The notes beneath the pieces were generated by a model. It was not told where the DNA came from. It made no database searches and saw only the letters and a list, made by a program, of their open reading frames with translations. Below are positions 1-64,000 of a stretch of DNA of 64,000 nucleotides, piece after piece. Source of the stretch: Clostridia bacterium (GTDB lineage Bacteria; Bacillota; Clostridia; Christensenellales; Aristaeellaceae). The translations under genes were made by a program, and so were the position numbers. The stretch covers positions 1 through 64,000 of the forward strand of contig JAFWEJ010000012.1 of NCBI GenBank assembly GCA_017512985.1, given 5' to 3'. Positions within the stretch are counted from its first letter, which is position 1. Every line of letters starts with the position of its first letter.

Positions 1-320
1 CCGAACGCTGATTATATTATATTCAAAGATCAAAGAAAGTCAAACTTAAGATTGGCCGATTTACTCCGTTATCCGGCGACTGTATGCTTTTTGTCCCTCT
101 TAGTCTGTTTTCCTGAGAATTTCTGGATAATTCATTGTATTGCTAAAGATTTTCATTTGCGGATTTTTTGTCTCCAAAATCAATGCTCTGAATTTTCTGC
201 ATAGATATATCCAGGATTTTTGAATATTTAACTGTCAGTTGAAAGACAAATCCTTTTTAAATATCCAGAAGCATGAATCCTTGATTCTTCTCCTCGATCA
301 GCAAAAAAGATTTGCTACCA

Positions 321-548
321 AAAAGCGCTGAACCCTTGTGTTTTCAATGAATTTCTGATTGATCGGCACTTTCATTGACTACTCCTCCTCCATAGAATCG
401 TAGTAGTAATCACTCTGTTGCCGAACAAAGTCAACTATAAACCTTATCCGGCTGGCACTGATCAATCTGCTAAGCCGATAAAGCCGGAACATATTCACTT
501 GATCAATAATATGATTTACTACTGAAAAAGCGCCGAACCCTTGTTTTT
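321..548. repeat. Pair of imperfect ~24-bp direct repeats
   Basis: The segments 321-344 and 526-548 share AAAAGCGC, a single variable base, then GAACCCTTG and a T-rich tail. They lie about 205 bases apart in non-coding DNA. A similar GAACGCTG fragment opens the window. No terminal inverted repeats or transposase are visible around them. Confidence 0.55.
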
Positions 549-642
549 AAAAGGCCAGCGTTTTTTCATATAGTGTTGATTTTCATATTTTCGGCAAAAT
601 ATCACCAGTAGTAGTAAAACAGTAGTAATATCCTTTTTACCT

Positions 643-672
643 GCCGCGTTTTGCAGCGTTTTGCCGCGTTTT
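643..672. repeat. Three tandem 10-bp units
   Basis: Three adjacent decamers read GCCGCGTTTT, GCAGCGTTTT and GCCGCGTTTT at 643-652, 653-662 and 663-672. They lie in the AT-rich non-coding stretch downstream of the AAA_14 ATPase gene. No function is apparent. Confidence 0.7.
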
Positions 673-805
673 ATTGGCGTCCTGCCAACCCCTTAGTCAG
701 TAGTGCCGTGGCAAATGAAAAGTACTTTGATTTCCCTGTTCATACTGTTCGTCAAGGTTTCCCTTCAAAAATAATATTCATAAGATCCGGAATATACTTA
801 TTTGT

Positions 806-1981
806 TCAGATTAAAGCTGCAAATGTTCCCCAGTCTTTCCACGAAACATAAGTTGTATCATTAATCGTCATCGTAACATCACCCAGATAAAACACGGCGC
901 TTTTGGCTTCATGATCTTTCCTGAGTTCCAGATACTTCCTTGTATTGACTGAAAGCTTTTTTTCTGTCGCACTTGCACTTTTGATCTCGATTGCAAATGT
1001 ATGCTTCCAGTCAGCAATCATATCCACCTCAAATCCATGATCGTCCCGGAAAAATGTAAGATTCGGCTTTCTTCCCTCATTCATTCGTTGTTTCATCAGT
1101 TCCGAAACAGCGAACGTTTCAACAACAGCCCCTTTATGGCGGCTCAGGAGCAGATCCTCTTTGGTCTCAAGGCGAAGCAGATGGCAGAGCAGTCCGGAAT
1201 CCACAAAATACAACTTTGGCGTCTTTACAACCGTTTTACCAAGATTGTTCGAATCCGGTTCCAGGAAATGGATAATAAACGATTTTTCCAGAATGGACAG
1301 CCAGGACTTGATCGTTGGCGCTGATACTCCAACTGATCCGGCAATGCTCTCCATGGATAGCAGCTGTCCGCTGTGAACAGCGCAAACCTGAATAAACTTC
1401 CTGAATGTTGCCAGATTGCTCGGATTGATCAGCTCCCTTACATCTCTTTCCAGATAGGTATCGATATAGCTTTCAAACCAGTCATACGGAATAAAATGCT
1501 TTTCCGGATCATGCAGCGGAGGATACATTCCGAGATGAATCAGACGATACGCGTCTTCTCCCCGGAGATCTGCACACATCAGTTCCGGAAGGGAGAACGG
1601 CAGCAGATTCAAAAAGGCCGCTCGCCCTGCCATGCTGTCAGACATATTCTGTTTCAGCTTGAACTGGCTTGAGCCCGTCAGAACGAACTTACCCGGCTCC
1701 CATTTGTTCCGGTCCACCAACAGTTTCAGCGCATCGAATATTTCCGGGACTTTCTGCGCTTCATCAAGAATCGCTCCGTTCGGAAAAGCCGTCAGAAAAT
1801 CAACCGCATTCGATGAGGCCAAATCTCTCATGGACCTGTCATCGAAGGAGATATACTTTTTATCCGGAAATGCACTTGTTGCAAGTGTGGTTTTTCCGCT
1901 CTGCCGGGGACCTGTTATTCCCACCACCGGGAATTGAGCGCATAATCTCAATAATGTATCTTTCGCTTTACGGCTGATCAT
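806..1981 (-). CDS. AAA_14 / DUF4143 family ATPase
   Basis: This is a predicted P-loop ATPase of the AAA_14 plus DUF4143 type, 391 residues, common in gut bacteria and of unsettled role. Seen: Walker A GPRQSGKTT near residues 24-32, Walker B AILDEAQK near 70, a sensor-like FVLTGSS, and near the C-terminus a GFEVDMI...FAIEIKSA arrangement that fits the restriction-endonuclease-like fold reported for DUF4143. The start at 1981 is chosen because GAGGAG lies seven bases upstream; a longer frame reaching 2038 lacks such support. Three 15-bp direct repeats lie just upstream. The family often sits in variable regions, and the AT-rich flank fits that. Substrate and partner are unknown. Confidence 0.88.
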   Translation of the reverse strand: MISRKAKDTLLRLCAQFPVVGITGPRQSGKTTLATSAFPDKKYISFDDRSMRDLASSNAVDFLTAFPNGAILDEAQKVPEIFDALKLLVDRNKWEPGKFVLTGSSQFKLKQNMSDSMAGRAAFLNLLPFSLPELMCADLRGEDAYRLIHLGMYPPLHDPEKHFIPYDWFESYIDTYLERDVRELINPSNLATFRKFIQVCAVHSGQLLSMESIAGSVGVSAPTIKSWLSILEKSFIIHFLEPDSNNLGKTVVKTPKLYFVDSGLLCHLLRLETKEDLLLSRHKGAVVETFAVSELMKQRMNEGRKPNLTFFRDDHGFEVDMIADWKHTFAIEIKSASATEKKLSVNTRKYLELRKDHEAKSAVFYLGDVTMTINDTTYVSWKDWGTFAALI

Positions 1982-2018
1982 CCTTTTTCTCCTCAGGTGT
2001 TGCCCAATCGATCGAATT

Positions 2019-2078
2019 CGGAAAATCCAAAGTTTCACTCCGGATATTCTAAAGTTTACTATGCGGATAATCTAAAGT
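2019..2078. repeat. Three 15-bp direct repeats upstream of the AAA_14 ATPase gene
   Basis: Copies at 2019-2033, 2041-2055 and 2064-2078 follow CGGAwAwTCyAAAGT. They repeat every 22-23 bases, about two helical turns, and end some 40 bases before the ATPase start. The phased spacing suggests a protein-binding array, perhaps an operator; this is inferred. A 23-codon minus-strand frame (2059-2130, TTG start, AAGGAAG upstream) overlaps the third copy and is unproven. Confidence 0.7.
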
Positions 2079-2291
2079 CAATCGGCTTTTCATGATCATC
2101 ATCATAAAGTTCCGGCCACAATTTATCCAAAGGTACTTCCTTTGAAACAATTATCCTTTATGACACTTCCTGTATTTTGAGCATACCATTACAAACGCGA
2201 TATTTCCAACCTTTTTCCCTTTTGCAAAGCCTCGCAGGAAAACACCCGTCAGATCATTATACCGGCCAATGAATCCATTTCTGTTCATTAT

Positions 2292-3023
2292 TCACTGTTC
2301 CGTTTCATAGCCGAGAATATCGGCCACAGCGCTTTCGGGGTTTTGCAGAAACCTCACTGTTGTCCTGTAATGATCCGTATCCTGAAACCTGACGCTGTCA
2401 ATCCCGTTTTTCGTGATCTGATAAACCTCCGCGTCCGGAAAACACAGGAGCATCGGAGAATGCGTTGAAATGATAAACTGGCAATCCTGCGCAACCAGCT
2501 CGTCCATCCTCTGCATCAGCCGGATAATCCCCCTGGGCGACAGCGCCGCCTCCGGTTCGTCCAGGATATACAGCCCATTACTTCCGAACATGCCTTCAGC
2601 CAGCGCCAGGAAACTTTCCCCGTGGGACCTGTGATGAAGCGAACCGCCATAGTATCCTGCTATACCCAGCTCGTCAATGTTGGTCGCGACATTGTAGAAG
2701 CTTTCCGCCCGAAGAAAATATCCTCTCTTATGCTGGATCACCCCTCTGGCCACACGCAGATGAGTGTGCAATTCTGAATGCGTATCTGCCGTATGGAAAT
2801 TAAAATTCCGTGATCCGCCTTCCGGATTAAAGCCCTGGGAAATTGCCAGCGCCTCGATCAGCGTGGACTTCCCGGAACCGTTTTCCCCGACAAAGAAAGT
2901 CACCTGTTTGTGAAACTCTATTTTTCTCTCCGCAAGATGCTTCACCACCGGCAGCCGCGCCAGATAACTGTCTCCCGGAACAGGTTCCGGCAGTTCCATC
3001 CAGCGGATATAGAGATCCCTCAT
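2292..3023 (-). CDS. AAA family ATPase (SMC/ABC-like, COG3910-type)
   Basis: This is a stand-alone cytoplasmic ATPase of 243 residues with an ABC/SMC head. Seen: Walker A GENGSGKST at about residues 46-54, a signature-like SHGES at 133-137, Walker B YILDEPEAA at 152-160 and an H-loop ISTHSPM near 186. The length and motif order match the small predicted ATPases of the AAA_21/COG3910 group, whose roles are mostly unknown, some being parts of defence or transport modules. The start at 3023 has GAAGGAGAG upstream. It follows the small double-glycine peptide gene by about 100 bases on the same strand and may belong to the same transcript. It has no membrane segment. Confidence 0.85.
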   Translation of the reverse strand: MRDLYIRWMELPEPVPGDSYLARLPVVKHLAERKIEFHKQVTFFVGENGSGKSTLIEALAISQGFNPEGGSRNFNFHTADTHSELHTHLRVARGVIQHKRGYFLRAESFYNVATNIDELGIAGYYGGSLHHRSHGESFLALAEGMFGSNGLYILDEPEAALSPRGIIRLMQRMDELVAQDCQFIISTHSPMLLCFPDAEVYQITKNGIDSVRFQDTDHYRTTVRFLQNPESAVADILGYETEQ

Positions 3024-3125
3024 CGGTTTTTCTCTCCTTCGGTTTTCCTTGTAAAACGAAACGGAGGGACGGTCTTTTTCGTTTCGCTGCCAAATCGCTC
3101 CGGCATCAAAACAGTGTGAATCCTT

Positions 3126-3383
3126 TCATTGAATCACCCATCTGATGCCGCGGCAATCGCAGGTGAATTCCGTGTCGCTGATTTTCCCCAGGACCTTCGT
3201 ATGCGCCTGCTTGTTATAATTCGGGCACATGCCGGACCTGAGGCAACGGATTGTCCCCCTGTCCGTCTCATGTTTTTCCTTCAGCGCCATGACGGTATAG
3301 CTGATTCCCCCGCCTGCTCCTCCGACCGCCCGGCTCAGTTCTTCCAGGTTCAGTTCTTTCTTTTCGGTTTTCCTGTTATCCAT
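3126..3383 (-). CDS. Small peptide with double-glycine-type leader, Cys-rich C-terminus
   Basis: This is an 85-residue product. Residues 10-24 read LNLEELSRAVGGAGG, which fits the double-glycine leader of bacteriocins and other peptides exported by C39-peptidase ABC transporters. The rest, if cleaved after GG, carries four cysteines (a Cys-X6-Cys pair, then a Cys-X-Cys) in a hydrophilic peptide. The start is set by GGAGGGGG nine to ten bases upstream, inside the end of the preceding gene, only four bases past its stop, so it is translated with the GGDEF/EAL gene. No C39 transporter or maturase is visible in the window. It may be a bacteriocin, a signal peptide or a RiPP precursor. The leader is seen; the function is inferred. 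Confidence 0.7.
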   Translation of the reverse strand: MDNRKTEKKELNLEELSRAVGGAGGGISYTVMALKEKHETDRGTIRCLRSGMCPNYNKQAHTKVLGKISDTEFTCDCRGIRWVIQ

Positions 3384-3387
3384 TGTG

Positions 3388-6300
3388 TTATACCCCCTCC
3401 GTTTTCCCCTGTAACGCGGTTCCGTTAACGCTGACGCCGAGGATGATTCTGTTCGTTCCCTGAAGGCGCATGATATTCAGGGTAACCGGCATCGGCGTAC
3501 CGGTATCGATCAGCCGGTATGCGGCCGAGATCCGGCCGTGCTCTTCAAGGCCTTTGGTGATGTTTTCCCTCGTGAACCAGCTCAGGAATTCCTCCCTGTC
3601 CCCTTCAAAGATCCGTTTTGCGGCATCCCGCTTTACCGCCTTAAAGAAATCCGTTCCGTGGCGCTCGACTGCCAGGTCATCCTGGCCTTCAGGGGCAGCA
3701 TATTCAATGAACTTATCCGTATCCAGGTCAACCACATAAATGTTGTAATAGTCCGCTGCCAGTGCCCGCACAATATCCGCATATGATTCTTCTTCCGACG
3801 GGTCTGTGATGGAAAGGACAGCAACCGCGATCGCGATCTCCCCGCTGACCGGATTGATTCCGATCATACGGGTAAAGGAATGAACGACAGAACCGTCCGG
3901 CATCTTCTCGTCGTAGAAAGCCCGGCTGCCGTGCTCTTTGCATTTCTTTACGGCATTTTTCATGAAACCGTCACCGTACCGGACAAAGTTCTGGCTTTCC
4001 TCCAGAATGTCTATGCTGAAATACCGCCTGATGAATTCACGGTACGGGCGGTTGCTGCGCGCGAACCGGGCCATATCGCCCTTAACCTCAATGATGCCCA
4101 TCGGGATGGACGTGAAGGTGCTCTGGAGTGAATAACTGTCCAGGCTGCCAATCACATCCAGGTCGTTCAGGTTGATGCGGCCGATGGTCTCAAAGTACCC
4201 GGCAGCGGTCGGGTCCTCGACGTCAATCCGGCGTCCTTTTTCAAACCTGTCAAGAATCTGCTCATAGGGAATTGGTCTGAAGAAATAGAAGCCCTGCAGC
4301 TTGGAACAGCCGATCTCCTGCAGGAAGCGGACCTGTTCCTCCGTCTCCACGCCTTCGCAGATCGTATCAACCCCGAGGGAAACCGCCATCCTCATCAGGT
4401 CCGTCAGGATGATCTTCCCTTCCTTCCCCTCATCCAGTTTCTTCATAAAGCTCATGTCAAACTTGATCAGGTCAAACCGGATGCTCTGAAGCACGTCAAG
4501 GGAGGAATAGCCGCTTCCGAAATCGTCCATCCATACAGGGAATCCGAGTTCGCGGAACTGGTCGACCTTCCCTTTCATATAATTGAAATCACTTCCGATC
4601 ATGCTTTCAGTGATTTCAATGGTGATCATATTGCGGGCTTCTCCCGAATCGTCCACCCGGCGCCTGATTTCCTCCACGATATCACAGGCGTCAAAATCGG
4701 ATCTGGAGAGGTTTATGGAAACCGGCACCGCATTCATTCCCGCTTCCCGCTGACGGCGGATCTTTTCCAGCACCTGTTCCAGTACATAAAGGTCCAGTTT
4801 ATAGATCAGCCCGGAGGATTCCAGGTGGGGAATAAATTCCGCGGGGGAAATCAGGCCCTTCTCCGGGTCGATCCACCTGGCCAGCGCTTCCTCATCGCAT
4901 ATTTTCCTGTTTACCGCCCGAACAATCGGCTGATAATAAACCTGAATCCATTTTTCCGAAATCGCCTTGTCCAGATTCGTCTGGATATACCGGCGTTTCT
5001 CGATCATATCACGGATATCGGTGCTGTAATGGCAGAAGCCTGATTCGTTGGAAATCGGAAGCATATCGCAGGCAATCTTGGCCCTGTCGTATGCCGTACC
5101 GGGTGAAACATCCTCCATCTCCATCGAATAGATTCCCACTCTGATGGGAAGGTGTTTCTCCATCTGTTTGATTTCCCTGAAGAAATGATTCAGCTTGTCC
5201 TCCAGTTTGTCCGTTTCCGCAACGGCAGCAAACCGGTCCGCCCCGCTCCGGCAGCAGTTTTCTTTTTCAAAGAGCCGGACCAGATGGCCTGAAAAGGCCT
5301 TCAGCAGCAGGTCGCCTTCCGCGAACCCGTATTTCTGGTTGTAGTCCTTCATTCCGTTCAGGTCGAAATAAAGAAGCGCACAGGTCTTCCCTTCGCCGGC
5401 CAGGCGTTTCTTCAGCTCATCACACCTGCTGAAGAAACCGGACAGGTTCTGAAGGCCTGTCAGGGAGTCATAACTGATTGCATACAGGATGCTGTCCTCC
5501 GGCCGGATGCCGGCGCGCCTTTCATGCCTTCTCTCCGCCAGCAGCCCGGCTTCATGGCGCCGCTGCTTATTCGTATACATCGCATGGTCGACCGCTTCAA
5601 GGAACTGGTCCGCCGTCGGCTGATTAAAGATCGCGTGTCCCAGAGACAGGCTGATCCGGTAAGGCCGGTGGGAATTCCTGTTGAATTCAGCCACCGCGTC
5701 CAGGAGCTGTTTCTCCGCCTCCCTGATCTCTTCCTCCCGGTCCGTGGTCAGCAGCAGGATAAACTCGTCGCCGGCAAACCGGATGGCAATACTGCCCTCC
5801 GGCCTGGATTCCGTCAGGATTTCCGCCACGTCGCGCAGCGCTTCATCCCCCTGGGAATGCCCGTACCGGTCGTTGATCTCCTTGAAATAATCCAGGTCGA
5901 CCATAATTCCGCTGTGTCCTGTCCATGAGCCGATAATATGGTCCAGGTAATTCCGGTTGTACGCGCCGGTCAGCGCGTCCCGGTAGGTCAGTTCGTTCTG
6001 CATGCTCATATACAGGGCCGCAAGACCAATGGCTGTCGTGCACCATCCCAGGGAAACGCCGTAGATCAGCGTCTGGAGAATGATGCCGATAAACAGCGGA
6101 GTCAGGAAGGTCCAGATCGGGAAGAATATGGGATTCTTATGGCAGCGCCTGTAACGGTATACTTCCAGGGCGCTGTTCAGTACGATCAGGATGGGAAGCA
6201 CAAACAAAATATATGCGGTGGGTTCCCTGGCGTAGATATTGCCCTTGCTGATAGTGAAGAAATACTTTCCGAAGATGTTGCCCAGGACCGCAATCCAGCA

Positions 6301-6648
6301 GATCACGAGCAGGATCAGCTGGGGCCGGTAGACGGTTGTCAGGCGCCTGGCTTTCCGGTGCAGGTGATAATCCGTATATAAGAGCCAGAGGACCGAGAAG
6401 GTTGGATTTGCCAGATAAGTCCATGTATTGGAAACCCATGCCATGATCCGCCCGAACAGGGATGTATTGCCGTTCACCAGGAACGAAGTCATTTCCATAA
6501 GGCAGCAGCTTGCCAGGACAATAAGCATCACCGTCAGCATCCAGGAATCCAGGTCCCTGCGCTTCCGGGCCATATGGCTGCTGTACAGCACCAGCATTGT
6601 CAGGACAATGCCGATACAGTTTGTGATCACAATTGATTGCAAATTCAC
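3388..6648 (-). CDS. Multi-TM GGDEF-GGDEF-EAL cyclic-di-GMP protein
   Basis: This is a c-di-GMP turnover enzyme of about 1086 residues in the membrane. The N-terminal ~215 residues hold six to seven hydrophobic helices. The first GGDEF domain carries AGDEF at about 292-296, a variant seen in active cyclases, with no clear RxxD inhibitory site. The second has GADRF at about 469-473 and is probably inactive. The EAL domain appears intact: EALARW near 587, then NLSRSD, EITES, DDFGSGYSSL, an active-site Lys in LIKFD, EGVETEEQ and QGFYFF. About 250 residues of PAS-like character follow. I chose the GTG at 6648 because AAAGGGG precedes it and the frame upstream is of poor quality. The net activity is likely phosphodiesterase or dual. 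The small double-glycine peptide gene follows at once. Confidence 0.88.
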   Translation of the reverse strand: MNLQSIVITNCIGIVLTMLVLYSSHMARKRRDLDSWMLTVMLIVLASCCLMEMTSFLVNGNTSLFGRIMAWVSNTWTYLANPTFSVLWLLYTDYHLHRKARRLTTVYRPQLILLVICWIAVLGNIFGKYFFTISKGNIYAREPTAYILFVLPILIVLNSALEVYRYRRCHKNPIFFPIWTFLTPLFIGIILQTLIYGVSLGWCTTAIGLAALYMSMQNELTYRDALTGAYNRNYLDHIIGSWTGHSGIMVDLDYFKEINDRYGHSQGDEALRDVAEILTESRPEGSIAIRFAGDEFILLLTTDREEEIREAEKQLLDAVAEFNRNSHRPYRISLSLGHAIFNQPTADQFLEAVDHAMYTNKQRRHEAGLLAERRHERRAGIRPEDSILYAISYDSLTGLQNLSGFFSRCDELKKRLAGEGKTCALLYFDLNGMKDYNQKYGFAEGDLLLKAFSGHLVRLFEKENCCRSGADRFAAVAETDKLEDKLNHFFREIKQMEKHLPIRVGIYSMEMEDVSPGTAYDRAKIACDMLPISNESGFCHYSTDIRDMIEKRRYIQTNLDKAISEKWIQVYYQPIVRAVNRKICDEEALARWIDPEKGLISPAEFIPHLESSGLIYKLDLYVLEQVLEKIRRQREAGMNAVPVSINLSRSDFDACDIVEEIRRRVDDSGEARNMITIEITESMIGSDFNYMKGKVDQFRELGFPVWMDDFGSGYSSLDVLQSIRFDLIKFDMSFMKKLDEGKEGKIILTDLMRMAVSLGVDTICEGVETEEQVRFLQEIGCSKLQGFYFFRPIPYEQILDRFEKGRRIDVEDPTAAGYFETIGRINLNDLDVIGSLDSYSLQSTFTSIPMGIIEVKGDMARFARSNRPYREFIRRYFSIDILEESQNFVRYGDGFMKNAVKKCKEHGSRAFYDEKMPDGSVVHSFTRMIGINPVSGEIAIAVAVLSITDPSEEESYADIVRALAADYYNIYVVDLDTDKFIEYAAPEGQDDLAVERHGTDFFKAVKRDAAKRIFEGDREEFLSWFTRENITKGLEEHGRISAAYRLIDTGTPMPVTLNIMRLQGTNRIILGVSVNGTALQGKTEGV

Positions 6649-6745
6649 TGCGTCTGCCCCTTTGTCCTCTTCGTTGTTTTGTCGGTCAGGAAAGCTTCGT
6701 TTTTTCACAGCCGGTCCCGCATCACCGTTAAAACCGCGGCGCCGG

Positions 6746-7141
6746 TCAGTATTCTCTTGCCTGCAGCCTGAGACAGGCTTTTGCATCGGATGCCGTGGCG
6801 TCTGTTCCCCGGAAGCGTACTTTTAAATATCCGATATTGCCTGACAGGATAAACCGCCGTCTGTCTCCGTCGGCGGAGCAAAGAATCGCTGAACTGGCAA
6901 AAGTGGAGGCCGGGATATGTTTCCACCTGTCGTCGTCAATCCCCCAGGACGCCCACAGCCGCATCGCATCCGCCGCGGCACCGTTTTCAAAGGAGGCCGC
7001 CAGCGCGTCCCGACCGACATCCCCCGTCGTAAGGCTGACCCCCCGGCATATCGCTGACGCGGCCGTCTTCCAGGACATCAATCTGTATTTCAATCGGAAA
7101 AGGAAAACCGAACAGCGCGCGCAGCCTTATTATTCCCCCAT
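6746..7141 (-). pseudogene. Small hypothetical gene broken by a frameshift at a G6 run
   Basis: Two frames make one sensible protein if joined. The first reads IEIQIDVLEDGRVSDMPG and enters the run of six C (plus strand) at 7039-7044. In the next frame it continues VSLTTGDVGRDALAA through a well-formed C-terminal half ending at 6746. Removing one base of the run restores a single frame. The N-terminus is unclear: the ATG at 7141 is out of frame by another homopolymer and lies only ~10 bases from the expected transcription start. A promoter sits at 7159-7187 and the c-di-GMP gene begins ~100 bases downstream. I recognise no family. It could be a true pseudogene, a phase-variable tract or a base-calling error. 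Confidence 0.45.
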
Positions 7142-7158
7142 TTTTTTCTGTATGTTTC

Positions 7159-7187
7159 TTTATAGCATTTTTCCGCAAGATTATCAA
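7159..7187 (-). promoter_or_regulatory. Sigma-A-type promoter
   Basis: On the minus strand TTGATA (7182-7187) and TATAAA (7159-7164) are separated by exactly 17 bases. It faces the frameshifted gene and the c-di-GMP protein gene and is divergent from idi. Confidence 0.65.
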
Positions 7188-7247
7188 CCGTCTGAGGGTT
7201 TTCATCCCGGCCAAAGCAGGAACTTTCCTGTGAACGGCAGTTGAGAT

Positions 7248-7275
7248 GGACTTTCTTTTCCGCTTCCCGTATAAT
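7248..7275 (+). promoter_or_regulatory. Promoter for idi
   Basis: A perfect TATAAT lies at 7270-7275, about 80 bases before the idi start. The -35 region is weak (GGACTT at 7248-7253, 16-base spacer). Confidence 0.55.
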
Positions 7276-7353
7276 ACAGGAAGATTGAATTTGGTCAGAA
7301 ATAAAAACCGGGCTGGCAGCGCCGTGCCCGCAGCAGAGAAGGGGAAACGCAGC

Positions 7354-7872
7354 ATGAATCGGGAAAATGATCTGATCCTGGTGGATCTGGATGACCGGGA
7401 GATCGGATACGGGGAAAAAACGGAAGTACACCGGAAAGGCCTGCTGCACAGGGCTTTTTCCGTGTTCCTGTTTCACGGGGACCGCCTCCTGATCCAGCAG
7501 CGGGCCGCGGGAAAATACCACTGCGCGGGCCTGTGGGCAAACACCTGCTGTTCCCATCCGCGTGCGGGGCAGTCATTGGAGGACGCCGCCGCGCAGCGCC
7601 TGACGGAGGAATGCGGAATCGCCCGGGTCCCTTTGCGGGAAGCCGGCAGCTTTGTTTACCGGGCCATATTTCAGAACGGACTGACGGAATACGAACTGGA
7701 CCATGTTTTTGTCGGGGAATATGGCGGCGCCTTCTCTCCGGACCCGGATGAAATTGCCGAGCTTCGGTATGTTCCCCTGGCGGAACTGAAAGAGGATATG
7801 ATCGCAAGTCCGGAAAAATACGCGCCATGGTTTTTTACTGCAATCGGTATCGCGGAAGCAGGAAGGACATGA
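7354..7872 (+). CDS. idi: Isopentenyl-diphosphate delta-isomerase, type 1
   Basis: It interconverts isopentenyl and dimethylallyl diphosphate in isoprenoid synthesis, in the cytoplasm, with a divalent metal. The 172-residue Nudix protein has the family hallmarks: NTCCSHP with the catalytic Cys, a Nudix-like segment SLEDAAAQRLTEECGI, and YELDHVF with the catalytic Glu. The length matches type 1 Idi (~180). The start at 7354 is preceded by GAAGGGG at good spacing; the frame extends upstream but into the promoter. It stands alone with its own promoter and a strong downstream hairpin. Many Clostridia carry the unrelated type 2 enzyme or none, so a type 1 copy is mildly notable. Confidence 0.92.
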   Translation: MNRENDLILVDLDDREIGYGEKTEVHRKGLLHRAFSVFLFHGDRLLIQQRAAGKYHCAGLWANTCCSHPRAGQSLEDAAAQRLTEECGIARVPLREAGSFVYRAIFQNGLTEYELDHVFVGEYGGAFSPDPDEIAELRYVPLAELKEDMIASPEKYAPWFFTAIGIAEAGRT

Positions 7873-7873
7873 A

Positions 7874-7905
7874 AAAACCGGCCGGATTTTAATCCAGCCG
7901 GTTTT
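7874..7905. terminator. Bidirectional terminator after idi
   Basis: The near-perfect stem AAAACCGGC-GGATT / AATCC-GCCGGTTTT has one mismatch and T/A runs on both sides. It lies two bases after the idi stop and downstream of the converging DUF6273 gene. Confidence 0.8.
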
Positions 7906-7969
7906 CATCTGCCGCAGCCTCCACGAATGATGTAAGATGGGCACTGCACTGCTGATTGTCCGATTGTAA

Positions 7970-8716
7970 TCAATTCCCGCTGGCCAGCGCGGAAGTGCGG
8001 ACCCAGAGAGCCGGGCGTACACAAAACTTCGACTCCGCCACATACGATCCGTCCTGCCGGATATCTCCTGTATAATTGCAATACGCGGCATAGTGCCCGA
8101 TTTTTCCGGGAGAACGCAGCCACCAGATACTGACGCCGTCAACAAATGTGTCAACCTTTCTGGAATCATCGGAGTATGTACCCCATCTGCTGACCGCACC
8201 GGTATTCAGCGCATAGTCTGTTGGGCAGCATTTTCGGGATTCATCTGTTCTCAGGTATTTTTCGAGCTCGCCTACACTCAGGAGAAAAACGAGGTCTGTC
8301 GTATCATTCCCTCCGGATACCGTTAAGCCGTTTCCCACGAAATCCGGAGTGGAAACAAGAGTCGGCAGTATCGCCCGCTTCTCTTCCGCCGAGAATGCGT
8401 CGTCCAGGAAAACGCCGTTCAGCCAGGCCCGAAGGCTGCATGTCTCCCAGGTCACCTCATAGAGAAAATGTTCATCACTGTTGTAGGCCATACCGACAAG
8501 CGGCTGTTCCGCCAGAAGCAGGGCTTTGTCTCCCTCCACGGCCAGCACCTTCCAGGAAACCGGTTCCGGATCCGCCGGTTCTGTCGTTGTCTTCATATGC
8601 TGCCAGTATTTTCCAAAGATTACCGTATTCCCCGCGGATACGCCGGCCTCCGCCAGGGAAGCGATGCAAACCATGAGCATGACCAGGGCCAGGAAGCCCG
8701 CTGCCTGTTTACGCAT
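7970..8716 (-). CDS. Secreted DUF6273-type protein
   Basis: This is a 248-residue protein with an N-terminal signal peptide (hydrophobic core LALVMLMVCIASLAEA, residues 9-24) and a single exported domain. The patterns IFGKYWQ, PVSWKVLAVEGDKALLLAE, SLRAWLNGVFLDDAFS, WWLRSPG and FCVRPALWV are those of the DUF6273 domain, which is common in repeat in Clostridia surface proteins and has a lectin- or sulfatase-modifying-enzyme-like look; its biochemical role is unknown. The start has AAAGGAGTGGAG upstream. The gene lies 39 bases downstream of a six-TM vWA gene and is probably co-transcribed with it, so it may be the exported partner of that vWA protein. Confidence 0.8.
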   Translation of the reverse strand: MRKQAAGFLALVMLMVCIASLAEAGVSAGNTVIFGKYWQHMKTTTEPADPEPVSWKVLAVEGDKALLLAEQPLVGMAYNSDEHFLYEVTWETCSLRAWLNGVFLDDAFSAEEKRAILPTLVSTPDFVGNGLTVSGGNDTTDLVFLLSVGELEKYLRTDESRKCCPTDYALNTGAVSRWGTYSDDSRKVDTFVDGVSIWWLRSPGKIGHYAAYCNYTGDIRQDGSYVAESKFCVRPALWVRTSALASGN

Positions 8717-8755
8717 TTTTCTCCACTCCTTTACAGATTCCCGGTCACGGTTTTT

Positions 8756-10180
8756 TCACCAGAGGTCTCCGGATAATTCCCCGCCGGAATCGACCTGAAC
8801 GGGTTTCCTGCCGGAGCCGCCGGAGGCCTTGGGGGAGTTCCGTCCGGAGGCAGAAGCTCCGCCGTTGTTCTTCCGCATAAACACAAGTCCCAGCAGAGAG
8901 AAGGACACACCTTCCAGCAGCCACTGAAGAACCTTAATCCTCGGGCTGCCGTCCACCGGTCCGACCCCGGGCCCGATGATCTTCAGCAGCACGAATGCCG
9001 CGACCGCCATCACAATGGAAATCACCGGCTGGATCCTTTTTTGTCCCACAACGGAAAGCATTATCATCAGGCAAATACCGATGGCAAGTCCTTCCAGGCC
9101 CAGCATCACGCCGCAGAGCAGGTTTGCTTCCGGATCGGAAACCCGGATCAGGTCAAAATCAACTTTGCCGTTGTCCCTGAGCTCCGCGTAATAGGCGTCC
9201 CAGTCCGGTTCCTCGGCGTTCTGAACCCCCTCAAAATACTGTGCCAGTTCGGAAACGCCCAGGCTGGTTCCGGTGCCGCCGGTGGAGGAAGCCAGTTCCA
9301 TTAGTGGATTGTCTGCAGGAACATCATGCCCCAGGTGTACGATTGAAAAAGCGACATCCTTCTCTTTAGCCATCTGGGTGAGGCTGTCCTTAACAGCATC
9401 GGACAGCTCTGCTTCCGCGTCCGTAATCGCGATAATCTGCGTTGTGCGTCCCTTGGCCCGCCCGCTTTCCGCGGCGTCAACCAGACGAAACGCATGATAA
9501 AGGGCAACGTCAAAATCCGTATATCCGACCGTATCGACATCCATTGCCTGCCGGATCTTTTCCCTGTTAAAGGCGAGGGTATCCACCGGAACGGTTCGAA
9601 GCGCATCATAACTGAAAACGACGACACCGACCCGTGCCTTGTCATCCATCCCGTCCACCCATTCCTTGATCGCCTTGCGGTTCAGCGTGTCCATCCCGTT
9701 TTCCTCCAGGGAGGAACTCTTGTCCACCATCAGGACAATATCCGAATAGACGGTTTCCGGCGGATGGGTCTCCGCCCAGTTCCGGATGACCTGCCCAATG
9801 GTACTGTGCTGGTAAAGAAGGTCACAGACGCATCCGACAGTGAAAGTGGCCACGATAGCAATAAGGGCAACCAGGTACTGCACCCTTCGGGAGGAAACAG
9901 GCGTCATCGCCGATGTCTTCTTTTCAACCAGCAGGGCCGCCGCGAACATTCCCAGCGTCGGCACCGTAAAAATGGCCCCGATCATCCAGGAGGGCCGGTT
10001 CACAATATCCTTTGTCAGCCAGGCCATCAGGAATGACAGCGCCGTGACCGTTGCAATACATACCAGGGTCATCACCCAATGCCAGCCGCCGGTTCGGATT
10101 CCTTTCGGCGCGGCTTGTTTTTCCCAGGGTTCCGGAGAATTGCCTCCTGAGAAGTTGCTGTCATCATTCCACTCGTCCAT
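8756..10180 (-). CDS. Six-TM membrane protein with extracellular vWA domain (paralogue 1)
   Basis: One of four paralogues in the window, 474 residues. Three TM helices lie at about 35-57, 64-85 and 101-123. A von Willebrand A domain follows with a MIDAS-like DKSSS at 153-157 and a later TDAEAE, then three more TM helices from about 352. The predicted topology puts the vWA domain outside and both termini inside. The cytoplasmic loop has SAMTPVSSRRVQ, conserved in all four. The N-terminus starts MDEWNDD and the C-terminus ends GDLW, acidic-aromatic motifs shared across the locus. The start has AAAGGGCGG upstream. Its own promoter is at 10278-10306. Likely role: metal-dependent binding of an extracellular ligand or partner; no catalytic activity is expected. 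Confidence 0.85.
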   Translation of the reverse strand: MDEWNDDSNFSGGNSPEPWEKQAAPKGIRTGGWHWVMTLVCIATVTALSFLMAWLTKDIVNRPSWMIGAIFTVPTLGMFAAALLVEKKTSAMTPVSSRRVQYLVALIAIVATFTVGCVCDLLYQHSTIGQVIRNWAETHPPETVYSDIVLMVDKSSSLEENGMDTLNRKAIKEWVDGMDDKARVGVVVFSYDALRTVPVDTLAFNREKIRQAMDVDTVGYTDFDVALYHAFRLVDAAESGRAKGRTTQIIAITDAEAELSDAVKDSLTQMAKEKDVAFSIVHLGHDVPADNPLMELASSTGGTGTSLGVSELAQYFEGVQNAEEPDWDAYYAELRDNGKVDFDLIRVSDPEANLLCGVMLGLEGLAIGICLMIMLSVVGQKRIQPVISIVMAVAAFVLLKIIGPGVGPVDGSPRIKVLQWLLEGVSFSLLGLVFMRKNNGGASASGRNSPKASGGSGRKPVQVDSGGELSGDLW

Positions 10181-10277
10181 GGTTTCCGCCCTTTCTCAAT
10201 TCGGATTTCACAACCCGTGCATGGCCGGGAGTCCCGGCCGGCTGGTCGGCTTTCTCTGTTTTTTAATCGCTGCGTTT

Positions 10278-10306
10278 ATCATAGCTGAAAACCGGTCCAA
10301 GGTCAA
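10278..10306 (-). promoter_or_regulatory. Promoter for vWA paralogue 1 and DUF6273 gene
   Basis: TTGACC (10301-10306) and TATGAT (10278-10283) on the minus strand are separated by 17 bases. It sits in a 266-base gap about 100 bases before the vWA start. Confidence 0.75.
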
Positions 10307-10446
10307 TCTGCCGCTTTCTGTCCGTCGCGGGTTCTTGCGCGGTTTTCGGAATCAGCCGCATCCGTCCTGCATCCTCTTTATAAAAGAAAGCAGGCGAACC
10401 GTCCTGTTTTCCGGTCCACCCGCATCGTCCCGTACCTCTGCCTGCG

Positions 10447-11694
10447 TTATGCCACAGTAACCCACCACGTCCGGAGAATATCACGGATCAGCGTCGCGGC
10501 CTCTTCATCGCTCATATCGGCAGATACGCGTTTCATCACATTTTCCGTATCCGACAGTTGGAGTGAAGCAAGAACCATCCAGATGGCGTCCTTCGCATTC
10601 TCAGACAGCCAGTGTTTAGGCCCCATAATCATGAGATTGCCCAGGAGCGGGCCGCCCAGGAAATAAGTCAGCACCAGCCTCGTCTTACTGGCAACCGCAC
10701 TGCTCAGCTCATCGCCCGCCTTTTCATATACGTCGTCAAATCCGATTTTCATTCCCTGTTTTTCCACAGTATGTTTTACTGTTCCGAGAAGGCTGATCTC
10801 GTTTTCAAGCGTACTGTTATAGACAATCGTTCTTTCATTGATCTCAGCCGGAAATCCCTTCTGCTTCAGGTTGTCCATATGCTGGATCGTTCTGAGCCGC
10901 ATTTGGACGCGTTCCGCCTCCGGTGCCGCGCCCAGGATCCCGTTCAGTGCCTCCAGCTTTTCCCGGTCCCAGATATTCTTCCATAAGGATTTGGCGAGTT
11001 CCGGATCTTTCTTCTGTATGCATTTTTCATACATCTGATCCTCAGTGAACAGTACTTTCATAACGGAATCATTTTTCAGCACCGCTTCATCCGAGAGTTT
11101 CTGCTTCTCCTCCCCGGTCAGCTCGATCTTCGGCAGGAGGGTTTTGAAAGAATAGCTGTCGTTCGTCTTCATCAGGAAAGCGAAAATCTTGTCCCGTTCC
11201 TCCAGCTTTTTTGCCGCATTGATTCTCACAAGCCCATCATTGGCTTCCGTTGCGATTGCCAGCAGCGTTTCCTGGTCTTCCAGTTTTTTTACGGCTGCCA
11301 GCCCATCCTCTGCATGAACACCGAATCCGCCTCCTTCGGCATTCATGGCAATCTTCTTCAATGTTTCCTGTGTGGCATGAGCCTCGTCCAGGTTTTCAAC
11401 CGCCGCGGCCTTCTCATAGATACCGTATTCATCACCGGAAGAAACGATTTTCATCAGTTCTTCCTGGTTCTTCAGTAGTTTGATCGCGTTGCTCCGCATT
11501 GTTGAATCTTTCCGCAGATCCCGGATGTAACGCACCAGATGGCTTTCGTCCAATTGTTTGACAGCAGCCTCACGAACCGTATTATTGCTGATTTCCCCGA
11601 CAGCCGTCAGCAGTTTCTCCTGGTCCCTGATCTTGCTGACAGCCGCCAGCGCTTTCGTTTCGTTTTTGTTCAGATATCCTTTCCTGAAAAGCAT
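10447..11694 (-). CDS. HEAT/LRV-like helical repeat protein
   Basis: This is a 415-residue soluble protein. The first ~200 residues are a row of helical repeats with the recurring pattern AAxKLxDQExLxxIAxxA followed by VRxxAxxxL, as in HEAT or leucine-rich-variant repeats, for example AVKKLEDQETLLAIA and AVSKIRDQEKLLTAV. A helical C-terminal region with a hydrophobic patch (LVLTYFLGGPLLGNLMI) follows, possibly one membrane contact. The start at 11694 is set by AGGAGG nine bases upstream. Such repeats bind proteins. It lies between two vWA paralogue genes and is likely an adaptor in the same system, which is inference. No enzyme motif is seen. Confidence 0.75.
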   Translation of the reverse strand: MLFRKGYLNKNETKALAAVSKIRDQEKLLTAVGEISNNTVREAAVKQLDESHLVRYIRDLRKDSTMRSNAIKLLKNQEELMKIVSSGDEYGIYEKAAAVENLDEAHATQETLKKIAMNAEGGGFGVHAEDGLAAVKKLEDQETLLAIATEANDGLVRINAAKKLEERDKIFAFLMKTNDSYSFKTLLPKIELTGEEKQKLSDEAVLKNDSVMKVLFTEDQMYEKCIQKKDPELAKSLWKNIWDREKLEALNGILGAAPEAERVQMRLRTIQHMDNLKQKGFPAEINERTIVYNSTLENEISLLGTVKHTVEKQGMKIGFDDVYEKAGDELSSAVASKTRLVLTYFLGGPLLGNLMIMGPKHWLSENAKDAIWMVLASLQLSDTENVMKRVSADMSDEEAATLIRDILRTWWVTVA

Positions 11695-11855
11695 CGTTTG
11701 CTTCCTCCTGTATGAAGTATGATTGCGTTGCTTCCTGAACGATTTTCTTGTCGCCATGTGAAGTTATTTCTCTTTCGCTGTGCGCGCTCTGCCCGTATCT
11801 TATCATACCCGTGAATAAAAATGCAACCGAAGCGTCCCCTTCAGGATATTCATGC

Positions 11856-11909
11856 AAAAAACTCCCTCCATGCAGCAGTTCTCTGTTCCTGCCTTTCATG
11901 CAAGGGAGC
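11856..11909 (-). terminator. Probable terminator after vWA paralogue 2
   Basis: On the minus strand CTCCCTT and GGAGGGAG bracket a ~35-base loop and are followed by TTTTTT (11856-11861). It ends the vWA-2 transcript before the HEAT-repeat gene. Confidence 0.5.
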
Positions 11910-11957
11910 ATGTCAGTCTGCACAGACCCCTGGGATTCGATTGGTTTGTATCGTCAG

Positions 11958-13232
11958 TCACCATTCATCATCGGCAATGGCCACATTTTCAGCGTCCTTG
12001 TCAACCCGGGTCGCGATGCTGTCCCTGCGTTTGCCGCCAGCATGGTTCCGCGTCATAAACACCAGTCCGAACAGGCTGAAGGCAATTCCCTCCAGCACCC
12101 ACTGTCCCATGTTTTCAGGGCGGGGGACAATCTTCAGCAGCAGGAAGGCAGCAATAGCCATAATTGGGGAAAAGATGGCCTGGAAGCGTTTCTGTTTATG
12201 ATAGGACAGCAGCAGCATCAGTCCGAGGCCAATAACAATGCCTTCCAGAATTAGCATAATTCCGCTCAGCACCCGGGCCGAGGTGGTGTCTGTCCGCACC
12301 ATATCCCCGTCGGCGCGGACAAGGGTACGAAGGTTTTCCAGTACATTGTCCGCGTTATATCCCGATATAACCGTTCCTCCGGTATTCTCAGTTATATACT
12401 GGATTCCCTCGTCCGTTTCCCCGTTACCCATAAAAAACAGCGTGATATTGCTGTCTTTCAGCCTTTTTACGACCCTCTCCCAATCCTTTATGGTGCTTCC
12501 CTCAGCATAATCGATCGGAGTGTCGCAGATGATGATAATCCTGGTTGGTTTTCCGTTTGTACTGTTTTCCGCCATTTCATAGGCGTAAGTAATGCCATAG
12601 GAAGAACCCTGTTTCATCTTTCCTTCAATCAGCGCTTCCCGCATTTCCTCCAGGTGTTCCTTTGTAAATGCTTTCATGGGAATGACAGTGTTGTTATCCG
12701 TATCCATATTGGAGAACGAAAACATAAACAGCGAAGTCTCCACCCGCGTACCGGATTTCACATACAGGTCATCCAGTATCTTCATAACAGCCTGGTCTGT
12801 TGCGGAGTTGCCGGTAATTTCCTCTTCATAATCCAGGAAGATCAGATTGTCGGAACTGTCGCCGGCATAGCCGCCGAAGAGGTAGATGCCGTCACACAGG
12901 CAGGCCACAAGGAACGTGGCCAGGGTGGCTGCGACTGCGACCTTGAGCTGGGAAGAACGGCTTAACGAAGGCGTCATGGCGCATGTTGAGAATTCAAGCA
13001 GCATGGCCGAAAAAAACATGGCGCCTGCGGGAACCATAAAGATGAGGCCCATCATCCAGACCGGACGATCCTGAATGTCCTTCGTCAGCCATGCCATAAA
13101 AAATGACAGGCCGCCCACCAGCACGGCTGACAGCAGCGTCAGCGGCCAGAACCATTTCCCGGATGGGCGTTTCTGCGGCTTTGCGGGCTCCGCGTCAAAC
13201 TGTTCTGATGAATCAAACGGATCAAATTCCAT
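11958..13232 (-). CDS. Six-TM membrane protein with degenerate vWA domain (paralogue 2)
   Basis: This 424-residue protein is built like the other three: TM helices near 28-49, 58-80 and 97-119, an exported domain, then three C-terminal TM helices. The loop motif is CAMTPSLSRSSQ. The vWA metal site is lost: the place of DxSxS reads DYEEE at 134-138, while the later strand RIIIICDTP keeps the fold. The N-terminus is MEFDPFDSSEQFD and the C-terminus ends IADDEW. The start has GGGGGAG nine bases upstream. A strong promoter at 13302-13330 drives it alone and is divergent from the transglutaminase gene. Loss of the MIDAS suggests metal-independent binding or a structural subunit. Confidence 0.83.
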   Translation of the reverse strand: MEFDPFDSSEQFDAEPAKPQKRPSGKWFWPLTLLSAVLVGGLSFFMAWLTKDIQDRPVWMMGLIFMVPAGAMFFSAMLLEFSTCAMTPSLSRSSQLKVAVAATLATFLVACLCDGIYLFGGYAGDSSDNLIFLDYEEEITGNSATDQAVMKILDDLYVKSGTRVETSLFMFSFSNMDTDNNTVIPMKAFTKEHLEEMREALIEGKMKQGSSYGITYAYEMAENSTNGKPTRIIIICDTPIDYAEGSTIKDWERVVKRLKDSNITLFFMGNGETDEGIQYITENTGGTVISGYNADNVLENLRTLVRADGDMVRTDTTSARVLSGIMLILEGIVIGLGLMLLLSYHKQKRFQAIFSPIMAIAAFLLLKIVPRPENMGQWVLEGIAFSLFGLVFMTRNHAGGKRRDSIATRVDKDAENVAIADDEW

Positions 13233-13301
13233 GTTTCACTACTCCCCCGGCATGAATATCCCCGGATTACAGGCAGCGGTATGCTTTGTTTTTCTGAAAT
13301 G

Positions 13302-13330
13302 ATTATATTGTATACAACGGAATATGGCAA
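13302..13330 (-). promoter_or_regulatory. Promoter for vWA paralogue 2
   Basis: TTGCCA (13325-13330) and a perfect TATAAT (13302-13307) on the minus strand have a 17-base spacer. It lies 70 bases before the start codon and back to back with the promoter at 13372-13401. Confidence 0.8.
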
Positions 13331-13371
13331 GGAAGGATTGGGATATGATCAGGAGCGGCAGCGTTTTTTAT

Positions 13372-13401
13372 TTGCTTTTTCCCTGATTTTCTTTGTATAA
13401 T
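13372..13401 (+). promoter_or_regulatory. Promoter for the transglutaminase gene
   Basis: TTGCTT (13372-13377), an 18-base spacer and TATAAT (13396-13401) lie 38 bases before the ATG. It is divergent from the vWA-2 promoter, with about 40 bases between the elements. Confidence 0.75.
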
Positions 13402-13438
13402 ATCAGCAAAACAACTGATTGTATTGTGAGGCATACAT

Positions 13439-14965
13439 ATGGCCAGGAAACATGACAGCGACTGGATCGTTGACGACTGGGACGAATCACCGGAATCCGG
13501 GACCGGAAAGAAGGTTCCGGATCCGCTGACCGGGCTGCCGGTGTCGGCAGATGACGATGACTGGGGTGCGGACCTCGGCCCGGTCGACCCGCCGTCAAAG
13601 AAGCGGAAGCCACAGCACGCAGAAAATCATTCCGGCAAGCCTTCCGGGCGCCTGATCATTATTCTGTCCGTAATTGCGGTATCCATCCTGCTGGTCGTTG
13701 GAATCACCCTGGCAGCCGGAGGTCCGGGTGGATCCGGCTGGCTGGAAAGTCTTTTCGCCACACCGACGCCTACGCCTTCTCCGACGCCTTCTCCGACGCC
13801 TACGCCTTCTCCGACGCCTACGCCTTCTCCGACGCCCACGCCAACCCCGACGCCCACGCCGACCCCGGCTTTCTCGCCGACTCCGACTCTCACACCCACT
13901 CCTATACCCACGCCTACACCAACCCCCACGCCTGCGCCCACACCCACGTCTGCGCCGCCTTCCGCGCTCGTTGACAATGAATGGTACGGGCCCGAATCAA
14001 GGTATTTCTATCAGCAGCTGACGTCACGGGAAAAAGAGGTCTTTGAGCAGCTGTATAACGGTATATATTATTTCCAGGCCGAATTCACTGTTCCTGCCTG
14101 CTCGCAGGAGGAGATGGATCATGCCTTTCATGTGCTCGCGTACGACTGCCCGGAGCTTTTCCAATACCCCGGAGGCGGAGGAACTCTTTGGAGTACAGAC
14201 TCCGTAAGTATTCATTATAAGCCGGAATATCGGCTCGACGAGGCAACGTACCGGTCAATTTGCAGCCGTATCCATCAGGTGATTGACGGGATCAGGACAA
14301 GCCTGCCCTCCCTGGCCGGCGATTATGAGAAAGAAAAGGCCATACATTACTGGCTGACCGATCACTGTGAATACCTGGCTGCCGGAGATGATAGCACTGC
14401 GTATGCGGACGCATGCATTTACTACGGGCGAGCGCAGTGCTCCGGCTATGCCAGGGCAAACGAACTGCTGCTGCGGGCCATGGGCATATCCTGCCTGAAT
14501 GTTCACAGTTCCAACCATGAATGGAATATTGTGAATATCAACAGCCACTGGTACCACTGCGATACCACCTGGGATGATCATGAGGAAATAGCCTGGAAAT
14601 CCGGCGGGAACCGCGTTGCGTACTGGTTCAATCTTCCGGACAGGCTGGTCACCGATTTTTCCCATCAGCAGATCCACGAGCCCGGTTTCACTGTTCCGGC
14701 CTGTACCAGCATTCAGGATAACTATTCCTATCGGGAAGGAATATATGTCCAGTCTGGAAAACCGGAACCCGCAAAATATATTGCGGATTCACTGAAAGCA
14801 GCCCGGGCCGCGGGAAAACACAGTGTCAGTATCCTGATTGACGACTCGGGTATATGTGCGGACTGGGACCGGATCCTCGACCGGATTTATCAGCAGGATA
14901 TGTACAAATGGGTGTTCTATCCGCCGAATGATACGCAGACTGTGTTTGCTATTTATAATCCCTGA
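13439..14965 (+). CDS. Membrane-anchored transglutaminase-like protein on a Pro/Thr stalk
   Basis: This is a 508-residue type II membrane protein. The cytoplasmic N-terminus (1-70) is acidic and carries DSDW, DDWDE and DDDDW. One TM helix spans about 71-93, and a Thr-Pro stalk runs from 108 to 173, long enough to cross part of the wall. The exported C-terminal domain is a transglutaminase/protease fold with a Cys-His-Asp triad: QCSGYA (Cys334), HEWN (His360) and CDTTWDD (Asp375). Such domains crosslink, or more often cleave, amide bonds in surface proteins or peptidoglycan. The start is supported by GTGAGG upstream and by the promoter. It lies between vWA-2 and vWA-3. Its acidic-Trp motifs match those on the vWA proteins, pointing to a common cytoplasmic partner. 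Confidence 0.85.
13766..13955 (+). repeat. Degenerate tandem repeat coding the Pro/Thr stalk
   Basis: Hexamer-based repeats of the type ACGCCTACGCCTTCTCCG encode Thr-Pro and Ser-Pro pairs. The first ~70 bases are near-perfect 18-base units; later ones drift. The array probably varies in copy number between strains. Confidence 0.8.
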
Positions 14966-15028
14966 CATTCTCCCGGGTGTGCGCCGGCACATGGTTTCTT
15001 TCACCTGATATTCATTTGGTGATTTACC

Positions 15029-15057
15029 TTTACACAGCCGGATTGATTTTGTATAAT
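15029..15057 (+). promoter_or_regulatory. Promoter for vWA-3 and the pseudo-subtilase gene
   Basis: TTTACA (15029-15034) and TATAAT (15052-15057) have a 17-base spacer, 100 bases before the vWA-3 start. Confidence 0.8.
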
Positions 15058-15157
15058 TTCCTCATGAAACATAGCATGCACAATTGAAAGCATCGTGGCT
15101 CTTCCCGGCGCAGAACACAGCCGCATATCCATTCCATCCTGAAAGGAGTTTTTCTTC

Positions 15158-16477
15158 ATGCCGAATGATTTCGACAACTGGGATTCCGATTCCGTTTCCG
15201 GAGGCATCGGAAACACCTCAGGCGCGGGTTTCCGTCCCGGCAGCGGAGGCTGGCACTGGCTGCAGACATTGATCGCAATCGTGATTGTGTTTCTGCTGTC
15301 CATGTTCTGCGCCTACATGACGCGCACTGTTGAAGAACGTCCGGTCTGGATGATGGGCCTGATCTTTATGGTGCCGACTGCAGCGCTCATGGCCGCCACC
15401 ATTCTGGTGGAAAAAAACACCTCTGCCATGACACCCGCCAGCAGCCGGAAACCGCAGTTCATTCTGGCCATAACAGCCACAGTCCTCACTTTCTTCGTGG
15501 CTTGTATTTGCGACCTGATTTACCTTTACGGGTTCAAAAAACCGCTGACGCCTTCCATGGCAGTCAACGTCCCGTATGAAACCTCCGACCGGCTGCTGAT
15601 CGTCACCGATCCGACCTATTCCATGGCTGAAAGCAGCGCAGGCGCTGAGGCTGCCGGCATCTCCGCATCCATTCTGGATCATTGTGCGCCCGGCTGGGAG
15701 GCCGGCCTTGTTTCCGGAGACGTCAGAATCCAGTTTTCCGATCTCTCACAGGGCCACAAAAAGAATCTGCTGAAGGAGATCAATAAAACGCCGGACCAGG
15801 GACGGATGTATTATGAGGACGTGTTGACCGCGGCGCTGGAAATGGCTGAAAAATCCGGCAGTGACCGGCCGACCCGGATCCTGTTGCTGACAGACGGCCG
15901 GCACGCATGGAGCAAAAACGGGGATTCTGATCTGTCAGATCGCTGCCTGCGCGCCAATGTGACAGTCAGCTGCGTACAACTGGGCAGCGGGACCGATCCC
16001 ATGCTGCTCTCACTGATCCGTTCCACCGGCGGGAAACTGCTGGACCGCGGAAACGCTCTGACAATCCTGGACGGGATGGAATCCACCCGCTATACCAGCA
16101 CAGTATTCCCTGCTTCGGTAGAAGAAAAGCTGAAGCTGGACCTGCTCCGTAACCGCGAACCTTCCGCGATCCTGATCTGCGCCGTAATGCTGTTGCTCGA
16201 AGGGCTCTCGCTCGGCATATGCATTTCCCTGATGCTTAGCCTGAAAGGCCAGTTCCGCCTCCAGTATATCCTGACTCCTGTTATGGGTGTTCTGGCCTTT
16301 GTGCTGCTGAAGTTCATCTGGGACAATAATGATATTACGACCACCTGGTGGATCAAGGAAGGCCTGGCCTTCTCCCTGTTGGGTATTGTCGTAATGAAGA
16401 AAAACCGGTCAGGCGGCGCAGGACGTGTCTCCGCAGGGACGTCGGCTGTCGCCGTGAACGATGACTGGGATCAGTGA
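15158..16477 (+). CDS. Six-TM membrane protein with vWA domain, altered MIDAS (paralogue 3)
   Basis: This 439-residue member of the four-paralogue family has TM helices near 34-55, 63-85 and 100-124, an exported vWA domain, then three TM helices ending in MKKNRSGG. The loop motif is SAMTPASSRKPQ. The metal site reads DPTYS at 151-155, where the first Ser of DxSxS is Thr; a later LLLTDGRH retains the vWA strand. The N-terminus is MPNDFDNWDSD and the C-terminus ends NDDWDQ. AAAGGAG precedes the start. The next gene begins 14 bases after the stop with its ribosome site touching the stop, so the two are one operon. It probably partners the exported domain of that next protein. Confidence 0.85.
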   Translation: MPNDFDNWDSDSVSGGIGNTSGAGFRPGSGGWHWLQTLIAIVIVFLLSMFCAYMTRTVEERPVWMMGLIFMVPTAALMAATILVEKNTSAMTPASSRKPQFILAITATVLTFFVACICDLIYLYGFKKPLTPSMAVNVPYETSDRLLIVTDPTYSMAESSAGAEAAGISASILDHCAPGWEAGLVSGDVRIQFSDLSQGHKKNLLKEINKTPDQGRMYYEDVLTAALEMAEKSGSDRPTRILLLTDGRHAWSKNGDSDLSDRCLRANVTVSCVQLGSGTDPMLLSLIRSTGGKLLDRGNALTILDGMESTRYTSTVFPASVEEKLKLDLLRNREPSAILICAVMLLLEGLSLGICISLMLSLKGQFRLQYILTPVMGVLAFVLLKFIWDNNDITTTWWIKEGLAFSLLGIVVMKKNRSGGAGRVSAGTSAVAVNDDWDQ

Positions 16478-16491
16478 GAGGAGGAATAAGC

Positions 16492-19203
16492 ATGAAAAAG
16501 AAACAGCAGGCCTTCCAGGCAGATTCCGGTTTCGATAGTTTTGATTCTGTTTCCGTCTCTGACGCAGATTCTGGTTTCAACAGTTTTGACTCCACGCCCG
16601 CTTCAGGTTCGGACTCCGAGTTTGATTTTCCCGCCGGCCCCGCGGATGATGGTATGGGCAGTTCTTTTGAGGATTTCACGCCGCCCCCGCAGTCCCGCCG
16701 TTCCAGCGGAAGGAGTCCTCTTCTGCCCGTTCTGGCCGTGGTGATGGCCCTGGTGCTCGGAGCGGCCGCTTTCCTGCTGATTCCCCGTAATACGGATCAG
16801 AATACTGTGTCCGGAACCGCCTCCCCCACGGGCAAAACCGCGTTCCTGAGTCCGGGATGCGAACGCCTCCTGAATGAGATCCTGCTCACCGCGGATCCCG
16901 CCTTGTCCCGGAAACAGATCGAAGAGGAACTGGCAAAGCTGGACGGTGCCATCGTGGGATACCTGCCGGCGCTGAACCAGTACCAGATCCGGTTCAATAC
17001 TGACTCACAGAAGGGGCTGGACGAAAAGAAAGAAGCAATGGAGGCCCTTGGCGGCGTTGTCTGCGCAGACTATAACTATGTGCTCACGCTGTCTGTTTCC
17101 CAGGCGGATAGCCGGTCGTATACCCTGCCCGAGCTGTGGAAGAACACCCTCGGCCTGCTGGGCGGACTCCCACCGCAGTCCGCGGACGCGCCCTTCCTGC
17201 TTGCTTCCTCATCCGCCGCCGGCGATTCGGTTCCTGAAGAAGAACTCCCGGCCTGGCTTTCCGGTCGCCGGGACAGCATCGTTTCCTCCTGCCGGGCGGA
17301 TCAGGCCGCTTCGCTCCTGAATCAGTCCGAGTCCCAGCTTTTTGCCTCCTGTTTCTTCTTTATGGAAAACAAGGACGGAACTGTCTCCGGATACACAACC
17401 ACCAGTGCCCTGCGCTTCCAGTTGTACCGCCTGGCGGGCGTCGGCGCTGATACGGTCGCTTTCCCGTTTGAGGGGCCCCGGATCATCAACGGAAACGTTC
17501 CTCAGGAGGAAATCGAACTGAATGAACGTTTCTTTGCGGCGCTGGAAAAGAGCCATCCGTCCTTCCTCCTCTGCAAGGCATGGAAGGAACAGGATTTCCT
17601 GATCACAGCGTTCTCCGCCTCTGATGCCGGAAAGCGCCACCTGGTCACCGTCGCCTCCTGCGCCGAAGAAACAATCCCCGTGCTGGATGCCGCTTCAGCC
17701 GGAATACCGGTCCATCTCTCTGAAGCCACCTCCGGCGGTGCGGATTTGGCGGTATGCGCGGAAAACCCGGAGGTCTCCGTCATGCTGGCCGCCGCACAGC
17801 TCGCCTCCCTTCGCACAGACAGGGAAGGCGCGTCGTCCGATGAACTGAAGGACTCTCTCCTGGCCTCCTGCGGCGCGCTGGCTGCCGACAGCAGTGGCGC
17901 GGTAATCCCCTGTTTCGACCCGGCCCGTTCCGGAAGTCGGTCCGCCGGATCCTTCCGGTTGCTGATCCTGACAGCCAGGGATCAGCGGAGCGGGGCTGAC
18001 ATTCCGAACGTAACCTTCACTGCCGGTTCCGCCTCCCAGGTCTCCGCCTCGGGAAAAACAGCAGTCCTGCTGCCTGGCGGTTCCTTCTCCGTCTCCGCCG
18101 AAGCGAACGGTTACAGAAAAGCAACAGTAAACACATTCCCGGCGCAGGGCAATGAGGCGGTCATCTCCCTGACCGGCACACAGGCGCCCGGCATCATCTC
18201 CGGCAAAATCAATCTGTCCGGCAGCGGTATTCGTGAAGACCTCACTGTCCGTTTCCGGAACCGTGCAACCGGTGAGGAAGCGTCCCCGCTTCTTTTGACG
18301 GAGGAATACCGCCTGGAAGCCAATCCCGGCGAGTATGACATGATTGTTTCCGGGCACAATCGGACCGAGGTCACCGTCCACAACATCAGTGTCACGGAAG
18401 GTGCCGAAACAACAGTCCCCACTTTCTCTCTTTCCATCGTTTCCGACCTGCCCGGCACCGCCAGCGGCATGATTATTGATGCCCTGACCGGTGGACCGTT
18501 GGATGGCGTGAACATGACCTTCTTTGAAGGCGTCAACGCTCCGGAAACGGATCGTCCGCTTATGACCACCGTATCGGACAGCAGCGGGAAATATAAGGTC
18601 TCCCTTCCAGGCGGCGTCTACACCGTATTCCTGAAAAAAGCCGGATACCGGTCTGAATCTATGCAGATTACTGTTGAAGGAGAAAAAACGATCGGGAATC
18701 AAAACTGCGTCATTACACCGGTTGTTCCGGAAGGTTCTGTCCGTATTGTGCTGACGTGGGGTCGTGAGCCGAGTGACCTTGATTCCCACCTGGTCAACAA
18801 AACGCAGGGTATCCATATGTTTTATCCTCTCAGCCTTAGCGGTCACCAGGAAGACTATAACAAATTGCCTGAGAAAGCCAAAACTGTCACTCTGGATGTG
18901 GATGCTCTCGGCGATATGGGACCTGACGGAAGCAACCGGATGGAAACCACCACCATCCGTACGCAGTTGCCAGGCAAGTATACTTTCTATATCCACGACT
19001 ACACCAACAGAGGGGCATCCAGCAGCCGTAACATGGCTAAGTCCGGTGCCACGGTCAAAGTGTATATCGGGGATGACATCCTGACATTTGATGTTCCGGA
19101 CCTGGACGGAACGCTCTGGGAAGTGTTCACCCTGGAGAACGGTATTATCGCCCCGTCCGGCACCGTCACCTATCATGTGCAGGCAGACACCGTCGGCCAG
19201 TAA
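16492..19203 (+). CDS. Membrane-anchored protein: subtilase-prodomain-like, pseudo-subtilase and CnaB/YfaP-like domains
   Basis: This is a 903-residue type II membrane protein. The cytoplasmic N-terminus has FDSFDS, FNSFDS, EFDFP and FEDF. A TM helix lies near residues 75-95. Outside, the stretch with AIVGYLPALNQYQIRF and LGGVVCADYNYVLTLS matches subtilisin-family propeptides. The following ~300 residues keep a subtilase-like order (HLVTVASC...AASAGIPVHL...LAAAQLASLR...LKDSLLASC), but the GTSMAAP catalytic Ser motif is not recognisable. Carboxypeptidase-regulatory/CnaB-like beta domains and a C-terminal YfaP-like domain with VLTWGREPSDLDSHL follow. GAGGAGG sets the start at 16492. It is probably a non-catalytic surface protein exported alongside vWA-3. 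The pseudo-protease reading is inference. Confidence 0.75.
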   Translation: MKKKQQAFQADSGFDSFDSVSVSDADSGFNSFDSTPASGSDSEFDFPAGPADDGMGSSFEDFTPPPQSRRSSGRSPLLPVLAVVMALVLGAAAFLLIPRNTDQNTVSGTASPTGKTAFLSPGCERLLNEILLTADPALSRKQIEEELAKLDGAIVGYLPALNQYQIRFNTDSQKGLDEKKEAMEALGGVVCADYNYVLTLSVSQADSRSYTLPELWKNTLGLLGGLPPQSADAPFLLASSSAAGDSVPEEELPAWLSGRRDSIVSSCRADQAASLLNQSESQLFASCFFFMENKDGTVSGYTTTSALRFQLYRLAGVGADTVAFPFEGPRIINGNVPQEEIELNERFFAALEKSHPSFLLCKAWKEQDFLITAFSASDAGKRHLVTVASCAEETIPVLDAASAGIPVHLSEATSGGADLAVCAENPEVSVMLAAAQLASLRTDREGASSDELKDSLLASCGALAADSSGAVIPCFDPARSGSRSAGSFRLLILTARDQRSGADIPNVTFTAGSASQVSASGKTAVLLPGGSFSVSAEANGYRKATVNTFPAQGNEAVISLTGTQAPGIISGKINLSGSGIREDLTVRFRNRATGEEASPLLLTEEYRLEANPGEYDMIVSGHNRTEVTVHNISVTEGAETTVPTFSLSIVSDLPGTASGMIIDALTGGPLDGVNMTFFEGVNAPETDRPLMTTVSDSSGKYKVSLPGGVYTVFLKKAGYRSESMQITVEGEKTIGNQNCVITPVVPEGSVRIVLTWGREPSDLDSHLVNKTQGIHMFYPLSLSGHQEDYNKLPEKAKTVTLDVDALGDMGPDGSNRMETTTIRTQLPGKYTFYIHDYTNRGASSSRNMAKSGATVKVYIGDDILTFDVPDLDGTLWEVFTLENGIIAPSGTVTYHVQADTVGQ

Positions 19204-19237
19204 CCCCATGCCGACTGAGCCCTGCATCCCGTATAAA

Positions 19238-19271
19238 AACATGCTCCCTTCCTCATGGAAGGGAGCATGTT
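19238..19271. terminator. Strong bidirectional terminator
   Basis: A perfect 15-bp stem (AACATGCTCCCTTCC with its complement) has a four-base loop and A/T runs on both sides. It separates the converging pseudo-subtilase and vWA-4 genes and marks the end of the eight-gene tubulin operon. Confidence 0.9.
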
Positions 19272-19296
19272 TTATGCCGTTATACAGGACGGAATA

Positions 19297-20631
19297 TTAC
19301 CACTCGCCGTCCGAAGAATCCGGCAGGGGATCCGTTGAGACGGCTGCCGCAGCGGGACGGGATTTGGCCTCAAATCCCGAACTCCTGTTTTTCCGCATCA
19401 GGACGACGCCCAGGAGGGTGAATGCAATGCCTTCCCGGATCCACGCAACGGGAATGATCTCCTTGCCGAAGGCCAGGACAGCAAACGCCAGGAGCGCCAT
19501 GATGGGCGAAAGGATCAGCTGGAAGCGTTTCTGCCCCTGGAGGGAAAACATCACCGTCAGCGTGATGCCGATCAGCAGGCCCAACACGGCCAGCAGGATC
19601 CCGGTCACAGCCTTTGCCGTGCCCGATTCATCAATATCCCGCAGCGCGTCCTTATAAACCGTCTCATAAACCGGAACCTTTGTAACCTCCTGCATTTTAT
19701 CCATCAGATCCGAAAGATTGTTGACATAAATGCTTTCCCCTCCGGTCCGCGAGGCCAGCAGTTCCATTTCCTTGCTGTATTCCGGTACTACATACAGATA
19801 AAACACTTTGACACCCCGATCATGCAGCCGGTCATAAAAGTCTGAAGCGCGGAATTCTCCGGTGCAATCTTGTCCGTCACTGATGATCACAATGGATAGT
19901 TCACCGTTCTCCCCGTCATATGCATTAATCATATCGCACGCGACTTCAAACGCCCTGGGGAAATGCTCATTGACGGCCGTTTCGCATCTGGCCAGTTCAA
20001 TCAATTTTTGCCGGTAATCCGGATTAAGTTCGGCGATCGGAAAAGCTCTCTCCTCAAGTGGAATCGTATAGATTGGATCATTGTTCTCAGCCCATCCCAC
20101 ATCAATCAGCATACCAACCCGGGTACTCTCGTCCATCCGATTGATCAGATCGATAACGGCTTCTGTCGCCATCTTGTCCAGCGTTCCGTCTCCCGACTCA
20201 GAAATTCCATTCATGGATCCACTCTTGTCCAGAATAATCAGCACATCGCTCCACCCGTCGTGCATGACAACCGTTTGCTCTCCCCGGGCTTCCACATTGG
20301 ACACCATGCAGAAGCAGCCCACCAGGCCGGCAGCAGCCACCGTACAGGCTGCCAGGATGAGCTGCGCTTTCCGGCTGGAGGATGGAGTCATGGAAGGAGA
20401 GATCTTCTCCTTCAGGAAAACGGCCAGCATCAGGGCAGCCACCGGAGCCGCAAAGGAAAGGAACAGCATCCAGATAGGCCTGGAAAGCACATCCTTCGTC
20501 AGGTATGCTGCCAGGAAGGATACGGCAGCTACCGCAATCAGAGCGGCAATCGACATCACGACATCCCATGAACCTGCGCTGACGCTTTTCTCCAGTTTTT
20601 TCGATTCTGCCGGATCATCCCATTCGCTCAC
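19297..20631 (-). CDS. Six-TM membrane protein with canonical-MIDAS vWA domain (paralogue 4)
   Basis: This is the 444-residue fourth paralogue and the last gene of the tubulin operon. TM helices lie near 24-46, 53-74 and 90-111. The vWA domain has a textbook DKSGS at 135-139 and ISDGQD later, then three TM helices. The loop motif is PSMTPSSSRKAQ. The N-terminus is MSEWDDPAE and the C-terminus ends DSSDGEW. The start codon is GTG at 20631 with GGGAG nine bases upstream. The 42-base gap to the preceding gene and the lack of a promoter put it in the operon. It is likely the core metal-binding sensor of the set, while paralogues 1-3 are variants under their own promoters. Confidence 0.86.
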   Translation of the reverse strand: MSEWDDPAESKKLEKSVSAGSWDVVMSIAALIAVAAVSFLAAYLTKDVLSRPIWMLFLSFAAPVAALMLAVFLKEKISPSMTPSSSRKAQLILAACTVAAAGLVGCFCMVSNVEARGEQTVVMHDGWSDVLIILDKSGSMNGISESGDGTLDKMATEAVIDLINRMDESTRVGMLIDVGWAENNDPIYTIPLEERAFPIAELNPDYRQKLIELARCETAVNEHFPRAFEVACDMINAYDGENGELSIVIISDGQDCTGEFRASDFYDRLHDRGVKVFYLYVVPEYSKEMELLASRTGGESIYVNNLSDLMDKMQEVTKVPVYETVYKDALRDIDESGTAKAVTGILLAVLGLLIGITLTVMFSLQGQKRFQLILSPIMALLAFAVLAFGKEIIPVAWIREGIAFTLLGVVLMRKNRSSGFEAKSRPAAAAVSTDPLPDSSDGEW

Positions 20632-20673
20632 GATCTTTGTCTCCCTTGCTTCGCATTATACATGGAAAACAGG

Positions 20674-23433
20674 TTATTTGCTGTTTTCAAACTGAACATA
20701 TGTATTTTCCACCCTGAAGCGGATTGTATCCCCCTTCTGGATTCTTTCCTGATTGGACTGCCTGCCGATCATGGACATCGCTTTCTTTCCGAAGGCGAGC
20801 CTGACCTCTTCATACCGGCCGGGATAAACAATGATATCCTCCAGCACTTCCGTCACGGAAGCAGACGCTTCCGGCTGCCTGGCCAGCACCATAACCGTAG
20901 CCAGGTCCACCCCCTGTTTTTCATAACGTCCCATCGGTACCGACTGGCTTTTTTCCAGCATTTCATTGCCGTGATCCGGATTGTCATCCCCGCTCATATA
21001 CGCTTTGATCCGGATGGTATCAAAGGCGGGTTTCCGTTTCTGGCGGATAATCAGCATGGCAATCAGGATCAGCAGTAATACGAAAGCGCCGATCCCGGCA
21101 TAGATCGCGATCCGGATAAAGCTGGATTTTACATTAATACTGATCTCGGCCGGAGAATCAGAATCGTTGACCCCGTCGGAGGCTGTAAGGGTCAGGATAT
21201 ACTCGCCTGTATCCCCGATCTGAATGTCTGGCAAATCTGCGTCGCCGGACAGTGTGCACTCATATGTTTCCGTTTCCACGGTTTCCCCGTTGACCGTAAT
21301 CCCGGATGTGGGACGAAGGGTCATCCGGATTTCTGTGATATCGGTTTCATCATCCTGGAAAAGGCCGAAAACAGATTGTTCCGGCATGATTTCCTGCATC
21401 AGGTTCTTTGGTGTATAACGGCCCGGGATTCCTGAAAGCTCAAATTCTCTTTTAACCGCTGTCAGTTTTTCCAGGTCTTCATATGGTTTTGTGTTCCGTA
21501 CAACGAGGCTGAGTTCCGGTCCGGATTCCCGCCACGTTACGTCTTCTGAATCCCGGATCCTCCATGCCAGTGGATAAACATCGTCCTTTTTATCAGTGCC
21601 GGCAGGAACAGTGCAGGACGCAGTTCGGGAATGATCCTCCGCTTCTTCCAAGGCAGCCGACTGTGTGTAAACGTCCTCCCCGCTGAACGCCTCCGCCTCC
21701 AGCAGCATATCCGACAGTTCCGGGAGTCCGTCCAGCTGTTTCACAGCCTCCGCCCATTGTTCCGCCGCGTCCGCAGGAATCACCGCTTTGATCCGCACTT
21801 CGGAACCAACCGCCACCTCCGGATTCTCCGGTTCATAGGTAACGGAGATAAGCTGAATCAGTTCGCTGACGTCCCGCAGTGAAACCGTGATTTCATGCGT
21901 TGCCTGGCTGTTTTCCTCCTTTCCTGTCAGTTCGATGGTGCAATCCGGCACTTCTGTCCCGGCCGCCGGCGCGCAGGTTACCTTAAAGCCTTTGGCGTCA
22001 TCAGTAACAGCCCATCCGGCTGCCTTCGCCTCTTCGTTAATCCCGGCTTTGAACACCGGGTTATCCGCAGGATTGTAGTCGAAGTATTCTCCCCATATTC
22101 CGGAAAACGACCCGTACTGATCCCGGTGGGCATAGACAACCGTTTGGGTGACTGCAGAATCCAGGGGTTTGATTTCACGGCCCCGGATGTTTTTTTCAAC
22201 TCTGTATTCTTCGTTCTCATTCCAGGACCAGGCCTGGTTACCGTCCTCCATACGGAGCGATACAACAGGGATCAGCAGTGTGCTGTTCACATTGTCACCG
22301 ATGGTGAACACGGATTTCCAGCAGCCTTCGTTTTCTTCATAACTCATGGACAGGGGCACCGCTTCCTGGCCGTTTTCCCCGTATTTAATCCTGACGATAT
22401 AGTTCCGGGGATTTCCGGTCAGCTTTGCCATTCTCAGGATGACCGTCTGATCTCCGCGTTCCCATTCCTCCGCCATCTCCAGCGTCGGCTGAATGCTTTC
22501 GAAATCCGGGTACCAGTATACCCGGAGAACCTTTCCTTTTGCCTGGATGGTATATTTCTGCGCTTTGGCCAGCGGATCCCTGGTATAGGCGCCGCCGTAA
22601 CCCAGTTTCCCATCCTTGACCTTTTCCAGCACAAAGAAATCCGTTAAACAGTAATTCCCCTGTTCATCCTTGACCGCCGGGGGAGCTGCATTCCCTGCCT
22701 GGGTCAGGATGAGCACGCGCCCGTTTTCCGGCATGGTGAATTGCTGCGTATCCGGATCAACTTCAATATCCAGCGGTGTTCCGTACAGCGACGCGGTAAA
22801 ATATGTCCCCGTATGGACGCTGCTGTTTTCGCGGTTCACTTCAATTTCGTCAGCTGTGAAATCCTGTTTCAGGATAATCCAGTCAACCGGTAAATTCCGG
22901 TATAGGGAGCCTTCTGATTCCAGGCCCGCTGTCTCCACGCCGCTGCCGATAAACACGATATGCATCCGGGTTTTTCCGCTGCTGAGGCCAGTTTTTACCT
23001 TGTCCGCTATTTCTTTGTTTTGAATAAAATCCTTCGACACGGACGCCGGCACAATAAACCACAGTTCGCAACCCGACTGGGCATGACTTTCCAGCGTGGG
23101 TTTTGCGTCTTTTCTCGGCGCGACGCTTCCGCCGTTGCCATTCTTGACATTTGCAAAAACGTTGTTTTTATCCGCGTCTTCCGTAGTGTGATAGATCGTT
23201 CTCAGATCCAGCCTTGAAATATTCAGCTGCCTGTCCGGCCACCGGGCGGCAATCGCCCGGGCGGCATACCGCGCTGAAATCAGCACCTCGTCTGCGTCCT
23301 TGGTTCCGGCAATATAGTAGATGGTTGTCACACTGCTGCCGTTATCACTGAGATTCAGATCTGCTGCCGCCACGGAAACAACCATGAACAGCAGCATAAA
23401 GATACTCAGGCAAAGCACGATCTTCCTGTTCAT
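20674..23433 (-). CDS. Large type I membrane protein of the tubulin operon
   Basis: This is a 919-residue protein with a signal peptide (hydrophobic core LCLSIFMLLFMVVSVAAA), about 770 exported residues, one TM helix near 780-800 (IAIYAGIGAFVLLLILIAML) and a ~120-residue cytoplasmic domain beginning RKPAFDTIRI. The first ~220 exported residues alternate strands and helices (IYYIAGTKDADEV, LWFIVPASV, MHIVFIGSG) like a Rossmann or vWA fold without DxSxS. Beta-sandwich domains follow. The cytoplasmic tail resembles that of the operon's first gene product in placement and strand pattern. GGAGGAAAG sets the start at 23433; an upstream ATG is unsupported. It has no acidic-Trp tail. Likely a receptor or structural partner of the vWA proteins; no named family recognised. 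Confidence 0.72.
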   Translation of the reverse strand: MNRKIVLCLSIFMLLFMVVSVAAADLNLSDNGSSVTTIYYIAGTKDADEVLISARYAARAIAARWPDRQLNISRLDLRTIYHTTEDADKNNVFANVKNGNGGSVAPRKDAKPTLESHAQSGCELWFIVPASVSKDFIQNKEIADKVKTGLSSGKTRMHIVFIGSGVETAGLESEGSLYRNLPVDWIILKQDFTADEIEVNRENSSVHTGTYFTASLYGTPLDIEVDPDTQQFTMPENGRVLILTQAGNAAPPAVKDEQGNYCLTDFFVLEKVKDGKLGYGGAYTRDPLAKAQKYTIQAKGKVLRVYWYPDFESIQPTLEMAEEWERGDQTVILRMAKLTGNPRNYIVRIKYGENGQEAVPLSMSYEENEGCWKSVFTIGDNVNSTLLIPVVSLRMEDGNQAWSWNENEEYRVEKNIRGREIKPLDSAVTQTVVYAHRDQYGSFSGIWGEYFDYNPADNPVFKAGINEEAKAAGWAVTDDAKGFKVTCAPAAGTEVPDCTIELTGKEENSQATHEITVSLRDVSELIQLISVTYEPENPEVAVGSEVRIKAVIPADAAEQWAEAVKQLDGLPELSDMLLEAEAFSGEDVYTQSAALEEAEDHSRTASCTVPAGTDKKDDVYPLAWRIRDSEDVTWRESGPELSLVVRNTKPYEDLEKLTAVKREFELSGIPGRYTPKNLMQEIMPEQSVFGLFQDDETDITEIRMTLRPTSGITVNGETVETETYECTLSGDADLPDIQIGDTGEYILTLTASDGVNDSDSPAEISINVKSSFIRIAIYAGIGAFVLLLILIAMLIIRQKRKPAFDTIRIKAYMSGDDNPDHGNEMLEKSQSVPMGRYEKQGVDLATVMVLARQPEASASVTEVLEDIIVYPGRYEEVRLAFGKKAMSMIGRQSNQERIQKGDTIRFRVENTYVQFENSK

Positions 23434-23511
23434 ATCTGTTACTTTCCTCCGTTCTTGTACGCCTGCGCGTTCCGGATAACTGGTATAGCCGCCGGACAAT
23501 GCTGGCCCGGT

Positions 23512-23970
23512 TTACCACTCATCATCCGGATCCGCGGTCAGGCCCGGCGTATGTTTGACCGGTTTGGACGCATATTCGGACAGGAAACACAAAACCGCTG
23601 CTCCGATCCCGCACAGGATACACAGCACGAGTCCGAACCCTGCCGTTGGTACGACATAGATGCCGTTGGTCGTTACTCTATTCATGCGAGCTGCAACTTC
23701 CATTCGGATCGGAAAAAAGGCAATCAGGGCAATGAGAGCCGCAGCAAGGCAGATGACAGCCGCCGGTTTTGCGGGAACAGTCATGGTACAGATTGCCGCA
23801 GCGATGCCCGTGGCCAAGATCAGGTATGCCCAGCCGCTGACAAAAAAGCAGTCAACGCCGGAATGCCCGTATCCTCCCATTTCCGCTACATAGGGCAAAA
23901 ACAAAAAGGAAATAATATACAGCAGAAAACAGCCCATTGCTCCGAGCCTGAATCCCGTTTCTCTCGACAT
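23512..23970 (-). CDS. Four-TM small membrane protein with DDEW tail
   Basis: This 152-residue protein has four hydrophobic helices (about 9-28, 45-63, 70-88 and 107-130). The cytoplasmic tail ends TADPDDEW, identical in its last four residues to vWA paralogue 2. GGAGGGAGGG precedes the start. It lies 28 bases after the GAP1-like gene and 78 before the next. I recognise no family. The tail ties it to the vWA proteins; it may be an assembly or anchoring subunit. Confidence 0.72.
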   Translation of the reverse strand: MSRETGFRLGAMGCFLLYIISFLFLPYVAEMGGYGHSGVDCFFVSGWAYLILATGIAAAICTMTVPAKPAAVICLAAALIALIAFFPIRMEVAARMNRVTTNGIYVVPTAGFGLVLCILCGIGAAVLCFLSEYASKPVKHTPGLTADPDDEW

Positions 23971-23998
23971 TGGCTTTTTTTCCCTCCCTCCGTATCTG

Positions 23999-26900
23999 TT
24001 ACATGGACGCGTTCATATCGATACGCAGGCCGTCCGCGTCAAAATCCAGCTGGTACTTTTCGCACATTTTACGGTTCTTGGCGAGGGCGGATTGATAGGC
24101 ATGGAATGAGGAATCTCCGTGAATGACCCGGACAAACTCTTCCGCCCAGGCATCTTTCAGCCCATATTCCTTCATAATCCTGATATTTTCAATCACGGAG
24201 AGCATGCGCTGCAGCACCGGCATGTTCGAAGGCGCATAAGGCTTTTTGACCGCCTGGTCCAGTTCCTGTTTGGTAAACAGTTCTCCCAGAACGCGGTTCC
24301 AGTCCGGACAGCCTTTTTCTTCGCGTCCTTCATAGGTGACCGTTTTAGGGTTATCTGTAAGTTCGGCCTGCATAATGATCGCGCAAAGCATATGGCGGAA
24401 ACTGATCTTCTGCATGTCTTCCCAGGCCGGATGCCTGTTGGCCAGTACCGAGCACAGTTTTTTCCTTACGTCGGACGCCCCTTCCAGAAGCCGGTTAAAC
24501 TCCCTGGCGGTGTTTCCGATATTGGTCACCGCGTCGCGCTCATCCATCTCCTGAAGATCCTCAAAGCTCCGGTCATACCGGTCAATCAGCCTGTAAGCCG
24601 AATCCAGGGCCGGATCCGTCTTGTTGCTGTATTTCAGGATGTCTTCCTTCAGGTTGATCAGTTTTTCAAGCGTCGGCTGGCTGTTGAACAGGGCGACTTG
24701 CTGGTGATTGATGTGTTCGCTCAGCTTTTCCTGCCAGTCTGCATAGAACTTGTTTCCCTGTGGAATTGCGTTCAGTTCCTCGATCAGGGGGGAGATTTCC
24801 GGATTCCGTTCAAAATACTCATTCAGGAAAGCCCTGGACTTGTCCATAACCTCGTCGTCACAGATATCATCCAGCTTTACTCCGGTCTTCTCCAGCTGTT
24901 CCGAAGCCTGGCTGATCATCTGGCTGTAGCCGACCCGTCTGCTGTCCATCGCCTCCATCAGCTGCTTTTTGCCCTGGGCAACCAGATAATCCTTCAGCGC
25001 GCTGTTTTTATCTTCAATCCGCGTAAAATACGGACTGAATGTATCGGCGGGAACCGTTACGTTATGCTGCAGCCAGTAATCGCAAAAGCTTTCCAGCACT
25101 TCTTCTCCGCGGGAGGTAACCGTCCCTTTCTCCATCCATTCCCGGATCACGGAAATGGAGGTCCTGTCTATTTCCGCGTTTTCCTGTTCACTGACCGCGC
25201 AAAGGAACTGCAGGTTTTCCGTATGCTGATCGCTGAGCCATTCATGATCCGTATCCTTCCATGGAGCCCTGGCGACCATATCGCAAAGCCAGTCAAAGGA
25301 TTCAATATCCTTCTTTTCCTTTGCCTCCGTCCGCCGCACAGCCAGCATATCCGTATAGGCGCGCTGTACCGTCGTGGTCAGTCCGTCCGCGTTTTCCTTC
25401 ATGGTGTTGAAAGCCAGGCCCGCGTCCGTGGGATCCATCCGTTTCCCGGCTTTGGCGGCGTCAAAGGTTTTCTTCAGGATATCCGTTGTATCAAAAGCAA
25501 CCGTCTTCCGGGAAACGCTGATCATGCCGCCGATCCATTCGATAATACCGTTGTCACCGTCCGCCATGGCCTTATCAAACTGTTCACGGATCATGGCGGT
25601 GAAGGCGGGTTTCACAATCTCATCGCCCGAAACAGCGTGGGAAAGCAGACGGTTAAACACATCTTCCACCGCGCTTCGGCTCATGCGGCCGCCGTTTTTG
25701 GCGCTGTCAAAAATCTCCTTGATGCTGTCGGAGGTGTCCACTTCAAAAGGCGCCGCTTCCGCCATACCGGCGATCCAACGGACCAGCCGGTCCCGGTCTT
25801 CCTCGTTGCCGGATGCGAGTTCTTTCCTTCTCCATTCCACGAGCATCCGGTTATAGGCGGCGATCACTTCCTGGTCGTTTTCCGCCCGCTGCCGGTCCTC
25901 CGAGAAGGTTTCAAACACAGCCTTCGCTTCTTCCGCTGTAAGCTGCTTTTCTGTCTGGTTGTTGAAAATCAGCACCATCGCGCCTCGTGGATCCTGCCCG
26001 AAGGCCTTCACCATATCCGTTTCATGGCCTTGGCGGATCGCCCGGATATTGACGCGGTAATCCCTGAAGCAGGCGCTGTAATACCGGTTCATGGCGTCGA
26101 TGCACTTTTCATCCGTCCGGTTAACTTCCCTGAAGCCGTCCTCCGCAATCCTCATCTGCCTTTCAGAAGGGAAAGCGGCGGGAGAGGTATTGTTCTGGAT
26201 GAAGTGCTCCAGCGTAACCTGTAGCAGTTCCTTCTTCGGCAGGTATTCCCGGGTAATGCCGTATAGCAGGAAATGCTTTTCGGCGTCCTGGATCTCCTCC
26301 CGCAGGAAGGCCATAAAGGTTTCGCTGGTCTCCCTGGAGTTCTGGCCAGACAGAATCCAGTCCTTGAAATGTTCATCGCGCAGCTGTTCCAGGTATTTGT
26401 TCCCGATCTTTTCGTTTCCCTTTTCAGCGTCGATCAGGGGATGAATCACCTTATGCAGCAGCGCGTCCAGCACCTTCGCGTTGCGGGCGTCTGCCTCCGG
26501 GTTCCGGAGTTGGACTTCCGGATAGCACCTCACAAACTGCGGTGCCTTCGCGGTCTGCTGGTCCCGGACAGCCAGCTCGGTCAGGATGTCCACCTGGCTG
26601 TCCTGCGCGGCATACAGTGTCTTTCTGTGGAACTCAAGCATGTCATTGCGGCGCACCATAAAAGGTTCCGCATTCTCACGGTTCATGTCTTCCAGCATGA
26701 ACTGATAGACCGCTGTTTCCAGGGGTGCCAGCAGGTCCGTGACCAGATTCCTGTGCTGGTCGTTCAGATGATGATCCTTTTCCAGATAGTTCCGGAGGCT
26801 TCTCGTCAGCAGGAAGCACGCCCTGGCATCCGTAGCCTTCTTCGCGCTGTCGTGTTCTTCCGCCAGGCCCGCTCTTTCGATAAATGCGTGTTTTTCCCTG

Positions 26901-27907
26901 GCAATCTGATCCAGGCAGTAAACCCCGTACAGCACACGGTAATCCGCCATGAACGGCGTTCCGTTCACAGTGGCCTGGGAATCGTCCGTCAGTTTCCTGT
27001 AGCGTTCAAACAGCTCGTTGATCGCTTCGGGCATCTTTCCGCCGCTGACAGCAGTGATAAAATCCATTTCGGCTTCCTGCAGCCTCAGTTTGCGCGGGAA
27101 CCTGTTCCGGGGGAGCACCAGTGTGTTTTCCCCGTCCATGTTCGTGGAAATATTGAATTCCAGTGCGGTATAGAGCGTGTTGATGTCTCCGCCATTGACG
27201 CCGGCTGCCATGGAGGCGATATTCTGCACCTGGGACGGTAGCCCGCGTACGATCACGTCAGAAAAAAAACGCTGCGCCTGGCGGATCGTTTCTTCCGTAT
27301 CCTCTTTTACGTTTTCGCTGAATTCACCCAGATGAACCCGGATCGTGGAGGGTGAGTCCTCCGAAAACGCGCGGATGGAAGCCTGTTTCCAGTAGTGACT
27401 GAGCAGCGTCATCTTCCAGTCCTGGTCAATATGGGCCTCGTAGACCGGGGCGGTTTCTTCCTCCTCCGGCTGCCAGCTTTCCTCCGGGCAGTCCACCAAA
27501 TCCCTGCCGGGGATGGCCATGAAAGAGTCCACATCCAGCATTTTGGAATTCTTTTCCGCCGTACGGATAATCTGCCAGGGTTCAGCCAGGTCCGCGATCT
27601 CATTCGTCTCGCCAAGCACATACTCGGAAAAGCCATGGGACCGGCCCGTTCCGATGCATACCATGGTGTTGATGATTACCGGGCGGCCGAAACTGCCGGT
27701 CTGGTATTCCCAGACATGGCTGAGCAGCTGGATTCCGCCGCTTCCCTGCCGGCTGCTTCCGGACTCCACCCGTGCGCGTTCCTGCAGCGTTTCGCGGTTG
27801 TTCAGATAAGGAAGCTGATCTGCCGGGAAAGCGTCAGATCCGCCGATTTTCCGGAAACCGGTTTTCTGCGTATCTCCTGTAATATAATGTAAAGCTTTGA
27901 TACTCAT
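23999..27907 (-). CDS. GTPase-associated protein 1 (GAP1)-like giant protein
   Basis: This is a 1302-residue soluble protein. The N-terminal ~110 residues (ALHYITGD, GFRKIGGSDAFP, WEYQT, GRSHGFSEYVL) fit the GAP1-N type domain described next to DO-GTPases in bacterial conflict systems: a conserved HY, a G-F stretch and a GR..F motif. The remaining ~1000 residues are mostly charged amphipathic helices with repeat-like segments (SIKEIFDSAKNGGRMS and ILKKTFDAAKAGKRMD), consistent with a helical scaffold. The start ATG at 27907 overlaps the GTPase stop (TGATG), showing translational coupling and probably complex formation. It has no TM helix and no acidic-Trp tail. Known of the family: predicted regulator or effector of the adjacent GTPase. 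Biochemistry is unknown to me. Confidence 0.75.
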   Translation of the reverse strand: MSIKALHYITGDTQKTGFRKIGGSDAFPADQLPYLNNRETLQERARVESGSSRQGSGGIQLLSHVWEYQTGSFGRPVIINTMVCIGTGRSHGFSEYVLGETNEIADLAEPWQIIRTAEKNSKMLDVDSFMAIPGRDLVDCPEESWQPEEEETAPVYEAHIDQDWKMTLLSHYWKQASIRAFSEDSPSTIRVHLGEFSENVKEDTEETIRQAQRFFSDVIVRGLPSQVQNIASMAAGVNGGDINTLYTALEFNISTNMDGENTLVLPRNRFPRKLRLQEAEMDFITAVSGGKMPEAINELFERYRKLTDDSQATVNGTPFMADYRVLYGVYCLDQIAREKHAFIERAGLAEEHDSAKKATDARACFLLTRSLRNYLEKDHHLNDQHRNLVTDLLAPLETAVYQFMLEDMNRENAEPFMVRRNDMLEFHRKTLYAAQDSQVDILTELAVRDQQTAKAPQFVRCYPEVQLRNPEADARNAKVLDALLHKVIHPLIDAEKGNEKIGNKYLEQLRDEHFKDWILSGQNSRETSETFMAFLREEIQDAEKHFLLYGITREYLPKKELLQVTLEHFIQNNTSPAAFPSERQMRIAEDGFREVNRTDEKCIDAMNRYYSACFRDYRVNIRAIRQGHETDMVKAFGQDPRGAMVLIFNNQTEKQLTAEEAKAVFETFSEDRQRAENDQEVIAAYNRMLVEWRRKELASGNEEDRDRLVRWIAGMAEAAPFEVDTSDSIKEIFDSAKNGGRMSRSAVEDVFNRLLSHAVSGDEIVKPAFTAMIREQFDKAMADGDNGIIEWIGGMISVSRKTVAFDTTDILKKTFDAAKAGKRMDPTDAGLAFNTMKENADGLTTTVQRAYTDMLAVRRTEAKEKKDIESFDWLCDMVARAPWKDTDHEWLSDQHTENLQFLCAVSEQENAEIDRTSISVIREWMEKGTVTSRGEEVLESFCDYWLQHNVTVPADTFSPYFTRIEDKNSALKDYLVAQGKKQLMEAMDSRRVGYSQMISQASEQLEKTGVKLDDICDDEVMDKSRAFLNEYFERNPEISPLIEELNAIPQGNKFYADWQEKLSEHINHQQVALFNSQPTLEKLINLKEDILKYSNKTDPALDSAYRLIDRYDRSFEDLQEMDERDAVTNIGNTAREFNRLLEGASDVRKKLCSVLANRHPAWEDMQKISFRHMLCAIIMQAELTDNPKTVTYEGREEKGCPDWNRVLGELFTKQELDQAVKKPYAPSNMPVLQRMLSVIENIRIMKEYGLKDAWAEEFVRVIHGDSSFHAYQSALAKNRKMCEKYQLDFDADGLRIDMNASM

Positions 27908-29367
27908 CACTTATTCCTCCGATGGAATAATCCCCTTTTCCGCTGTTCCTTCGGCGGTTCGGGATTCACAGGCGGGGCCGGCGGTTCCTCATTGTTCCCA
28001 CGGTAAGTGATGATGTTCCCGTTCTGGTCCTTGGCGGGAATCAGTCCGAAATACATCAGCACAACCAGGAACGGCTCGATGATACGGTGTTTGGATTCGA
28101 TAGCGGCGCTCCTGGGCTCAAACCGGATTTCCTTGCCGGGCGCCCGGGTGGAGGTGGAAACGCCAAGAATATTGATCTTGACATCATTGCCAAAGGTATA
28201 GGCCAGCTTATCCCTGAGCTGGACCTGATGCTTCTTTTCAAAATATGCCCTCAGGTCTGTATTGACCCGCTTAAGCACCGGGAGGTTCACGGCGCCGCGG
28301 TGTTTGTCCTTCACGTCTTCCAGCAGCTCGATGTCGCCGGAAGCAAAAAACTTTGCGTCTGCTTCAAGCATCATATCAACCTTTGTGATCACGCAGATCA
28401 CATTTTTGATGCCGTCGGAATACTCCTTGCACAGTTCGCCAGCCTGGTTCAGGAAGCTGTCCAGCGGTTCCTTGCAGCAGTCTCCGTAGTCATTGTATCT
28501 GTCTTCGCCTTCCAGATGGTTCGCGGTCCAGGCGCCGTAGAACGCTCCGCCCACAAACATGTTGGGGTCAATCATCAGCATCAGGCTTTCGCAGTTGGCA
28601 ATGCCCTTGTGGTTTGCCATGTAGGCCGCGTCGCCCGTTCCTTCACCGGCAATATCATAGAAGGTAATGAACGCTTCATTATCTCTGTTCCGGTAATGGC
28701 AGAGGATCGGAAGCAGTCCACCGTCCGCAGGGGTAGGACGTGTCGTGCCGTCCCGCTCATAGTCATCAATCATCGGCTGCAGGAAGCCGGCGCTCTCGGT
28801 TCCCAGTTCAACCGATCCCAGGTCGTTCTGGCCCAGCTGCATTTTCAGCTGCTGGAACAGATTGACCAGATAGGCGGTTTTCCCGGCGGCACGCCCTCCG
28901 AACATGGCCACATGATAGGTCGGAATCGTGCCGAACTGCTGCGGCAGTTCGCAGTGGCACTGCGGGCAGGCTCGTTTCGGGATATTGTGAACCTCATAGT
29001 TCCGGCCGTCGTCGCGGGTGCTGTCGTCATCAAAGTCGTCGGAATCGAACGCGTCATCAAACGAGTCGGACTGTTTGCCGGACCTGGCTTTTGCCAGGTC
29101 TTCTGGCACGATGGAATTGCCCAGATGATCCTCGATCATGGTGGGAAATCCCTGCGCGTCCACCCGGACCACATTTGCTTCCTCCGGCTGAACCCGGTAA
29201 TACACCCGTGAAAACTTGTTGCCCGCAGACACCCTGACGCCATGGCGCTTCAGGAACTCGCCGCGGATATTGTCCGTATACATGGTTTTCACCTGTTCCC
29301 AGAACAGGACATCTTCTTTGTTGATCAGTGTTCCGCAATACGGACATACATACCGTTTTTCTTCCAT
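27907..29367 (-). CDS. Double-GTPase-2-like TRAFAC GTPase with zinc ribbons
   Basis: This 486-residue cytoplasmic GTPase has an N-terminal zinc-ribbon half (Cys8, Cys11) and a second CxxC at 134/137 just before the P-loop domain. G1 is GGRAAGKT (157-164), G3 DIAGE (238-242) and G4 TKVD (328-331). The GxxxxGKTxYL-type P-loop and DxAGE are typical of the DO-GTPase2 group found with GAP1 and vWA proteins. Residues 100-120 form an acidic-aromatic linker (SDSFDDAFDSDDFDDD) like the tails of the membrane proteins. The start at 29367 has GAGGAG at good spacing. The stop overlaps the GAP1-like start. It is probably the switch of the system, coupling nucleotide state to GAP1 and the tubulin-like protein. 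Confidence 0.83.
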   Translation of the reverse strand: MEEKRYVCPYCGTLINKEDVLFWEQVKTMYTDNIRGEFLKRHGVRVSAGNKFSRVYYRVQPEEANVVRVDAQGFPTMIEDHLGNSIVPEDLAKARSGKQSDSFDDAFDSDDFDDDSTRDDGRNYEVHNIPKRACPQCHCELPQQFGTIPTYHVAMFGGRAAGKTAYLVNLFQQLKMQLGQNDLGSVELGTESAGFLQPMIDDYERDGTTRPTPADGGLLPILCHYRNRDNEAFITFYDIAGEGTGDAAYMANHKGIANCESLMLMIDPNMFVGGAFYGAWTANHLEGEDRYNDYGDCCKEPLDSFLNQAGELCKEYSDGIKNVICVITKVDMMLEADAKFFASGDIELLEDVKDKHRGAVNLPVLKRVNTDLRAYFEKKHQVQLRDKLAYTFGNDVKINILGVSTSTRAPGKEIRFEPRSAAIESKHRIIEPFLVVLMYFGLIPAKDQNGNIITYRGNNEEPPAPPVNPEPPKEQRKRGLFHRRNK

Positions 29368-29395
29368 TTTGCTCCTCGCCTCTTCATCAAGATGA

Positions 29396-31957
29396 TTATT
29401 TCCCCATATCAACCGGAATAATCTTTCCTTCGGCCATTGTCGGATCTTCCATGATCTTTCCGTCGCTGATTGTCAGCCCCCGGTAAATCCACGGTGTTTC
29501 GTCCATGGAGGGATACAGCGGATAATAGGTCAGCGTTCCGTCTGTATCTGTCGTCCGGAGTACCAGCTTCTCCACCAGTTTCTTGTTCCCCGGTCTCAGT
29601 TCCAGTCCCCTTCCGTCCAGCCTGTAGCGAACCACATCCCGGCGTCCGGGAACCTCTGCAGCGTTAATAATGATATCCCGGTTCTGGTCCCGGATCGTCA
29701 CGGTCAGCATTCCTGCGGGAATCGGCTTTCCTTCCATCACATCGGATGTCACGTTCATGTTGTTGCCGTTTCTTTTATACTGCGCCACCGGAATAACCGC
29801 AATCTTGCCCACTTTTTCCCCGTACTGGCTGATTTCAACCATTGCGGTATCATCATTTCCCTTCCAATCCCAGTACAGGCGGTAGGCATTGTTTTCGTCC
29901 GGAATCAGTTTTATTCTCTCGCATGCCGGATCTGCGGCATGTTGTATCTCTTTTTTCTCCTCGGATTCTTTTTCCTCCGGCGCGTCCTCCGGACCGAACA
30001 GGTCGTACCGGGAAGTCCGCATACGCCTTTTTGACAGATCCTGCTGACTTGCAAAATCTGAGAACAGGCTTCTGCCGGTTCCGGCCGTTCCGGAAGAGAG
30101 GTTGATAAAATAGACAGTGTTGTCCGACAGGTATTCCGTCGTCTTCATTCCTCCCAGCGGATAGAGCGTAAGGTTTTCCGCGTTGTCTGTCTTTACCTTG
30201 AAGATGTGGTCCTTATCGGTGAACCAGTGGTCCGTCAGTCTCGAGTCTGCCAGATAATAGGAGACCCCGGGGCTCTGTATGGCCTTCAGATTGTAATACA
30301 TCCTGCTGCCCATACGGAGGTATTCGTCAAAAAATTTATCACGTTCCTCCGGAGTGGAGAACTCCTTGTTCAGCACGCTGAAGAAGTCACCCCGGTACTG
30401 CGGGGGCAGCTTCGCTTCCGCGTTGTTCCCTGCCTGCCTGATATAGTCCCGCCATTCGGATTCCAGCAGGGTGCCGTCGTCCATATAAAACTGCCTGTCC
30501 ACTCCCCTGGTCAGGTCTGAAAGCGTCAGGTTCAGCTTGTTCAAAGCTTCATTGTAATCGTCATATTTTGTGCTCAGCCGGAGCATATCCCCGGACTCAT
30601 TGCTTTCCAGTTCGCTCTGGATCTCCTGTACGATCGTCAGCGCTGTTCTGGAATGGTAGCCTGTTCCGTGCGTCTTCCTCAGCCACTCCGCCAGATGGCG
30701 GTAGCACGCCGCCATGGCTTCAGCGTAGTAGCCAAGATTTTTCTCTATGATATAGTTTTCAATCGACCGGAAAATCACTTTCTTGCATTCCCGGAGATGA
30801 TCGTCTGCGCCGCCGCCGAAGCGCTGCTTCAGCGTCTTCCGCGGATAATTGCAGCCAAGGGGCATGATATCCTTCCTGGCCATCTGCTGGAACACATTCG
30901 CGATCTCGTCAAAAACGCTTTCCGAAATGCAGGCAGTCAGCGGGCTTCCACGCAGGCGTTTCCGTACGGTCGTTTCGATGCTCCATGCAAGTTCCCTTGC
31001 CTCGCTTCCGGCACTTTTTTCTCCGGTGTAGTTCAGGTCGACAAACCGCTTCATTCTCCGGAGCGCTTCGTTCTCCGGCAGGTCTGAATCCATCCGGATC
31101 GTGATCCATGCATTCCTCAGCGCGGCAGCAGTCGGCCGGGTATAGTGCTCCCGGGTATAGTTTTCCAGCCATATGCGGGCGCTCTGCGCAGAGTTCACGC
31201 CTTCCGGCCAGATATCCACAATCTGCCCGATTTCCGTGACCGAAGTAATCGGGCTGTCAAGCAGGGAAATGAGTGTATGGCAGACCTTGCTCTCCCGCAT
31301 TCTTCTCAGTTCGGATCCGTTGGCGTTGAGCGCGGAATAGCCGATGGAATACGCCGCGTCCCGCTTCAGCATCAGCTCGCCGGTCATATTCAGCAGGATT
31401 GCCAGGATCGTTGCGCTGTGCCGGTTCTCCGTCGATACCCGGCCTCCGTATTCATTTTCTTCCCCGACAAAGATCGTGCTGCCCGATGTTTCTGAAATCA
31501 GTGAAACCATGTTGTCCCGTTCGGCCGGAACATGGTTGCTGCCAACGATCAGATAAAACGTGTAGTCCGTATTCAGCACTTCCACGTCTCTGACAGCCTT
31601 GAGCGCATGCCTCAGCCAGTCATAGGAAATATCTTTTCCCGCCGAATCACAGACAATATGCAGATGAACAAATCCTGTTTCAATTTTATCCCCGATCGAA
31701 GCGTAAAAATCCCCGCCGGTCAGCGCGGCGTCGTCATAAGTGTAAAAAACAGTATTTTTGTTGTTGACCAGCCTTCTGTCCAGCTGGTCCAGCGTGCCCT
31801 TAGCCGGCGGTTCGGAGGCAATCAGGTAAAACTGGAATCCCTTCCATTGTCCGGGCAGCAGGATCTGGCACCATCGTTCCACAAGCGACGGGAACATATT
31901 GACTGCCCCGTCGCCGAAGAGAATAATGACATTGGTGTCTTTAATGCTTACATTCAT
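29396..31957 (-). CDS. Unrecognised 853-residue protein of the tubulin operon
   Basis: I do not recognise a family. The N-terminal ~180 residues look like a Rossmann/vWA-like alpha-beta domain (NVIILFGDGAV, QFYLIASEPP, LHIVCDSAGK, YTFYLIVGSNH, STIFVGEE) without a complete MIDAS or P-loop. The middle (200-560) is helical and charged. The last ~200 residues are beta-rich with YRLYWDWKGNDD and repeated VPGRRDVVRYRLDG-like strands, suggesting an Ig-like or double-psi domain. There is no signal peptide or TM. GGGAGCGGG precedes the start. It lies between the tubulin-like gene (131 bases upstream, with two hairpins in the gap) and the GTPase gene. Likely a cytoplasmic partner of the tubulin-like polymer. 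Confidence 0.6.
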   Translation of the reverse strand: MNVSIKDTNVIILFGDGAVNMFPSLVERWCQILLPGQWKGFQFYLIASEPPAKGTLDQLDRRLVNNKNTVFYTYDDAALTGGDFYASIGDKIETGFVHLHIVCDSAGKDISYDWLRHALKAVRDVEVLNTDYTFYLIVGSNHVPAERDNMVSLISETSGSTIFVGEENEYGGRVSTENRHSATILAILLNMTGELMLKRDAAYSIGYSALNANGSELRRMRESKVCHTLISLLDSPITSVTEIGQIVDIWPEGVNSAQSARIWLENYTREHYTRPTAAALRNAWITIRMDSDLPENEALRRMKRFVDLNYTGEKSAGSEARELAWSIETTVRKRLRGSPLTACISESVFDEIANVFQQMARKDIMPLGCNYPRKTLKQRFGGGADDHLRECKKVIFRSIENYIIEKNLGYYAEAMAACYRHLAEWLRKTHGTGYHSRTALTIVQEIQSELESNESGDMLRLSTKYDDYNEALNKLNLTLSDLTRGVDRQFYMDDGTLLESEWRDYIRQAGNNAEAKLPPQYRGDFFSVLNKEFSTPEERDKFFDEYLRMGSRMYYNLKAIQSPGVSYYLADSRLTDHWFTDKDHIFKVKTDNAENLTLYPLGGMKTTEYLSDNTVYFINLSSGTAGTGRSLFSDFASQQDLSKRRMRTSRYDLFGPEDAPEEKESEEKKEIQHAADPACERIKLIPDENNAYRLYWDWKGNDDTAMVEISQYGEKVGKIAVIPVAQYKRNGNNMNVTSDVMEGKPIPAGMLTVTIRDQNRDIIINAAEVPGRRDVVRYRLDGRGLELRPGNKKLVEKLVLRTTDTDGTLTYYPLYPSMDETPWIYRGLTISDGKIMEDPTMAEGKIIPVDMGK

Positions 31958-31990
31958 AGCAACCCGCTCCCGTTAACAAATAATGGAAAC

Positions 31991-32077
31991 AATCCGGCCA
32001 CCCGGAAAACCCGGCCGGATTGTGCCGTTTTTGAACAAAAGTATGCAGCATGGAGACCGCGGGGTCTCCATGCTGTA
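31991..32077 (-). promoter_or_regulatory. Two hairpins between the tubulin-like gene and the 853-residue gene
   Basis: A perfect 13-bp stem with a GCGG loop lies at 32046-32075, 14 bases after the tubulin-like stop. A 9-bp stem (AATCCGGCC with its complement) spans 31991-32021. Neither has a clean U-run on the minus strand. They may act as attenuators or as mRNA-processing or stabilising structures that set relative subunit amounts. Confidence 0.5.
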
Positions 32078-32088
32078 TAAGGTTTACA

Positions 32089-35000
32089 TCAATCCAGACC
32101 TTTTGCGATCTTCTTGTAATTCTTCACGCGCACTTCCAGAACCTTCTTCATCGCACCGGCCATATCAGCCTGCGGTTTCAGTTCGTCCGTGCGGGCAGGA
32201 TTCACATGGATCTCATGCTCCAGATTCTCCTGGTCGCCCTTCAGTTCGTCGATCAGTTCGGTCGCGGCGGTCAGGATCTCATCCATTTCATCCTTCGTCA
32301 GCGTTTCGCCGTCGATCGCGTCTTCAAACTCCCTGCGTTTCGTATTCAGCATGCGCTCCAGGTCAAATTTGGCACCGTTGTCCTTGGGCACATCCGCGAG
32401 GAAGGAGGCCGTCTTGACCAGGTCGGACTCGCAGTCCTTCAGATCGTCCGCCAGCAGCGATTCGGTAATAATATCATACTTCTGGCCCTTGTTCTTGTAC
32501 TTCAGGCCGCTGCCTCCCTGGAAGATGATATCGTTCAGGAACATGAAGAGTTCCGCCGCGGTTTCCGCATAGGCGTTGCGGACTTCCCAGGTCTTTTCTG
32601 TAACGACTCCGGAACCGATAAAGCTGCTGATCTCCTCGTAGGCCGGCAGCTGCATCTCCAGCGCGTTGACAATGTCCGGACGGCAGTAAATCATCGCTTC
32701 GGCCATGACTACGCACAACCGCTTATGATTATCTTTTGCGAGCCTGAGTTTTTCCATGTCACCCTGGAGTGCCGGATCGAAGGGATTTGTCGGTTCGTTA
32801 CCCAGGTCAAGTACGCTGGCCACATTGGAGGGGCTGATTTCCTTCTGTTCCAGAACCACGGTTTTTGCTGACTTCAGGAAATCATTCAGCCGCGAGCAGA
32901 TCTCGCTCTTGGAATAGGTGTCGCCCGTGGCGGGATTGACAGCTTCCTCAATCTCCTTTGCCTTCTGGCGCATCGCTTCAGAGGACAGCAGCGCGACGCT
33001 GTTGGCATACAGCAGGTTGACGGAGGCCTTGGTATAGGGTTCATCGTCCTGGACGTTGATCATACCGCACCGGATGCCCTTTTCCACCAGTTCATGGACC
33101 TTTTTATACTGCATAGTCTCGCTGAGGACGCTGCTCTTGGCAAACAGGAAGTAAGGCTTCGGGGACGGCAGCTGGCTCCAGTCGTTCCGGAAGTCCGCGT
33201 CGGAATTGCCGTTGCGGACCAGATGAATACCGAGGGCCGTTTCTCTGTTCAGGTCATTGTCATAGGCTTTCCGCAGCTCCTCAAACAGGCCGTAACGGAA
33301 CAGCGGGAGCTTGTCCCAGGCAGTAAGCACATAGATGTGGTCGTCCAGGGAGCTTTCCTTGGGCTGTACTGCCGGATCATGCGTTGCGAAGGCGCTCTGA
33401 ATGTACTTCAGATGCTCCGGCGCATTGGCAGGGATCGACATGTAGCAGTAAGGAGCGACCTGGGCGGATTTGAACACGGCGTCCTGCATGAACATGGGCA
33501 GCGCGCTGTCCAGGGCGCTTGTCGCCAGGTTGTCCATCCATCTCTGCTGGGCAGCCAGATCTTCGCCGACGTTCGCGATCATGATCTGGTCCAGGGACTG
33601 GTTGTTTACGTCGCCGTATACCGTCTTCAGTTCCTTCTCAATCGCCTGGCACATAGTCTGCAGGCCCACGTTGCGGCAGATAAACTCAACACCGGATGTC
33701 TTCGCGTCCACATTGGGCTGTGTCTGCTCGGCGATCTCGGCAACCTTCTCCAGGAAGCGGCTGCTCATCTTCTGCTCCGCGTTTGCTTCCTTAAAGGCTT
33801 CGTCAATGCTGTCCTGCACGGTTTCCAGGCTGTAAATATCCTGAACCAGCACAGCGTCGTCCTGGGTCTGCTTGTTGAATTCCGCTTCAAGCGACAGAAT
33901 CGCGGCGCACATCGGCTTCAGGCCGTCCCGCAGATACTCCTTGACCCGCAGGATCAGCTTCCTCAGGGATTCAACATGTTTCTCAAGGAATTCGCAGTTG
34001 TTGACATAGGTGTAGAGCGTCGCAACCGCGTGCACATACTGTTCCAGCGCGCCGGTCCTTCCCAGCACCGGAGGATTGCGGAAAGTCGGCCAGCTTGCGT
34101 TGCACTGTTCTTCGCTCTGCGCAATTGCCTGGTTCCGGGTCTTCCTGTACTGGTTTTCCCAGCTGGCCAGGATCTCGTCCATATAGCTGATCAGGCCGTT
34201 CTGTGCGTCAAGATATGCTTCCAGGGCAAAGGGGCCCTGCTCCGGATCCATGATCACGGACCGGGCAAAGTTCTCAAATCTTTCCCAGGCCTTGTTCAGG
34301 TAGGTTTCTGACGCTTTCAGGGCTGTCGGCGCGCAGACCGTGTCACGCCAGGTATGCCATTTGTTATGAGGTGCGGGATTCAGGTTCTGGACCGAAGCAA
34401 CCTTGACCTTGTCCTTAATATCAAGATTGCAGAATCCCGGCAGCTTGCTGATGTTGGTCCGGAAATCGGTCAGCAGCTGTTTTCCGTTGCCTGTGATCTC
34501 CTCGGCGCGAACCTTGCCCTGGCCGTCCGTGAACATCCTGCGGTCGGGCTGCAGTTTGCCGCTGTCGTCCCGCATCGGAATAAAGGTCTGGAACAGGAGA
34601 GCTCCTTCATAATACAGAATGGACTTCTTCGGAATCCGCTTGGTGAAAGCGCCGATCGCGCGGTATCCGTGATACAGCGGATAACTCTTCTGGATGCTGA
34701 TCGAGCCCAGGTTGTTTTCATACTGGCGGTAGGAATACTCCTGCTTTACGCCATCCTCTTTTGCCATGTAGTGCATCAGGTTTTCCGCGATTGTTCCGCG
34801 GACCGCCTGGTAACCGTCCTTGTACGGAATGCCTTCCACGTTGGAAGAAGACATGAGGATACAATGGTCAAGCGGCGGCTCTTTCCATTCGATTGTGGCG
34901 GAGTTGTTGCCGTATACCATGCGGTAAGGCACCTCGTGCTCCTTAACGCGCATCCAGAAATCCAGTTCCTTCAGAGCCGCGTACGCATTATGCTTGATCG

Positions 35001-35682
35001 GATCTTCCATGCCCGTGGCAGCGGCCACATTCATCAGGGAAACGTCAGGCATGACGATATAGCCGGTCATGGTGGCGGGAATAACGGTGGTTTCCTTTGC
35101 AGCCGCCCTCAGGATCTGGCACATGTCCAGGAAGGTACCGGATCCGGTGCCGCCGCCGATGCCCGTAACCACAACGATTTCCACATGGTTTGCCCTGGCG
35201 TCGGAGCTGCCGGCCGTGGTGGAAACGATACCCTGAATGGCTCCCTTGATAGCCTGGTTTACTTTGTCATAGTTCCGGCTCAGTGCCAGGCGGGCCGCCT
35301 GGCGGTTGGCCTGCATGCCGTTCCCGGAAATGCCGGTGGACTTAAGTTTGGTATTGACCCATTCCTTTTCATGCGGATACAGGAGCTCGTTCTGGTTGAT
35401 CAGGGTTTTCTCCAGTCCCGCATAGGAAATATCCACATATTCACTGACTTCCAGCCCTTCCGGACGTTCGGCGCGGCTGTCAAACCCGAGATATGCCGTC
35501 TTGATGGGTGCCGGAAGTTCCTGGCCTTTGGCGTCCTTGGGCAGAATGTACCGTTCCGCAAAGGTTTCCTTGATCGTCAGCAGCGAATCGCACCCCGTTC
35601 CGCCCAGGCCGACCACAAGGAGAGGTACCGGTATCTTTTCTACCCGGTCAATTGAGATTTCGAACTTCTGTTTGGTTTCCAT
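32089..35682 (-). CDS. Bacterial tubulin-like GTPase (Tubulin_2 type)
   Basis: This is a 1197-residue cytoplasmic protein of the tubulin-like group (Pfam Tubulin_2). A Rossmann start VVGLGGTGCDS lies at 23-33 and the tubulin/FtsZ signature GIGGGTGSGT at 174-183, with preceding strand VEIVVVT. It is far longer than FtsZ (~380): the GTPase half is followed by about 800 residues, largely helical, with no TM helix. AGGGAG lies seven bases before the start. The gene begins 38 bases after the large vWA gene. Known of the family: found with vWA, DO-GTPase and GAP1 genes in predicted conflict systems. Polymerisation is plausible but untested. It is the likely organising element to which the acidic tails dock; that is inference. 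Confidence 0.87.
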   Translation of the reverse strand: METKQKFEISIDRVEKIPVPLLVVGLGGTGCDSLLTIKETFAERYILPKDAKGQELPAPIKTAYLGFDSRAERPEGLEVSEYVDISYAGLEKTLINQNELLYPHEKEWVNTKLKSTGISGNGMQANRQAARLALSRNYDKVNQAIKGAIQGIVSTTAGSSDARANHVEIVVVTGIGGGTGSGTFLDMCQILRAAAKETTVIPATMTGYIVMPDVSLMNVAAATGMEDPIKHNAYAALKELDFWMRVKEHEVPYRMVYGNNSATIEWKEPPLDHCILMSSSNVEGIPYKDGYQAVRGTIAENLMHYMAKEDGVKQEYSYRQYENNLGSISIQKSYPLYHGYRAIGAFTKRIPKKSILYYEGALLFQTFIPMRDDSGKLQPDRRMFTDGQGKVRAEEITGNGKQLLTDFRTNISKLPGFCNLDIKDKVKVASVQNLNPAPHNKWHTWRDTVCAPTALKASETYLNKAWERFENFARSVIMDPEQGPFALEAYLDAQNGLISYMDEILASWENQYRKTRNQAIAQSEEQCNASWPTFRNPPVLGRTGALEQYVHAVATLYTYVNNCEFLEKHVESLRKLILRVKEYLRDGLKPMCAAILSLEAEFNKQTQDDAVLVQDIYSLETVQDSIDEAFKEANAEQKMSSRFLEKVAEIAEQTQPNVDAKTSGVEFICRNVGLQTMCQAIEKELKTVYGDVNNQSLDQIMIANVGEDLAAQQRWMDNLATSALDSALPMFMQDAVFKSAQVAPYCYMSIPANAPEHLKYIQSAFATHDPAVQPKESSLDDHIYVLTAWDKLPLFRYGLFEELRKAYDNDLNRETALGIHLVRNGNSDADFRNDWSQLPSPKPYFLFAKSSVLSETMQYKKVHELVEKGIRCGMINVQDDEPYTKASVNLLYANSVALLSSEAMRQKAKEIEEAVNPATGDTYSKSEICSRLNDFLKSAKTVVLEQKEISPSNVASVLDLGNEPTNPFDPALQGDMEKLRLAKDNHKRLCVVMAEAMIYCRPDIVNALEMQLPAYEEISSFIGSGVVTEKTWEVRNAYAETAAELFMFLNDIIFQGGSGLKYKNKGQKYDIITESLLADDLKDCESDLVKTASFLADVPKDNGAKFDLERMLNTKRREFEDAIDGETLTKDEMDEILTAATELIDELKGDQENLEHEIHVNPARTDELKPQADMAGAMKKVLEVRVKNYKKIAKGLD

Positions 35683-35720
35683 TGTCTTTCTCCCTTTCTG
35701 TTAGTATTGTGTGTTTTATG

Positions 35721-38700
35721 TCAAAAATCAAAATCGTCATTCTGGCCGGAGAAGGTATCTTCTTCCGCTGCCTGCTTTGCCTTCCGCTCCACCTTTTTGC
35801 TGCGTTTCTTGCCGGCGTTGCTCAGGTTCGCCCCGGCGCCGTCATCTGACCAGTCGTCGCTGCCGCCGAAATCGTCCAGGACGTCCTCCGGTTCATCGTC
35901 CCTGCGGTTCTCCAGCTTGATGACGATCATGCTCTCGCTGCGGTCGTTATGGATGGTCAGCTCCTGTTCGATCTTCCAGGTGTACTGCTTTTTCGCCTTC
36001 AGCCTGACGTCGTCCAGCGTCACTTCCTGCCCCGGAATGGACTTTTTGCAGACCACCCCGACGGCCAGCGTGGACCGGATGGGCTTGATAATAATATTCT
36101 GGAGCAGTTCCATGGAAATGCCGTGCTTCGCGGCCATGTCGCTGTCCACGCCCATGGCGTTGACGTTTGTGGGCGTTTTGACAGGGCTCAGCGTGTCGGT
36201 TCCGGATTCGTACAGGCTGGGCTCCTCACGGATGGTCAGGTTCAGCTGCGGGAATCTCGGCTTGCGAGCCTGGTGAACGATCAGGAACAGAATCACCAGC
36301 GCAAGGATTGCGGCCAGCACCAGGATCAGGTACGTCAGCATCTTGTTGTACAGATCCACGACCGTGATCTTCTGTTCATAAGTTCCCGGTCTCCCGTCGC
36401 CGTCCGTGGCGGTGATCCCCATTGTGCATTGGTAGCTGTATTTGAATATGGATGTCTGCTGCCCCGTGGCCTGGATCTTGTATTCCGGAGATTCCCCGTC
36501 CTTCAGAACGACTGCCGTAATGTCGGCGGGATCCACTTTTTCTCCCTCGAGAGACTTGAACTCGGGTTTGGAATAATCCAGTAGGCCTTTATCCTTATCC
36601 TTGTCTTTGAACAGATCGCTGACCTTAATCTGCACGTCAGGTGTGTCTTCCCCAAACACCGAGCGCAGGAAACCAGGCACTTTGTCGCCGCTGCAGTTAA
36701 TCGTAAGCTCTTCCGCGGGATCAGCTTCCGGATCATAATTGTTCGGAATATGGATCTCCCTGGTCAACCCGTCTCCTTCGAAAGGCCCGACCTTTACGGC
36801 CGCGGTCCATTCCGCCTCCTTGTTGCCAGTGGTGGGCACCGTAAACTCCAGCGTGTCCCCGTTCAGTTCTAACTTCGCCGTCTGGATAATCGGTTCACCG
36901 GTCGTCTTATTGACAATGGCAATCTCATTTGGCAGCAGCTTCAGCAGATCTTCATCGGCATAGCTTTCATCGTTTATATTCTTCAGCCGGACAGTAATCT
37001 TCACCTCTGAATTCTTCTTATAGGTATATTCTTCGTCCCCGAACTGCTTTCCGTCAGCGGGGTTGACAGCCACTGTGCCGGTGATTGTCATTTCCGGCTC
37101 ATATTTCGTTTGCAAGTCTTTTTCCATATCAAATACGGTCAGTTCAATCATGACTTGGCCCTGGCCGCCCGTATCTCCGTCGTCGTATTTCAGATTATAG
37201 ATAATCTTGCCGTCTTTGATCCTGTTGCCGTCCGGCTTTGTTTCGAAATGGAGGGTTCTGTCCGGATCCATCGTAATCACACCGGCCTCGTCAGATACCT
37301 CCTCCAGTTCGAAATACATGTGGGTATGGTCTTCGGGATCGTCATCTGTCACGATCTCGCCGACTTTCTTGTTCAGAACGCCGGAAGTTCCGGCCACCGT
37401 CCAGGTCTTTTCTCTTTCTTCGCCGTACGGGTTATTAACATCAATCTGTTGTTCATATTTTGTTGCAACAGGCTCATGGTTTTTCAGTTCAAAATCCACT
37501 TCCACGGTACGGATCAGGCCTGCGCCGTCTGCGGTGAATACCAGTTTGTATTTCCCGGATTTGGGCGTGTCCTGCGACAGATCGATCTCATCCCCGAACT
37601 GAAGAGGATGATCCTGCGGCGTCATGAAACCGGTCCGGATCGGTTGGGCGGCTGTCTGCCCGTCCACCACCTGATACAGCTTCCATGTTGCCTTAATCGT
37701 CATCCAGGGTTTGTAATCCGGTTCACCTGTGTGATCTGCGTACAGCGCGCTGTCGTCGGAACGGTTCCCGTCCTCGTCAGCGAAATACGCGCTTAACTGC
37801 AGCTTGTCAGACTTGTAATACGTGCTGTCCCCCCGGTCTGTGCTGAGGGCTGCGTTCAGCTTGATATTGTAGTTGTACAGGAAATTGAAGGAGATATTTT
37901 TCGGATCCTCATCGCTCTCGAACTGAAGTTTCCACATCCCGGTCGAGCCGCGCCTGAACTTGCGGATCTTGATCATGGCAAAGTTGCCATTTTCATGGTG
38001 CAGGATGGTAACCTCATCATCCCTCCCCGCAGTCTGGGAAATTCCGTCTGCGTCCAGGATCCGGATGGAAGACGCGTCGATACCGCTCAGTTTGCTGTTC
38101 TTCCCTTTTTTAACGGGAAGGATGACGTTGATTTCCCGGATGGATTCATTCAGCACGGGGATCGGAACCTCATAGGTGTTTCCCCCCAACGGATTGGGCT
38201 TGGAAATAAGCTGCACGCTGGATCCGATCTTGTCTGCCAGCACACTGGCGAAGAATGTAGGAATCTTCTTCGCGTCATCCGCTTTCTCTGCGAAAAACCA
38301 GCCTTTTCCTTCTCCTTCCACGCCTGTCCTGGCGGAGATGTCCGCCAGTGAAAGTCCGCCGCTTACAGGTTCTGTCGGATCTACTGTCAGGCCAATGGTA
38401 TAGATCGGAACATCCATGCTGCTGGCGCAGTCCGCGGCTTCCCGCGCGGTTTCGTTCATTGTCGTAACCGTGAAATCTTCTTTTTGCATTTTTTCAATTT
38501 TGCCGTTTTTCCATCTGTAGGAAGGACTGATATTAACGGAGGTCAAACCGTTTTGAAGGGCGTTCTTGCCGTCTGTCATCAGCACGATCATGGGACGGTT
38601 GCTCTTGTCGTCCCGGGTGTCCAGCATATACAGAGCTCTCATCAGCGCGGCGCCTGTATTGGTTCCATCTGCATGGGAGTTGTAAAACCTGGGCGCATAC

Positions 38701-39059
38701 AGCGTTTTCAGAAGATCGGATCTTTCTTTTCCGGTACTGACTGGGGTCAGTTCCGTGACCCCATCCAGAACGGTTCCGGCAAAAGGTACAATACCGACTC
38801 TGGAGCCGTCCATATCCAGCATGCCGACAAGCATCGCCGTCGCGTCAATTCTGAACTTGTTTATGTCGTTTCCCGGAATGTCTTTCCCGGTATTGGCGTT
38901 TTTCCCTAAAGTGGTCATGGATCCGGACATATCCAGGACAACGATTACATCGACTCCTGATGTGGCGGAATTGTCAGTTCCCGTATCGGCAGACGCCGCC
39001 CCGAGAAAACATCCCAGCAGCAAGCTGACAACCATTGCCCATATCAAGCTTCTTCTCAC
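35721..39059 (-). CDS. Large exported vWA protein with TM and acidic cytoplasmic tail
   Basis: This 1112-residue type I membrane protein is the first large gene of the operon. A signal peptide covers 1-24 and a vWA domain with a canonical MIDAS DMSGS at 43-47 follows (later LMTDGKN). About 650 residues of beta-sandwich domains come next, a TM helix near 908-930, then a ~180-residue cytoplasmic part starting ARKPRFPQL. The tail holds DDFGGSDDWSDD, a Lys/Arg-rich stretch and a terminal NDDFDF. GTG start at 39059 with GGGGG nine bases upstream. The beta domain after the TM parallels that of the 919-residue protein. Likely the principal surface adhesin or sensor, linked inside to the tubulin/GTPase machine. 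Confidence 0.85.
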   Translation of the reverse strand: MRRSLIWAMVVSLLLGCFLGAASADTGTDNSATSGVDVIVVLDMSGSMTTLGKNANTGKDIPGNDINKFRIDATAMLVGMLDMDGSRVGIVPFAGTVLDGVTELTPVSTGKERSDLLKTLYAPRFYNSHADGTNTGAALMRALYMLDTRDDKSNRPMIVLMTDGKNALQNGLTSVNISPSYRWKNGKIEKMQKEDFTVTTMNETAREAADCASSMDVPIYTIGLTVDPTEPVSGGLSLADISARTGVEGEGKGWFFAEKADDAKKIPTFFASVLADKIGSSVQLISKPNPLGGNTYEVPIPVLNESIREINVILPVKKGKNSKLSGIDASSIRILDADGISQTAGRDDEVTILHHENGNFAMIKIRKFRRGSTGMWKLQFESDEDPKNISFNFLYNYNIKLNAALSTDRGDSTYYKSDKLQLSAYFADEDGNRSDDSALYADHTGEPDYKPWMTIKATWKLYQVVDGQTAAQPIRTGFMTPQDHPLQFGDEIDLSQDTPKSGKYKLVFTADGAGLIRTVEVDFELKNHEPVATKYEQQIDVNNPYGEEREKTWTVAGTSGVLNKKVGEIVTDDDPEDHTHMYFELEEVSDEAGVITMDPDRTLHFETKPDGNRIKDGKIIYNLKYDDGDTGGQGQVMIELTVFDMEKDLQTKYEPEMTITGTVAVNPADGKQFGDEEYTYKKNSEVKITVRLKNINDESYADEDLLKLLPNEIAIVNKTTGEPIIQTAKLELNGDTLEFTVPTTGNKEAEWTAAVKVGPFEGDGLTREIHIPNNYDPEADPAEELTINCSGDKVPGFLRSVFGEDTPDVQIKVSDLFKDKDKDKGLLDYSKPEFKSLEGEKVDPADITAVVLKDGESPEYKIQATGQQTSIFKYSYQCTMGITATDGDGRPGTYEQKITVVDLYNKMLTYLILVLAAILALVILFLIVHQARKPRFPQLNLTIREEPSLYESGTDTLSPVKTPTNVNAMGVDSDMAAKHGISMELLQNIIIKPIRSTLAVGVVCKKSIPGQEVTLDDVRLKAKKQYTWKIEQELTIHNDRSESMIVIKLENRRDDEPEDVLDDFGGSDDWSDDGAGANLSNAGKKRSKKVERKAKQAAEEDTFSGQNDDFDF

Positions 39060-39110
39060 AACCGAAAACCCCCGATCATATGGAATTAATTGGCTCAGGA
39101 TACGCCCGTG

Positions 39111-39212
39111 TCACGCGCGTTCCAGCAGCGGTGCGGAAACGCTTATACATTGAAGAATCAGATTATATACAGACCAGATAAATACAGCAATCAAAAAACA
39201 CATGTTCTCCAT
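39111..39212 (-). CDS. Possible 33-residue single-TM peptide in the operon leader
   Basis: In the ~215-base leader between the operon promoter and the large vWA gene, a frame starts ATG at 39212 and ends TGA at 39111. The product begins MENMCFLIAVFIWSVYNLIL, a plausible TM helix, then a short polar end. The ribosome site is weak (GGAACATC). It may be a real small membrane protein, a leader peptide or chance. Confidence 0.35.
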   Translation of the reverse strand: MENMCFLIAVFIWSVYNLILQCISVSAPLLERA

Positions 39213-39275
39213 GATGTTCCATTTTGCTGTTCCTCTCTTCCCTGTGATTCGGTGTTCCCCCTATGGTTTTTAATG

Positions 39276-39304
39276 ATTCTATCATATTATATGCAGAATG
39301 ACAA
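39276..39304 (-). promoter_or_regulatory. Promoter of the tubulin/GTPase/vWA operon
   Basis: TTGTCA (39299-39304) and TAGAAT (39276-39281) on the minus strand have a 17-base spacer that itself contains TATAAT. The resulting transcript has an unusually long leader (~210 bases) before the first large gene. No other strong promoter is apparent down to 19297. Confidence 0.7.
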
Positions 39305-39433
39305 TACTGTATTTCCTATGTTCAGGCAGGTTTGTACTGTTCTGTATGGACATGTTTGGCATCCTGTGGCAGCCGGGTGGATCGGCAGCGCCGCAATGTG
39401 TGCAGATCCGGTCTGCATCTGCATGGAATCAGT

Positions 39434-41134
39434 TCAATCCGTCTGCTCTTCGCTGTAATATGTTTTATCCATCCAGGCGGCGCGCTTGGTCATCCATGCC
39501 CGCAGGTTTCTGATGCTGCTGTCCAGGCTGGTTCTGGCCGTCTTGAAAGCTCCGTCGCTGATCATATGCCACCTGACATAGTTCATGGCTGCCGAATCCC
39601 GGATCGTTTCCACATATTCGTCCAGGGACCGCAGGACGCTGTCCGGGCCGGCTTCCGCCGTGCCCAGAAGCAGGTCGATTGCAGGCCGGAAGACCTCAGG
39701 CCACATCCTGTTGATCTCATCCCGGAACGAATCGTGGCCGTACAGCAGCCAGTATATATTCCAGTTTTTTCTGTATCTTTTGTTGGTCAGATACAGGTCT
39801 GAAGTCCTGTATCCCTTGTCTTTCCTGTCTCCGAGGCAGGTATCGTAGTCCCATGAAGGTCCGGCGTAAATCAGGGGATCCACCAGGTCGGAGTCCTTGT
39901 ACATATACTGGCTTCCTCCCTGGAAATCATAGTTTTCTGTCCATTCGTCGATCAGGTAGCGCTGCGCGAAAGAATACACGTCCAGGTATTCCTCATAGGA
40001 TTTCCCCGTTTCCGGATTGATTCCATCTGACGCGATCAGCGCGTCCTGCATTTCCGTAAACAGATTGAACAGGTATTCCGCCTGCTTCTCGCTGGGGCAG
40101 GTCGGTTCCTTGATCCGGATGTTCAGTTCGTCAGCCGTCCTGAAGCCCGGCTCCTCTTCAAACAGCCTTAGCCTGTGCTCCTTTTCGATTGTAACAATAT
40201 ATCCGCCGGTAATATCCTCCGGATCCTTCACGTCCGGATAGTAGCGCATGATCGGATAATTTCCCGACTGGTCCTTGGCAATCTGTCCCGCGTCAAACGG
40301 GGAGGGATTGACCTTCTCTGTCGCTTCTTCCAGATTGGTGATATTGATCCGCTCTTTTTTGATCTGGATTTTCTCCGTCATCAGGTAAAGGCCGTTGTAT
40401 TCCCCGTTGATCCACAGGTCGGTCTGAACGCATTTGATTGCGTTTCTCATACCGATCTGCCGGCTCAGGTCCAGCACAATCTGGTTCCGCAGGAGGCTGT
40501 CGTCCGCCCAGTTTGCCAGCAGGATCCAGGTCTTCCCTTTGCTCATCCCGCCGAGGGACGTCTTCTTTTTCAGTTTGAACTGATACGGTTTCTTGTGTTC
40601 CCAGTGGGAGGCGTTTCCCCGGCTTTTCAGCTGTTCAAGCTCGCCGTCGTAGCTCACTGTGCCGTCCGCTTCGATGCAGACCGCGTGCCCTTCGGTAATC
40701 TGGATTGTTTTATCTGCGTTTGCCTTTACCAGCTGTTCTGCGTCCACTTCCAGAAACAGCGCGTTAATTTGGGATCCCTGCAGAATTGTCAGATAACCCT
40801 TTATCCTTCCCTTTTCATCCCGGATAACCGTCTTCTTCCCGACCATTCCGGTCAGGTCAACAGGTTTTCCGGGAACAGCGCGGGTTTTTCCCTGCCCCAG
40901 CTGAAGGGATTTCGTATCCTCCATTTCAAGCGTCACTTTGGACAGGTCCCAGGAGCCCGGAATACTGAGGACTGCTTCATCCTTCTGCCACCGGGCCGTC
41001 ACCTGCGCCCCGCATACGGAAGGGCAGGCCGCTTTCAGGAACCGTTTCCCCGCTGCGGATGCGCTGCCGGAAAGCAGCAAAAACAGGATTGCCGCTACGG
41101 CAATTCTGATCAGCCATTTTCCTGCTTTCCGCAT
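39434..41134 (-). CDS. Exported CotH-type kinase-fold protein
   Basis: This is a 566-residue CotH family protein. CotH of Bacillus spores is an atypical secretory kinase that phosphorylates coat proteins. Seen: a signal peptide (IAVAAILFLLLSGSASA, residues ~10-26), an N-terminal beta region, then CotH motifs LLANWADDSLLRNQ, LWINGEYNGLYLMTEKIQ, GGYIVTIEKE, DEWTENYDFQGGSQY and AGPSWDYDTCLGD, the last holding the metal-binding Asp residues. GGGGAGG sets the start at 41134. It lies upstream of and points into the tubulin operon, with 130 bases to the operon promoter. Many non-sporulating Clostridia carry CotH proteins as surface enzymes. It could phosphorylate exported vWA or beta domains here, an inference. 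Confidence 0.85.
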   Translation of the reverse strand: MRKAGKWLIRIAVAAILFLLLSGSASAAGKRFLKAACPSVCGAQVTARWQKDEAVLSIPGSWDLSKVTLEMEDTKSLQLGQGKTRAVPGKPVDLTGMVGKKTVIRDEKGRIKGYLTILQGSQINALFLEVDAEQLVKANADKTIQITEGHAVCIEADGTVSYDGELEQLKSRGNASHWEHKKPYQFKLKKKTSLGGMSKGKTWILLANWADDSLLRNQIVLDLSRQIGMRNAIKCVQTDLWINGEYNGLYLMTEKIQIKKERINITNLEEATEKVNPSPFDAGQIAKDQSGNYPIMRYYPDVKDPEDITGGYIVTIEKEHRLRLFEEEPGFRTADELNIRIKEPTCPSEKQAEYLFNLFTEMQDALIASDGINPETGKSYEEYLDVYSFAQRYLIDEWTENYDFQGGSQYMYKDSDLVDPLIYAGPSWDYDTCLGDRKDKGYRTSDLYLTNKRYRKNWNIYWLLYGHDSFRDEINRMWPEVFRPAIDLLLGTAEAGPDSVLRSLDEYVETIRDSAAMNYVRWHMISDGAFKTARTSLDSSIRNLRAWMTKRAAWMDKTYYSEEQTD

Positions 41135-41238
41135 CTCCGGTATCCTCCCCGACTGTTTACACAGATCACGGCGTTTCTGCCTTGTCTGATAAGGATAACA
41201 CACTGCGGCACTGCCGGGCAAGCGTATCCTGCCGCCTC

Positions 41239-41266
41239 TTGACGGGAAGTTCATCCGTATTATATG
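41239..41266 (+). promoter_or_regulatory. Promoter for the 627-residue secreted protein
   Basis: TTGACG (41239-41244), a 16-base spacer and TATATG (41261-41266) lie 70 bases before the start. It is divergent from the CotH gene. Confidence 0.6.
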
Positions 41267-41337
41267 CTGAAAAAAAGAATCGGAACGGAACTCCTGTCCA
41301 GTCACATACGTCTGACCTTCAGGAGGAGAACATCGAT

Positions 41338-43221
41338 ATGAAAAAGCGGATGCTGATCCTGGCGGCGGTCCTGTTGGCCATTTGTATCCTTTTGGGTTTC
41401 GCCGGAGCGGAAGCCCCGGCGAAACGCGACCTGATTCTTCAGCTCGTGTTTTCCTCGAGGAACGTGCAGGCCGGAGAGACAGTCCAGGTCTATTTCTCGG
41501 CGACAAACGCCTCGGGGAAAGATTTCCCGGGCGCCATGACGCTTGAGGATCCGAAAGGAAAAAAGATCAAAGACTTCGGCGCGCCGGTCCTGAAAAGCGG
41601 AACATACGCCTACTGGTTCGGATCATGGACTGTCACGGAAAAAGACCTGGAAGCAGGAAAAATCACATTCACCGTCAGGTACTCTGTAGAGGACGAAAAC
41701 GGCGAAATCGTGAAAAAAGTAACCCATGTCAGCCGCGGGATCAGCGCCGCGCAGCCCGAGGCGTCCCCGGAACCCACGCCGGAACCGAAGCCGGAGGATT
41801 TTGACGACGTGATCCTTTACGGCGTCTACCGTCCCAATCCAAGCACGGGATGGGTTGCCGTCGGCTGCATTGACGCAGGCGGAACCCTCTGGCTGGCGGA
41901 AAGGGCGGACGTGCCCTGGCCCGCCCGGGATAAGGACGTCCGCGAGATGCTGCGGACCCGCCGGGGAATGAAATCATACGGAAGCCTCGTCGGTACCGAG
42001 GCGGACGGCACCCTGATGAACGATGCCTGGTTCAGCAGCGTTGTACCGGACATGATCTCCGCGATCCCGCAGTCAGAAGGAAAACCCCGGAAGACCGGAA
42101 TCGACGTGGGCCAGGAAGGCGTATGGGCCCTCCGGAAAAACGAAAGCGGAGAAGAGGAATCCGTGCTGCTGGGCATGGCGGGCAGCTATATGTATGAAAA
42201 CCCGAGCCCGGATGCGCAGCGGCTGTATCTGTTCATGTGGCGCCAGATGTCGCTGACCGAGATCTTCAATGCCCGCGGTATCAGCTATGCGACGGAAGCT
42301 GCTTCTCCGCAGGGTTTCAGGGGAGTGACGGTCCGTGAGTTCTTCGGCCTGTCGGACGGAGATTTCAGCCGGGCGTCCGTCTCGGCCGTATTCCTGGACG
42401 CCGACAGCGGACCCGAAACCAGGGAACTGTCTCCGGAAGGAGAAAACAGGCTCCGGGCGCTTGCGGATTACGGCATGGTCATCCGGAAAGAGAACGTCTG
42501 GAAGATGCCGGAGGACGTGCTGACCTGCTCCTTCACGGATCAGCAGGGAAACAGTCTCGGCGAGATCCGGCTTTTCACATACACCGTGGAAACAGACGAG
42601 GACGAAGAAAACGTCCTGCAGACCCTGGCGGTGGCGGACGACGGCATGTACCGGATATCCCCGGAACCCCGGCCGGTGGACGGGCTCACGGAGGAAGAGC
42701 TCCGGATGATGACCGTCCGGATCGAAGGCGTGGACTACATCGTCGGGAAAAGCACGCCGCGTGACCTGGTTCGCAACGGCTGGAACTGCTTCCCGGAATT
42801 GAGCGGCGCGTTCACCTTCCAGGATCCGGAATGGAACAGCATGATCGAGGTCACCACCTTCGGCGGCACGCTGGACGAGCCGATTATCTACATCTCCTGC
42901 CAGTTCGCTTACGAGGCGGATATTGAATACTGCGGCTATGACGGGATCATCGACCCGGACAATCCGGATGATCCGGACCGGGGTTATTTCGAAGGGGAAC
43001 CGGATGATGAGCCGGGGGATGAAGATCCCGACGAAAGCCGGCAGAGGCACTGGACCGCGCTGACAGGCTGGATCCACGACGTGATCGGCGCGGACCAGGA
43101 CACATCGATACCCGGCACCTCCGTGTGCTGTCCCCTCAGCGACGGCAGATACCTGTATCTCTTCAGCAACAGCTCGCCCGTCTCGATCTCCCTGAGCGAA
43201 TACGGGCCGGATGACCTGTGA
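41338..43221 (+). CDS. Secreted protein of unknown function
   Basis: This is a 627-residue protein with a clear signal peptide (MLILAAVLLAICILLGFAGA). The first exported ~130 residues form a beta-sandwich (LQLVFSSRNVQAGETVQVYF, TFTVRYSVED) like CARDB/CalX-type domains, followed by an EPTPEPKPED linker and a large domain I do not recognise. Near the C-terminus is an acidic Asp/Pro-rich stretch (around residues 540-570) that might bind calcium. No TM or sorting motif is seen. AGGAGG precedes the start at 41338. It stands alone, divergent from the CotH gene, with its own promoter and a strong terminator. It may belong to the surface system next door. Confidence 0.7.
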   Translation: MKKRMLILAAVLLAICILLGFAGAEAPAKRDLILQLVFSSRNVQAGETVQVYFSATNASGKDFPGAMTLEDPKGKKIKDFGAPVLKSGTYAYWFGSWTVTEKDLEAGKITFTVRYSVEDENGEIVKKVTHVSRGISAAQPEASPEPTPEPKPEDFDDVILYGVYRPNPSTGWVAVGCIDAGGTLWLAERADVPWPARDKDVREMLRTRRGMKSYGSLVGTEADGTLMNDAWFSSVVPDMISAIPQSEGKPRKTGIDVGQEGVWALRKNESGEEESVLLGMAGSYMYENPSPDAQRLYLFMWRQMSLTEIFNARGISYATEAASPQGFRGVTVREFFGLSDGDFSRASVSAVFLDADSGPETRELSPEGENRLRALADYGMVIRKENVWKMPEDVLTCSFTDQQGNSLGEIRLFTYTVETDEDEENVLQTLAVADDGMYRISPEPRPVDGLTEEELRMMTVRIEGVDYIVGKSTPRDLVRNGWNCFPELSGAFTFQDPEWNSMIEVTTFGGTLDEPIIYISCQFAYEADIEYCGYDGIIDPDNPDDPDRGYFEGEPDDEPGDEDPDESRQRHWTALTGWIHDVIGADQDTSIPGTSVCCPLSDGRYLYLFSNSSPVSISLSEYGPDDL

Positions 43222-43230
43222 CAGAAACAG

Positions 43231-43267
43231 ACAGCGCGCACGGCTGAAAACCGTGCGCGCTGTTTTT
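43231..43267. terminator. Terminator between converging genes
   Basis: The stem ACAGCGCGCACGG/CCGTGCGCGCTGT has a seven-base loop followed by TTTTT on the plus strand. It serves the secreted-protein gene and probably aroB on the other strand. Confidence 0.88.
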
Positions 43268-43281
43268 ATCTGCCGGTGCTT

Positions 43282-44406
43282 TTACCTCTCCGTTTCCATT
43301 CCCAGGATAATCATCCGGGCGGTCTCCTCGCTGACTTCCTCCGCGAATACGCCCGGCCGGAATTCAACGACCGCCCCGATCCCCTTCGGGATCACGAAAC
43401 GAAGACGGCCGTTCCGTACCTTCTTGTCCGTATAGAGTTTCCGGACCAGCGCCTCCCGGTCAATGTATCCCGGAATGCCAACCGGCAGCCCGGCGCGTTT
43501 CAGCAGCGCCCTGACGCGTCCGGCTTCCTCTTCCGTGGCATATCCCATATAGACGGACAGGGAGTACGCCGCGTTCAGGCCGATGGACACCGCCTCGCCG
43601 TGCAGCAGCCGGTAGCCGCTGAGCGTCTCAATCGCCCGGCCGACCGTGTGGCCGAGGTTCAGCACCTCCCGCAGGCCGGTTTCCCGCTCGTCCTTCATGA
43701 CTACCTGGTACTTGATCTCGCAGTTCCGCCGGGCCATGTGCTCGCACGGCCTGTCCGCGCCGTTCAGGATATTTTCCATCTCTTCTTCCAGATACACAAA
43801 GAATTCCGCGTCCGCCAGGCAGGCGTGCTTGACGGTTTCCGCAAGCCCGCTGGAGATCTCGCGCACGGGCAGGGTACTCCAGCAGTCGATGTCGATATAA
43901 ACCTTCTTCGGCTGGTTGAACAGGCCGATCAGGTTGGTCGCCAGCGGCGTGTCCACCGCTGTTTTCCCGCCCACGGACGCGTCCGCCGCGGCAAGCAGCG
44001 TCGTCGCGTAGTTGATGAACGGCACCCCGCGCCCGTAGGTTCCCGCCAGGAATCCGGCCAGGTCCGATACCACGCCGCCGCCCACCGCCAGCACAAAGCA
44101 GTCCCGACGGTATCCGGCTTCCAGCATCCGGTCCTCAATCTCCGCCTTGGTCTCCCGGGTCTTGCTCTTCTCGCCCGCGGGAAAGGAAAAGATTTCCCCC
44201 TCGAATCCCGCCGCCAGCAGCCTGTCGCGGACCGGTTCGGCATACAGACGCTCCACGTTGCTGTCCGTAATCAGGGCAAAGCGCCGGAGCGAACCGGCCA
44301 GGCCGTGTTCCAGGTCCTTCGCGAGCCGGTCCGCCAGGGAGCGGCCGACCTCGATCTCATAGCTGTCGTCGACCGTTTTCTTCAGTTCGACGTGAAACGT
44401 GCCCAT
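43282..44406 (-). CDS. aroB: 3-dehydroquinate synthase
   Basis: It converts DAHP to 3-dehydroquinate in the shikimate pathway, cytoplasmic, using NAD and a divalent metal. The 374-residue protein has the family marks: FPAGEKSKT, the glycine-rich GGGVVSDLAGFLAGTYGRG, ATTLLAAADASVGGKTAVD, NLIGLFNQP, and the metal-ligand segments LNLGHTVGRAIE and LHGEAVSIG. The length is normal. It starts three bases after the copA stop with only a weak AAGG, so it is translationally coupled to copA. No other aromatic-amino-acid gene is nearby. Being in the csoR-copA transcript should place it under copper control unless an internal promoter exists. Confidence 0.95.
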   Translation of the reverse strand: MGTFHVELKKTVDDSYEIEVGRSLADRLAKDLEHGLAGSLRRFALITDSNVERLYAEPVRDRLLAAGFEGEIFSFPAGEKSKTRETKAEIEDRMLEAGYRRDCFVLAVGGGVVSDLAGFLAGTYGRGVPFINYATTLLAAADASVGGKTAVDTPLATNLIGLFNQPKKVYIDIDCWSTLPVREISSGLAETVKHACLADAEFFVYLEEEMENILNGADRPCEHMARRNCEIKYQVVMKDERETGLREVLNLGHTVGRAIETLSGYRLLHGEAVSIGLNAAYSLSVYMGYATEEEAGRVRALLKRAGLPVGIPGYIDREALVRKLYTDKKVRNGRLRFVIPKGIGAVVEFRPGVFAEEVSEETARMIILGMETER

Positions 44407-44409
44407 GCC

Positions 44410-44619
44410 TTATTCGATCCCTTCAAAGGTGAAATCCTTTGCTTCCACCGCCGCCTTCACCGCGGCCTCGTCCATTTCCCCGTTCAGGGTCAGCACAGCC
44501 GTGCCGGCGTCATGGCTTACGGCCGCCTCTTCCACAAAGGGCAGGGCTTCCAGCGCCTTTTTCACGGTCGCCTCGCAGTGTCCGCACATCATGCCCCTGA
44601 TCTTCACAGTCTTCGTCAT
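44410..44619 (-). CDS. Possible internally initiated CopZ-like copper chaperone
   Basis: Within and in frame with copA, the ATG at 44619 is preceded by AGAGAGGA eight bases upstream and begins [20 protein letters not shown], a complete 69-residue heavy-metal-associated domain with the CxxC site. Its size is exactly that of free CopZ chaperones. Alternatively it is simply the C-terminal domain of CopA. Confidence 0.4.
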
Positions 44620-46941
44620 AGTACTGTTCCTCTCTTTCTCAAGTTCCCCGCGGATCTCTCCGGTAACGGTAAGGGGTATATTCGCCGCCTTCAGCGGTTT
44701 ATCCTTTGACGCGTCCCTGAGCCGGAAAAGATTCAGTCGCAGGGCATTCATGCAAACGGTGAAGCTGGACAGGCTCATCGCGGCCGCGCCGATCATCGGG
44801 CTCATCTTCCAGCCAAACAACCCCGCCGCCAGCGGAATGCAGACGATGTTGTAGAAGAACGCCCAGAACAGGTTCTCGTGGATGTTCCGGAGCGTTCCCC
44901 GGCTCAGCCGGATGGCCGCGGCCACGTCGGTCAGGGCGGAGTTCATCAGCACGATGTCCGCGCTGTCCACCGCCACGTCCGTTCCGGCGCCGATGGCGAT
45001 GCCGGTATCCGCCCGGGTCAGTGCCGGCGCATCATTGATTCCGTCTCCGACCATCGCTGTCTTTCCGTATGCCTGGAGCCTGCGGATCACCTTTTCCTTC
45101 TCCTCCGGCAGCACGCCGGCGATCCATTCGTCAATCCCGGCCTGCGCGGCAATGGCCTTCGCCGTCTTTTCGTTGTCGCCGGTCAGCATGACCACCCGCA
45201 GGCCCAGGCCCTTCAGCTGCCGGACGCCTTCGGCTGAATCCTGCCGGATCGTATCCGCCACGGCAATCACGCCGGCCAGCCGGCCGTCCTCCTCAAAGAA
45301 CAGCGGCGTCTTTCCCTCGCCGGCCATCCGGTCCGCCTCCTGACGGATGGCGTCCGCTATACATACATGTTCCCCGATAAAGCTGCCGCTGCCGCCGCGC
45401 AGGCGTTTCCCACCGGCGGTGCCTTCCAGGCCGTTTCCGGGCAGCGCCCGGAAATCCGATATCCCGCCGTATGGAATCTGCCGCTCTTCCGCGGCCTGCA
45501 GCACCGCGCCGGCCAGCGGATGTTCGCTCCCCTGCTCCAGCGCGGCCGCCTTCGCCAGCAGTTCTGTTTCCGTATATCCCTCTGCGGGAATCAGGTCTGT
45601 CACCTTCGGCTCGCCCGAGGTAATGGTTCCGGTCTTGTCCAGCGCAATGATCCGCGCCCTGCCCGCCGTTTCCAGCGCCTCGCCGGTCCTGAACAGGATC
45701 CCGTTCTTCGCGCCCACGCCGTTGCCCACCATGATTGCCACCGGCGTCGCCAGCCCCAGCGCGCAGGGGCAGGAGATCACCAGCACGGAAATCCCGCGGG
45801 CCACCGCGTCACCCGCCGCCGCGCCCGCGATCAGCCAGCCGGCCGTCACCGCCAGCGCGATGCCGATCACCGCCGGCACAAACACGCCGGAAACCCTGTC
45901 CGCGATCCGCGCAATCGGCGCCTTGGTCGCCGCCGCGTCCGAAACCATGCGGATAATCCGGCTGAGGGTCGTATCCTCGCCCACCCGGGTCGCCCGGCAG
46001 GTCAGGAAGCCGGACTGGTTGATCGTCGCCGCGCTGACCCGGTCGCCCTCCGCTTTATCCACCGGGATCGACTCGCCGGTCAGGGCCGCTTCGTTCACCG
46101 CGCCGGAACCGGAAACCACCGTGCCGTCCACGGGGATGCTCTCCCCCGGGCGGACCACAAACATATCCCCGGCCTTTACTTCACCGACGGCGACTTCCGT
46201 TTCCCTCCCGTCCCGCAGCAGCACCGCCGTCTGCGGCGCCAGTTTCATCAGGCTCTTCAGCGCGTTCGTCGTCTTTCCCTTCGAGCGGGCTTCCAGCATT
46301 TTCCCGACCGTAATCAGGGCGGGAATCATCGCGGCGGATTCAAAATACAGTTCGTTATGGTAGATCTCCATCACTTCGCCGCCCGGCGCGCCCGCTGCCG
46401 TCATCGCGCAGATACGGCAGAACACATACAGACTCCAGCCGAAGGACACCGAGGAACCCAGCGCCACCAGCGTGTCCATGTTCGGCGCGCCGTGAACCAG
46501 GGCACGGAATCCGTTTGTGAAAAACTTCCGGTTGATGATCATCACCGCAAGCGCCAGCGCCATCTGGACGGCGGCCAGCGCCATGTGCTGATGCTCCAGG
46601 AACGCCGGCAGCGGCCATCCGGCCATATGGTGCCCCATCGTAATATACATAAGGACCGCCAGGAAGCCGGCGGACAGCAGCAGCCTGCGCTTCAGCGCCG
46701 GAGTCTCCCGGTCCCGCAGGGCGTCCTCCTCCGCGGCCTGGCCGCCTTTGGGGCTCGCGCCGTAGCCGGCCGCTTCCACCGCCCGGATGATCTCCTCCCG
46801 GGAAGCGGTCCCTTCCACGCCCATGGAGTTGGTCAGCAAACTCACGGAAACACAGGATACGCCGGGCACCTTTTCAACGGCCTTTTCCACCCGCGCCTGG
46901 CACGCCGCGCAGCTCATGCCTGTGACAGTATACTGTTCCAT
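44410..46941 (-). CDS. copA: Copper-exporting P1B-type ATPase with HMA domains at both ends
   Basis: It pumps Cu(I) out across the membrane using ATP. The 843-residue protein has an N-terminal metal-binding domain (GMSCAACQ at 8-15), eight TM helices with CPC in [13 protein letters not shown], phosphorylation site [18 protein letters not shown] and GDGINDAP. Unusually, a second HMA domain with [13 protein letters not shown] follows the last TM helix (residues 775-843), joined by a short charged linker. That domain starts at an ATG (44619) with AGAGAGGA upstream, so a free CopZ-like chaperone may also be made. It lies 13 bases after csoR in a copper-responsive operon. A HMA at both ends is not the usual CopA layout. 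Confidence 0.95.
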
Positions 46942-46954
46942 CTGTTTCCCTTTC

Positions 46955-47266
46955 TTACTTCATCAGCTTCTGAAGCACCCGGACAAATTCGTCAATCGCT
47001 TCGTCCTTCCCGTCCCGGATATCCTCCGAAACGCAGCTGCGGATATGGCAGGCCAGCAGTTCCCGGTTAAAGCTGTTCAGCGCGGCACTCACCGCGGATA
47101 CCTGGATCAGGATATCGGGGCAGTATGCGTCCTCCTCCAGCATTTTCTGGATGCCGCGGATCTGTCCCTCCGCCAGCCTCAGCCGCCGGATCAGGGCCTC
47201 TTTCTCTTCCTGTGTGCGGATCTTTTTGCGCCCGCCGCAGTGCGGGCATGCCTTTGTTTCGCTCAT
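46955..47266 (-). CDS. csoR: CsoR family copper-sensing repressor
   Basis: A 103-residue DUF156/CsoR repressor that releases DNA when Cu(I) binds. The four-helix family pattern is clear: [20 protein letters not shown], then the Cu ligands Cys in YCPDIL (about 49), His and Cys in ACHIRSC (about 74 and 78), i.e. the C-H-C set of true copper sensors. The N-terminus carries an additional CPHCGGRKK, which may bind metal too. GGAGG fixes the start at 47266; the frame runs on upstream without support. Its promoter overlaps two CsoR-like palindromes (47287-47331), so it is autoregulated and controls copA and aroB. Confidence 0.93.
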
Positions 47267-47286
47267 CTGCGGATCCTCCGTCCTTA

Positions 47287-47331
47287 TATACCCCCGTGGG
47301 GTATATAGATCATATACCCCGTGGGGGTATT
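47287..47331. promoter_or_regulatory. Two CsoR operator palindromes
   Basis: TATACCCCCGTGGGGTATA (47287-47305) and TATACCCCGTGGGGGTAT (47313-47330) are G/C-tract palindromes typical of CsoR sites. The second fills the spacer of the csoR promoter and the first covers the start point. Confidence 0.85.
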
Positions 47332-47337
47332 TGTCAA
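47309..47337 (-). promoter_or_regulatory. Promoter of csoR-copA-aroB
   Basis: TTGACA (47332-47337), 17-base spacer and TATGAT (47309-47314) on the minus strand. A CsoR-like palindrome occupies the spacer, so repression by blocking polymerase is expected. Confidence 0.88.
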
Positions 47338-47359
47338 CTGTTCTTTTTGCGTTGTTTCC

Positions 47360-47388
47360 TTGACCGGCTTTCCCGATTGTGCTACCAT
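47360..47388 (+). promoter_or_regulatory. Promoter for serA-like gene
   Basis: TTGACC (47360-47365), 17-base spacer and TACCAT (47383-47388) lie 34 bases before the start. It is divergent from the copper promoter, whose -35 is 23 bases away. Confidence 0.6.
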
Positions 47389-47422
47389 CCAGACTTGATA
47401 CAGGGAAAGGAAGCGATTGATA

Positions 47423-48607
47423 ATGAGCCTGAAAGACAGGAAGATCTATTGCCTGAACAATATCGCGAAAGTCGGAACGGACGGTTTCCGCTCCGGCTAT
47501 ACGCTGATTGATTCCATGGACGAGGCGGCCGGCGTTTTGGTCCGTTCCGCCGATATGAAGGAGATGTCCTTCCCGGCAGGCCTCCGGGCAATTGCCCGCG
47601 CCGGCGCCGGCGTCAACAATATCCCGCTCGACCGCTGCGCGGAGGAAGGCATTGTCGTTTTCAACACCCCCGGCGCGAACGCGAACTCCGTCAAGGAACT
47701 GGTCCTCTGCGGCATGCTCCTTGCTTCCCGCGACATTGCCGGCGGCATCGCCTGGGTCCGGGAAAACGCGGAAGACAAAGACATCGCCAAAACCACGGAG
47801 AAAGCCAAGAAAGCCTTCGCCGGCCATGAACTCCAGGGCAAGACCCTGGGCGTCATCGGCCTGGGCGCCATCGGCGTGCTGGTCGCCAACGCGGCCATCG
47901 CCCTTGGCATGAAGGTTTACGGCTTCGATCCCTACCTCTCCGTCAATTCCGCCTGGCATCTGTCCCCGGCGGTCATCCACGCGGAAAAGATCGAGCAGAT
48001 CTACGCCGCCAGCGATTTCATCACCATCCATGTGCCCGCCACCGCGAATACAAAGGGCATGATCAGCGCCGACGCCATCGCCCAGATGAAGAACGGCGTC
48101 GTCCTCCTCAACTTCGCCCGGGATACGCTTGTGGATGAAAACGCCTTTGCCAGCGCGCTGGCGTCCGGCGTCGTGAAATGCTATGTGTCGGACTTCCCCA
48201 CTCCTGCCAGCGCCCATATGAAGAACGCCATCGTGATCCCGCACCTGGGCGCCTCCACGGAGGAAGCGGAAGACAACTGCGCGGTCATGGCCGTGCGGCA
48301 GCTGCAGGATTACCTGGACAACGGCAATATCCACAACTCCGTGAACTGGCCGGAAATCAACCTCGGCGTCTGCGAGACCGAAGCCCGCGTCGGCATCCTA
48401 CACCGGAACATCCCGAACATGCTCAGCCAGATCACCAACTTCTTCGGCAACCAGGGCCTGAACATCGAGAACCTGGCCAACAAGAGCCGCGGCGATTACG
48501 CCTACACGCTCCTGGACATCAGCCATCCGATGCCCCACGACACCGTGGAGCGCCTGAAGGAGATCAACGGCGTCATCCGCGTCCGCCGCATCGTGGAAAA
48601 CAAATAA
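47423..48607 (+). CDS. serA: D-3-phosphoglycerate dehydrogenase (ACT-domain form)
   Basis: It catalyses the first step of serine synthesis, oxidation of 3-phosphoglycerate with NAD. About 394 residues. The D-2-hydroxyacid dehydrogenase fold shows IARAGAGVNNIP, the dinucleotide site GLGAIGVLVANAA with GFDPY, NFARDTLVDE, and the His of VIPHLGAST. A C-terminal ACT domain (VGILHRNIPNMLSQITNFFG, IENLANKSRGDYAYTLLDI) suggests serine feedback. The length matches the short ~390-residue class common in Firmicutes. I prefer ATG 47423; a TTG at 47417 is possible given AAAGGAAG. It is monocistronic with a strong terminator. A related hydroxyacid dehydrogenase role cannot be excluded. Confidence 0.88.
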   Translation: MSLKDRKIYCLNNIAKVGTDGFRSGYTLIDSMDEAAGVLVRSADMKEMSFPAGLRAIARAGAGVNNIPLDRCAEEGIVVFNTPGANANSVKELVLCGMLLASRDIAGGIAWVRENAEDKDIAKTTEKAKKAFAGHELQGKTLGVIGLGAIGVLVANAAIALGMKVYGFDPYLSVNSAWHLSPAVIHAEKIEQIYAASDFITIHVPATANTKGMISADAIAQMKNGVVLLNFARDTLVDENAFASALASGVVKCYVSDFPTPASAHMKNAIVIPHLGASTEEAEDNCAVMAVRQLQDYLDNGNIHNSVNWPEINLGVCETEARVGILHRNIPNMLSQITNFFGNQGLNIENLANKSRGDYAYTLLDISHPMPHDTVERLKEINGVIRVRRIVENK

Positions 48608-48623
48608 CCTTGTCCATAATCAA

Positions 48624-48661
48624 ACGCCCGCTTCCTGTTCCGGAAGCGGGCGTCTCTTTTT
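48624..48661 (+). terminator. Terminator after serA
   Basis: The stem ACGCCCGCTTCC/GGAAGCGGGCGT has a six-base loop followed by CTCTTTTTTG, 17 bases after the serA stop. It may also serve the converging transpeptidase gene. Confidence 0.88.
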
Positions 48662-48670
48662 TGCCTGCTG

Positions 48671-49999
48671 TTACTTTTTCTTTTGTTTATGGTAGCTCAT
48701 GACCTCGCCGGGTGAAAAATGCTCGTGTTCCTCGTTGATCTTCTCCAGCGTCTCCTTCCGGGGCGTCGGCTGGCAGGCGGGGCAAGCGGTCAGCTTTCTG
48801 TACTGCGTTTCCTCCAGTTCGCCGTAGGTGAAGGCAGTCATGGGCAGGTAGTTTTTCCTTACGCTGGGGCAGTTGGCCACGGAATGATAGCTTGATCCGC
48901 CGTTGGGGTTATAATACAGCGCGGTGCTGTCCGCGGGAATTTTCACCCGGCGGCCTTCATAGTCCTCCCAGATGACCATCTTCGGATATCCTTCCCCCGC
49001 TTCCACGCTGTTCTTGAGCAGGTCGAACAGCACGGTCATATTGTATCCCCCGGCGTTCTTCTGCCGCTGGACGCGGATGCAGCCGTGGCTGGCGCGCTTT
49101 CCGAGCTTGCTCTCATAGGCCCTGTAATTCGCGTCCTTCCGGGTTCCGCCCGCGGGAACAATACAGGGAACCTCGTGCAGGTAATCGCCGGCGTTGAAAC
49201 GGATCGGCTTGTAGCAGTGCATGGTTCCGTCCGGCAGATCTCCCTTTTTGTAATAGATCAGCAGGTATTCCCCGGAGCGGGATTCATTGTAGGGCTGCCT
49301 TTTGTTATACAGCCCGGTTGAGACGGCCAGGGATGTCTCCAGGTGGCCATCCTTGAACAGGTACAGCCGCTGGGTCAGCTTGTCAATAATGATTCCGTAA
49401 TGCTGGTTGACCTTCCTGTCCATAATCAGTTTGTTCGTCGGGATCCAGCCGGTTACAAAACCGTTCCAGTTCTTCACCTTGCTGTCATGGAAGCTGGTGG
49501 AATAGGTCTCAACCTTCGTCCAGTCTCCCTGGGTTTCCAGCACGTGGACGCCCTGGCTCTGGCCGGTCACCATGCCGATCTTTTCACTTTTATTGTCCGG
49601 TTCCGCATACAGCACTGTCTGCCGCATCTGGTCGTCCGACGCCTTCTCCTTGTCCTTGGCCTGGACCACGGTAATCGGCGATGTCAGCATGGCCCAGATC
49701 GCGTCTTCGTCTTCCAGGTTCATGGGAGTGCACCAGAAGCAGCCCTCCCCGTGATCGGGATGCTCTTCCGAACGGTAAGCCGGGGTAATCAGGGAAGGTT
49801 CCGGTTCCACACCCAGCAAGAAATCCCCTGCCGGTTCGTTCTCTTCCGGCCCGGCTTCCAGCCCGGCGTCTTCCTCCGGGCTTTCCTCTTCCAGTTCCAC
49901 ATCATCGTATATGATGGGTTCCTCCCCGTCTTCCGCCTGCGCATACGCCGCGGAAACAAGGAGGATCATCATCAGTAAAGCAGCGATAATCCTGCGCAT
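48671..49999 (-). CDS. Exported L,D-transpeptidase (YkuD) with SH3-like and C-terminal Cys-rich segment
   Basis: It forms 3-3 crosslinks, or attaches proteins, in peptidoglycan outside the membrane. The 442-residue protein has a signal peptide (IIAALLMMILLVSAAYA), an acidic Glu-rich stretch, an SH3-like region (VVQAKDKEKASDDQMRQTVL, TGWIPTNKL) and a YkuD domain starting GIIIDKLTQRLYLF with the catalytic motif SHGCIRV. The last ~70 residues contain HSVANCPSVRKN and LTACPACQP, a Cys4-like module often seen at the end of exported Clostridia proteins, possibly metal-binding. GGAGG fixes the start at 49999. No lipobox. It stands alone on the minus strand. Confidence 0.9.
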   Translation of the reverse strand: MRRIIAALLMMILLVSAAYAQAEDGEEPIIYDDVELEEESPEEDAGLEAGPEENEPAGDFLLGVEPEPSLITPAYRSEEHPDHGEGCFWCTPMNLEDEDAIWAMLTSPITVVQAKDKEKASDDQMRQTVLYAEPDNKSEKIGMVTGQSQGVHVLETQGDWTKVETYSTSFHDSKVKNWNGFVTGWIPTNKLIMDRKVNQHYGIIIDKLTQRLYLFKDGHLETSLAVSTGLYNKRQPYNESRSGEYLLIYYKKGDLPDGTMHCYKPIRFNAGDYLHEVPCIVPAGGTRKDANYRAYESKLGKRASHGCIRVQRQKNAGGYNMTVLFDLLKNSVEAGEGYPKMVIWEDYEGRRVKIPADSTALYYNPNGGSSYHSVANCPSVRKNYLPMTAFTYGELEETQYRKLTACPACQPTPRKETLEKINEEHEHFSPGEVMSYHKQKKK

Positions 50000-50157
50000 T
50001 TCATTCCTCCGTTCCTGTATCGGGAACCTTAAGAATATACCATATCCTGTACCGGGTGTCAAAATTACGAACGTACATATCCCCCTTTTTGTTCCGTTAT
50101 CCGGTTTATACAATTATGAATTGCAAACTATGAATTCAGAATTACCTCAAAAACCGC

Positions 50158-50186
50158 TTGCATTTCATCCGTTCTGGTGATATAGT
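50158..50186 (+). promoter_or_regulatory. Promoter of the T-box/thrS transcript
   Basis: TTGCAT (50158-50163), 17-base spacer and TATAGT (50181-50186), just ahead of the T-box leader. Confidence 0.75.
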
Positions 50187-50191
50187 GCATG

Positions 50192-50416
50192 TAATCTTTT
50201 CAGGCGAAGGGAAACACGCGGTCAGGATACGTGCTCACAGAGAGCGGGGAAAGGTGCAAGCCCGCAGCAGGCCCTGATACGATACCATTCCCGGATGAAA
50301 AGCGGGCGCCGCCCGATAAAGCGGCTCAATGAGTGGTTTTACGAACAAGCAGGGTGGAACCGCGAATGCTTTACCAGCATCCGTCCCGGCGAAAAATGCA
50401 GGGCGGATGCTTTTTG
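50192..50416 (+). ncRNA. T-box leader of thrS
   Basis: A tRNA-sensing leader. The conserved T-box AGGGTGGAACCGCG lies at 50351-50364, followed by a terminator stem GCATCCGTCCC / GGGCGGATGC and T5 (about 50377-50415). The specifier region near 50278-50287 holds ACC (50284-50286), a Thr codon followed by the usual A; an ACG a few bases upstream is the alternative. Uncharged tRNA-Thr is expected to favour the antiterminator and raise thrS expression. Confidence 0.9.
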
Positions 50417-50451
50417 TATACTCCGCCCGGAAACAAAAAGGAGGGTACCCC

Positions 50452-52236
50452 ATGAAGATCATCTGTAACGACGGTCATGTTGCGGAATGTCCCGTGGAAG
50501 ACGAGCTGGAAGTTCTCCGCCACTCTGCCGCGCACATCATGGCCCAGGCCGTAAAACGCCTGTATCCCGACGCCCATTTTGCCTACGGTCCCGCCACTGA
50601 GAAGGGCTTCCACTACGACATCGACCTGGGCGATGTGAAGCTCACGGACGAGGATCTGCCCGCCATTGAAGCGGAGATGCAGAAGATCGTGAAGGAGAAT
50701 CTCCCCTTCAAGGTCTATCCCCTGCCCCGTGACGAAGCGGTTCAGCTGATGAAGGACCGCGGCGAAATCTACAAGGTCGAGCACATCGCCGACCTGGCGG
50801 AGGACGCCGTCATCACCTTCTATCAGCAGGGCGAGTACATCGACATGTGCGTCGGTCCGCACCTCACCTACACAAAGGCCCTGAAAGCCTTCAAGCTCAC
50901 AGCCCTGTCCGGCGCCTACTGGAAGAACAACCAGAACAACAAAATGCTCACACGGCTCAACGGCGTTGCCTTCCGCAACCAGGATGAGCTGAAGGAATAT
51001 GAAAAGCAGGTGGAGGAAGCCAAAGCCCGCGACCATCGCCGCATCGGCCGGGATATGGGTCTGTTCATGACGGACGACCTGGTCGGCAAGGGACTTCCGA
51101 TGTTCCTGCCCAAGGGATATACGCTCTGGCGCGAGCTGGAAAACTATATCCGGGACAAGGAACTCCGCCTGGGCTACCAGCACGTCATGACGCCCTGCGT
51201 CGGCACGGTTGACCTGTACCGTACAAGCGGCCACTGGGATCATTATAAGGAGAATATGTTCCCCGCTATGGAGGTGGAAGGCGAAAGCTTCGTGCTGCGC
51301 CCCATGAACTGCCCCCATCATATGATGATCTACGCCAACCGCCTGCACTCCTACCGGGACCTGCCGATCCGCATTGGCGAGATTGCGCATGACTTCCGCT
51401 TCGAGCCCAGCGGAACCCTGAAGGGCATCGAACGCGGCCGCCACTTCTGCCAGAACGATGCCCACCTCTTCGTGACGCCCGAGCAGATCAAGGATGAGGT
51501 TTCCAGCGTGGTCAACCTGATCCGCGACGTCTATCACGACTTCAACATCACGGACTACCGCTGCGTGCTGAGCCTCCGCGATCCGGAGGACAAGGTCAAG
51601 TACCACCAGGACGACGAGATGTGGAACCGTGCGGAATCCGCCCTGCGCGAAGTACTGAAGGAACTGAACATCGAATTCACGGAAGAGATCGGCGAAGCCG
51701 CCTTCTACGGCCCGAAGCTGGATGTGAACGTCAAGCCCGCCATTGGCGCGGAGTATACGCTGAGCACCTGCCAGCTGGACTTCTGCTTGCCGGCGAAGTT
51801 CAACCTGAAGTATGTGGACAAGGACGGTTCCGAAAAGACGCCCGTCGTGCTCCACCGCGCGATTCTCGGATCCATTGACCGCTTCATGGCCTACCTGATC
51901 GAGGAAACAAAGGGCGCCTTCCCGCTGTGGGTCGCGCCTGTCCAGGTCAAGGTCCTGCCCGTGTCCGACAAGAGCATGGACTACGCGGCGAAGATCACGG
52001 AAAGCCTGCTGGACGACGGCATCCGCGCCGAGCTGGATGAGCGGAACGAAAAGATCGGCTACAAGATCCGTTACGCCCGCCAGGAGGACAAGGTTCCCTA
52101 TATGCTGATCATCGGTGAAAAGGAAATTGCCGATGGCACAGTCGCCGTCCGCGACCGCGCGACGGACCAGACAGTCTCCATGACGCTGGAAGAGCTGATC
52201 GCCAAACTCGAGCATGAGATCATCGAACGGCTCTGA
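50452..52236 (+). CDS. thrS: Threonyl-tRNA synthetase lacking the TGS domain
   Basis: It charges tRNA-Thr with threonine. 594 residues, shorter than the usual ~640 because the N-terminal TGS domain is absent: after about 20 residues the protein enters the editing domain (LRHSAAHIMAQAVKRLYPDA, HxxxH) with the second editing site MCVGPHL. The catalytic core shows the zinc segment MNCPHHMMIY, class II motif 2 FEPSGTLKGIERGRHFCQND and motif 3 VVLHRAILGSIDRFMAYLIE, then the anticodon-binding domain. The start at 50452 has AAGGAGGG upstream and follows the T-box, so an earlier start coding a TGS domain is impossible. Regulated by the T-box leader. Confidence 0.95.
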   Translation: MKIICNDGHVAECPVEDELEVLRHSAAHIMAQAVKRLYPDAHFAYGPATEKGFHYDIDLGDVKLTDEDLPAIEAEMQKIVKENLPFKVYPLPRDEAVQLMKDRGEIYKVEHIADLAEDAVITFYQQGEYIDMCVGPHLTYTKALKAFKLTALSGAYWKNNQNNKMLTRLNGVAFRNQDELKEYEKQVEEAKARDHRRIGRDMGLFMTDDLVGKGLPMFLPKGYTLWRELENYIRDKELRLGYQHVMTPCVGTVDLYRTSGHWDHYKENMFPAMEVEGESFVLRPMNCPHHMMIYANRLHSYRDLPIRIGEIAHDFRFEPSGTLKGIERGRHFCQNDAHLFVTPEQIKDEVSSVVNLIRDVYHDFNITDYRCVLSLRDPEDKVKYHQDDEMWNRAESALREVLKELNIEFTEEIGEAAFYGPKLDVNVKPAIGAEYTLSTCQLDFCLPAKFNLKYVDKDGSEKTPVVLHRAILGSIDRFMAYLIEETKGAFPLWVAPVQVKVLPVSDKSMDYAAKITESLLDDGIRAELDERNEKIGYKIRYARQEDKVPYMLIIGEKEIADGTVAVRDRATDQTVSMTLEELIAKLEHEIIERL

Positions 52237-52258
52237 TTGAAAAAGAGGTGAATCCGAG

Positions 52259-53086
52259 ATGAAATGCCCCAACTGCCAGATGGAAAACGACGCTTCTGCC
52301 AAGACCTGCAGCGCCTGCGGCGCTCCGCTCAGCCCGGAAAACGGTTCCGTTCCGCCCCAGGCCCTGAAGGCCGTCACCAATACAGGCCTGGTACTGGGTA
52401 AAAAGGCCCGTACGCTTCGCCTGAACACGCCGGTGGATCCCAAAGCCATCATCAGCGACCGCGCCTATAACGGCGCTATTGCGGTTGTGCTCCTGTGGGG
52501 CCTGCTGATCAATTACCTGATGTGCTCGTCTTATGCCGTCACTTCAGCGGTAGTCCGGTTCTACGCCTCCAACCCGATTGTCTTCCTGATCGGCTACCTG
52601 GTGCTGGCTTTGGCCGGAATCTTCACCTCGGCCAAATCGCACAATCCGCTTGTCAGCTTCCTGGGTTATAATCTGGTGGTAATACCGTTCGGGCTGGTCA
52701 TTACCATGCTGGTGTGGACATACGGCGGCTCCCGTTCCCCTGTGGTTTCCGAAGCCTTCCTGTATACCATGCTGATCTCCGTGGGCATGATGGCCTGCGT
52801 CATGATCGCCCCGGGATTCTTCTCCAAAATCGGCGGCGCCCTGCTTGGGGTACTGATCGGCCTGGTTGTCTGCGAGGTCGTACTGCTGATTCTCGGTGTC
52901 AGCCAGTCCTGGATTGACTGGCTCGCCGCGGGCCTCTTTGCCCTGTATATCGGCTATGACATCTACCGTTCCCAGCAGTATCCGAAAACGCTGGACAACG
53001 CGGTGGACTCCGCCCTGGATATCTATATGGATATCGCCAATCTCTTCATCCGGATCCTGAGCATTCTCGGGAAACGGAACGACTGA
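52259..53086 (+). CDS. Zinc-ribbon membrane protein
   Basis: This 275-residue protein starts with a zinc ribbon (MKCPNCQMENDASAKTCSAC, four Cys at 3, 6, 17 and 20) and, after a ~50-residue linker, has six or so hydrophobic helices (for example AIAVVLLWGLLINYLM, FLIGYLVLALAGIFTS, LISVGMMACVMIAPGFF). The order matches Bax inhibitor-1/YccA-like and related multi-TM zinc-ribbon proteins; the end YIGYDIYRSQQYPKTLDNAV...IYMDIANLFIRIL closely resembles the conserved C-terminus of the Bax1-I (YetJ) family, where Asp residues form a pH-gated calcium leak. It follows thrS by 22 bases and is probably co-transcribed. Confidence 0.78.
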   Translation: MKCPNCQMENDASAKTCSACGAPLSPENGSVPPQALKAVTNTGLVLGKKARTLRLNTPVDPKAIISDRAYNGAIAVVLLWGLLINYLMCSSYAVTSAVVRFYASNPIVFLIGYLVLALAGIFTSAKSHNPLVSFLGYNLVVIPFGLVITMLVWTYGGSRSPVVSEAFLYTMLISVGMMACVMIAPGFFSKIGGALLGVLIGLVVCEVVLLILGVSQSWIDWLAAGLFALYIGYDIYRSQQYPKTLDNAVDSALDIYMDIANLFIRILSILGKRND

Positions 53087-53108
53087 TCCCGTCCAAAGCA
53101 AAAAGCTT

Positions 53109-53137
53109 CCCCGTACCGTCACGGTACGGGGATTTTC
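53109..53137. terminator. Terminator between converging genes
   Basis: The stem CCCCGTACCGT/ACGGTACGGGG is nearly perfect with a tiny loop, followed by ATTTTCTTT on the plus strand. It ends the thrS operon and faces the fucosidase stop. Confidence 0.82.
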
Positions 53138-53145
53138 TTTGTTCC

Positions 53146-54594
53146 TTACCTGATCTTCAGCGTATTCGCGCATATGCCCGGCAGTTTCTCCGGCAGTTTC
53201 ACCAGCAGCACGCCGAACTCCTTCCGGAACTCCAGCGGCCCGGCGCCCAGCAGCTCCACGCTGCTGACCTCCTGCTCCGCGAAGCTTCGCAGCGCCGCGG
53301 TTTCCCCGCCCTTCGCACCCAGCATGAACGCGTAAACCGCACCGTCTTTCTGCGTAAACCGCATGTCGTTCAGCGTCCAGTCGGTCTTTTCCTCGTTGAA
53401 GCCTTCGATCTTCACCCTCGTTTCTCCTTCGCCGAACACCTTCCACGGCCGCGTGCCGTAGACCGCCTCGCCGTTGACCTTGAACCAGTCCGCCAGCCTG
53501 TCCAGGATAAACTCTGCGTCTTCGTCGATGGTACCGTCCGGCCGCTGCAGGATGTTCAGCAGCATCACGCCGTTCTTGGAGATAATGTCCGCCAGCATCT
53601 CGACGATCTGTTCCGGGCTCTTGTAGGGATGATGCACGTCGTAGAACCAGTTGCCGATGCAGGTATCCGTATGCCAGGGCTGCGGCATGATGCCGGGCAG
53701 CTGGCTCTTTTCGATATCCAGCACGCCCACGCTGAAAATTTCCTCCCGCCGGTCCTTCTGCAGGTATACGGCCCGGTTCTCCCCATGGTCCTCAATGGAC
53801 GTGTTGTAGAGCTTCGCCACCGCCTGCAGGCCGCGGCTGTACACGGACAGGTCGGTCAGTTTCCCCTGATCCGCCATCCAGTGATCCCCGAAGGGCAGGA
53901 CGCCGTCGGAATACAGCAGGTCCGGATGGAAGCGGTCGATCATCTCGTTTACGCAGCGCAGCCAGTAGTCGCGAAACTGCTCGTTGCCGGTGTACCAGGG
54001 ATCCAGTTCCTCCCCGGTGCCGTGTTCCCGGTTCGCGTGATAGAAATCCTCATATGCCGGATCGTTGCCGTCATAAGGCACGCCGGCGTAGGGCCCGGTT
54101 TTGTCGCAGCCCTTGTTCACCCGCCACCAGGAGAAGGAAGCGCCCAGGTGCTCGCTCAGGCCGAAATACATGCCCTGCTTATCCGCCGCGGCTTTCCACA
54201 TGGCCAGGATATCCTTGCCCGGGCCGACGTTTACGCTGTTCATCCGGTTGATCTTTGAGCCGTAATTGAAGAAATGGTCGTGGTGGGTGGCCTGGGTCAT
54301 CAGGTACCGGGCGCCGGCCTTCCAGTACTTTTCGATCAGCGCGTCCGGATCGAACTTCTCCGCCTTCCACAGGGCGCAGATGTCCTTGTAGCCGAATTTC
54401 GACGGATGGCCGTAGTGGCGCAGGTGATACTCATACTGGGGCTGTCCCTGGATATACATATTCCGGGCGTACCAGTCGCCGAACATCGGGACGCTCTGCG
54501 GACCCCAGTGGCTCCAGATGCCGAATTTGGCGTCCCGGAACCATTCCGGGGCAGAATATTGTCTCAGCGATTCAAACGTCGGCTCAAAACGCAT
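53146..54594 (-). CDS. GH29 alpha-L-fucosidase
   Basis: It hydrolyses alpha-fucosides, with retention. 482 residues, no signal peptide, so cytoplasmic. The N-terminal barrel shows WFRDAKFGIWSHWGPQSVP, YWKAGARYLMTQATHHDHFF, YFGLSEHLG, and DLLYSDG, where Asp is the expected nucleophile of GH29 (usually in WFDG or YSDG). INGEAVYGTRPW near residue 390 is also typical of the family. A beta-sandwich C-terminal domain follows. AAGGGGAG precedes the start. Its substrate would be host or plant fucosides taken up by a transporter not in this window. It may share a transcript with the upstream bioY-birA genes. Confidence 0.9.
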   Translation of the reverse strand: MRFEPTFESLRQYSAPEWFRDAKFGIWSHWGPQSVPMFGDWYARNMYIQGQPQYEYHLRHYGHPSKFGYKDICALWKAEKFDPDALIEKYWKAGARYLMTQATHHDHFFNYGSKINRMNSVNVGPGKDILAMWKAAADKQGMYFGLSEHLGASFSWWRVNKGCDKTGPYAGVPYDGNDPAYEDFYHANREHGTGEELDPWYTGNEQFRDYWLRCVNEMIDRFHPDLLYSDGVLPFGDHWMADQGKLTDLSVYSRGLQAVAKLYNTSIEDHGENRAVYLQKDRREEIFSVGVLDIEKSQLPGIMPQPWHTDTCIGNWFYDVHHPYKSPEQIVEMLADIISKNGVMLLNILQRPDGTIDEDAEFILDRLADWFKVNGEAVYGTRPWKVFGEGETRVKIEGFNEEKTDWTLNDMRFTQKDGAVYAFMLGAKGGETAALRSFAEQEVSSVELLGAGPLEFRKEFGVLLVKLPEKLPGICANTLKIR

Positions 54595-54656
54595 ACTTTT
54601 TCTCCCCTTATTTCATTCACTCATTCTGCTCTTGTTATATTGTCCTGCACACTCTT

Positions 54657-54692
54657 AATTGTTCATTGTTCATTATCAATTGTTCATTGTTC
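54657..54692. repeat. Short interspersed GAACAAT/ATTGTTC repeat
   Basis: The unit ATTGTTC or TTGTTCATTGTTC recurs four times, broken by ATTATCAA. The bioY stop codon lies inside it, so the repeat encodes the last residues of BioY. A related AATTATGAATT-type run lies at 50111-50145. Confidence 0.55.
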
Positions 54693-55212
54693 TCTTTACC
54701 GCGTTTTTCACCGGAACCGCCAGCAGCGTCGCCGCCGCGATCTTCACCGCGTCTCCCGGCAGGAACGGCAGTACGCACAGGCCCAGCGCCGCGCCGAACC
54801 CGTTCCCGGTCTGGATCATGAACCACGCCGTGCCGACCGTATACAGCACGATTGTCCCGGCAGCCATCATCAGGGGCAGGATCCGTTTCTTTCCCGCCTG
54901 CTCCGCTTTTTCCGCGCCGAGCCCGGTCAGGAACGCGCAGGGCAGGTAGCCGATCAGGTATCCGCCGGTCACGCCGGCCAGTTTCTGGAATCCGCCGCTG
55001 AATCCGGAAAACACCGGCACTCCGATAATCCCAATCAGCAGGTACAGCCCGACGGAGACGGTTCCCCATTTCTTCCCGAGGATCGCCCCGGCCAGGTAGA
55101 CTGCGAAGGTCGCCAGGGAAAGCGGAACCGGCCCGGCGGCAATCGTCAGCGGCCCCGCAATACAGATCAGCGCCGCCATAACGGCGGTCAGCGTCATATC
55201 CTTTACTTTCAT
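54676..55212 (-). CDS. bioY: Biotin transporter substrate-binding subunit BioY
   Basis: The S component of an ECF-type biotin importer, or a lone transporter. About 178 residues, six hydrophobic helices. The family segments are clear: TAVMAALICIAGPLTIAAGP, VPLSLATFAVYLAGAILGKK, SGGFQKLAGVTGGYLIGYLP. I favour the ATG at 55212 (GGGG ten bases upstream); an ATG at 55221 overlapping the birA stop is possible. No ECF A/A'/T genes are visible in the window. It is coupled to birA, a sensible biotin uptake and use pair. Its C-terminus runs into the short repeat. Confidence 0.93.
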   Translation of the reverse strand: MKVKDMTLTAVMAALICIAGPLTIAAGPVPLSLATFAVYLAGAILGKKWGTVSVGLYLLIGIIGVPVFSGFSGGFQKLAGVTGGYLIGYLPCAFLTGLGAEKAEQAGKKRILPLMMAAGTIVLYTVGTAWFMIQTGNGFGAALGLCVLPFLPGDAVKIAAATLLAVPVKNAVKRTMNN

Positions 55213-55217
55213 GCCGT

Positions 55218-56003
55218 TCATTCCCCGCCCGCCAGCTTCAGGCTCACCTCTCCGCTGTCCAGGCAGGTTCTTCCCTCTTCCGTTTCGACGACCAGCCGTC
55301 CCCGGTCGTCAATATCGACCGCCCTGGCGGAATACTGTCTCCCGCCCCCGATGACCGTCACCGTCCGGCCGATCACATTCGAGCGTCTCCGGCTTTCCTC
55401 CAGGAACGCGCCGGTTTCCAGGTCGCCGTACAGCGAGTCCAGTTCGTTCAGGACCTCGGCAATCAGCCGGTTCCGGTCCGGCGCCGTTCCGGTTTCGTTA
55501 CAGACGGAGGTTGCGGTCTCCCGCAGCTCTTCCGGAAACGCCATCCGCCCCGCGTTGATCCCGATGCCGACCACGGCCCAGTCCAGCCGGCCGCCTTCCG
55601 GCGCCTGCCCGGCTTCGGTCAGGATCCCGCAGATCTTTCTGCCGTTCAGGTACAGGTCGTTAACCCATTTGATCTTCACGTCCGCGCCTGAAACTTTCTC
55701 AACTGCCCGCGCCGCAGCCACCGCGGCCAGCGAGGTCAGCAGCCCCGCCCTGTCCGGCGTACAGTCCGGCCGCAGGATCACGGTCATATAGACGCCGGCG
55801 TGTTCAGGGGAAAAGAAGGACCGTCCCAGCCTTCCCCGGCCGCCGCTCTGGGCATCCGCGATCACAGCCAGGCCGTGCGGCGCGCCGGCGGCCGCCAGCG
55901 CCTTTGCCCGGTTGTTGGTGGAATCCAGCAGCCCGTGGATCTCCAGTCCGCCGCCGATCTCCTTCGCGGTCAGCCACCGGCGGATCTCTTTCTCATTCAG
56001 CAT
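55218..56003 (-). CDS. birA: Biotin--[acetyl-CoA-carboxylase] ligase, no DNA-binding domain
   Basis: It activates biotin with ATP and attaches it to the carboxylase carrier lysine. 261 residues. It has the ligase core DSTNNRAKALAAAGAPHG, SGGRGRLGRSFFSP (biotinyl-AMP loop GRGRLGR), KWVNDLYLNGRKICGIL and the small C-terminal domain. The ~80-residue HTH of bifunctional BirA is missing, so it should not regulate transcription itself. The start overlaps the end of the diguanylate cyclase gene by 11 bases. It is followed by bioY with overlap. Confidence 0.94.
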   Translation of the reverse strand: MLNEKEIRRWLTAKEIGGGLEIHGLLDSTNNRAKALAAAGAPHGLAVIADAQSGGRGRLGRSFFSPEHAGVYMTVILRPDCTPDRAGLLTSLAAVAAARAVEKVSGADVKIKWVNDLYLNGRKICGILTEAGQAPEGGRLDWAVVGIGINAGRMAFPEELRETATSVCNETGTAPDRNRLIAEVLNELDSLYGDLETGAFLEESRRRSNVIGRTVTVIGGGRQYSARAVDIDDRGRLVVETEEGRTCLDSGEVSLKLAGGE

Positions 56004-57384
56004 CTTTTTGCCCGATCCCGCCCCAGACCGCGCAGCAGTCTTCGCGGGTCTTCTTCATGTCCAGCAGCACCGTGTCCGCGTCCTTGAACAGGGAGCCTTC
56101 CGGGTTCGGCCGGTCCCAGAACGCGACGCCCGCGCTGATCGTCACCGGCGGCAGGTCGCCGCTGTTTTCGGACAGCTCGCGGTTGATGTCGTGGATTTTT
56201 TCCCTGATCCCCGCCGCGTCCCGCTGTCCGGTGCGCGGCATAATGACGCAGAACTCGTCTCCGCCGATCCGGCTGATATGGTCCACCGTGCGGAAGTTCC
56301 GCTTCATCGCTTCCACAGCCGCGCACAGCACCCGGTCGCCGACGTCGTGTCCGTATTCGTCATTATACTGCTTGAAGTGGTCCACGTCCACCACGATGAT
56401 GCCGACGTTCTGCAGTTTTTCAACCTGCCTGTAATACCGGTCAAACTCCGTCCGGTTATACACGCCCGTCAGCGCGTCGTGGGCCGCGGTGTAGATCAGT
56501 TTGTCCGTCTTCTCCTGGTTCTCTTTCAGCACTTCGTTGTATACCCGGGCCAGGTGGCGCATCTCATAGCTTCCCTGCTCCGGAATCGGCTCCCGGCGGT
56601 CCAGGTTTTCCACGCTCCTGCGGATCGGACTGATGATCAGCATCCGGTTCAGCAGCAGCGCAAGAACGCTCACAGCCATAAACGACAGCACCAGGACAAA
56701 CTGCGTCCTGACGATGTCGCTGACATCCGCCAGCGCCCTCTCTGCCTGCTTCTTTCCGTCCTGTGACGAATAGCGGTGGCTGTTGTCAACCGATTCGCGG
56801 ATCGTATCCTCCAGTCCGGTATAGGAAGCCGATGTCAGCAGGGACATTGCAATTCCCTTCTTCGCTTCCGCTTCCTGCGCCTGTTCCTCACCGCTCAGTT
56901 CAATCTCCTTCAGGAAACCGGGCAGCGCCTCAAAGGCCGGCTTCGCCATTGTGTCCGCCGCCAGGCGCATTGCCTTTCCTTCCATCTCATTCCGGCCGCG
57001 GAAAGCGGCCACAGCGTTTTCAAACTCCGTGTTTGCGGCGGCGCTGGCGGATGCTTCCGGTTCATACTGTTCCAGCTGCGCGTTGATCACATTCATCTTC
57101 GCTTCGTAAGCCTTCGCGGGACGGACTTCCCCGCTCTGTACGAATGATATCGCCAGTTCACCCAGCTCACCGGCAAAATCCCGCAGCATACCGCCCGCCT
57201 GCTGGCTGGTCAGGTAGTTTTCCGTAAAGGAAACGACTTCCCTCACGCTGACCCTTGTCCGGTACATGGAAACGGCCAGCAGGGTCGCGATAACCAGGCC
57301 GATGCAGATCATGACAATATTCAGTCGGCTCAGGCGGATCCCGGCGCTTTTTTTGCCGGATCTGTCCTCATTTCCCCTGTTCAC
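55993..57384 (-). CDS. Membrane diguanylate cyclase
   Basis: It makes c-di-GMP from two GTP. 463 residues: a TM helix near 20-42, a helical periplasmic-type sensor of about 200 residues (four-helix-bundle look), a second TM near 235-255, then a GGDEF domain starting DALTGVYNRTEFDRYY with GGDEF at 374-378. An inhibitory I-site RTVD lies five residues before it, so product feedback is expected. The GTG start at 57384 has AGGAGG nine bases upstream and lies within the end of the GNAT gene. It is in an operon GNAT-dgc-birA-bioY. Confidence 0.92.
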   Translation of the reverse strand: MNRGNEDRSGKKSAGIRLSRLNIVMICIGLVIATLLAVSMYRTRVSVREVVSFTENYLTSQQAGGMLRDFAGELGELAISFVQSGEVRPAKAYEAKMNVINAQLEQYEPEASASAAANTEFENAVAAFRGRNEMEGKAMRLAADTMAKPAFEALPGFLKEIELSGEEQAQEAEAKKGIAMSLLTSASYTGLEDTIRESVDNSHRYSSQDGKKQAERALADVSDIVRTQFVLVLSFMAVSVLALLLNRMLIISPIRRSVENLDRREPIPEQGSYEMRHLARVYNEVLKENQEKTDKLIYTAAHDALTGVYNRTEFDRYYRQVEKLQNVGIIVVDVDHFKQYNDEYGHDVGDRVLCAAVEAMKRNFRTVDHISRIGGDEFCVIMPRTGQRDAAGIREKIHDINRELSENSGDLPPVTISAGVAFWDRPNPEGSLFKDADTVLLDMKKTREDCCAVWGGIGQKDAE

Positions 57385-58243
57385 GCTTCAGTGCCTCCTT
57401 CAGTGCCTCATACCGTTCCCGCTTTCCGGGCTGCATAAAATGATCGTGCCGCAGCTGCTCATGCCGGAGGGCATAGTCCAGCTGCCGGTCCCCGAACTGC
57501 TCGCTGGTCAGGTCAAACACGCATTCACCAACGACATTGTAGCAGTGCCATCCGCCGTCCTGCAGCGGAATCCCCCACACCCTTCCGCCGAAAATGTCCT
57601 GCGCGAGAAACGCGGTGATCGCGCACTGTCCGGCTGTGCGGTTCTCCTCCGTCCATTCCTCCCGCATCCGCGCCGTGCAGGTCTCCCGCGTCCATACTTT
57701 CCACAGTGCGCGGTACAGGTCCTTCGGCGTCGCGATGCCCGGATATTCGTCCGTCCGCGCCTTTACGTCAGCCGTCTCATGGCCGTAAAACCCGTAGGCA
57801 TCCATCCGGTAGATCCGGCTGTCCCCGCCGTGCATATCCTTTGCGGCGGTCACGTATTCCGCCCCGTATTTCTCATACAGGCCGGTTTCACCCGTGCAAA
57901 TCCAGACCGTGTCATAGCCGTCGTCCCGGGCCAGTTCCTTTACCCGGCAGATCAGTTTCCCCATCAGCCGGCGTCCCCGGTAATCCGGATTCGTATATAC
58001 AAAGCCCATCCAGGGCGTCAGGTCCGTATCCGGGATATCGTCCTTTTCCGCGTAGGTGCAGAAGGATACAAGCCTGGTCCCGTCCGCCAGGATCAGCAGC
58101 CGGGACTTTTCCCCGTACAGGCTGTGGAATCGGTTTTCTTTCAGCACGGCATACAGGTGCTGGCCGCCTGCCCAGTCACAGTCTCCGATCTGCTTCAGCC
58201 ACCACTCCGGTTTGACCGTGCGCTCATAATCCAGTATATCCAT
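57368..58243 (-). CDS. GNAT-family acetyltransferase
   Basis: This 291-residue protein has a GNAT core in its middle: LVSFCTYAEKDDIP, WMGFVYTNPDYRGRRLMGKL (acetyl-CoA pyrophosphate loop RGRRLMG), DTVWICTGETGLYEKYGAEY. Substrate unknown. The ~130-residue C-terminal part has no clear match. I chose the ATG at 58243 because AAAGG is nine bases upstream; the ATG at 58249 is too close to it. A promoter lies at 58272-58301. It overlaps the diguanylate cyclase gene by 17 bases. Confidence 0.85.
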   Translation of the reverse strand: MDILDYERTVKPEWWLKQIGDCDWAGGQHLYAVLKENRFHSLYGEKSRLLILADGTRLVSFCTYAEKDDIPDTDLTPWMGFVYTNPDYRGRRLMGKLICRVKELARDDGYDTVWICTGETGLYEKYGAEYVTAAKDMHGGDSRIYRMDAYGFYGHETADVKARTDEYPGIATPKDLYRALWKVWTRETCTARMREEWTEENRTAGQCAITAFLAQDIFGGRVWGIPLQDGGWHCYNVVGECVFDLTSEQFGDRQLDYALRHEQLRHDHFMQPGKRERYEALKEALKREQGK

Positions 58244-58271
58244 CTTCATATGCCTTTCGTTCAGATAGTAT

Positions 58272-58301
58272 ATTATACCGGACTGGGATCCTTTTTTACA
58301 A
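58272..58301 (-). promoter_or_regulatory. Promoter of the GNAT-dgc-birA-bioY operon
   Basis: TTGTAA (58296-58301), 18-base spacer and TATAAT (58272-58277) on the minus strand, 28 bases before the start codon. Confidence 0.75.
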
Positions 58302-58316
58302 GCGTTTCCATTTTTC

Positions 58317-58349
58317 GTGCCAAAAAAGCGCAGCCGGTCCGGCTGCGCC
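58317..58349 (-). terminator. Terminator after the 63-residue membrane protein gene
   Basis: The stem GCGCAGCCG/CGGCTGCGC has a GTC/GAC loop and is followed on the minus strand by TTTTTT (58317-58322 region). Confidence 0.85.
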
Positions 58350-58371
58350 CCATGGATCATCTGCGCCGCTG

Positions 58372-58563
58372 TTATTCGTCTTTTTTCTCTTCGTCCTTCT
58401 TGTCTTTATCCTTGTTCATAATGCTGATCGCGGTAATAATGATACCGCCGGCAAAAACCGCCAGCCAGCTCTTGCTCCAGCCGTCAGGAACCAGGTACCC
58501 CCACAGGAACATAACCAGAACGGAAATCATGGCAACAATCGGGATCAGTTTCTTGGCATCCAT
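58372..58563 (-). CDS. Small two-TM protein
   Basis: This 63-residue protein has two hydrophobic helices (about 7-24 and 32-49) and a highly charged tail (NKDKDKKDEEKKDE). AAGGGAG lies nine bases before the ATG, and a terminator follows. No family recognised. It is a real gene by its ribosome site and terminator. Confidence 0.75.
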   Translation of the reverse strand: MDAKKLIPIVAMISVLVMFLWGYLVPDGWSKSWLAVFAGGIIITAISIMNKDKDKKDEEKKDE

Positions 58564-58641
58564 GAAAAGAACTCCCTTCAGTGTGATTTTATTGATCTGG
58601 AGAATGAAAAGATTGAATCCGTTTTTCAGTATAGCAGGAGA

Positions 58642-58669
58642 AAGCCCGAAAGCACAGGCTTTCGGGCTG
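58642..58669 (-). terminator. Hairpin after the DUF3021 gene
   Basis: The stem AGCCCGAAAGC/GCTTTCGGGCT has a six-base loop; the minus-strand tail is TTTCTCC, a weak U-tract. Confidence 0.65.
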
Positions 58670-58695
58670 AACGGTCGCTGCGCGTGTCTGAACGG

Positions 58696-59121
58696 TCAGT
58701 CTGCTCTCCGGCCGGACTTTATTTTTTTCAGGCCTTCATTGATCTTCCGGATCTGGCGCTTATAAGCCAGGTACATAACCAGCCAGACAACAAAATAGCC
58801 GATGACCATTGCCGCTGTAATAATCAGGAACAGGCTGTCCCCGAACCTGAACCAGCCCAGGGCAAAGGAAATCAGGTAAAAGCAGGCAAACGTAATCAGG
58901 AAATGGGTAACAGTTGCCCGCGCGATGCTCCATTTTTCAACGCCGTAGATTACGGAGCTGCCCATTGAAACGCCTCCGGGGATCCCGCTCAGGAGAATAT
59001 ACGGCAGCGCTTTTCCCAGGCCTTCATTCGAACCGGCAAGGAAAAACGCCACGCCGATTGCAACGCCCAGTACATAACCCAGCGTGCCGAGTTGAACCGC
59101 TTTTTTCCACATTTCGCTCAT
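58696..59121 (-). CDS. DUF3021 membrane protein
   Basis: This 141-residue protein has four TM helices (about 11-29, 37-56, 70-92 and 98-122) and a basic C-terminus. The pattern and its position directly after a LytTR gene are those of DUF3021 proteins, which pair with LytTR regulators and are thought to sequester or modulate them at the membrane. The start overlaps the LytTR stop (ATGA). An ATG nine bases further in has the better-spaced GGAGG and may be the real start. Confidence 0.9.
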   Translation of the reverse strand: MSEMWKKAVQLGTLGYVLGVAIGVAFFLAGSNEGLGKALPYILLSGIPGGVSMGSSVIYGVEKWSIARATVTHFLITFACFYLISFALGWFRFGDSLFLIITAAMVIGYFVVWLVMYLAYKRQIRKINEGLKKIKSGRRAD

Positions 59122-59597
59122 TCCTCCTCCCCGGTTTCGATTCGTTCCAGCACCTGCTGGATCTGGCGTACATACCGGCGGGCCGCCCAGGTCATCGTTC
59201 CGTCGTCAAAGCGGATGCGCACTGTGCCTGCTATGCTGAAATCAAAGCTTTCGATCTTCCTGATATTCACGATCTCAAACCGGCTGATACGGATGAACCG
59301 TTCCGGATTCAGCAGCTGCTCAAGGTATGACAGGCTTTTATGGGACTCAAATATTCCTTTTTCCGTGGAAATCTGTACTTTCCGTGACTCCACGAACACC
59401 CTGATAATATCCCGCTGGCTCAGCAGTTCCATCCTGTTGTCGCGGTAGCCGACAATCAGGGGATACCGGCTCTCCACGCAGTTTTCAATCGCGTGGATGA
59501 TGTTTTCCACTTCCTGCGTTTTCCGGTCCGTACGGATCAGGATCACAGGATCATGACAGTCCGGATCGATCCGGACCGTGATATCAATGTCTTTCAA
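59118..59597 (-). CDS. LytTR DNA-binding regulator
   Basis: This 159-residue transcription factor has a LytTR domain in its second half: LLSQRDIIRVFVESRKVQIST, SLSYLEQLLNPERFIRISRF, IVNIRKIESF, WAARRYVRQIQQVL. The N-terminal ~55 residues lack a receiver domain, as in the LytTR/DUF3021 type. TTG start at 59597 with GGGGG seven bases upstream. An extended -10 (TGATATAAT, 59641-59649) lies ahead, within a long inverted repeat (59606-59617 and 59679-59690) that may be its own operator. Likely autoregulatory. Confidence 0.9.
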   Translation of the reverse strand: MKDIDITVRIDPDCHDPVILIRTDRKTQEVENIIHAIENCVESRYPLIVGYRDNRMELLSQRDIIRVFVESRKVQISTEKGIFESHKSLSYLEQLLNPERFIRISRFEIVNIRKIESFDFSIAGTVRIRFDDGTMTWAARRYVRQIQQVLERIETGEEE

Positions 59598-59605
59598 AAC
59601 AAAAC

Positions 59606-59691
59606 CCCCGCATCCAGGTGCTTTCGGAATGAACAGGATTATTATATCACAGCGCCTGTCAAACCGGAATGGTTTCCCGGATGCGGGGGTA
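59606..59691 (-). promoter_or_regulatory. Promoter region of the LytTR gene with flanking inverted repeat
   Basis: TGATATAAT (59641-59649, minus strand) is an extended -10; a TTGACA is present but too close for a normal spacer. CCCCCGCATCC at 59606-59616 and GGATGCGGGGG at 59679-59689 form a widely spaced inverted repeat. Confidence 0.5.
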
Positions 59692-59704
59692 TGTTACAGC
59701 CGTA

Positions 59705-61531
59705 TCATTCTACGGAAAAGTTATAGGACGGTCCGGCAAAGGTGATGCTGTCCACAACGCCCTCTTCCATCTTCGGCTCGCCGCCCCATTCCGGCGTCTC
59801 CACTGTATCGCCGAAACTGACGTTATACTGGAAACTGCCGTTGACCATAATCACAAGCAGCCCTTTTCCTTCGTTGTGCCAGCCGTTCAGTTCCCAGCCG
59901 GCGTCCAGCATGTCCTGGCCGCTCTTCCCGGTCCACTGGTCCAGCTCTTCCCGGGAAAGGGCCAGCGTTTCCAGGTCCGTCACGCTCTCAATCGCGCATT
60001 CGCCAATTACGGCAGCCTGTTTCGCGTCCCGCTCTTCGTCAAAGAAGTCCACCGACTCATAGGCTTTCAGCACCTCCTCCGGGGCAGAAGCCTTCACAAG
60101 CCAGTATTTCCCGCCGTATTCGAAGGCCATCGCGAACTGTCCGCCTCCCCAGCTGCTCTGGCTCTCTCCGGGATTCAGCGCCAGGATATCCCCCAGCGTC
60201 TTCCACGCGGAAGGATCCGCCTCAACCGTGGCCTGGGGTTCTTCTGTAACCTGTCTGGGCGTGAAGGCGGAGATCAGGCCGGTAACCTCCGGCATCGCCA
60301 TCAGCTGGCCCAGGTTCGCCATCATATCCTGCTGCAGCCCCGTCAGCGCCTCCGCGGCATTCTCGCCCTGCAGGTCCTCGATTGCCAGCACGGTTTTCCC
60401 TTCCGGATCCAGGGACAGCGTACGCTCGCCCCCCTGCGCCGCCGTAACCGTCAGGGTCAGCAGGGGCTTTTCCTTTTCAACGGCATACACGTCAAAGATC
60501 ATGGCGCCGTTTTCCCCGGCGCTGAAAGCGAATGCCCAGTACATCCCGCCCTGGGTATACGAGATGAACAGCCCGCCTGCGGAATAGCTGACCGCCATTT
60601 CGATCTCCATACCGGTTTCGGCTGCCTGCAGTTTCATCTTCATGCCTTCCGCGCCGTTGCTCAGCATGGTAAACACATATGCGGGAGCCTCGGCGCCCTT
60701 GTAGGTCGCTTCGGATCTGGTATAGGTGACCATGGGATTGCCGCTGCTGGAATACACGGCTGCCTCTACTTCGGGAATATGCTCCTCGGTCAGCGCCTCA
60801 TCGATGGCCTTCAGCACCTCTTCCGCGTTGAAGTCCGGCACGGAAGCCAGCATGCCCCTGACCGCCTCGTCATTCAGCAGGTCGGACATCAGCTTCCTGG
60901 TCGCCTCCGCCAGCGCCGCCTCGTCCACGTCCACAGGCGTTCTGGTGTCAAAGGCAGCGCCTTCAAATTCGAACGTTCCCTGTTCCGCCTCTCCGGGTTT
61001 CACGGCCGTCTCGAAAACAGCGGAGAATTCGGTGAAATAGCCGCTGACCGCCGCGGCCAGGGCCGTCATATCCGCTCCGCCTGCTTCGCCTTCCCCGGCA
61101 CCGCCCATCATCGGCATATACTGCTGCATCATACCCTGGAGCGATTCGGAGGAGAGCGTCAGGATGTAGTTCGGGAACAGGCTGCTCGCGATCTTCAGTC
61201 CTTCTTCCGTCGACGTTCCGGCCAGGGACAGCGCGTCCGTTCCGTTCAGGCCCAGGTCGACCTGCACGCAGCCTTCGGCGCTGGTCACCCTGATATTCAG
61301 CGCGTTCAGGAAGTCCAGGACCGGATCGATCGTCGCGGCCTGTTCCTCCGGCATACCGAATGCCGCGGCCGCCTTCTGCGCGGTTTCCTTGTCAACCGCA
61401 ATCTGCACGTTTACCGTGGACGCAGCGGCAGCAGGCGCTTCCGCCGCCGCTGCGGCCGCCTCCTCCGCCACTGCCGGCAGGAAAGCCAGCGTCATAACCG
61501 CGGCCAGGAGTACTGCAATAATTTTCTTCAT
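59705..61531 (-). CDS. Secreted protein of unknown function
   Basis: This is a 608-residue exported protein: a signal peptide (IIAVLLAAVMTLAFLPAVA) with cleavage likely at AVA-EE, an Ala/Glu-rich stretch, then a large domain of alternating strands and helices. It has no Cys lipobox, TM or wall-sorting motif. I do not recognise a family; it recalls Clostridia proteins that scan as large exported beta-rich hypotheticals. GGAGG sets the start at 61531. Confidence 0.7.
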   Translation of the reverse strand: MKKIIAVLLAAVMTLAFLPAVAEEAAAAAAEAPAAAASTVNVQIAVDKETAQKAAAAFGMPEEQAATIDPVLDFLNALNIRVTSAEGCVQVDLGLNGTDALSLAGTSTEEGLKIASSLFPNYILTLSSESLQGMMQQYMPMMGGAGEGEAGGADMTALAAAVSGYFTEFSAVFETAVKPGEAEQGTFEFEGAAFDTRTPVDVDEAALAEATRKLMSDLLNDEAVRGMLASVPDFNAEEVLKAIDEALTEEHIPEVEAAVYSSSGNPMVTYTRSEATYKGAEAPAYVFTMLSNGAEGMKMKLQAAETGMEIEMAVSYSAGGLFISYTQGGMYWAFAFSAGENGAMIFDVYAVEKEKPLLTLTVTAAQGGERTLSLDPEGKTVLAIEDLQGENAAEALTGLQQDMMANLGQLMAMPEVTGLISAFTPRQVTEEPQATVEADPSAWKTLGDILALNPGESQSSWGGGQFAMAFEYGGKYWLVKASAPEEVLKAYESVDFFDEERDAKQAAVIGECAIESVTDLETLALSREELDQWTGKSGQDMLDAGWELNGWHNEGKGLLVIMVNGSFQYNVSFGDTVETPEWGGEPKMEEGVVDSITFAGPSYNFSVE

Positions 61532-61664
61532 GGGAATAACCTCCGTATTTATTTGTTTACCGCATGGAGTCACCTATATCATACTCATGCGTGTTCACAA
61601 ATGCAACGTTTTATGTCCCGGCGGTCATCCTGTATGTCCGAAAGGTTGATTGAAACCCGGAAGT

Positions 61665-62969
61665 TCACAGCTTTTCCTCTTCCAGCAGATGCAGTTTCCG
61701 TCTCAGCACGGCGCTCTGGGTCAGCAGCAGGGCCAGCAGCAGGCCGCAGCCGCCTGCCAGCGCCCAGGTCAGGATGCCCGGCTTCTCCTTGCCGGCGGTT
61801 TCCCCCGCCGTGCGGTCCTGCGAAGCCGCCTTCGGCTTCGGTTTTTCCACCTTCAGGTTCACCGACAGGCTGAAGGAAGCCGGATTGCCGTCCTGGTCCG
61901 TGCATTCCACCGTAATGCTGCCGGAAAACTCGCCGGAAACATCCTTCGCGGGAGAAAGAACCATCTGCGCCTGCTTTGTTTCACCGGGCTGGATCGTGCC
62001 GACAAGCACGCTCTGCCGTTCCGTGACGCCCGGCATCGTGACCGTTGCCAGCACGTTCACCACGTCCGCCTTGCCCATGTTCATGACCGGCAGGGTCAGG
62101 TTCAGGGAATCCCCGGCGGTAACGCTCGGCGCCATCCGCAGCCCGCCCTGCTCCAGCCGGATCTCCTGCCGGACGGCAACGGTGTTGTTCTCGGAATAGG
62201 CCGCCGCCTGGCCTGCCGCCGTCCAGGAAAGATCCAGCTTCAGGACATGCGGGGCGACCGACGCCTTCTCCAGCACCGTCACCGGATAGCCCACCGTCAC
62301 GCTTTTTCCCACCGGCAGGCTGCCGATCTTCAGGGTGTCGGATTCCCTGGGCAGGATGTGGCCGGAAGCGTCGGAAATCTTCAGCTCCAGGTCTTCAATG
62401 TTCGTCGCGGCACAGGGATTGGCCAGGGTAACCCGCACCTCTCCCTCTTCCCCGACGGACAGTTCCGCCTGCACATCCGCGATCGTGATACGGGGTTTTT
62501 CCAGGTTTTCCTTGTTCCCGCGGATCTTCACCGTATAGGGTATTTCCGCGGCAAGGGCGTTCCCGTCCCTGTCGGCGCCGGTGACGCGGATCACGCACGG
62601 ATAGTCGGCGTTCTTCTGGTCCGGCAGCAGGGCTAGGGTAAAGCGCACGCCCCAGGTTCCCCCGGCTGTCCCCTCTTCCCTTGCCTCCACAGTCATGGTT
62701 TGGGATCTGAACGGCGTCGTCCGTTCATCCTTCACTGTCAGTTCAGCCCGGAGGCTGCCGGCCGCCTGTTCCGACTGCAGGGGCAGCACCAGCGTCCACC
62801 TGTTTCCGGAAACGGATGCCGTGTAGCCCTGCCGCCAGGAGCGGTCCATGCCCCTGAGCACGGCTCCCTCGTTGACCGTGAAAGCCGGGGCGGTTTCGGC
62901 GCGCGCCGTGAAAAAGGGCGCAAGGAACAGGGCGGTCAGCAGGACCGCAAGCATTTTATTCATTTTCAT
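61665..62969 (-). CDS. Exported beta-sandwich protein with C-terminal TM anchor
   Basis: This 434-residue protein has a signal peptide (LAVLLTALFLAPFFTARA), three or more CARDB/NPCBM-like beta domains (TLANPCAATNIEDLELKIS, VTAGDSLNLTLPVMNMGKAD, SITVECTDQDGNPASFSLSV), a charged linker and a C-terminal TM helix (ILTWALAGGCGLLLALLLT) with a short basic tail. GGGAG precedes the start. It begins six bases after the permease stop, so it is in an operon with the FtsX-like gene and may be the exported partner of that transporter. Confidence 0.75.
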   Translation of the reverse strand: MKMNKMLAVLLTALFLAPFFTARAETAPAFTVNEGAVLRGMDRSWRQGYTASVSGNRWTLVLPLQSEQAAGSLRAELTVKDERTTPFRSQTMTVEAREEGTAGGTWGVRFTLALLPDQKNADYPCVIRVTGADRDGNALAAEIPYTVKIRGNKENLEKPRITIADVQAELSVGEEGEVRVTLANPCAATNIEDLELKISDASGHILPRESDTLKIGSLPVGKSVTVGYPVTVLEKASVAPHVLKLDLSWTAAGQAAAYSENNTVAVRQEIRLEQGGLRMAPSVTAGDSLNLTLPVMNMGKADVVNVLATVTMPGVTERQSVLVGTIQPGETKQAQMVLSPAKDVSGEFSGSITVECTDQDGNPASFSLSVNLKVEKPKPKAASQDRTAGETAGKEKPGILTWALAGGCGLLLALLLTQSAVLRRKLHLLEEEKL

Positions 62970-62974
62970 GGTAT

Positions 62975-64000
62975 TTACAACTCCCTGATATTATCAACAA
63001 TGGACTGGCGCGTCACGCCGGCGATCCGGCTGCGGATGCCCGCGATACAGGCCAGGACGATGCTTCCCGCCATCAGGACCAGCACCGGGATCATGACCGC
63101 CGGATGGTTGGCCGTAAACAGCCGCAGTCCCGGTATCTCCGTCACCGCGTAGAACAGCAGGCAGGGAACCAGGCCGGCGGCCGCGCAGACGATCACCGGC
63201 AGCCGGTAGCAGCCAACCAGTGTCTTCAGGTCCGCGCCGACGGCGCGCAGCGTGCCGATGGTCCGGGTCTCGGACCGGATCTGCCGGGAAGTCCCGGAAA
63301 CCTGCATGAAGACGGATACCGTGAAGAACAGCAGGATCAGCCCGGCAAACAGCAGGATCTGCCGCAGTTTTTTGCTCCGGTATTCCCGGGTCAGCTTCAG
63401 CTGGTTGTCCGTCCGGAGCCAGCCGCGCATGGCGACCTGGCCGATCTTTTCCTCAATCTCCGCTTCCTTCTCCGGCGTCGGATCGCCGTCCAGCCAGACG
63501 TTCGAATATTCCGGATTCGGCAGCTTCAGGCCGAGCGCTTCGGCGCCCTTCGGCGTGGTAATCACCGAGAAGGAATACATATAGGTATCGCAGAGCCTCA
63601 CCGGGCCGCTCAGGACCGCGCCAACGGTAACCCGCGCGCGGACCGCGTCCCTCTGTCTGTACAAAGCCTTCAGGTCCGCCGCTTCCGCCTGCAGCAGGCT
63701 GTTTTCCTCCTCCTTCCCGGCAAGCTCCATCAGGTCCAGGGCCGTGCCGGCCGTGAACACGTCGTTGCGGATGATCATGTCCCACTCGTTTTCCCGGACC
63801 TCTGCGGGTTTCAGGAAAAATTCGCTGGAATAAGACCTGTTTTCTTTTCTTACGCCCATCAGCGGAGCGTAGACCAGCACCTGCTCCCCGCTGTCCAGCC
63901 GGTCGGGATCAATGGTCCCGTCCGTCACAAACTCCCGCAGTTCAGCCGCGTCCAGGTCTGTGATATACATAACAACCGGCACGGGCGTTTCGGAAATGCC
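62975..64000 (-). CDS. FtsX/MacB-like ABC permease (cut by the window end)
   Basis: The C-terminal 341 residues of a larger permease; the reading frame is open through position 64000, so the N-terminus lies outside. It has an exported MacB-PCD-like domain (MYITDLDAAELREF, IRNDVFTAGTALDLM), then four TM helices at the end with the FtsX pattern SRQIRSETRTIGTLRAVGAD, followed by LVPCLLFYAV and VMIPVLVLMAGSIVLACIAG. Such permeases work with an ABC ATPase as mechano-transmitters or exporters. The ATPase is presumably upstream, beyond the window. Confidence 0.85.
   Translation of the reverse strand, partial: GISETPVPVVMYITDLDAAELREFVTDGTIDPDRLDSGEQVLVYAPLMGVRKENRSYSSEFFLKPAEVRENEWDMIIRNDVFTAGTALDLMELAGKEEENSLLQAEAADLKALYRQRDAVRARVTVGAVLSGPVRLCDTYMYSFSVITTPKGAEALGLKLPNPEYSNVWLDGDPTPEKEAEIEEKIGQVAMRGWLRTDNQLKLTREYRSKKLRQILLFAGLILLFFTVSVFMQVSGTSRQIRSETRTIGTLRAVGADLKTLVGCYRLPVIVCAAAGLVPCLLFYAVTEIPGLRLFTANHPAVMIPVLVLMAGSIVLACIAGIRSRIAGVTRQSIVDNIREL

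Follow-up and report, generated by a model that had tools for sequence, protein, structure and literature searches.

Known tubulin, GTPase, and vWA operons

The closest described relatives of the locus considered here are the GAP1-N2 systems, which, in the passages of the paper that deal with them (Kaur et al. 2020, eLife 9:e52696, PMC7159879), consist of a zinc-ribbon GTPase, GAP1, and an FNIII component, with the GAP1 gene typically found downstream of that for the GTPase. The GTPase is a DO-GTPase with a conserved Walker B Glu and N-terminal zinc ribbons, and its partner is built from GAP1-N2 and GAP1-M domains. About 52% of GAP1-N2 neighborhoods add a tubulin theme, which in Firmicutes comprises two tubulins with a C-terminal coiled coil, two vWA proteins, and a polar extension of GAP1; one of the vWA proteins is a multi-TM protein with an extracellular vWA domain, and the other is fused to a YtkA domain. 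These passages place the systems among conflict systems. Membrane remodeling was predicted, in the excerpted part of another study, for operons that encode FtsZl1, vWA proteins, and a GTPase (Makarova and Koonin 2010, Biol Direct 5:33, PMC2875224). The literature searched, part of which was available as excerpts, yielded no experiment that tests a member of the tubulin/GTPase/vWA kind.

The window analyzed here is a stretch of 64,000 nucleotides from the contig JAFWEJ010000012.1 of a Clostridia bacterium. An earlier note, made from the sequence alone, had proposed that it holds an undescribed system with an undescribed set of membrane partners. That reading fails because Kaur et al. and Makarova and Koonin describe such sets, a multi-TM vWA protein being included in the excerpts of the former, and the candidate was rejected in view of the Firmicutes GAP1-N2 sets with tubulins and vWA proteins. 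The operon is likely a strongly diverged clostridial member of the known DO-GTPase/GAP1-N2/tubulin/vWA kind. What may be new are aromatic terminal tails, here called sticker tails, a probable tubulin fold in g3 that lacks the motif, a possible cryptic vWA domain in g7, and a larger locus.

Gene organization and transcription signals

Eight ORFs of the window's ORF list, g1 to g8, follow one another on the minus strand from 39059 to 19297, separated, when the longest start of each is taken, by 38, 131, -17, -4, 28, 12, and 42 nt; the g4 stop and g5 start form the junction TGATG. This confirms the run of eight same-strand genes with near-touching or overlapping ends described in the earlier note. 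The claimed terminator is also recovered, as a hairpin on the minus strand between convergent genes (about 19236..19273), with a predicted 17-pair stem that leads into a T-run. The supposedly clean promoter is not upheld, because the candidate TTGTCA-17-TAGAAT (39304..39276), which fits 10 of 12 positions, is a single match in a stretch of 600 bases for which shuffled sequences give a mean of 1.1.

A 13-bp hairpin predicted between g2 and g3 (32046..32075, minus strand) is a possible partial terminator or processing element. There are 32 terminator-like sites in the region versus 22.5 (sd 4.6) in shuffles, with the most pairs found in the g2-g3 hairpin, and hairpins of a different sequence are predicted between g2 and g3 in two loci of relatives (L017 and L018). 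Because of these hairpins, the tubulin may have an expression level of its own, and one uniform transcript stays a candidate only. The single ~20-kb operon of the earlier note is borne out for the eight genes and their tight junctions, and the locus may reach 8756. Neither the Rfam scan of the window nor the tRNA/tmRNA scan gave a match.

Two observations concern the left part of the window. A GGDEF-EAL protein is encoded at 3388-6786, adjoining the extended locus, and positions 1-719 contain no ORF of 150 aa and are, in whole or in part, 93-99% identical in the congeners G1112, G284, G179, and G097; this segment looks like a dispersed repeat.

The tubulin, GTPase, and GAP1-like core

The signature GIGGGTGSGT, already noticed in the sequence, is intact in g2 (32089..35682, minus strand; 1197 aa), a tubulin-like GTPase that matches the Pfam Tubulin_2 profile with an E-value of 7.7e-47; no other protein of the genome (89.67% complete) matches Tubulin_2. 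FtsZl1 presumably corresponds to Tubulin_2, and, judging from Pfam matches and gene order, the FtsZl1-type set of a tubulin-like gene with vWA and diverged GTPase genes is present.

Loci with a recognizable GAP1-N2 domain provide a reference for the remaining core proteins. Among 199 genomes of the phylum, PF20013 (GAP1-N2) has matches in four, namely G530 and three that were compared for gene order. These three, all of the f60 family (G417, G461, and G500), have, with Pfam names assigned in G417, the order vWA, tubulin, a protein of ~800 aa, vWA, a protein of ~220 aa, GTPase, and GAP1, and the g1, g2, g8, and g4 profiles match them in place.

The second core gene, g3 (29396..31957, minus strand; 853 aa), encodes an N-terminal domain with a predicted tubulin-like fold lacking GGGTGSG, a helical middle, and a C-terminal domain modeled as beta. 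The N-terminal domain may adopt a tubulin fold that lacks the GTP loop, in a weak structure model in which other Rossmann folds tie with tubulin. A viral fold library gave no match to g3 at E 0.001 or better, with tubulin and FtsZ at E about 0.02, and there was no informative Pfam or NCBIfam match. The operon of the window counts one Tubulin_2 gene and, by weak fold match alone, a second tubulin in g3; in G221, two Tubulin_2 genes accompany g3. Comparison of the g3 profile with the ~800-aa f60 protein was non-significant (P 0.036 local, 0.45 global), and the identity of those two proteins is therefore left unclaimed. Against the ~220-aa protein of the f60 loci, the g3 C-terminal domain gave P 5e-4 in local and 0.008 in global comparison; that protein has no Pfam match and is, in our reading, a putative FNIII component.

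The G1, G3, and G4 motifs attributed to a second GTPase are found in g4 (27907..29412, minus strand) as GGRAAGKT, DIAGE, and TKVD. The protein, whose true start is perhaps the internal Met16, matches DO-GTPase2 in Pfam with E 2.5e-4 and 21.2 bits, under the cut-off of 27, and has an acidic, F-rich linker. It fits a DO-GTPase with a Walker B Glu (in DIAGE) and two CxxC motifs, which would form zinc ribbons.

Consistent with a GAP1-type gene directly downstream of the GTPase, g5 (23999..27910, minus strand; 1303 aa) starts at the g4 stop, and a g5-type gene follows a g4-type gene in 10 of 11 genomes, the eleventh having a 7.7-kb contig on which no g4 was called. None of four g5 homologues has a GAP1 match in Pfam, and g5 itself gave a stray Pfam match at E 0.012 and no informative Pfam or NCBIfam match. 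The likeness to GAP1 comes from profile-profile comparison. A profile of the N-terminal 500 residues of 11 g5 sequences was set against six GAP1 proteins, of which four are PF20013-positive, another has a GAP1-M match that narrowly misses the cut-off, and the last is a close homologue. With an in-order alignment, P was 4.4e-4 in local and 2.1e-6 in global mode, versus P 0.07 or worse local and 0.16 or worse global for 11 null profiles made from other proteins of the locus. For profiles of the full length, P was 0.0033 in local and 0.46 in global mode. With hhalign, comparisons of 3-4 sequences per side were negative, and four g5 sequences likewise gave no match to four GAP1 proteins or to intermediates taken singly; P reached 0.008 once four intermediates were included. 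The comparison of N-terminal halves supports the assignment of g5 as a putative GAP1-like partner. A sequence search of solved structures with g2, g4, and g5 gave a best E no better than 0.29. The family guesses of the earlier note are supported by the Tubulin_2 match, by a DO-GTPase2 match below cut-off, and by the profile likeness of g5 to GAP1, for which Pfam gave no match. PADLOC recognized none of 10 proteins, three of which came from a canonical operon.

Membrane proteins and the neighboring cluster

Pfam identifies two vWA proteins in the operon, g1 and g8, of which one is multi-TM, with TM segments taken from hydropathy. The canonical MIDAS of the earlier note is present in g1 (35721..39059, minus strand; 1112 aa) as DMSGS, with a VWA_2 match of E 5.2e-09; the protein has a signal-like N-terminus, a predicted TM at about 910-928, and a tail ending in NDDFDF, and YtkA is absent among its Pfam matches up to E 0.05. 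The last gene, g8 (19297..20631, minus strand; VWA E 2.1e-06), has DKSGS, six predicted TM segments, an N-terminal SEWDD, and a C-terminal DGEW, and its vWA domain would, in our reading, lie on the extracellular side. Neither of the other two membrane proteins has a Pfam match: g6 (23512..23970, minus strand; 152 aa) has four predicted TM segments and ends in DDEW, and g7 (20674..23499, minus strand; 941 aa), which perhaps starts at Met23, has a TM at about 799-817. Structure prediction suggests that the N-terminus of g7 may be a cryptic vWA-like fold without DxSxS. In G254, the homologue of g7 has a 55-aa match to g1 (38% identity, E 3.9e-7), and by eye g1 and g7 have a TM-proximal cytoplasmic region in common.

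Convergent with the end of the operon is a 909-aa protein (16474..19203, plus strand) with a DSGFDSFDS-type N-terminal tail, one predicted TM, and a CarboxypepD_reg match (E 2.7e-13). It is preceded by vWA439 (15158..16477, plus strand), a multi-TM g8 paralogue by Pfam and alignment, with DPTYS and stickers at both ends, one of them DDWDQ, and by a transglutaminase-fold protein (13439..14965, plus strand; Transglut_core E 7.1e-08), which has one predicted TM, an N-terminal DDWDE/DDDDW tail, and, by eye, candidate Cys, His, and Asp residues. Further multi-TM vWA paralogues are vWA424 (11958..13232, minus strand; VWA 23.0 bits, cut-off 23.8), in which the MIDAS is lost (DYEEE) and the C-terminus is DDEW, and vWA474 (8756..10180, minus strand; VWA E 1.7e-11), which has DKSSS, an N-terminal MDEWNDD, and a C-terminal GDLW. 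These three vWA genes (8756, 11958, and 15158) share about 28-34% identity with g8 and with one another; six TM segments are predicted in g8 and vWA474, and five at threshold in vWA424 and vWA439. Between two of the vWA genes lies a 436-aa protein of uncertain membership (10447..11757, minus strand), without predicted TM or stickers. It is helical and repeat-like by eye, and as speculation it is a possible tail-binding hub. Because F/W motifs also occur in genes at 8756-19203, a locus of ~30 kb is suggested, and it may extend to 8756.

Distribution

Four genomes were used to build a g5 profile, which finds matches in 11 of the 300 genomes of the family, the four source genomes among them. The order g1-g2-g3-g4-g5 is found in nine of the 11, some with an extra gene, and in five of the seven that lie outside profile building; this comparison across related genomes supports the view, held in the earlier note, of a single system. 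Among the variants, G254 has a g8-type vWA gene between g1 and g2, G221 and G1200 have two tubulins each, G966 has g5 split between contigs, G1051 has an unclassified 782-aa ORF in the g3 slot, and G1120 has g5 and g7 on a contig of 7.7 kb. Tubulin_2 is found in 12 of 396 genomes of the order, nine of them over cut-off, and a scan of genome contigs found two relatives. A single-sequence search with g5 in 151 genomes of the order returned the window's own copy alone, though G254 and G221 exist; absence counts from single-sequence searches are therefore lower bounds.

In the congeners G284 and G382, the right flank (44410-51434) is conserved at 78-89% identity and a CotH gene is kept, but around these flanks no operon gene turned up over 40 kb in G284 and 37 kb in G382. 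The locus looks accessory. A DUF87/HerA-type ATPase is encoded in tubulin-vWA operons of G367 (L028 7778-10492) and G839 (L059 2351-5116), in which none of the scanned ORFs has a Pfam GAP1 match; judging from their genes, these are a different variant of the tubulin-vWA theme.

Aromatic terminal tails

The terminal F/W motifs of g1, g6, g8, vWA424, vWA474, vWA439, the 909-aa protein, and the transglutaminase-fold protein have a counterpart in the g4 linker, which contains SFDDAFDSDDFDD. Predicted TM counts suit cytoplasmic F/W ends, with the orientation being our reading. The rule that defines a sticker was made on the window after looking and applied unchanged to relatives, and in both tests the background ORFs are mechanical calls that may include non-genes. 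At least one terminal motif occurs in 8 of 14 locus proteins of the window versus 28 of 184 other ORFs (162 from other genome stretches and 22 from the window; Fisher 8e-4), and at least two occur in 5 of 14 versus 3 of 184 (Fisher 4e-5). In nine relatives, at least two motifs are found in 14 of 23 membrane components, versus 1 of 25 core proteins (g2, g3, and g5; Fisher 2e-5) and 3 of 66 flanking ORFs (Fisher 5e-8), among which g4 ORFs may sit, and at least one in 17 of 23, 4 of 25, and 9 of 66, respectively. G1120, all g4 GTPases, and the f60 loci are outside the membrane and core sets. Because sticker proteins are related to each other, all of these Fisher values are indicative.

The motifs are not universal. 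By the rule, terminal stickers are absent from g7 of the window, from g7 in three of four genomes, and from g1 of G1003 and G1051, and they are absent in the two f60 vWA1 proteins inspected; the transglutaminase-fold protein of G254 has none by rule, with IDEWDD and NEDWGF present by eye. Where tails occur, the aromatics are kept in relatives while spacers shift from acidic to Gly/Asn/Ser, 4 of 10 g1 tails have at most 3 I/L/V/M within the last 70 residues, and an aromatic near the N-terminus is aligned in all six vWA proteins compared, which are about 26-34% identical. The g1 tails of G221, G1146, G1162, and G1200 are FG-repeat-like. In G367, a genome from another family of the same order, the multi-TM vWA protein (L028 11893-13482) has an FG repeat tail of the GAFGGN type at its end. 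In the text of PMC7159879 that was available, the terms low complexity, linear motif, and phase separation are absent and aromatic occurs just for MoxR motifs and in references, and no literature on such tails in vWA systems is among the matches listed. The chances that the tails are a shared interaction device appear about even.

Mechanism and alternative explanations

The best explanation, and one that is probable to a moderate degree, is that the operon is a diverged DO-GTPase/GAP1-N2/tubulin/vWA member that works as a membrane-bound sensing-and-switch machine. The vWA and other ectodomains would sense an envelope or surface event, and the cytoplasmic F/W tails, echoed in the g4 linker, would gather the sensors together and bring in the soluble core. 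The nucleotide switch of g4, acting with g5, would then license g2 and g3 to assemble beneath the membrane, and this assembly could reorganize membrane or surface. The full chain, from sensing through the tails and the g4/g5 switch to tubulin assembly, is a tentative and rather doubtful proposal, and the outcome could be either immunity, as in Kaur et al., or remodeling, as in Makarova and Koonin. Equally speculative is an FG-nucleoporin-like device, in which Phe/Trp tails would form a membrane-bound condensate and recruitment of the tubulin and its motif-less partner would be gated by the GTPase-GAP1 switch.

It is quite possible, if not favored, that the locus is an envelope or surface remodeling machine instead of a conflict system, in which surface structures would be built or cross-linked by vWA and transglutaminase-fold membrane proteins that are placed by tubulin filaments. 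This would agree with the membrane remodeling proposed in the excerpts of PMC2875224, with the presence of the same tails on the neighboring transglutaminase-fold and CarboxypepD_reg proteins, with the transglutaminase-fold homologue that flanks the operon in G254 as well, and with Pfam and PADLOC scans that recognized no effector. However, the patchy presence (11/300) and the absence around the G284 and G382 flanks suit an accessory function, and the kind is counted among conflict systems in the passages of PMC7159879.

A further alternative holds that low-complexity tails contain the F/W motifs by chance of composition, with no shared function. The rule postdates inspection of the window, tails of homologues are not independent of each other, and some tails of relatives are simple repeats, but the explanation is unlikely, as the fixed rule splits membrane from core and flanking proteins of relatives, aromatics persist while spacers change and aliphatic residues stay scarce in 4/10 g1 tails, and the motifs are common to unrelated proteins of one locus. 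Least convincing is a reading in which the eight-gene operon is one unit and the adjacent vWA/transglutaminase cluster (8756-19203) another, separate one, because, despite convergent strands and no 436-aa or 909-aa homologue called in the relatives' loci scanned, the cluster's three vWA genes are g8 paralogues, G254 has an adjacent transglutaminase-fold gene, and terminal motifs are common to both clusters.

If the tails work as proposed for the sensing-and-switch machine, they are a short, mutable handle, common to many partners, on the coupling of sensor to tubulin, and a signature by which more members could be recognized in sequence. The pairing of a motif-less tubulin with a GTP-loop tubulin would, if true, also be informative.

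Comparison with known systems

The tails resemble those of FG nucleoporins, as far as the consulted excerpts describe them, in their repeated Phe within Gly/Ser/Asn-rich sequence, most clearly in g1 of G1200, G1146, G1162, and G221. Unlike these, the tails of the window are acidic (DDEW/DDFDF), and the likeness is one of composition only, with no homology claimed. With the FtsZl1 operons, in the passages of PMC2875224 that treat them, the locus shares an FtsZ/tubulin-like protein, vWA proteins, and a diverged P-loop GTPase; kinases are frequent components there and several of the genomes have OmpA-family proteins, whereas no such Pfam match is found in the window operon, and GAP1 is unnamed in those passages. 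The likeness to the GAP1-N2 systems, as set out in the excerpts of PMC7159879, extends to a DO-GTPase with the Walker B Glu and zinc-ribbon motifs, a GAP1-like gene directly downstream, a tubulin, vWA proteins including a multi-TM one, and a patchy distribution. The window differs in that its g5 GAP1 and g3 lie beyond the reach of Pfam, one Pfam-recognizable tubulin is joined by one that is predicted and motif-less, and YtkA and FNIII have no Pfam match while a cryptic vWA domain is predicted in g7. It differs, finally, in its F/W sticker tails and in the transglutaminase-fold and extra vWA genes nearby.
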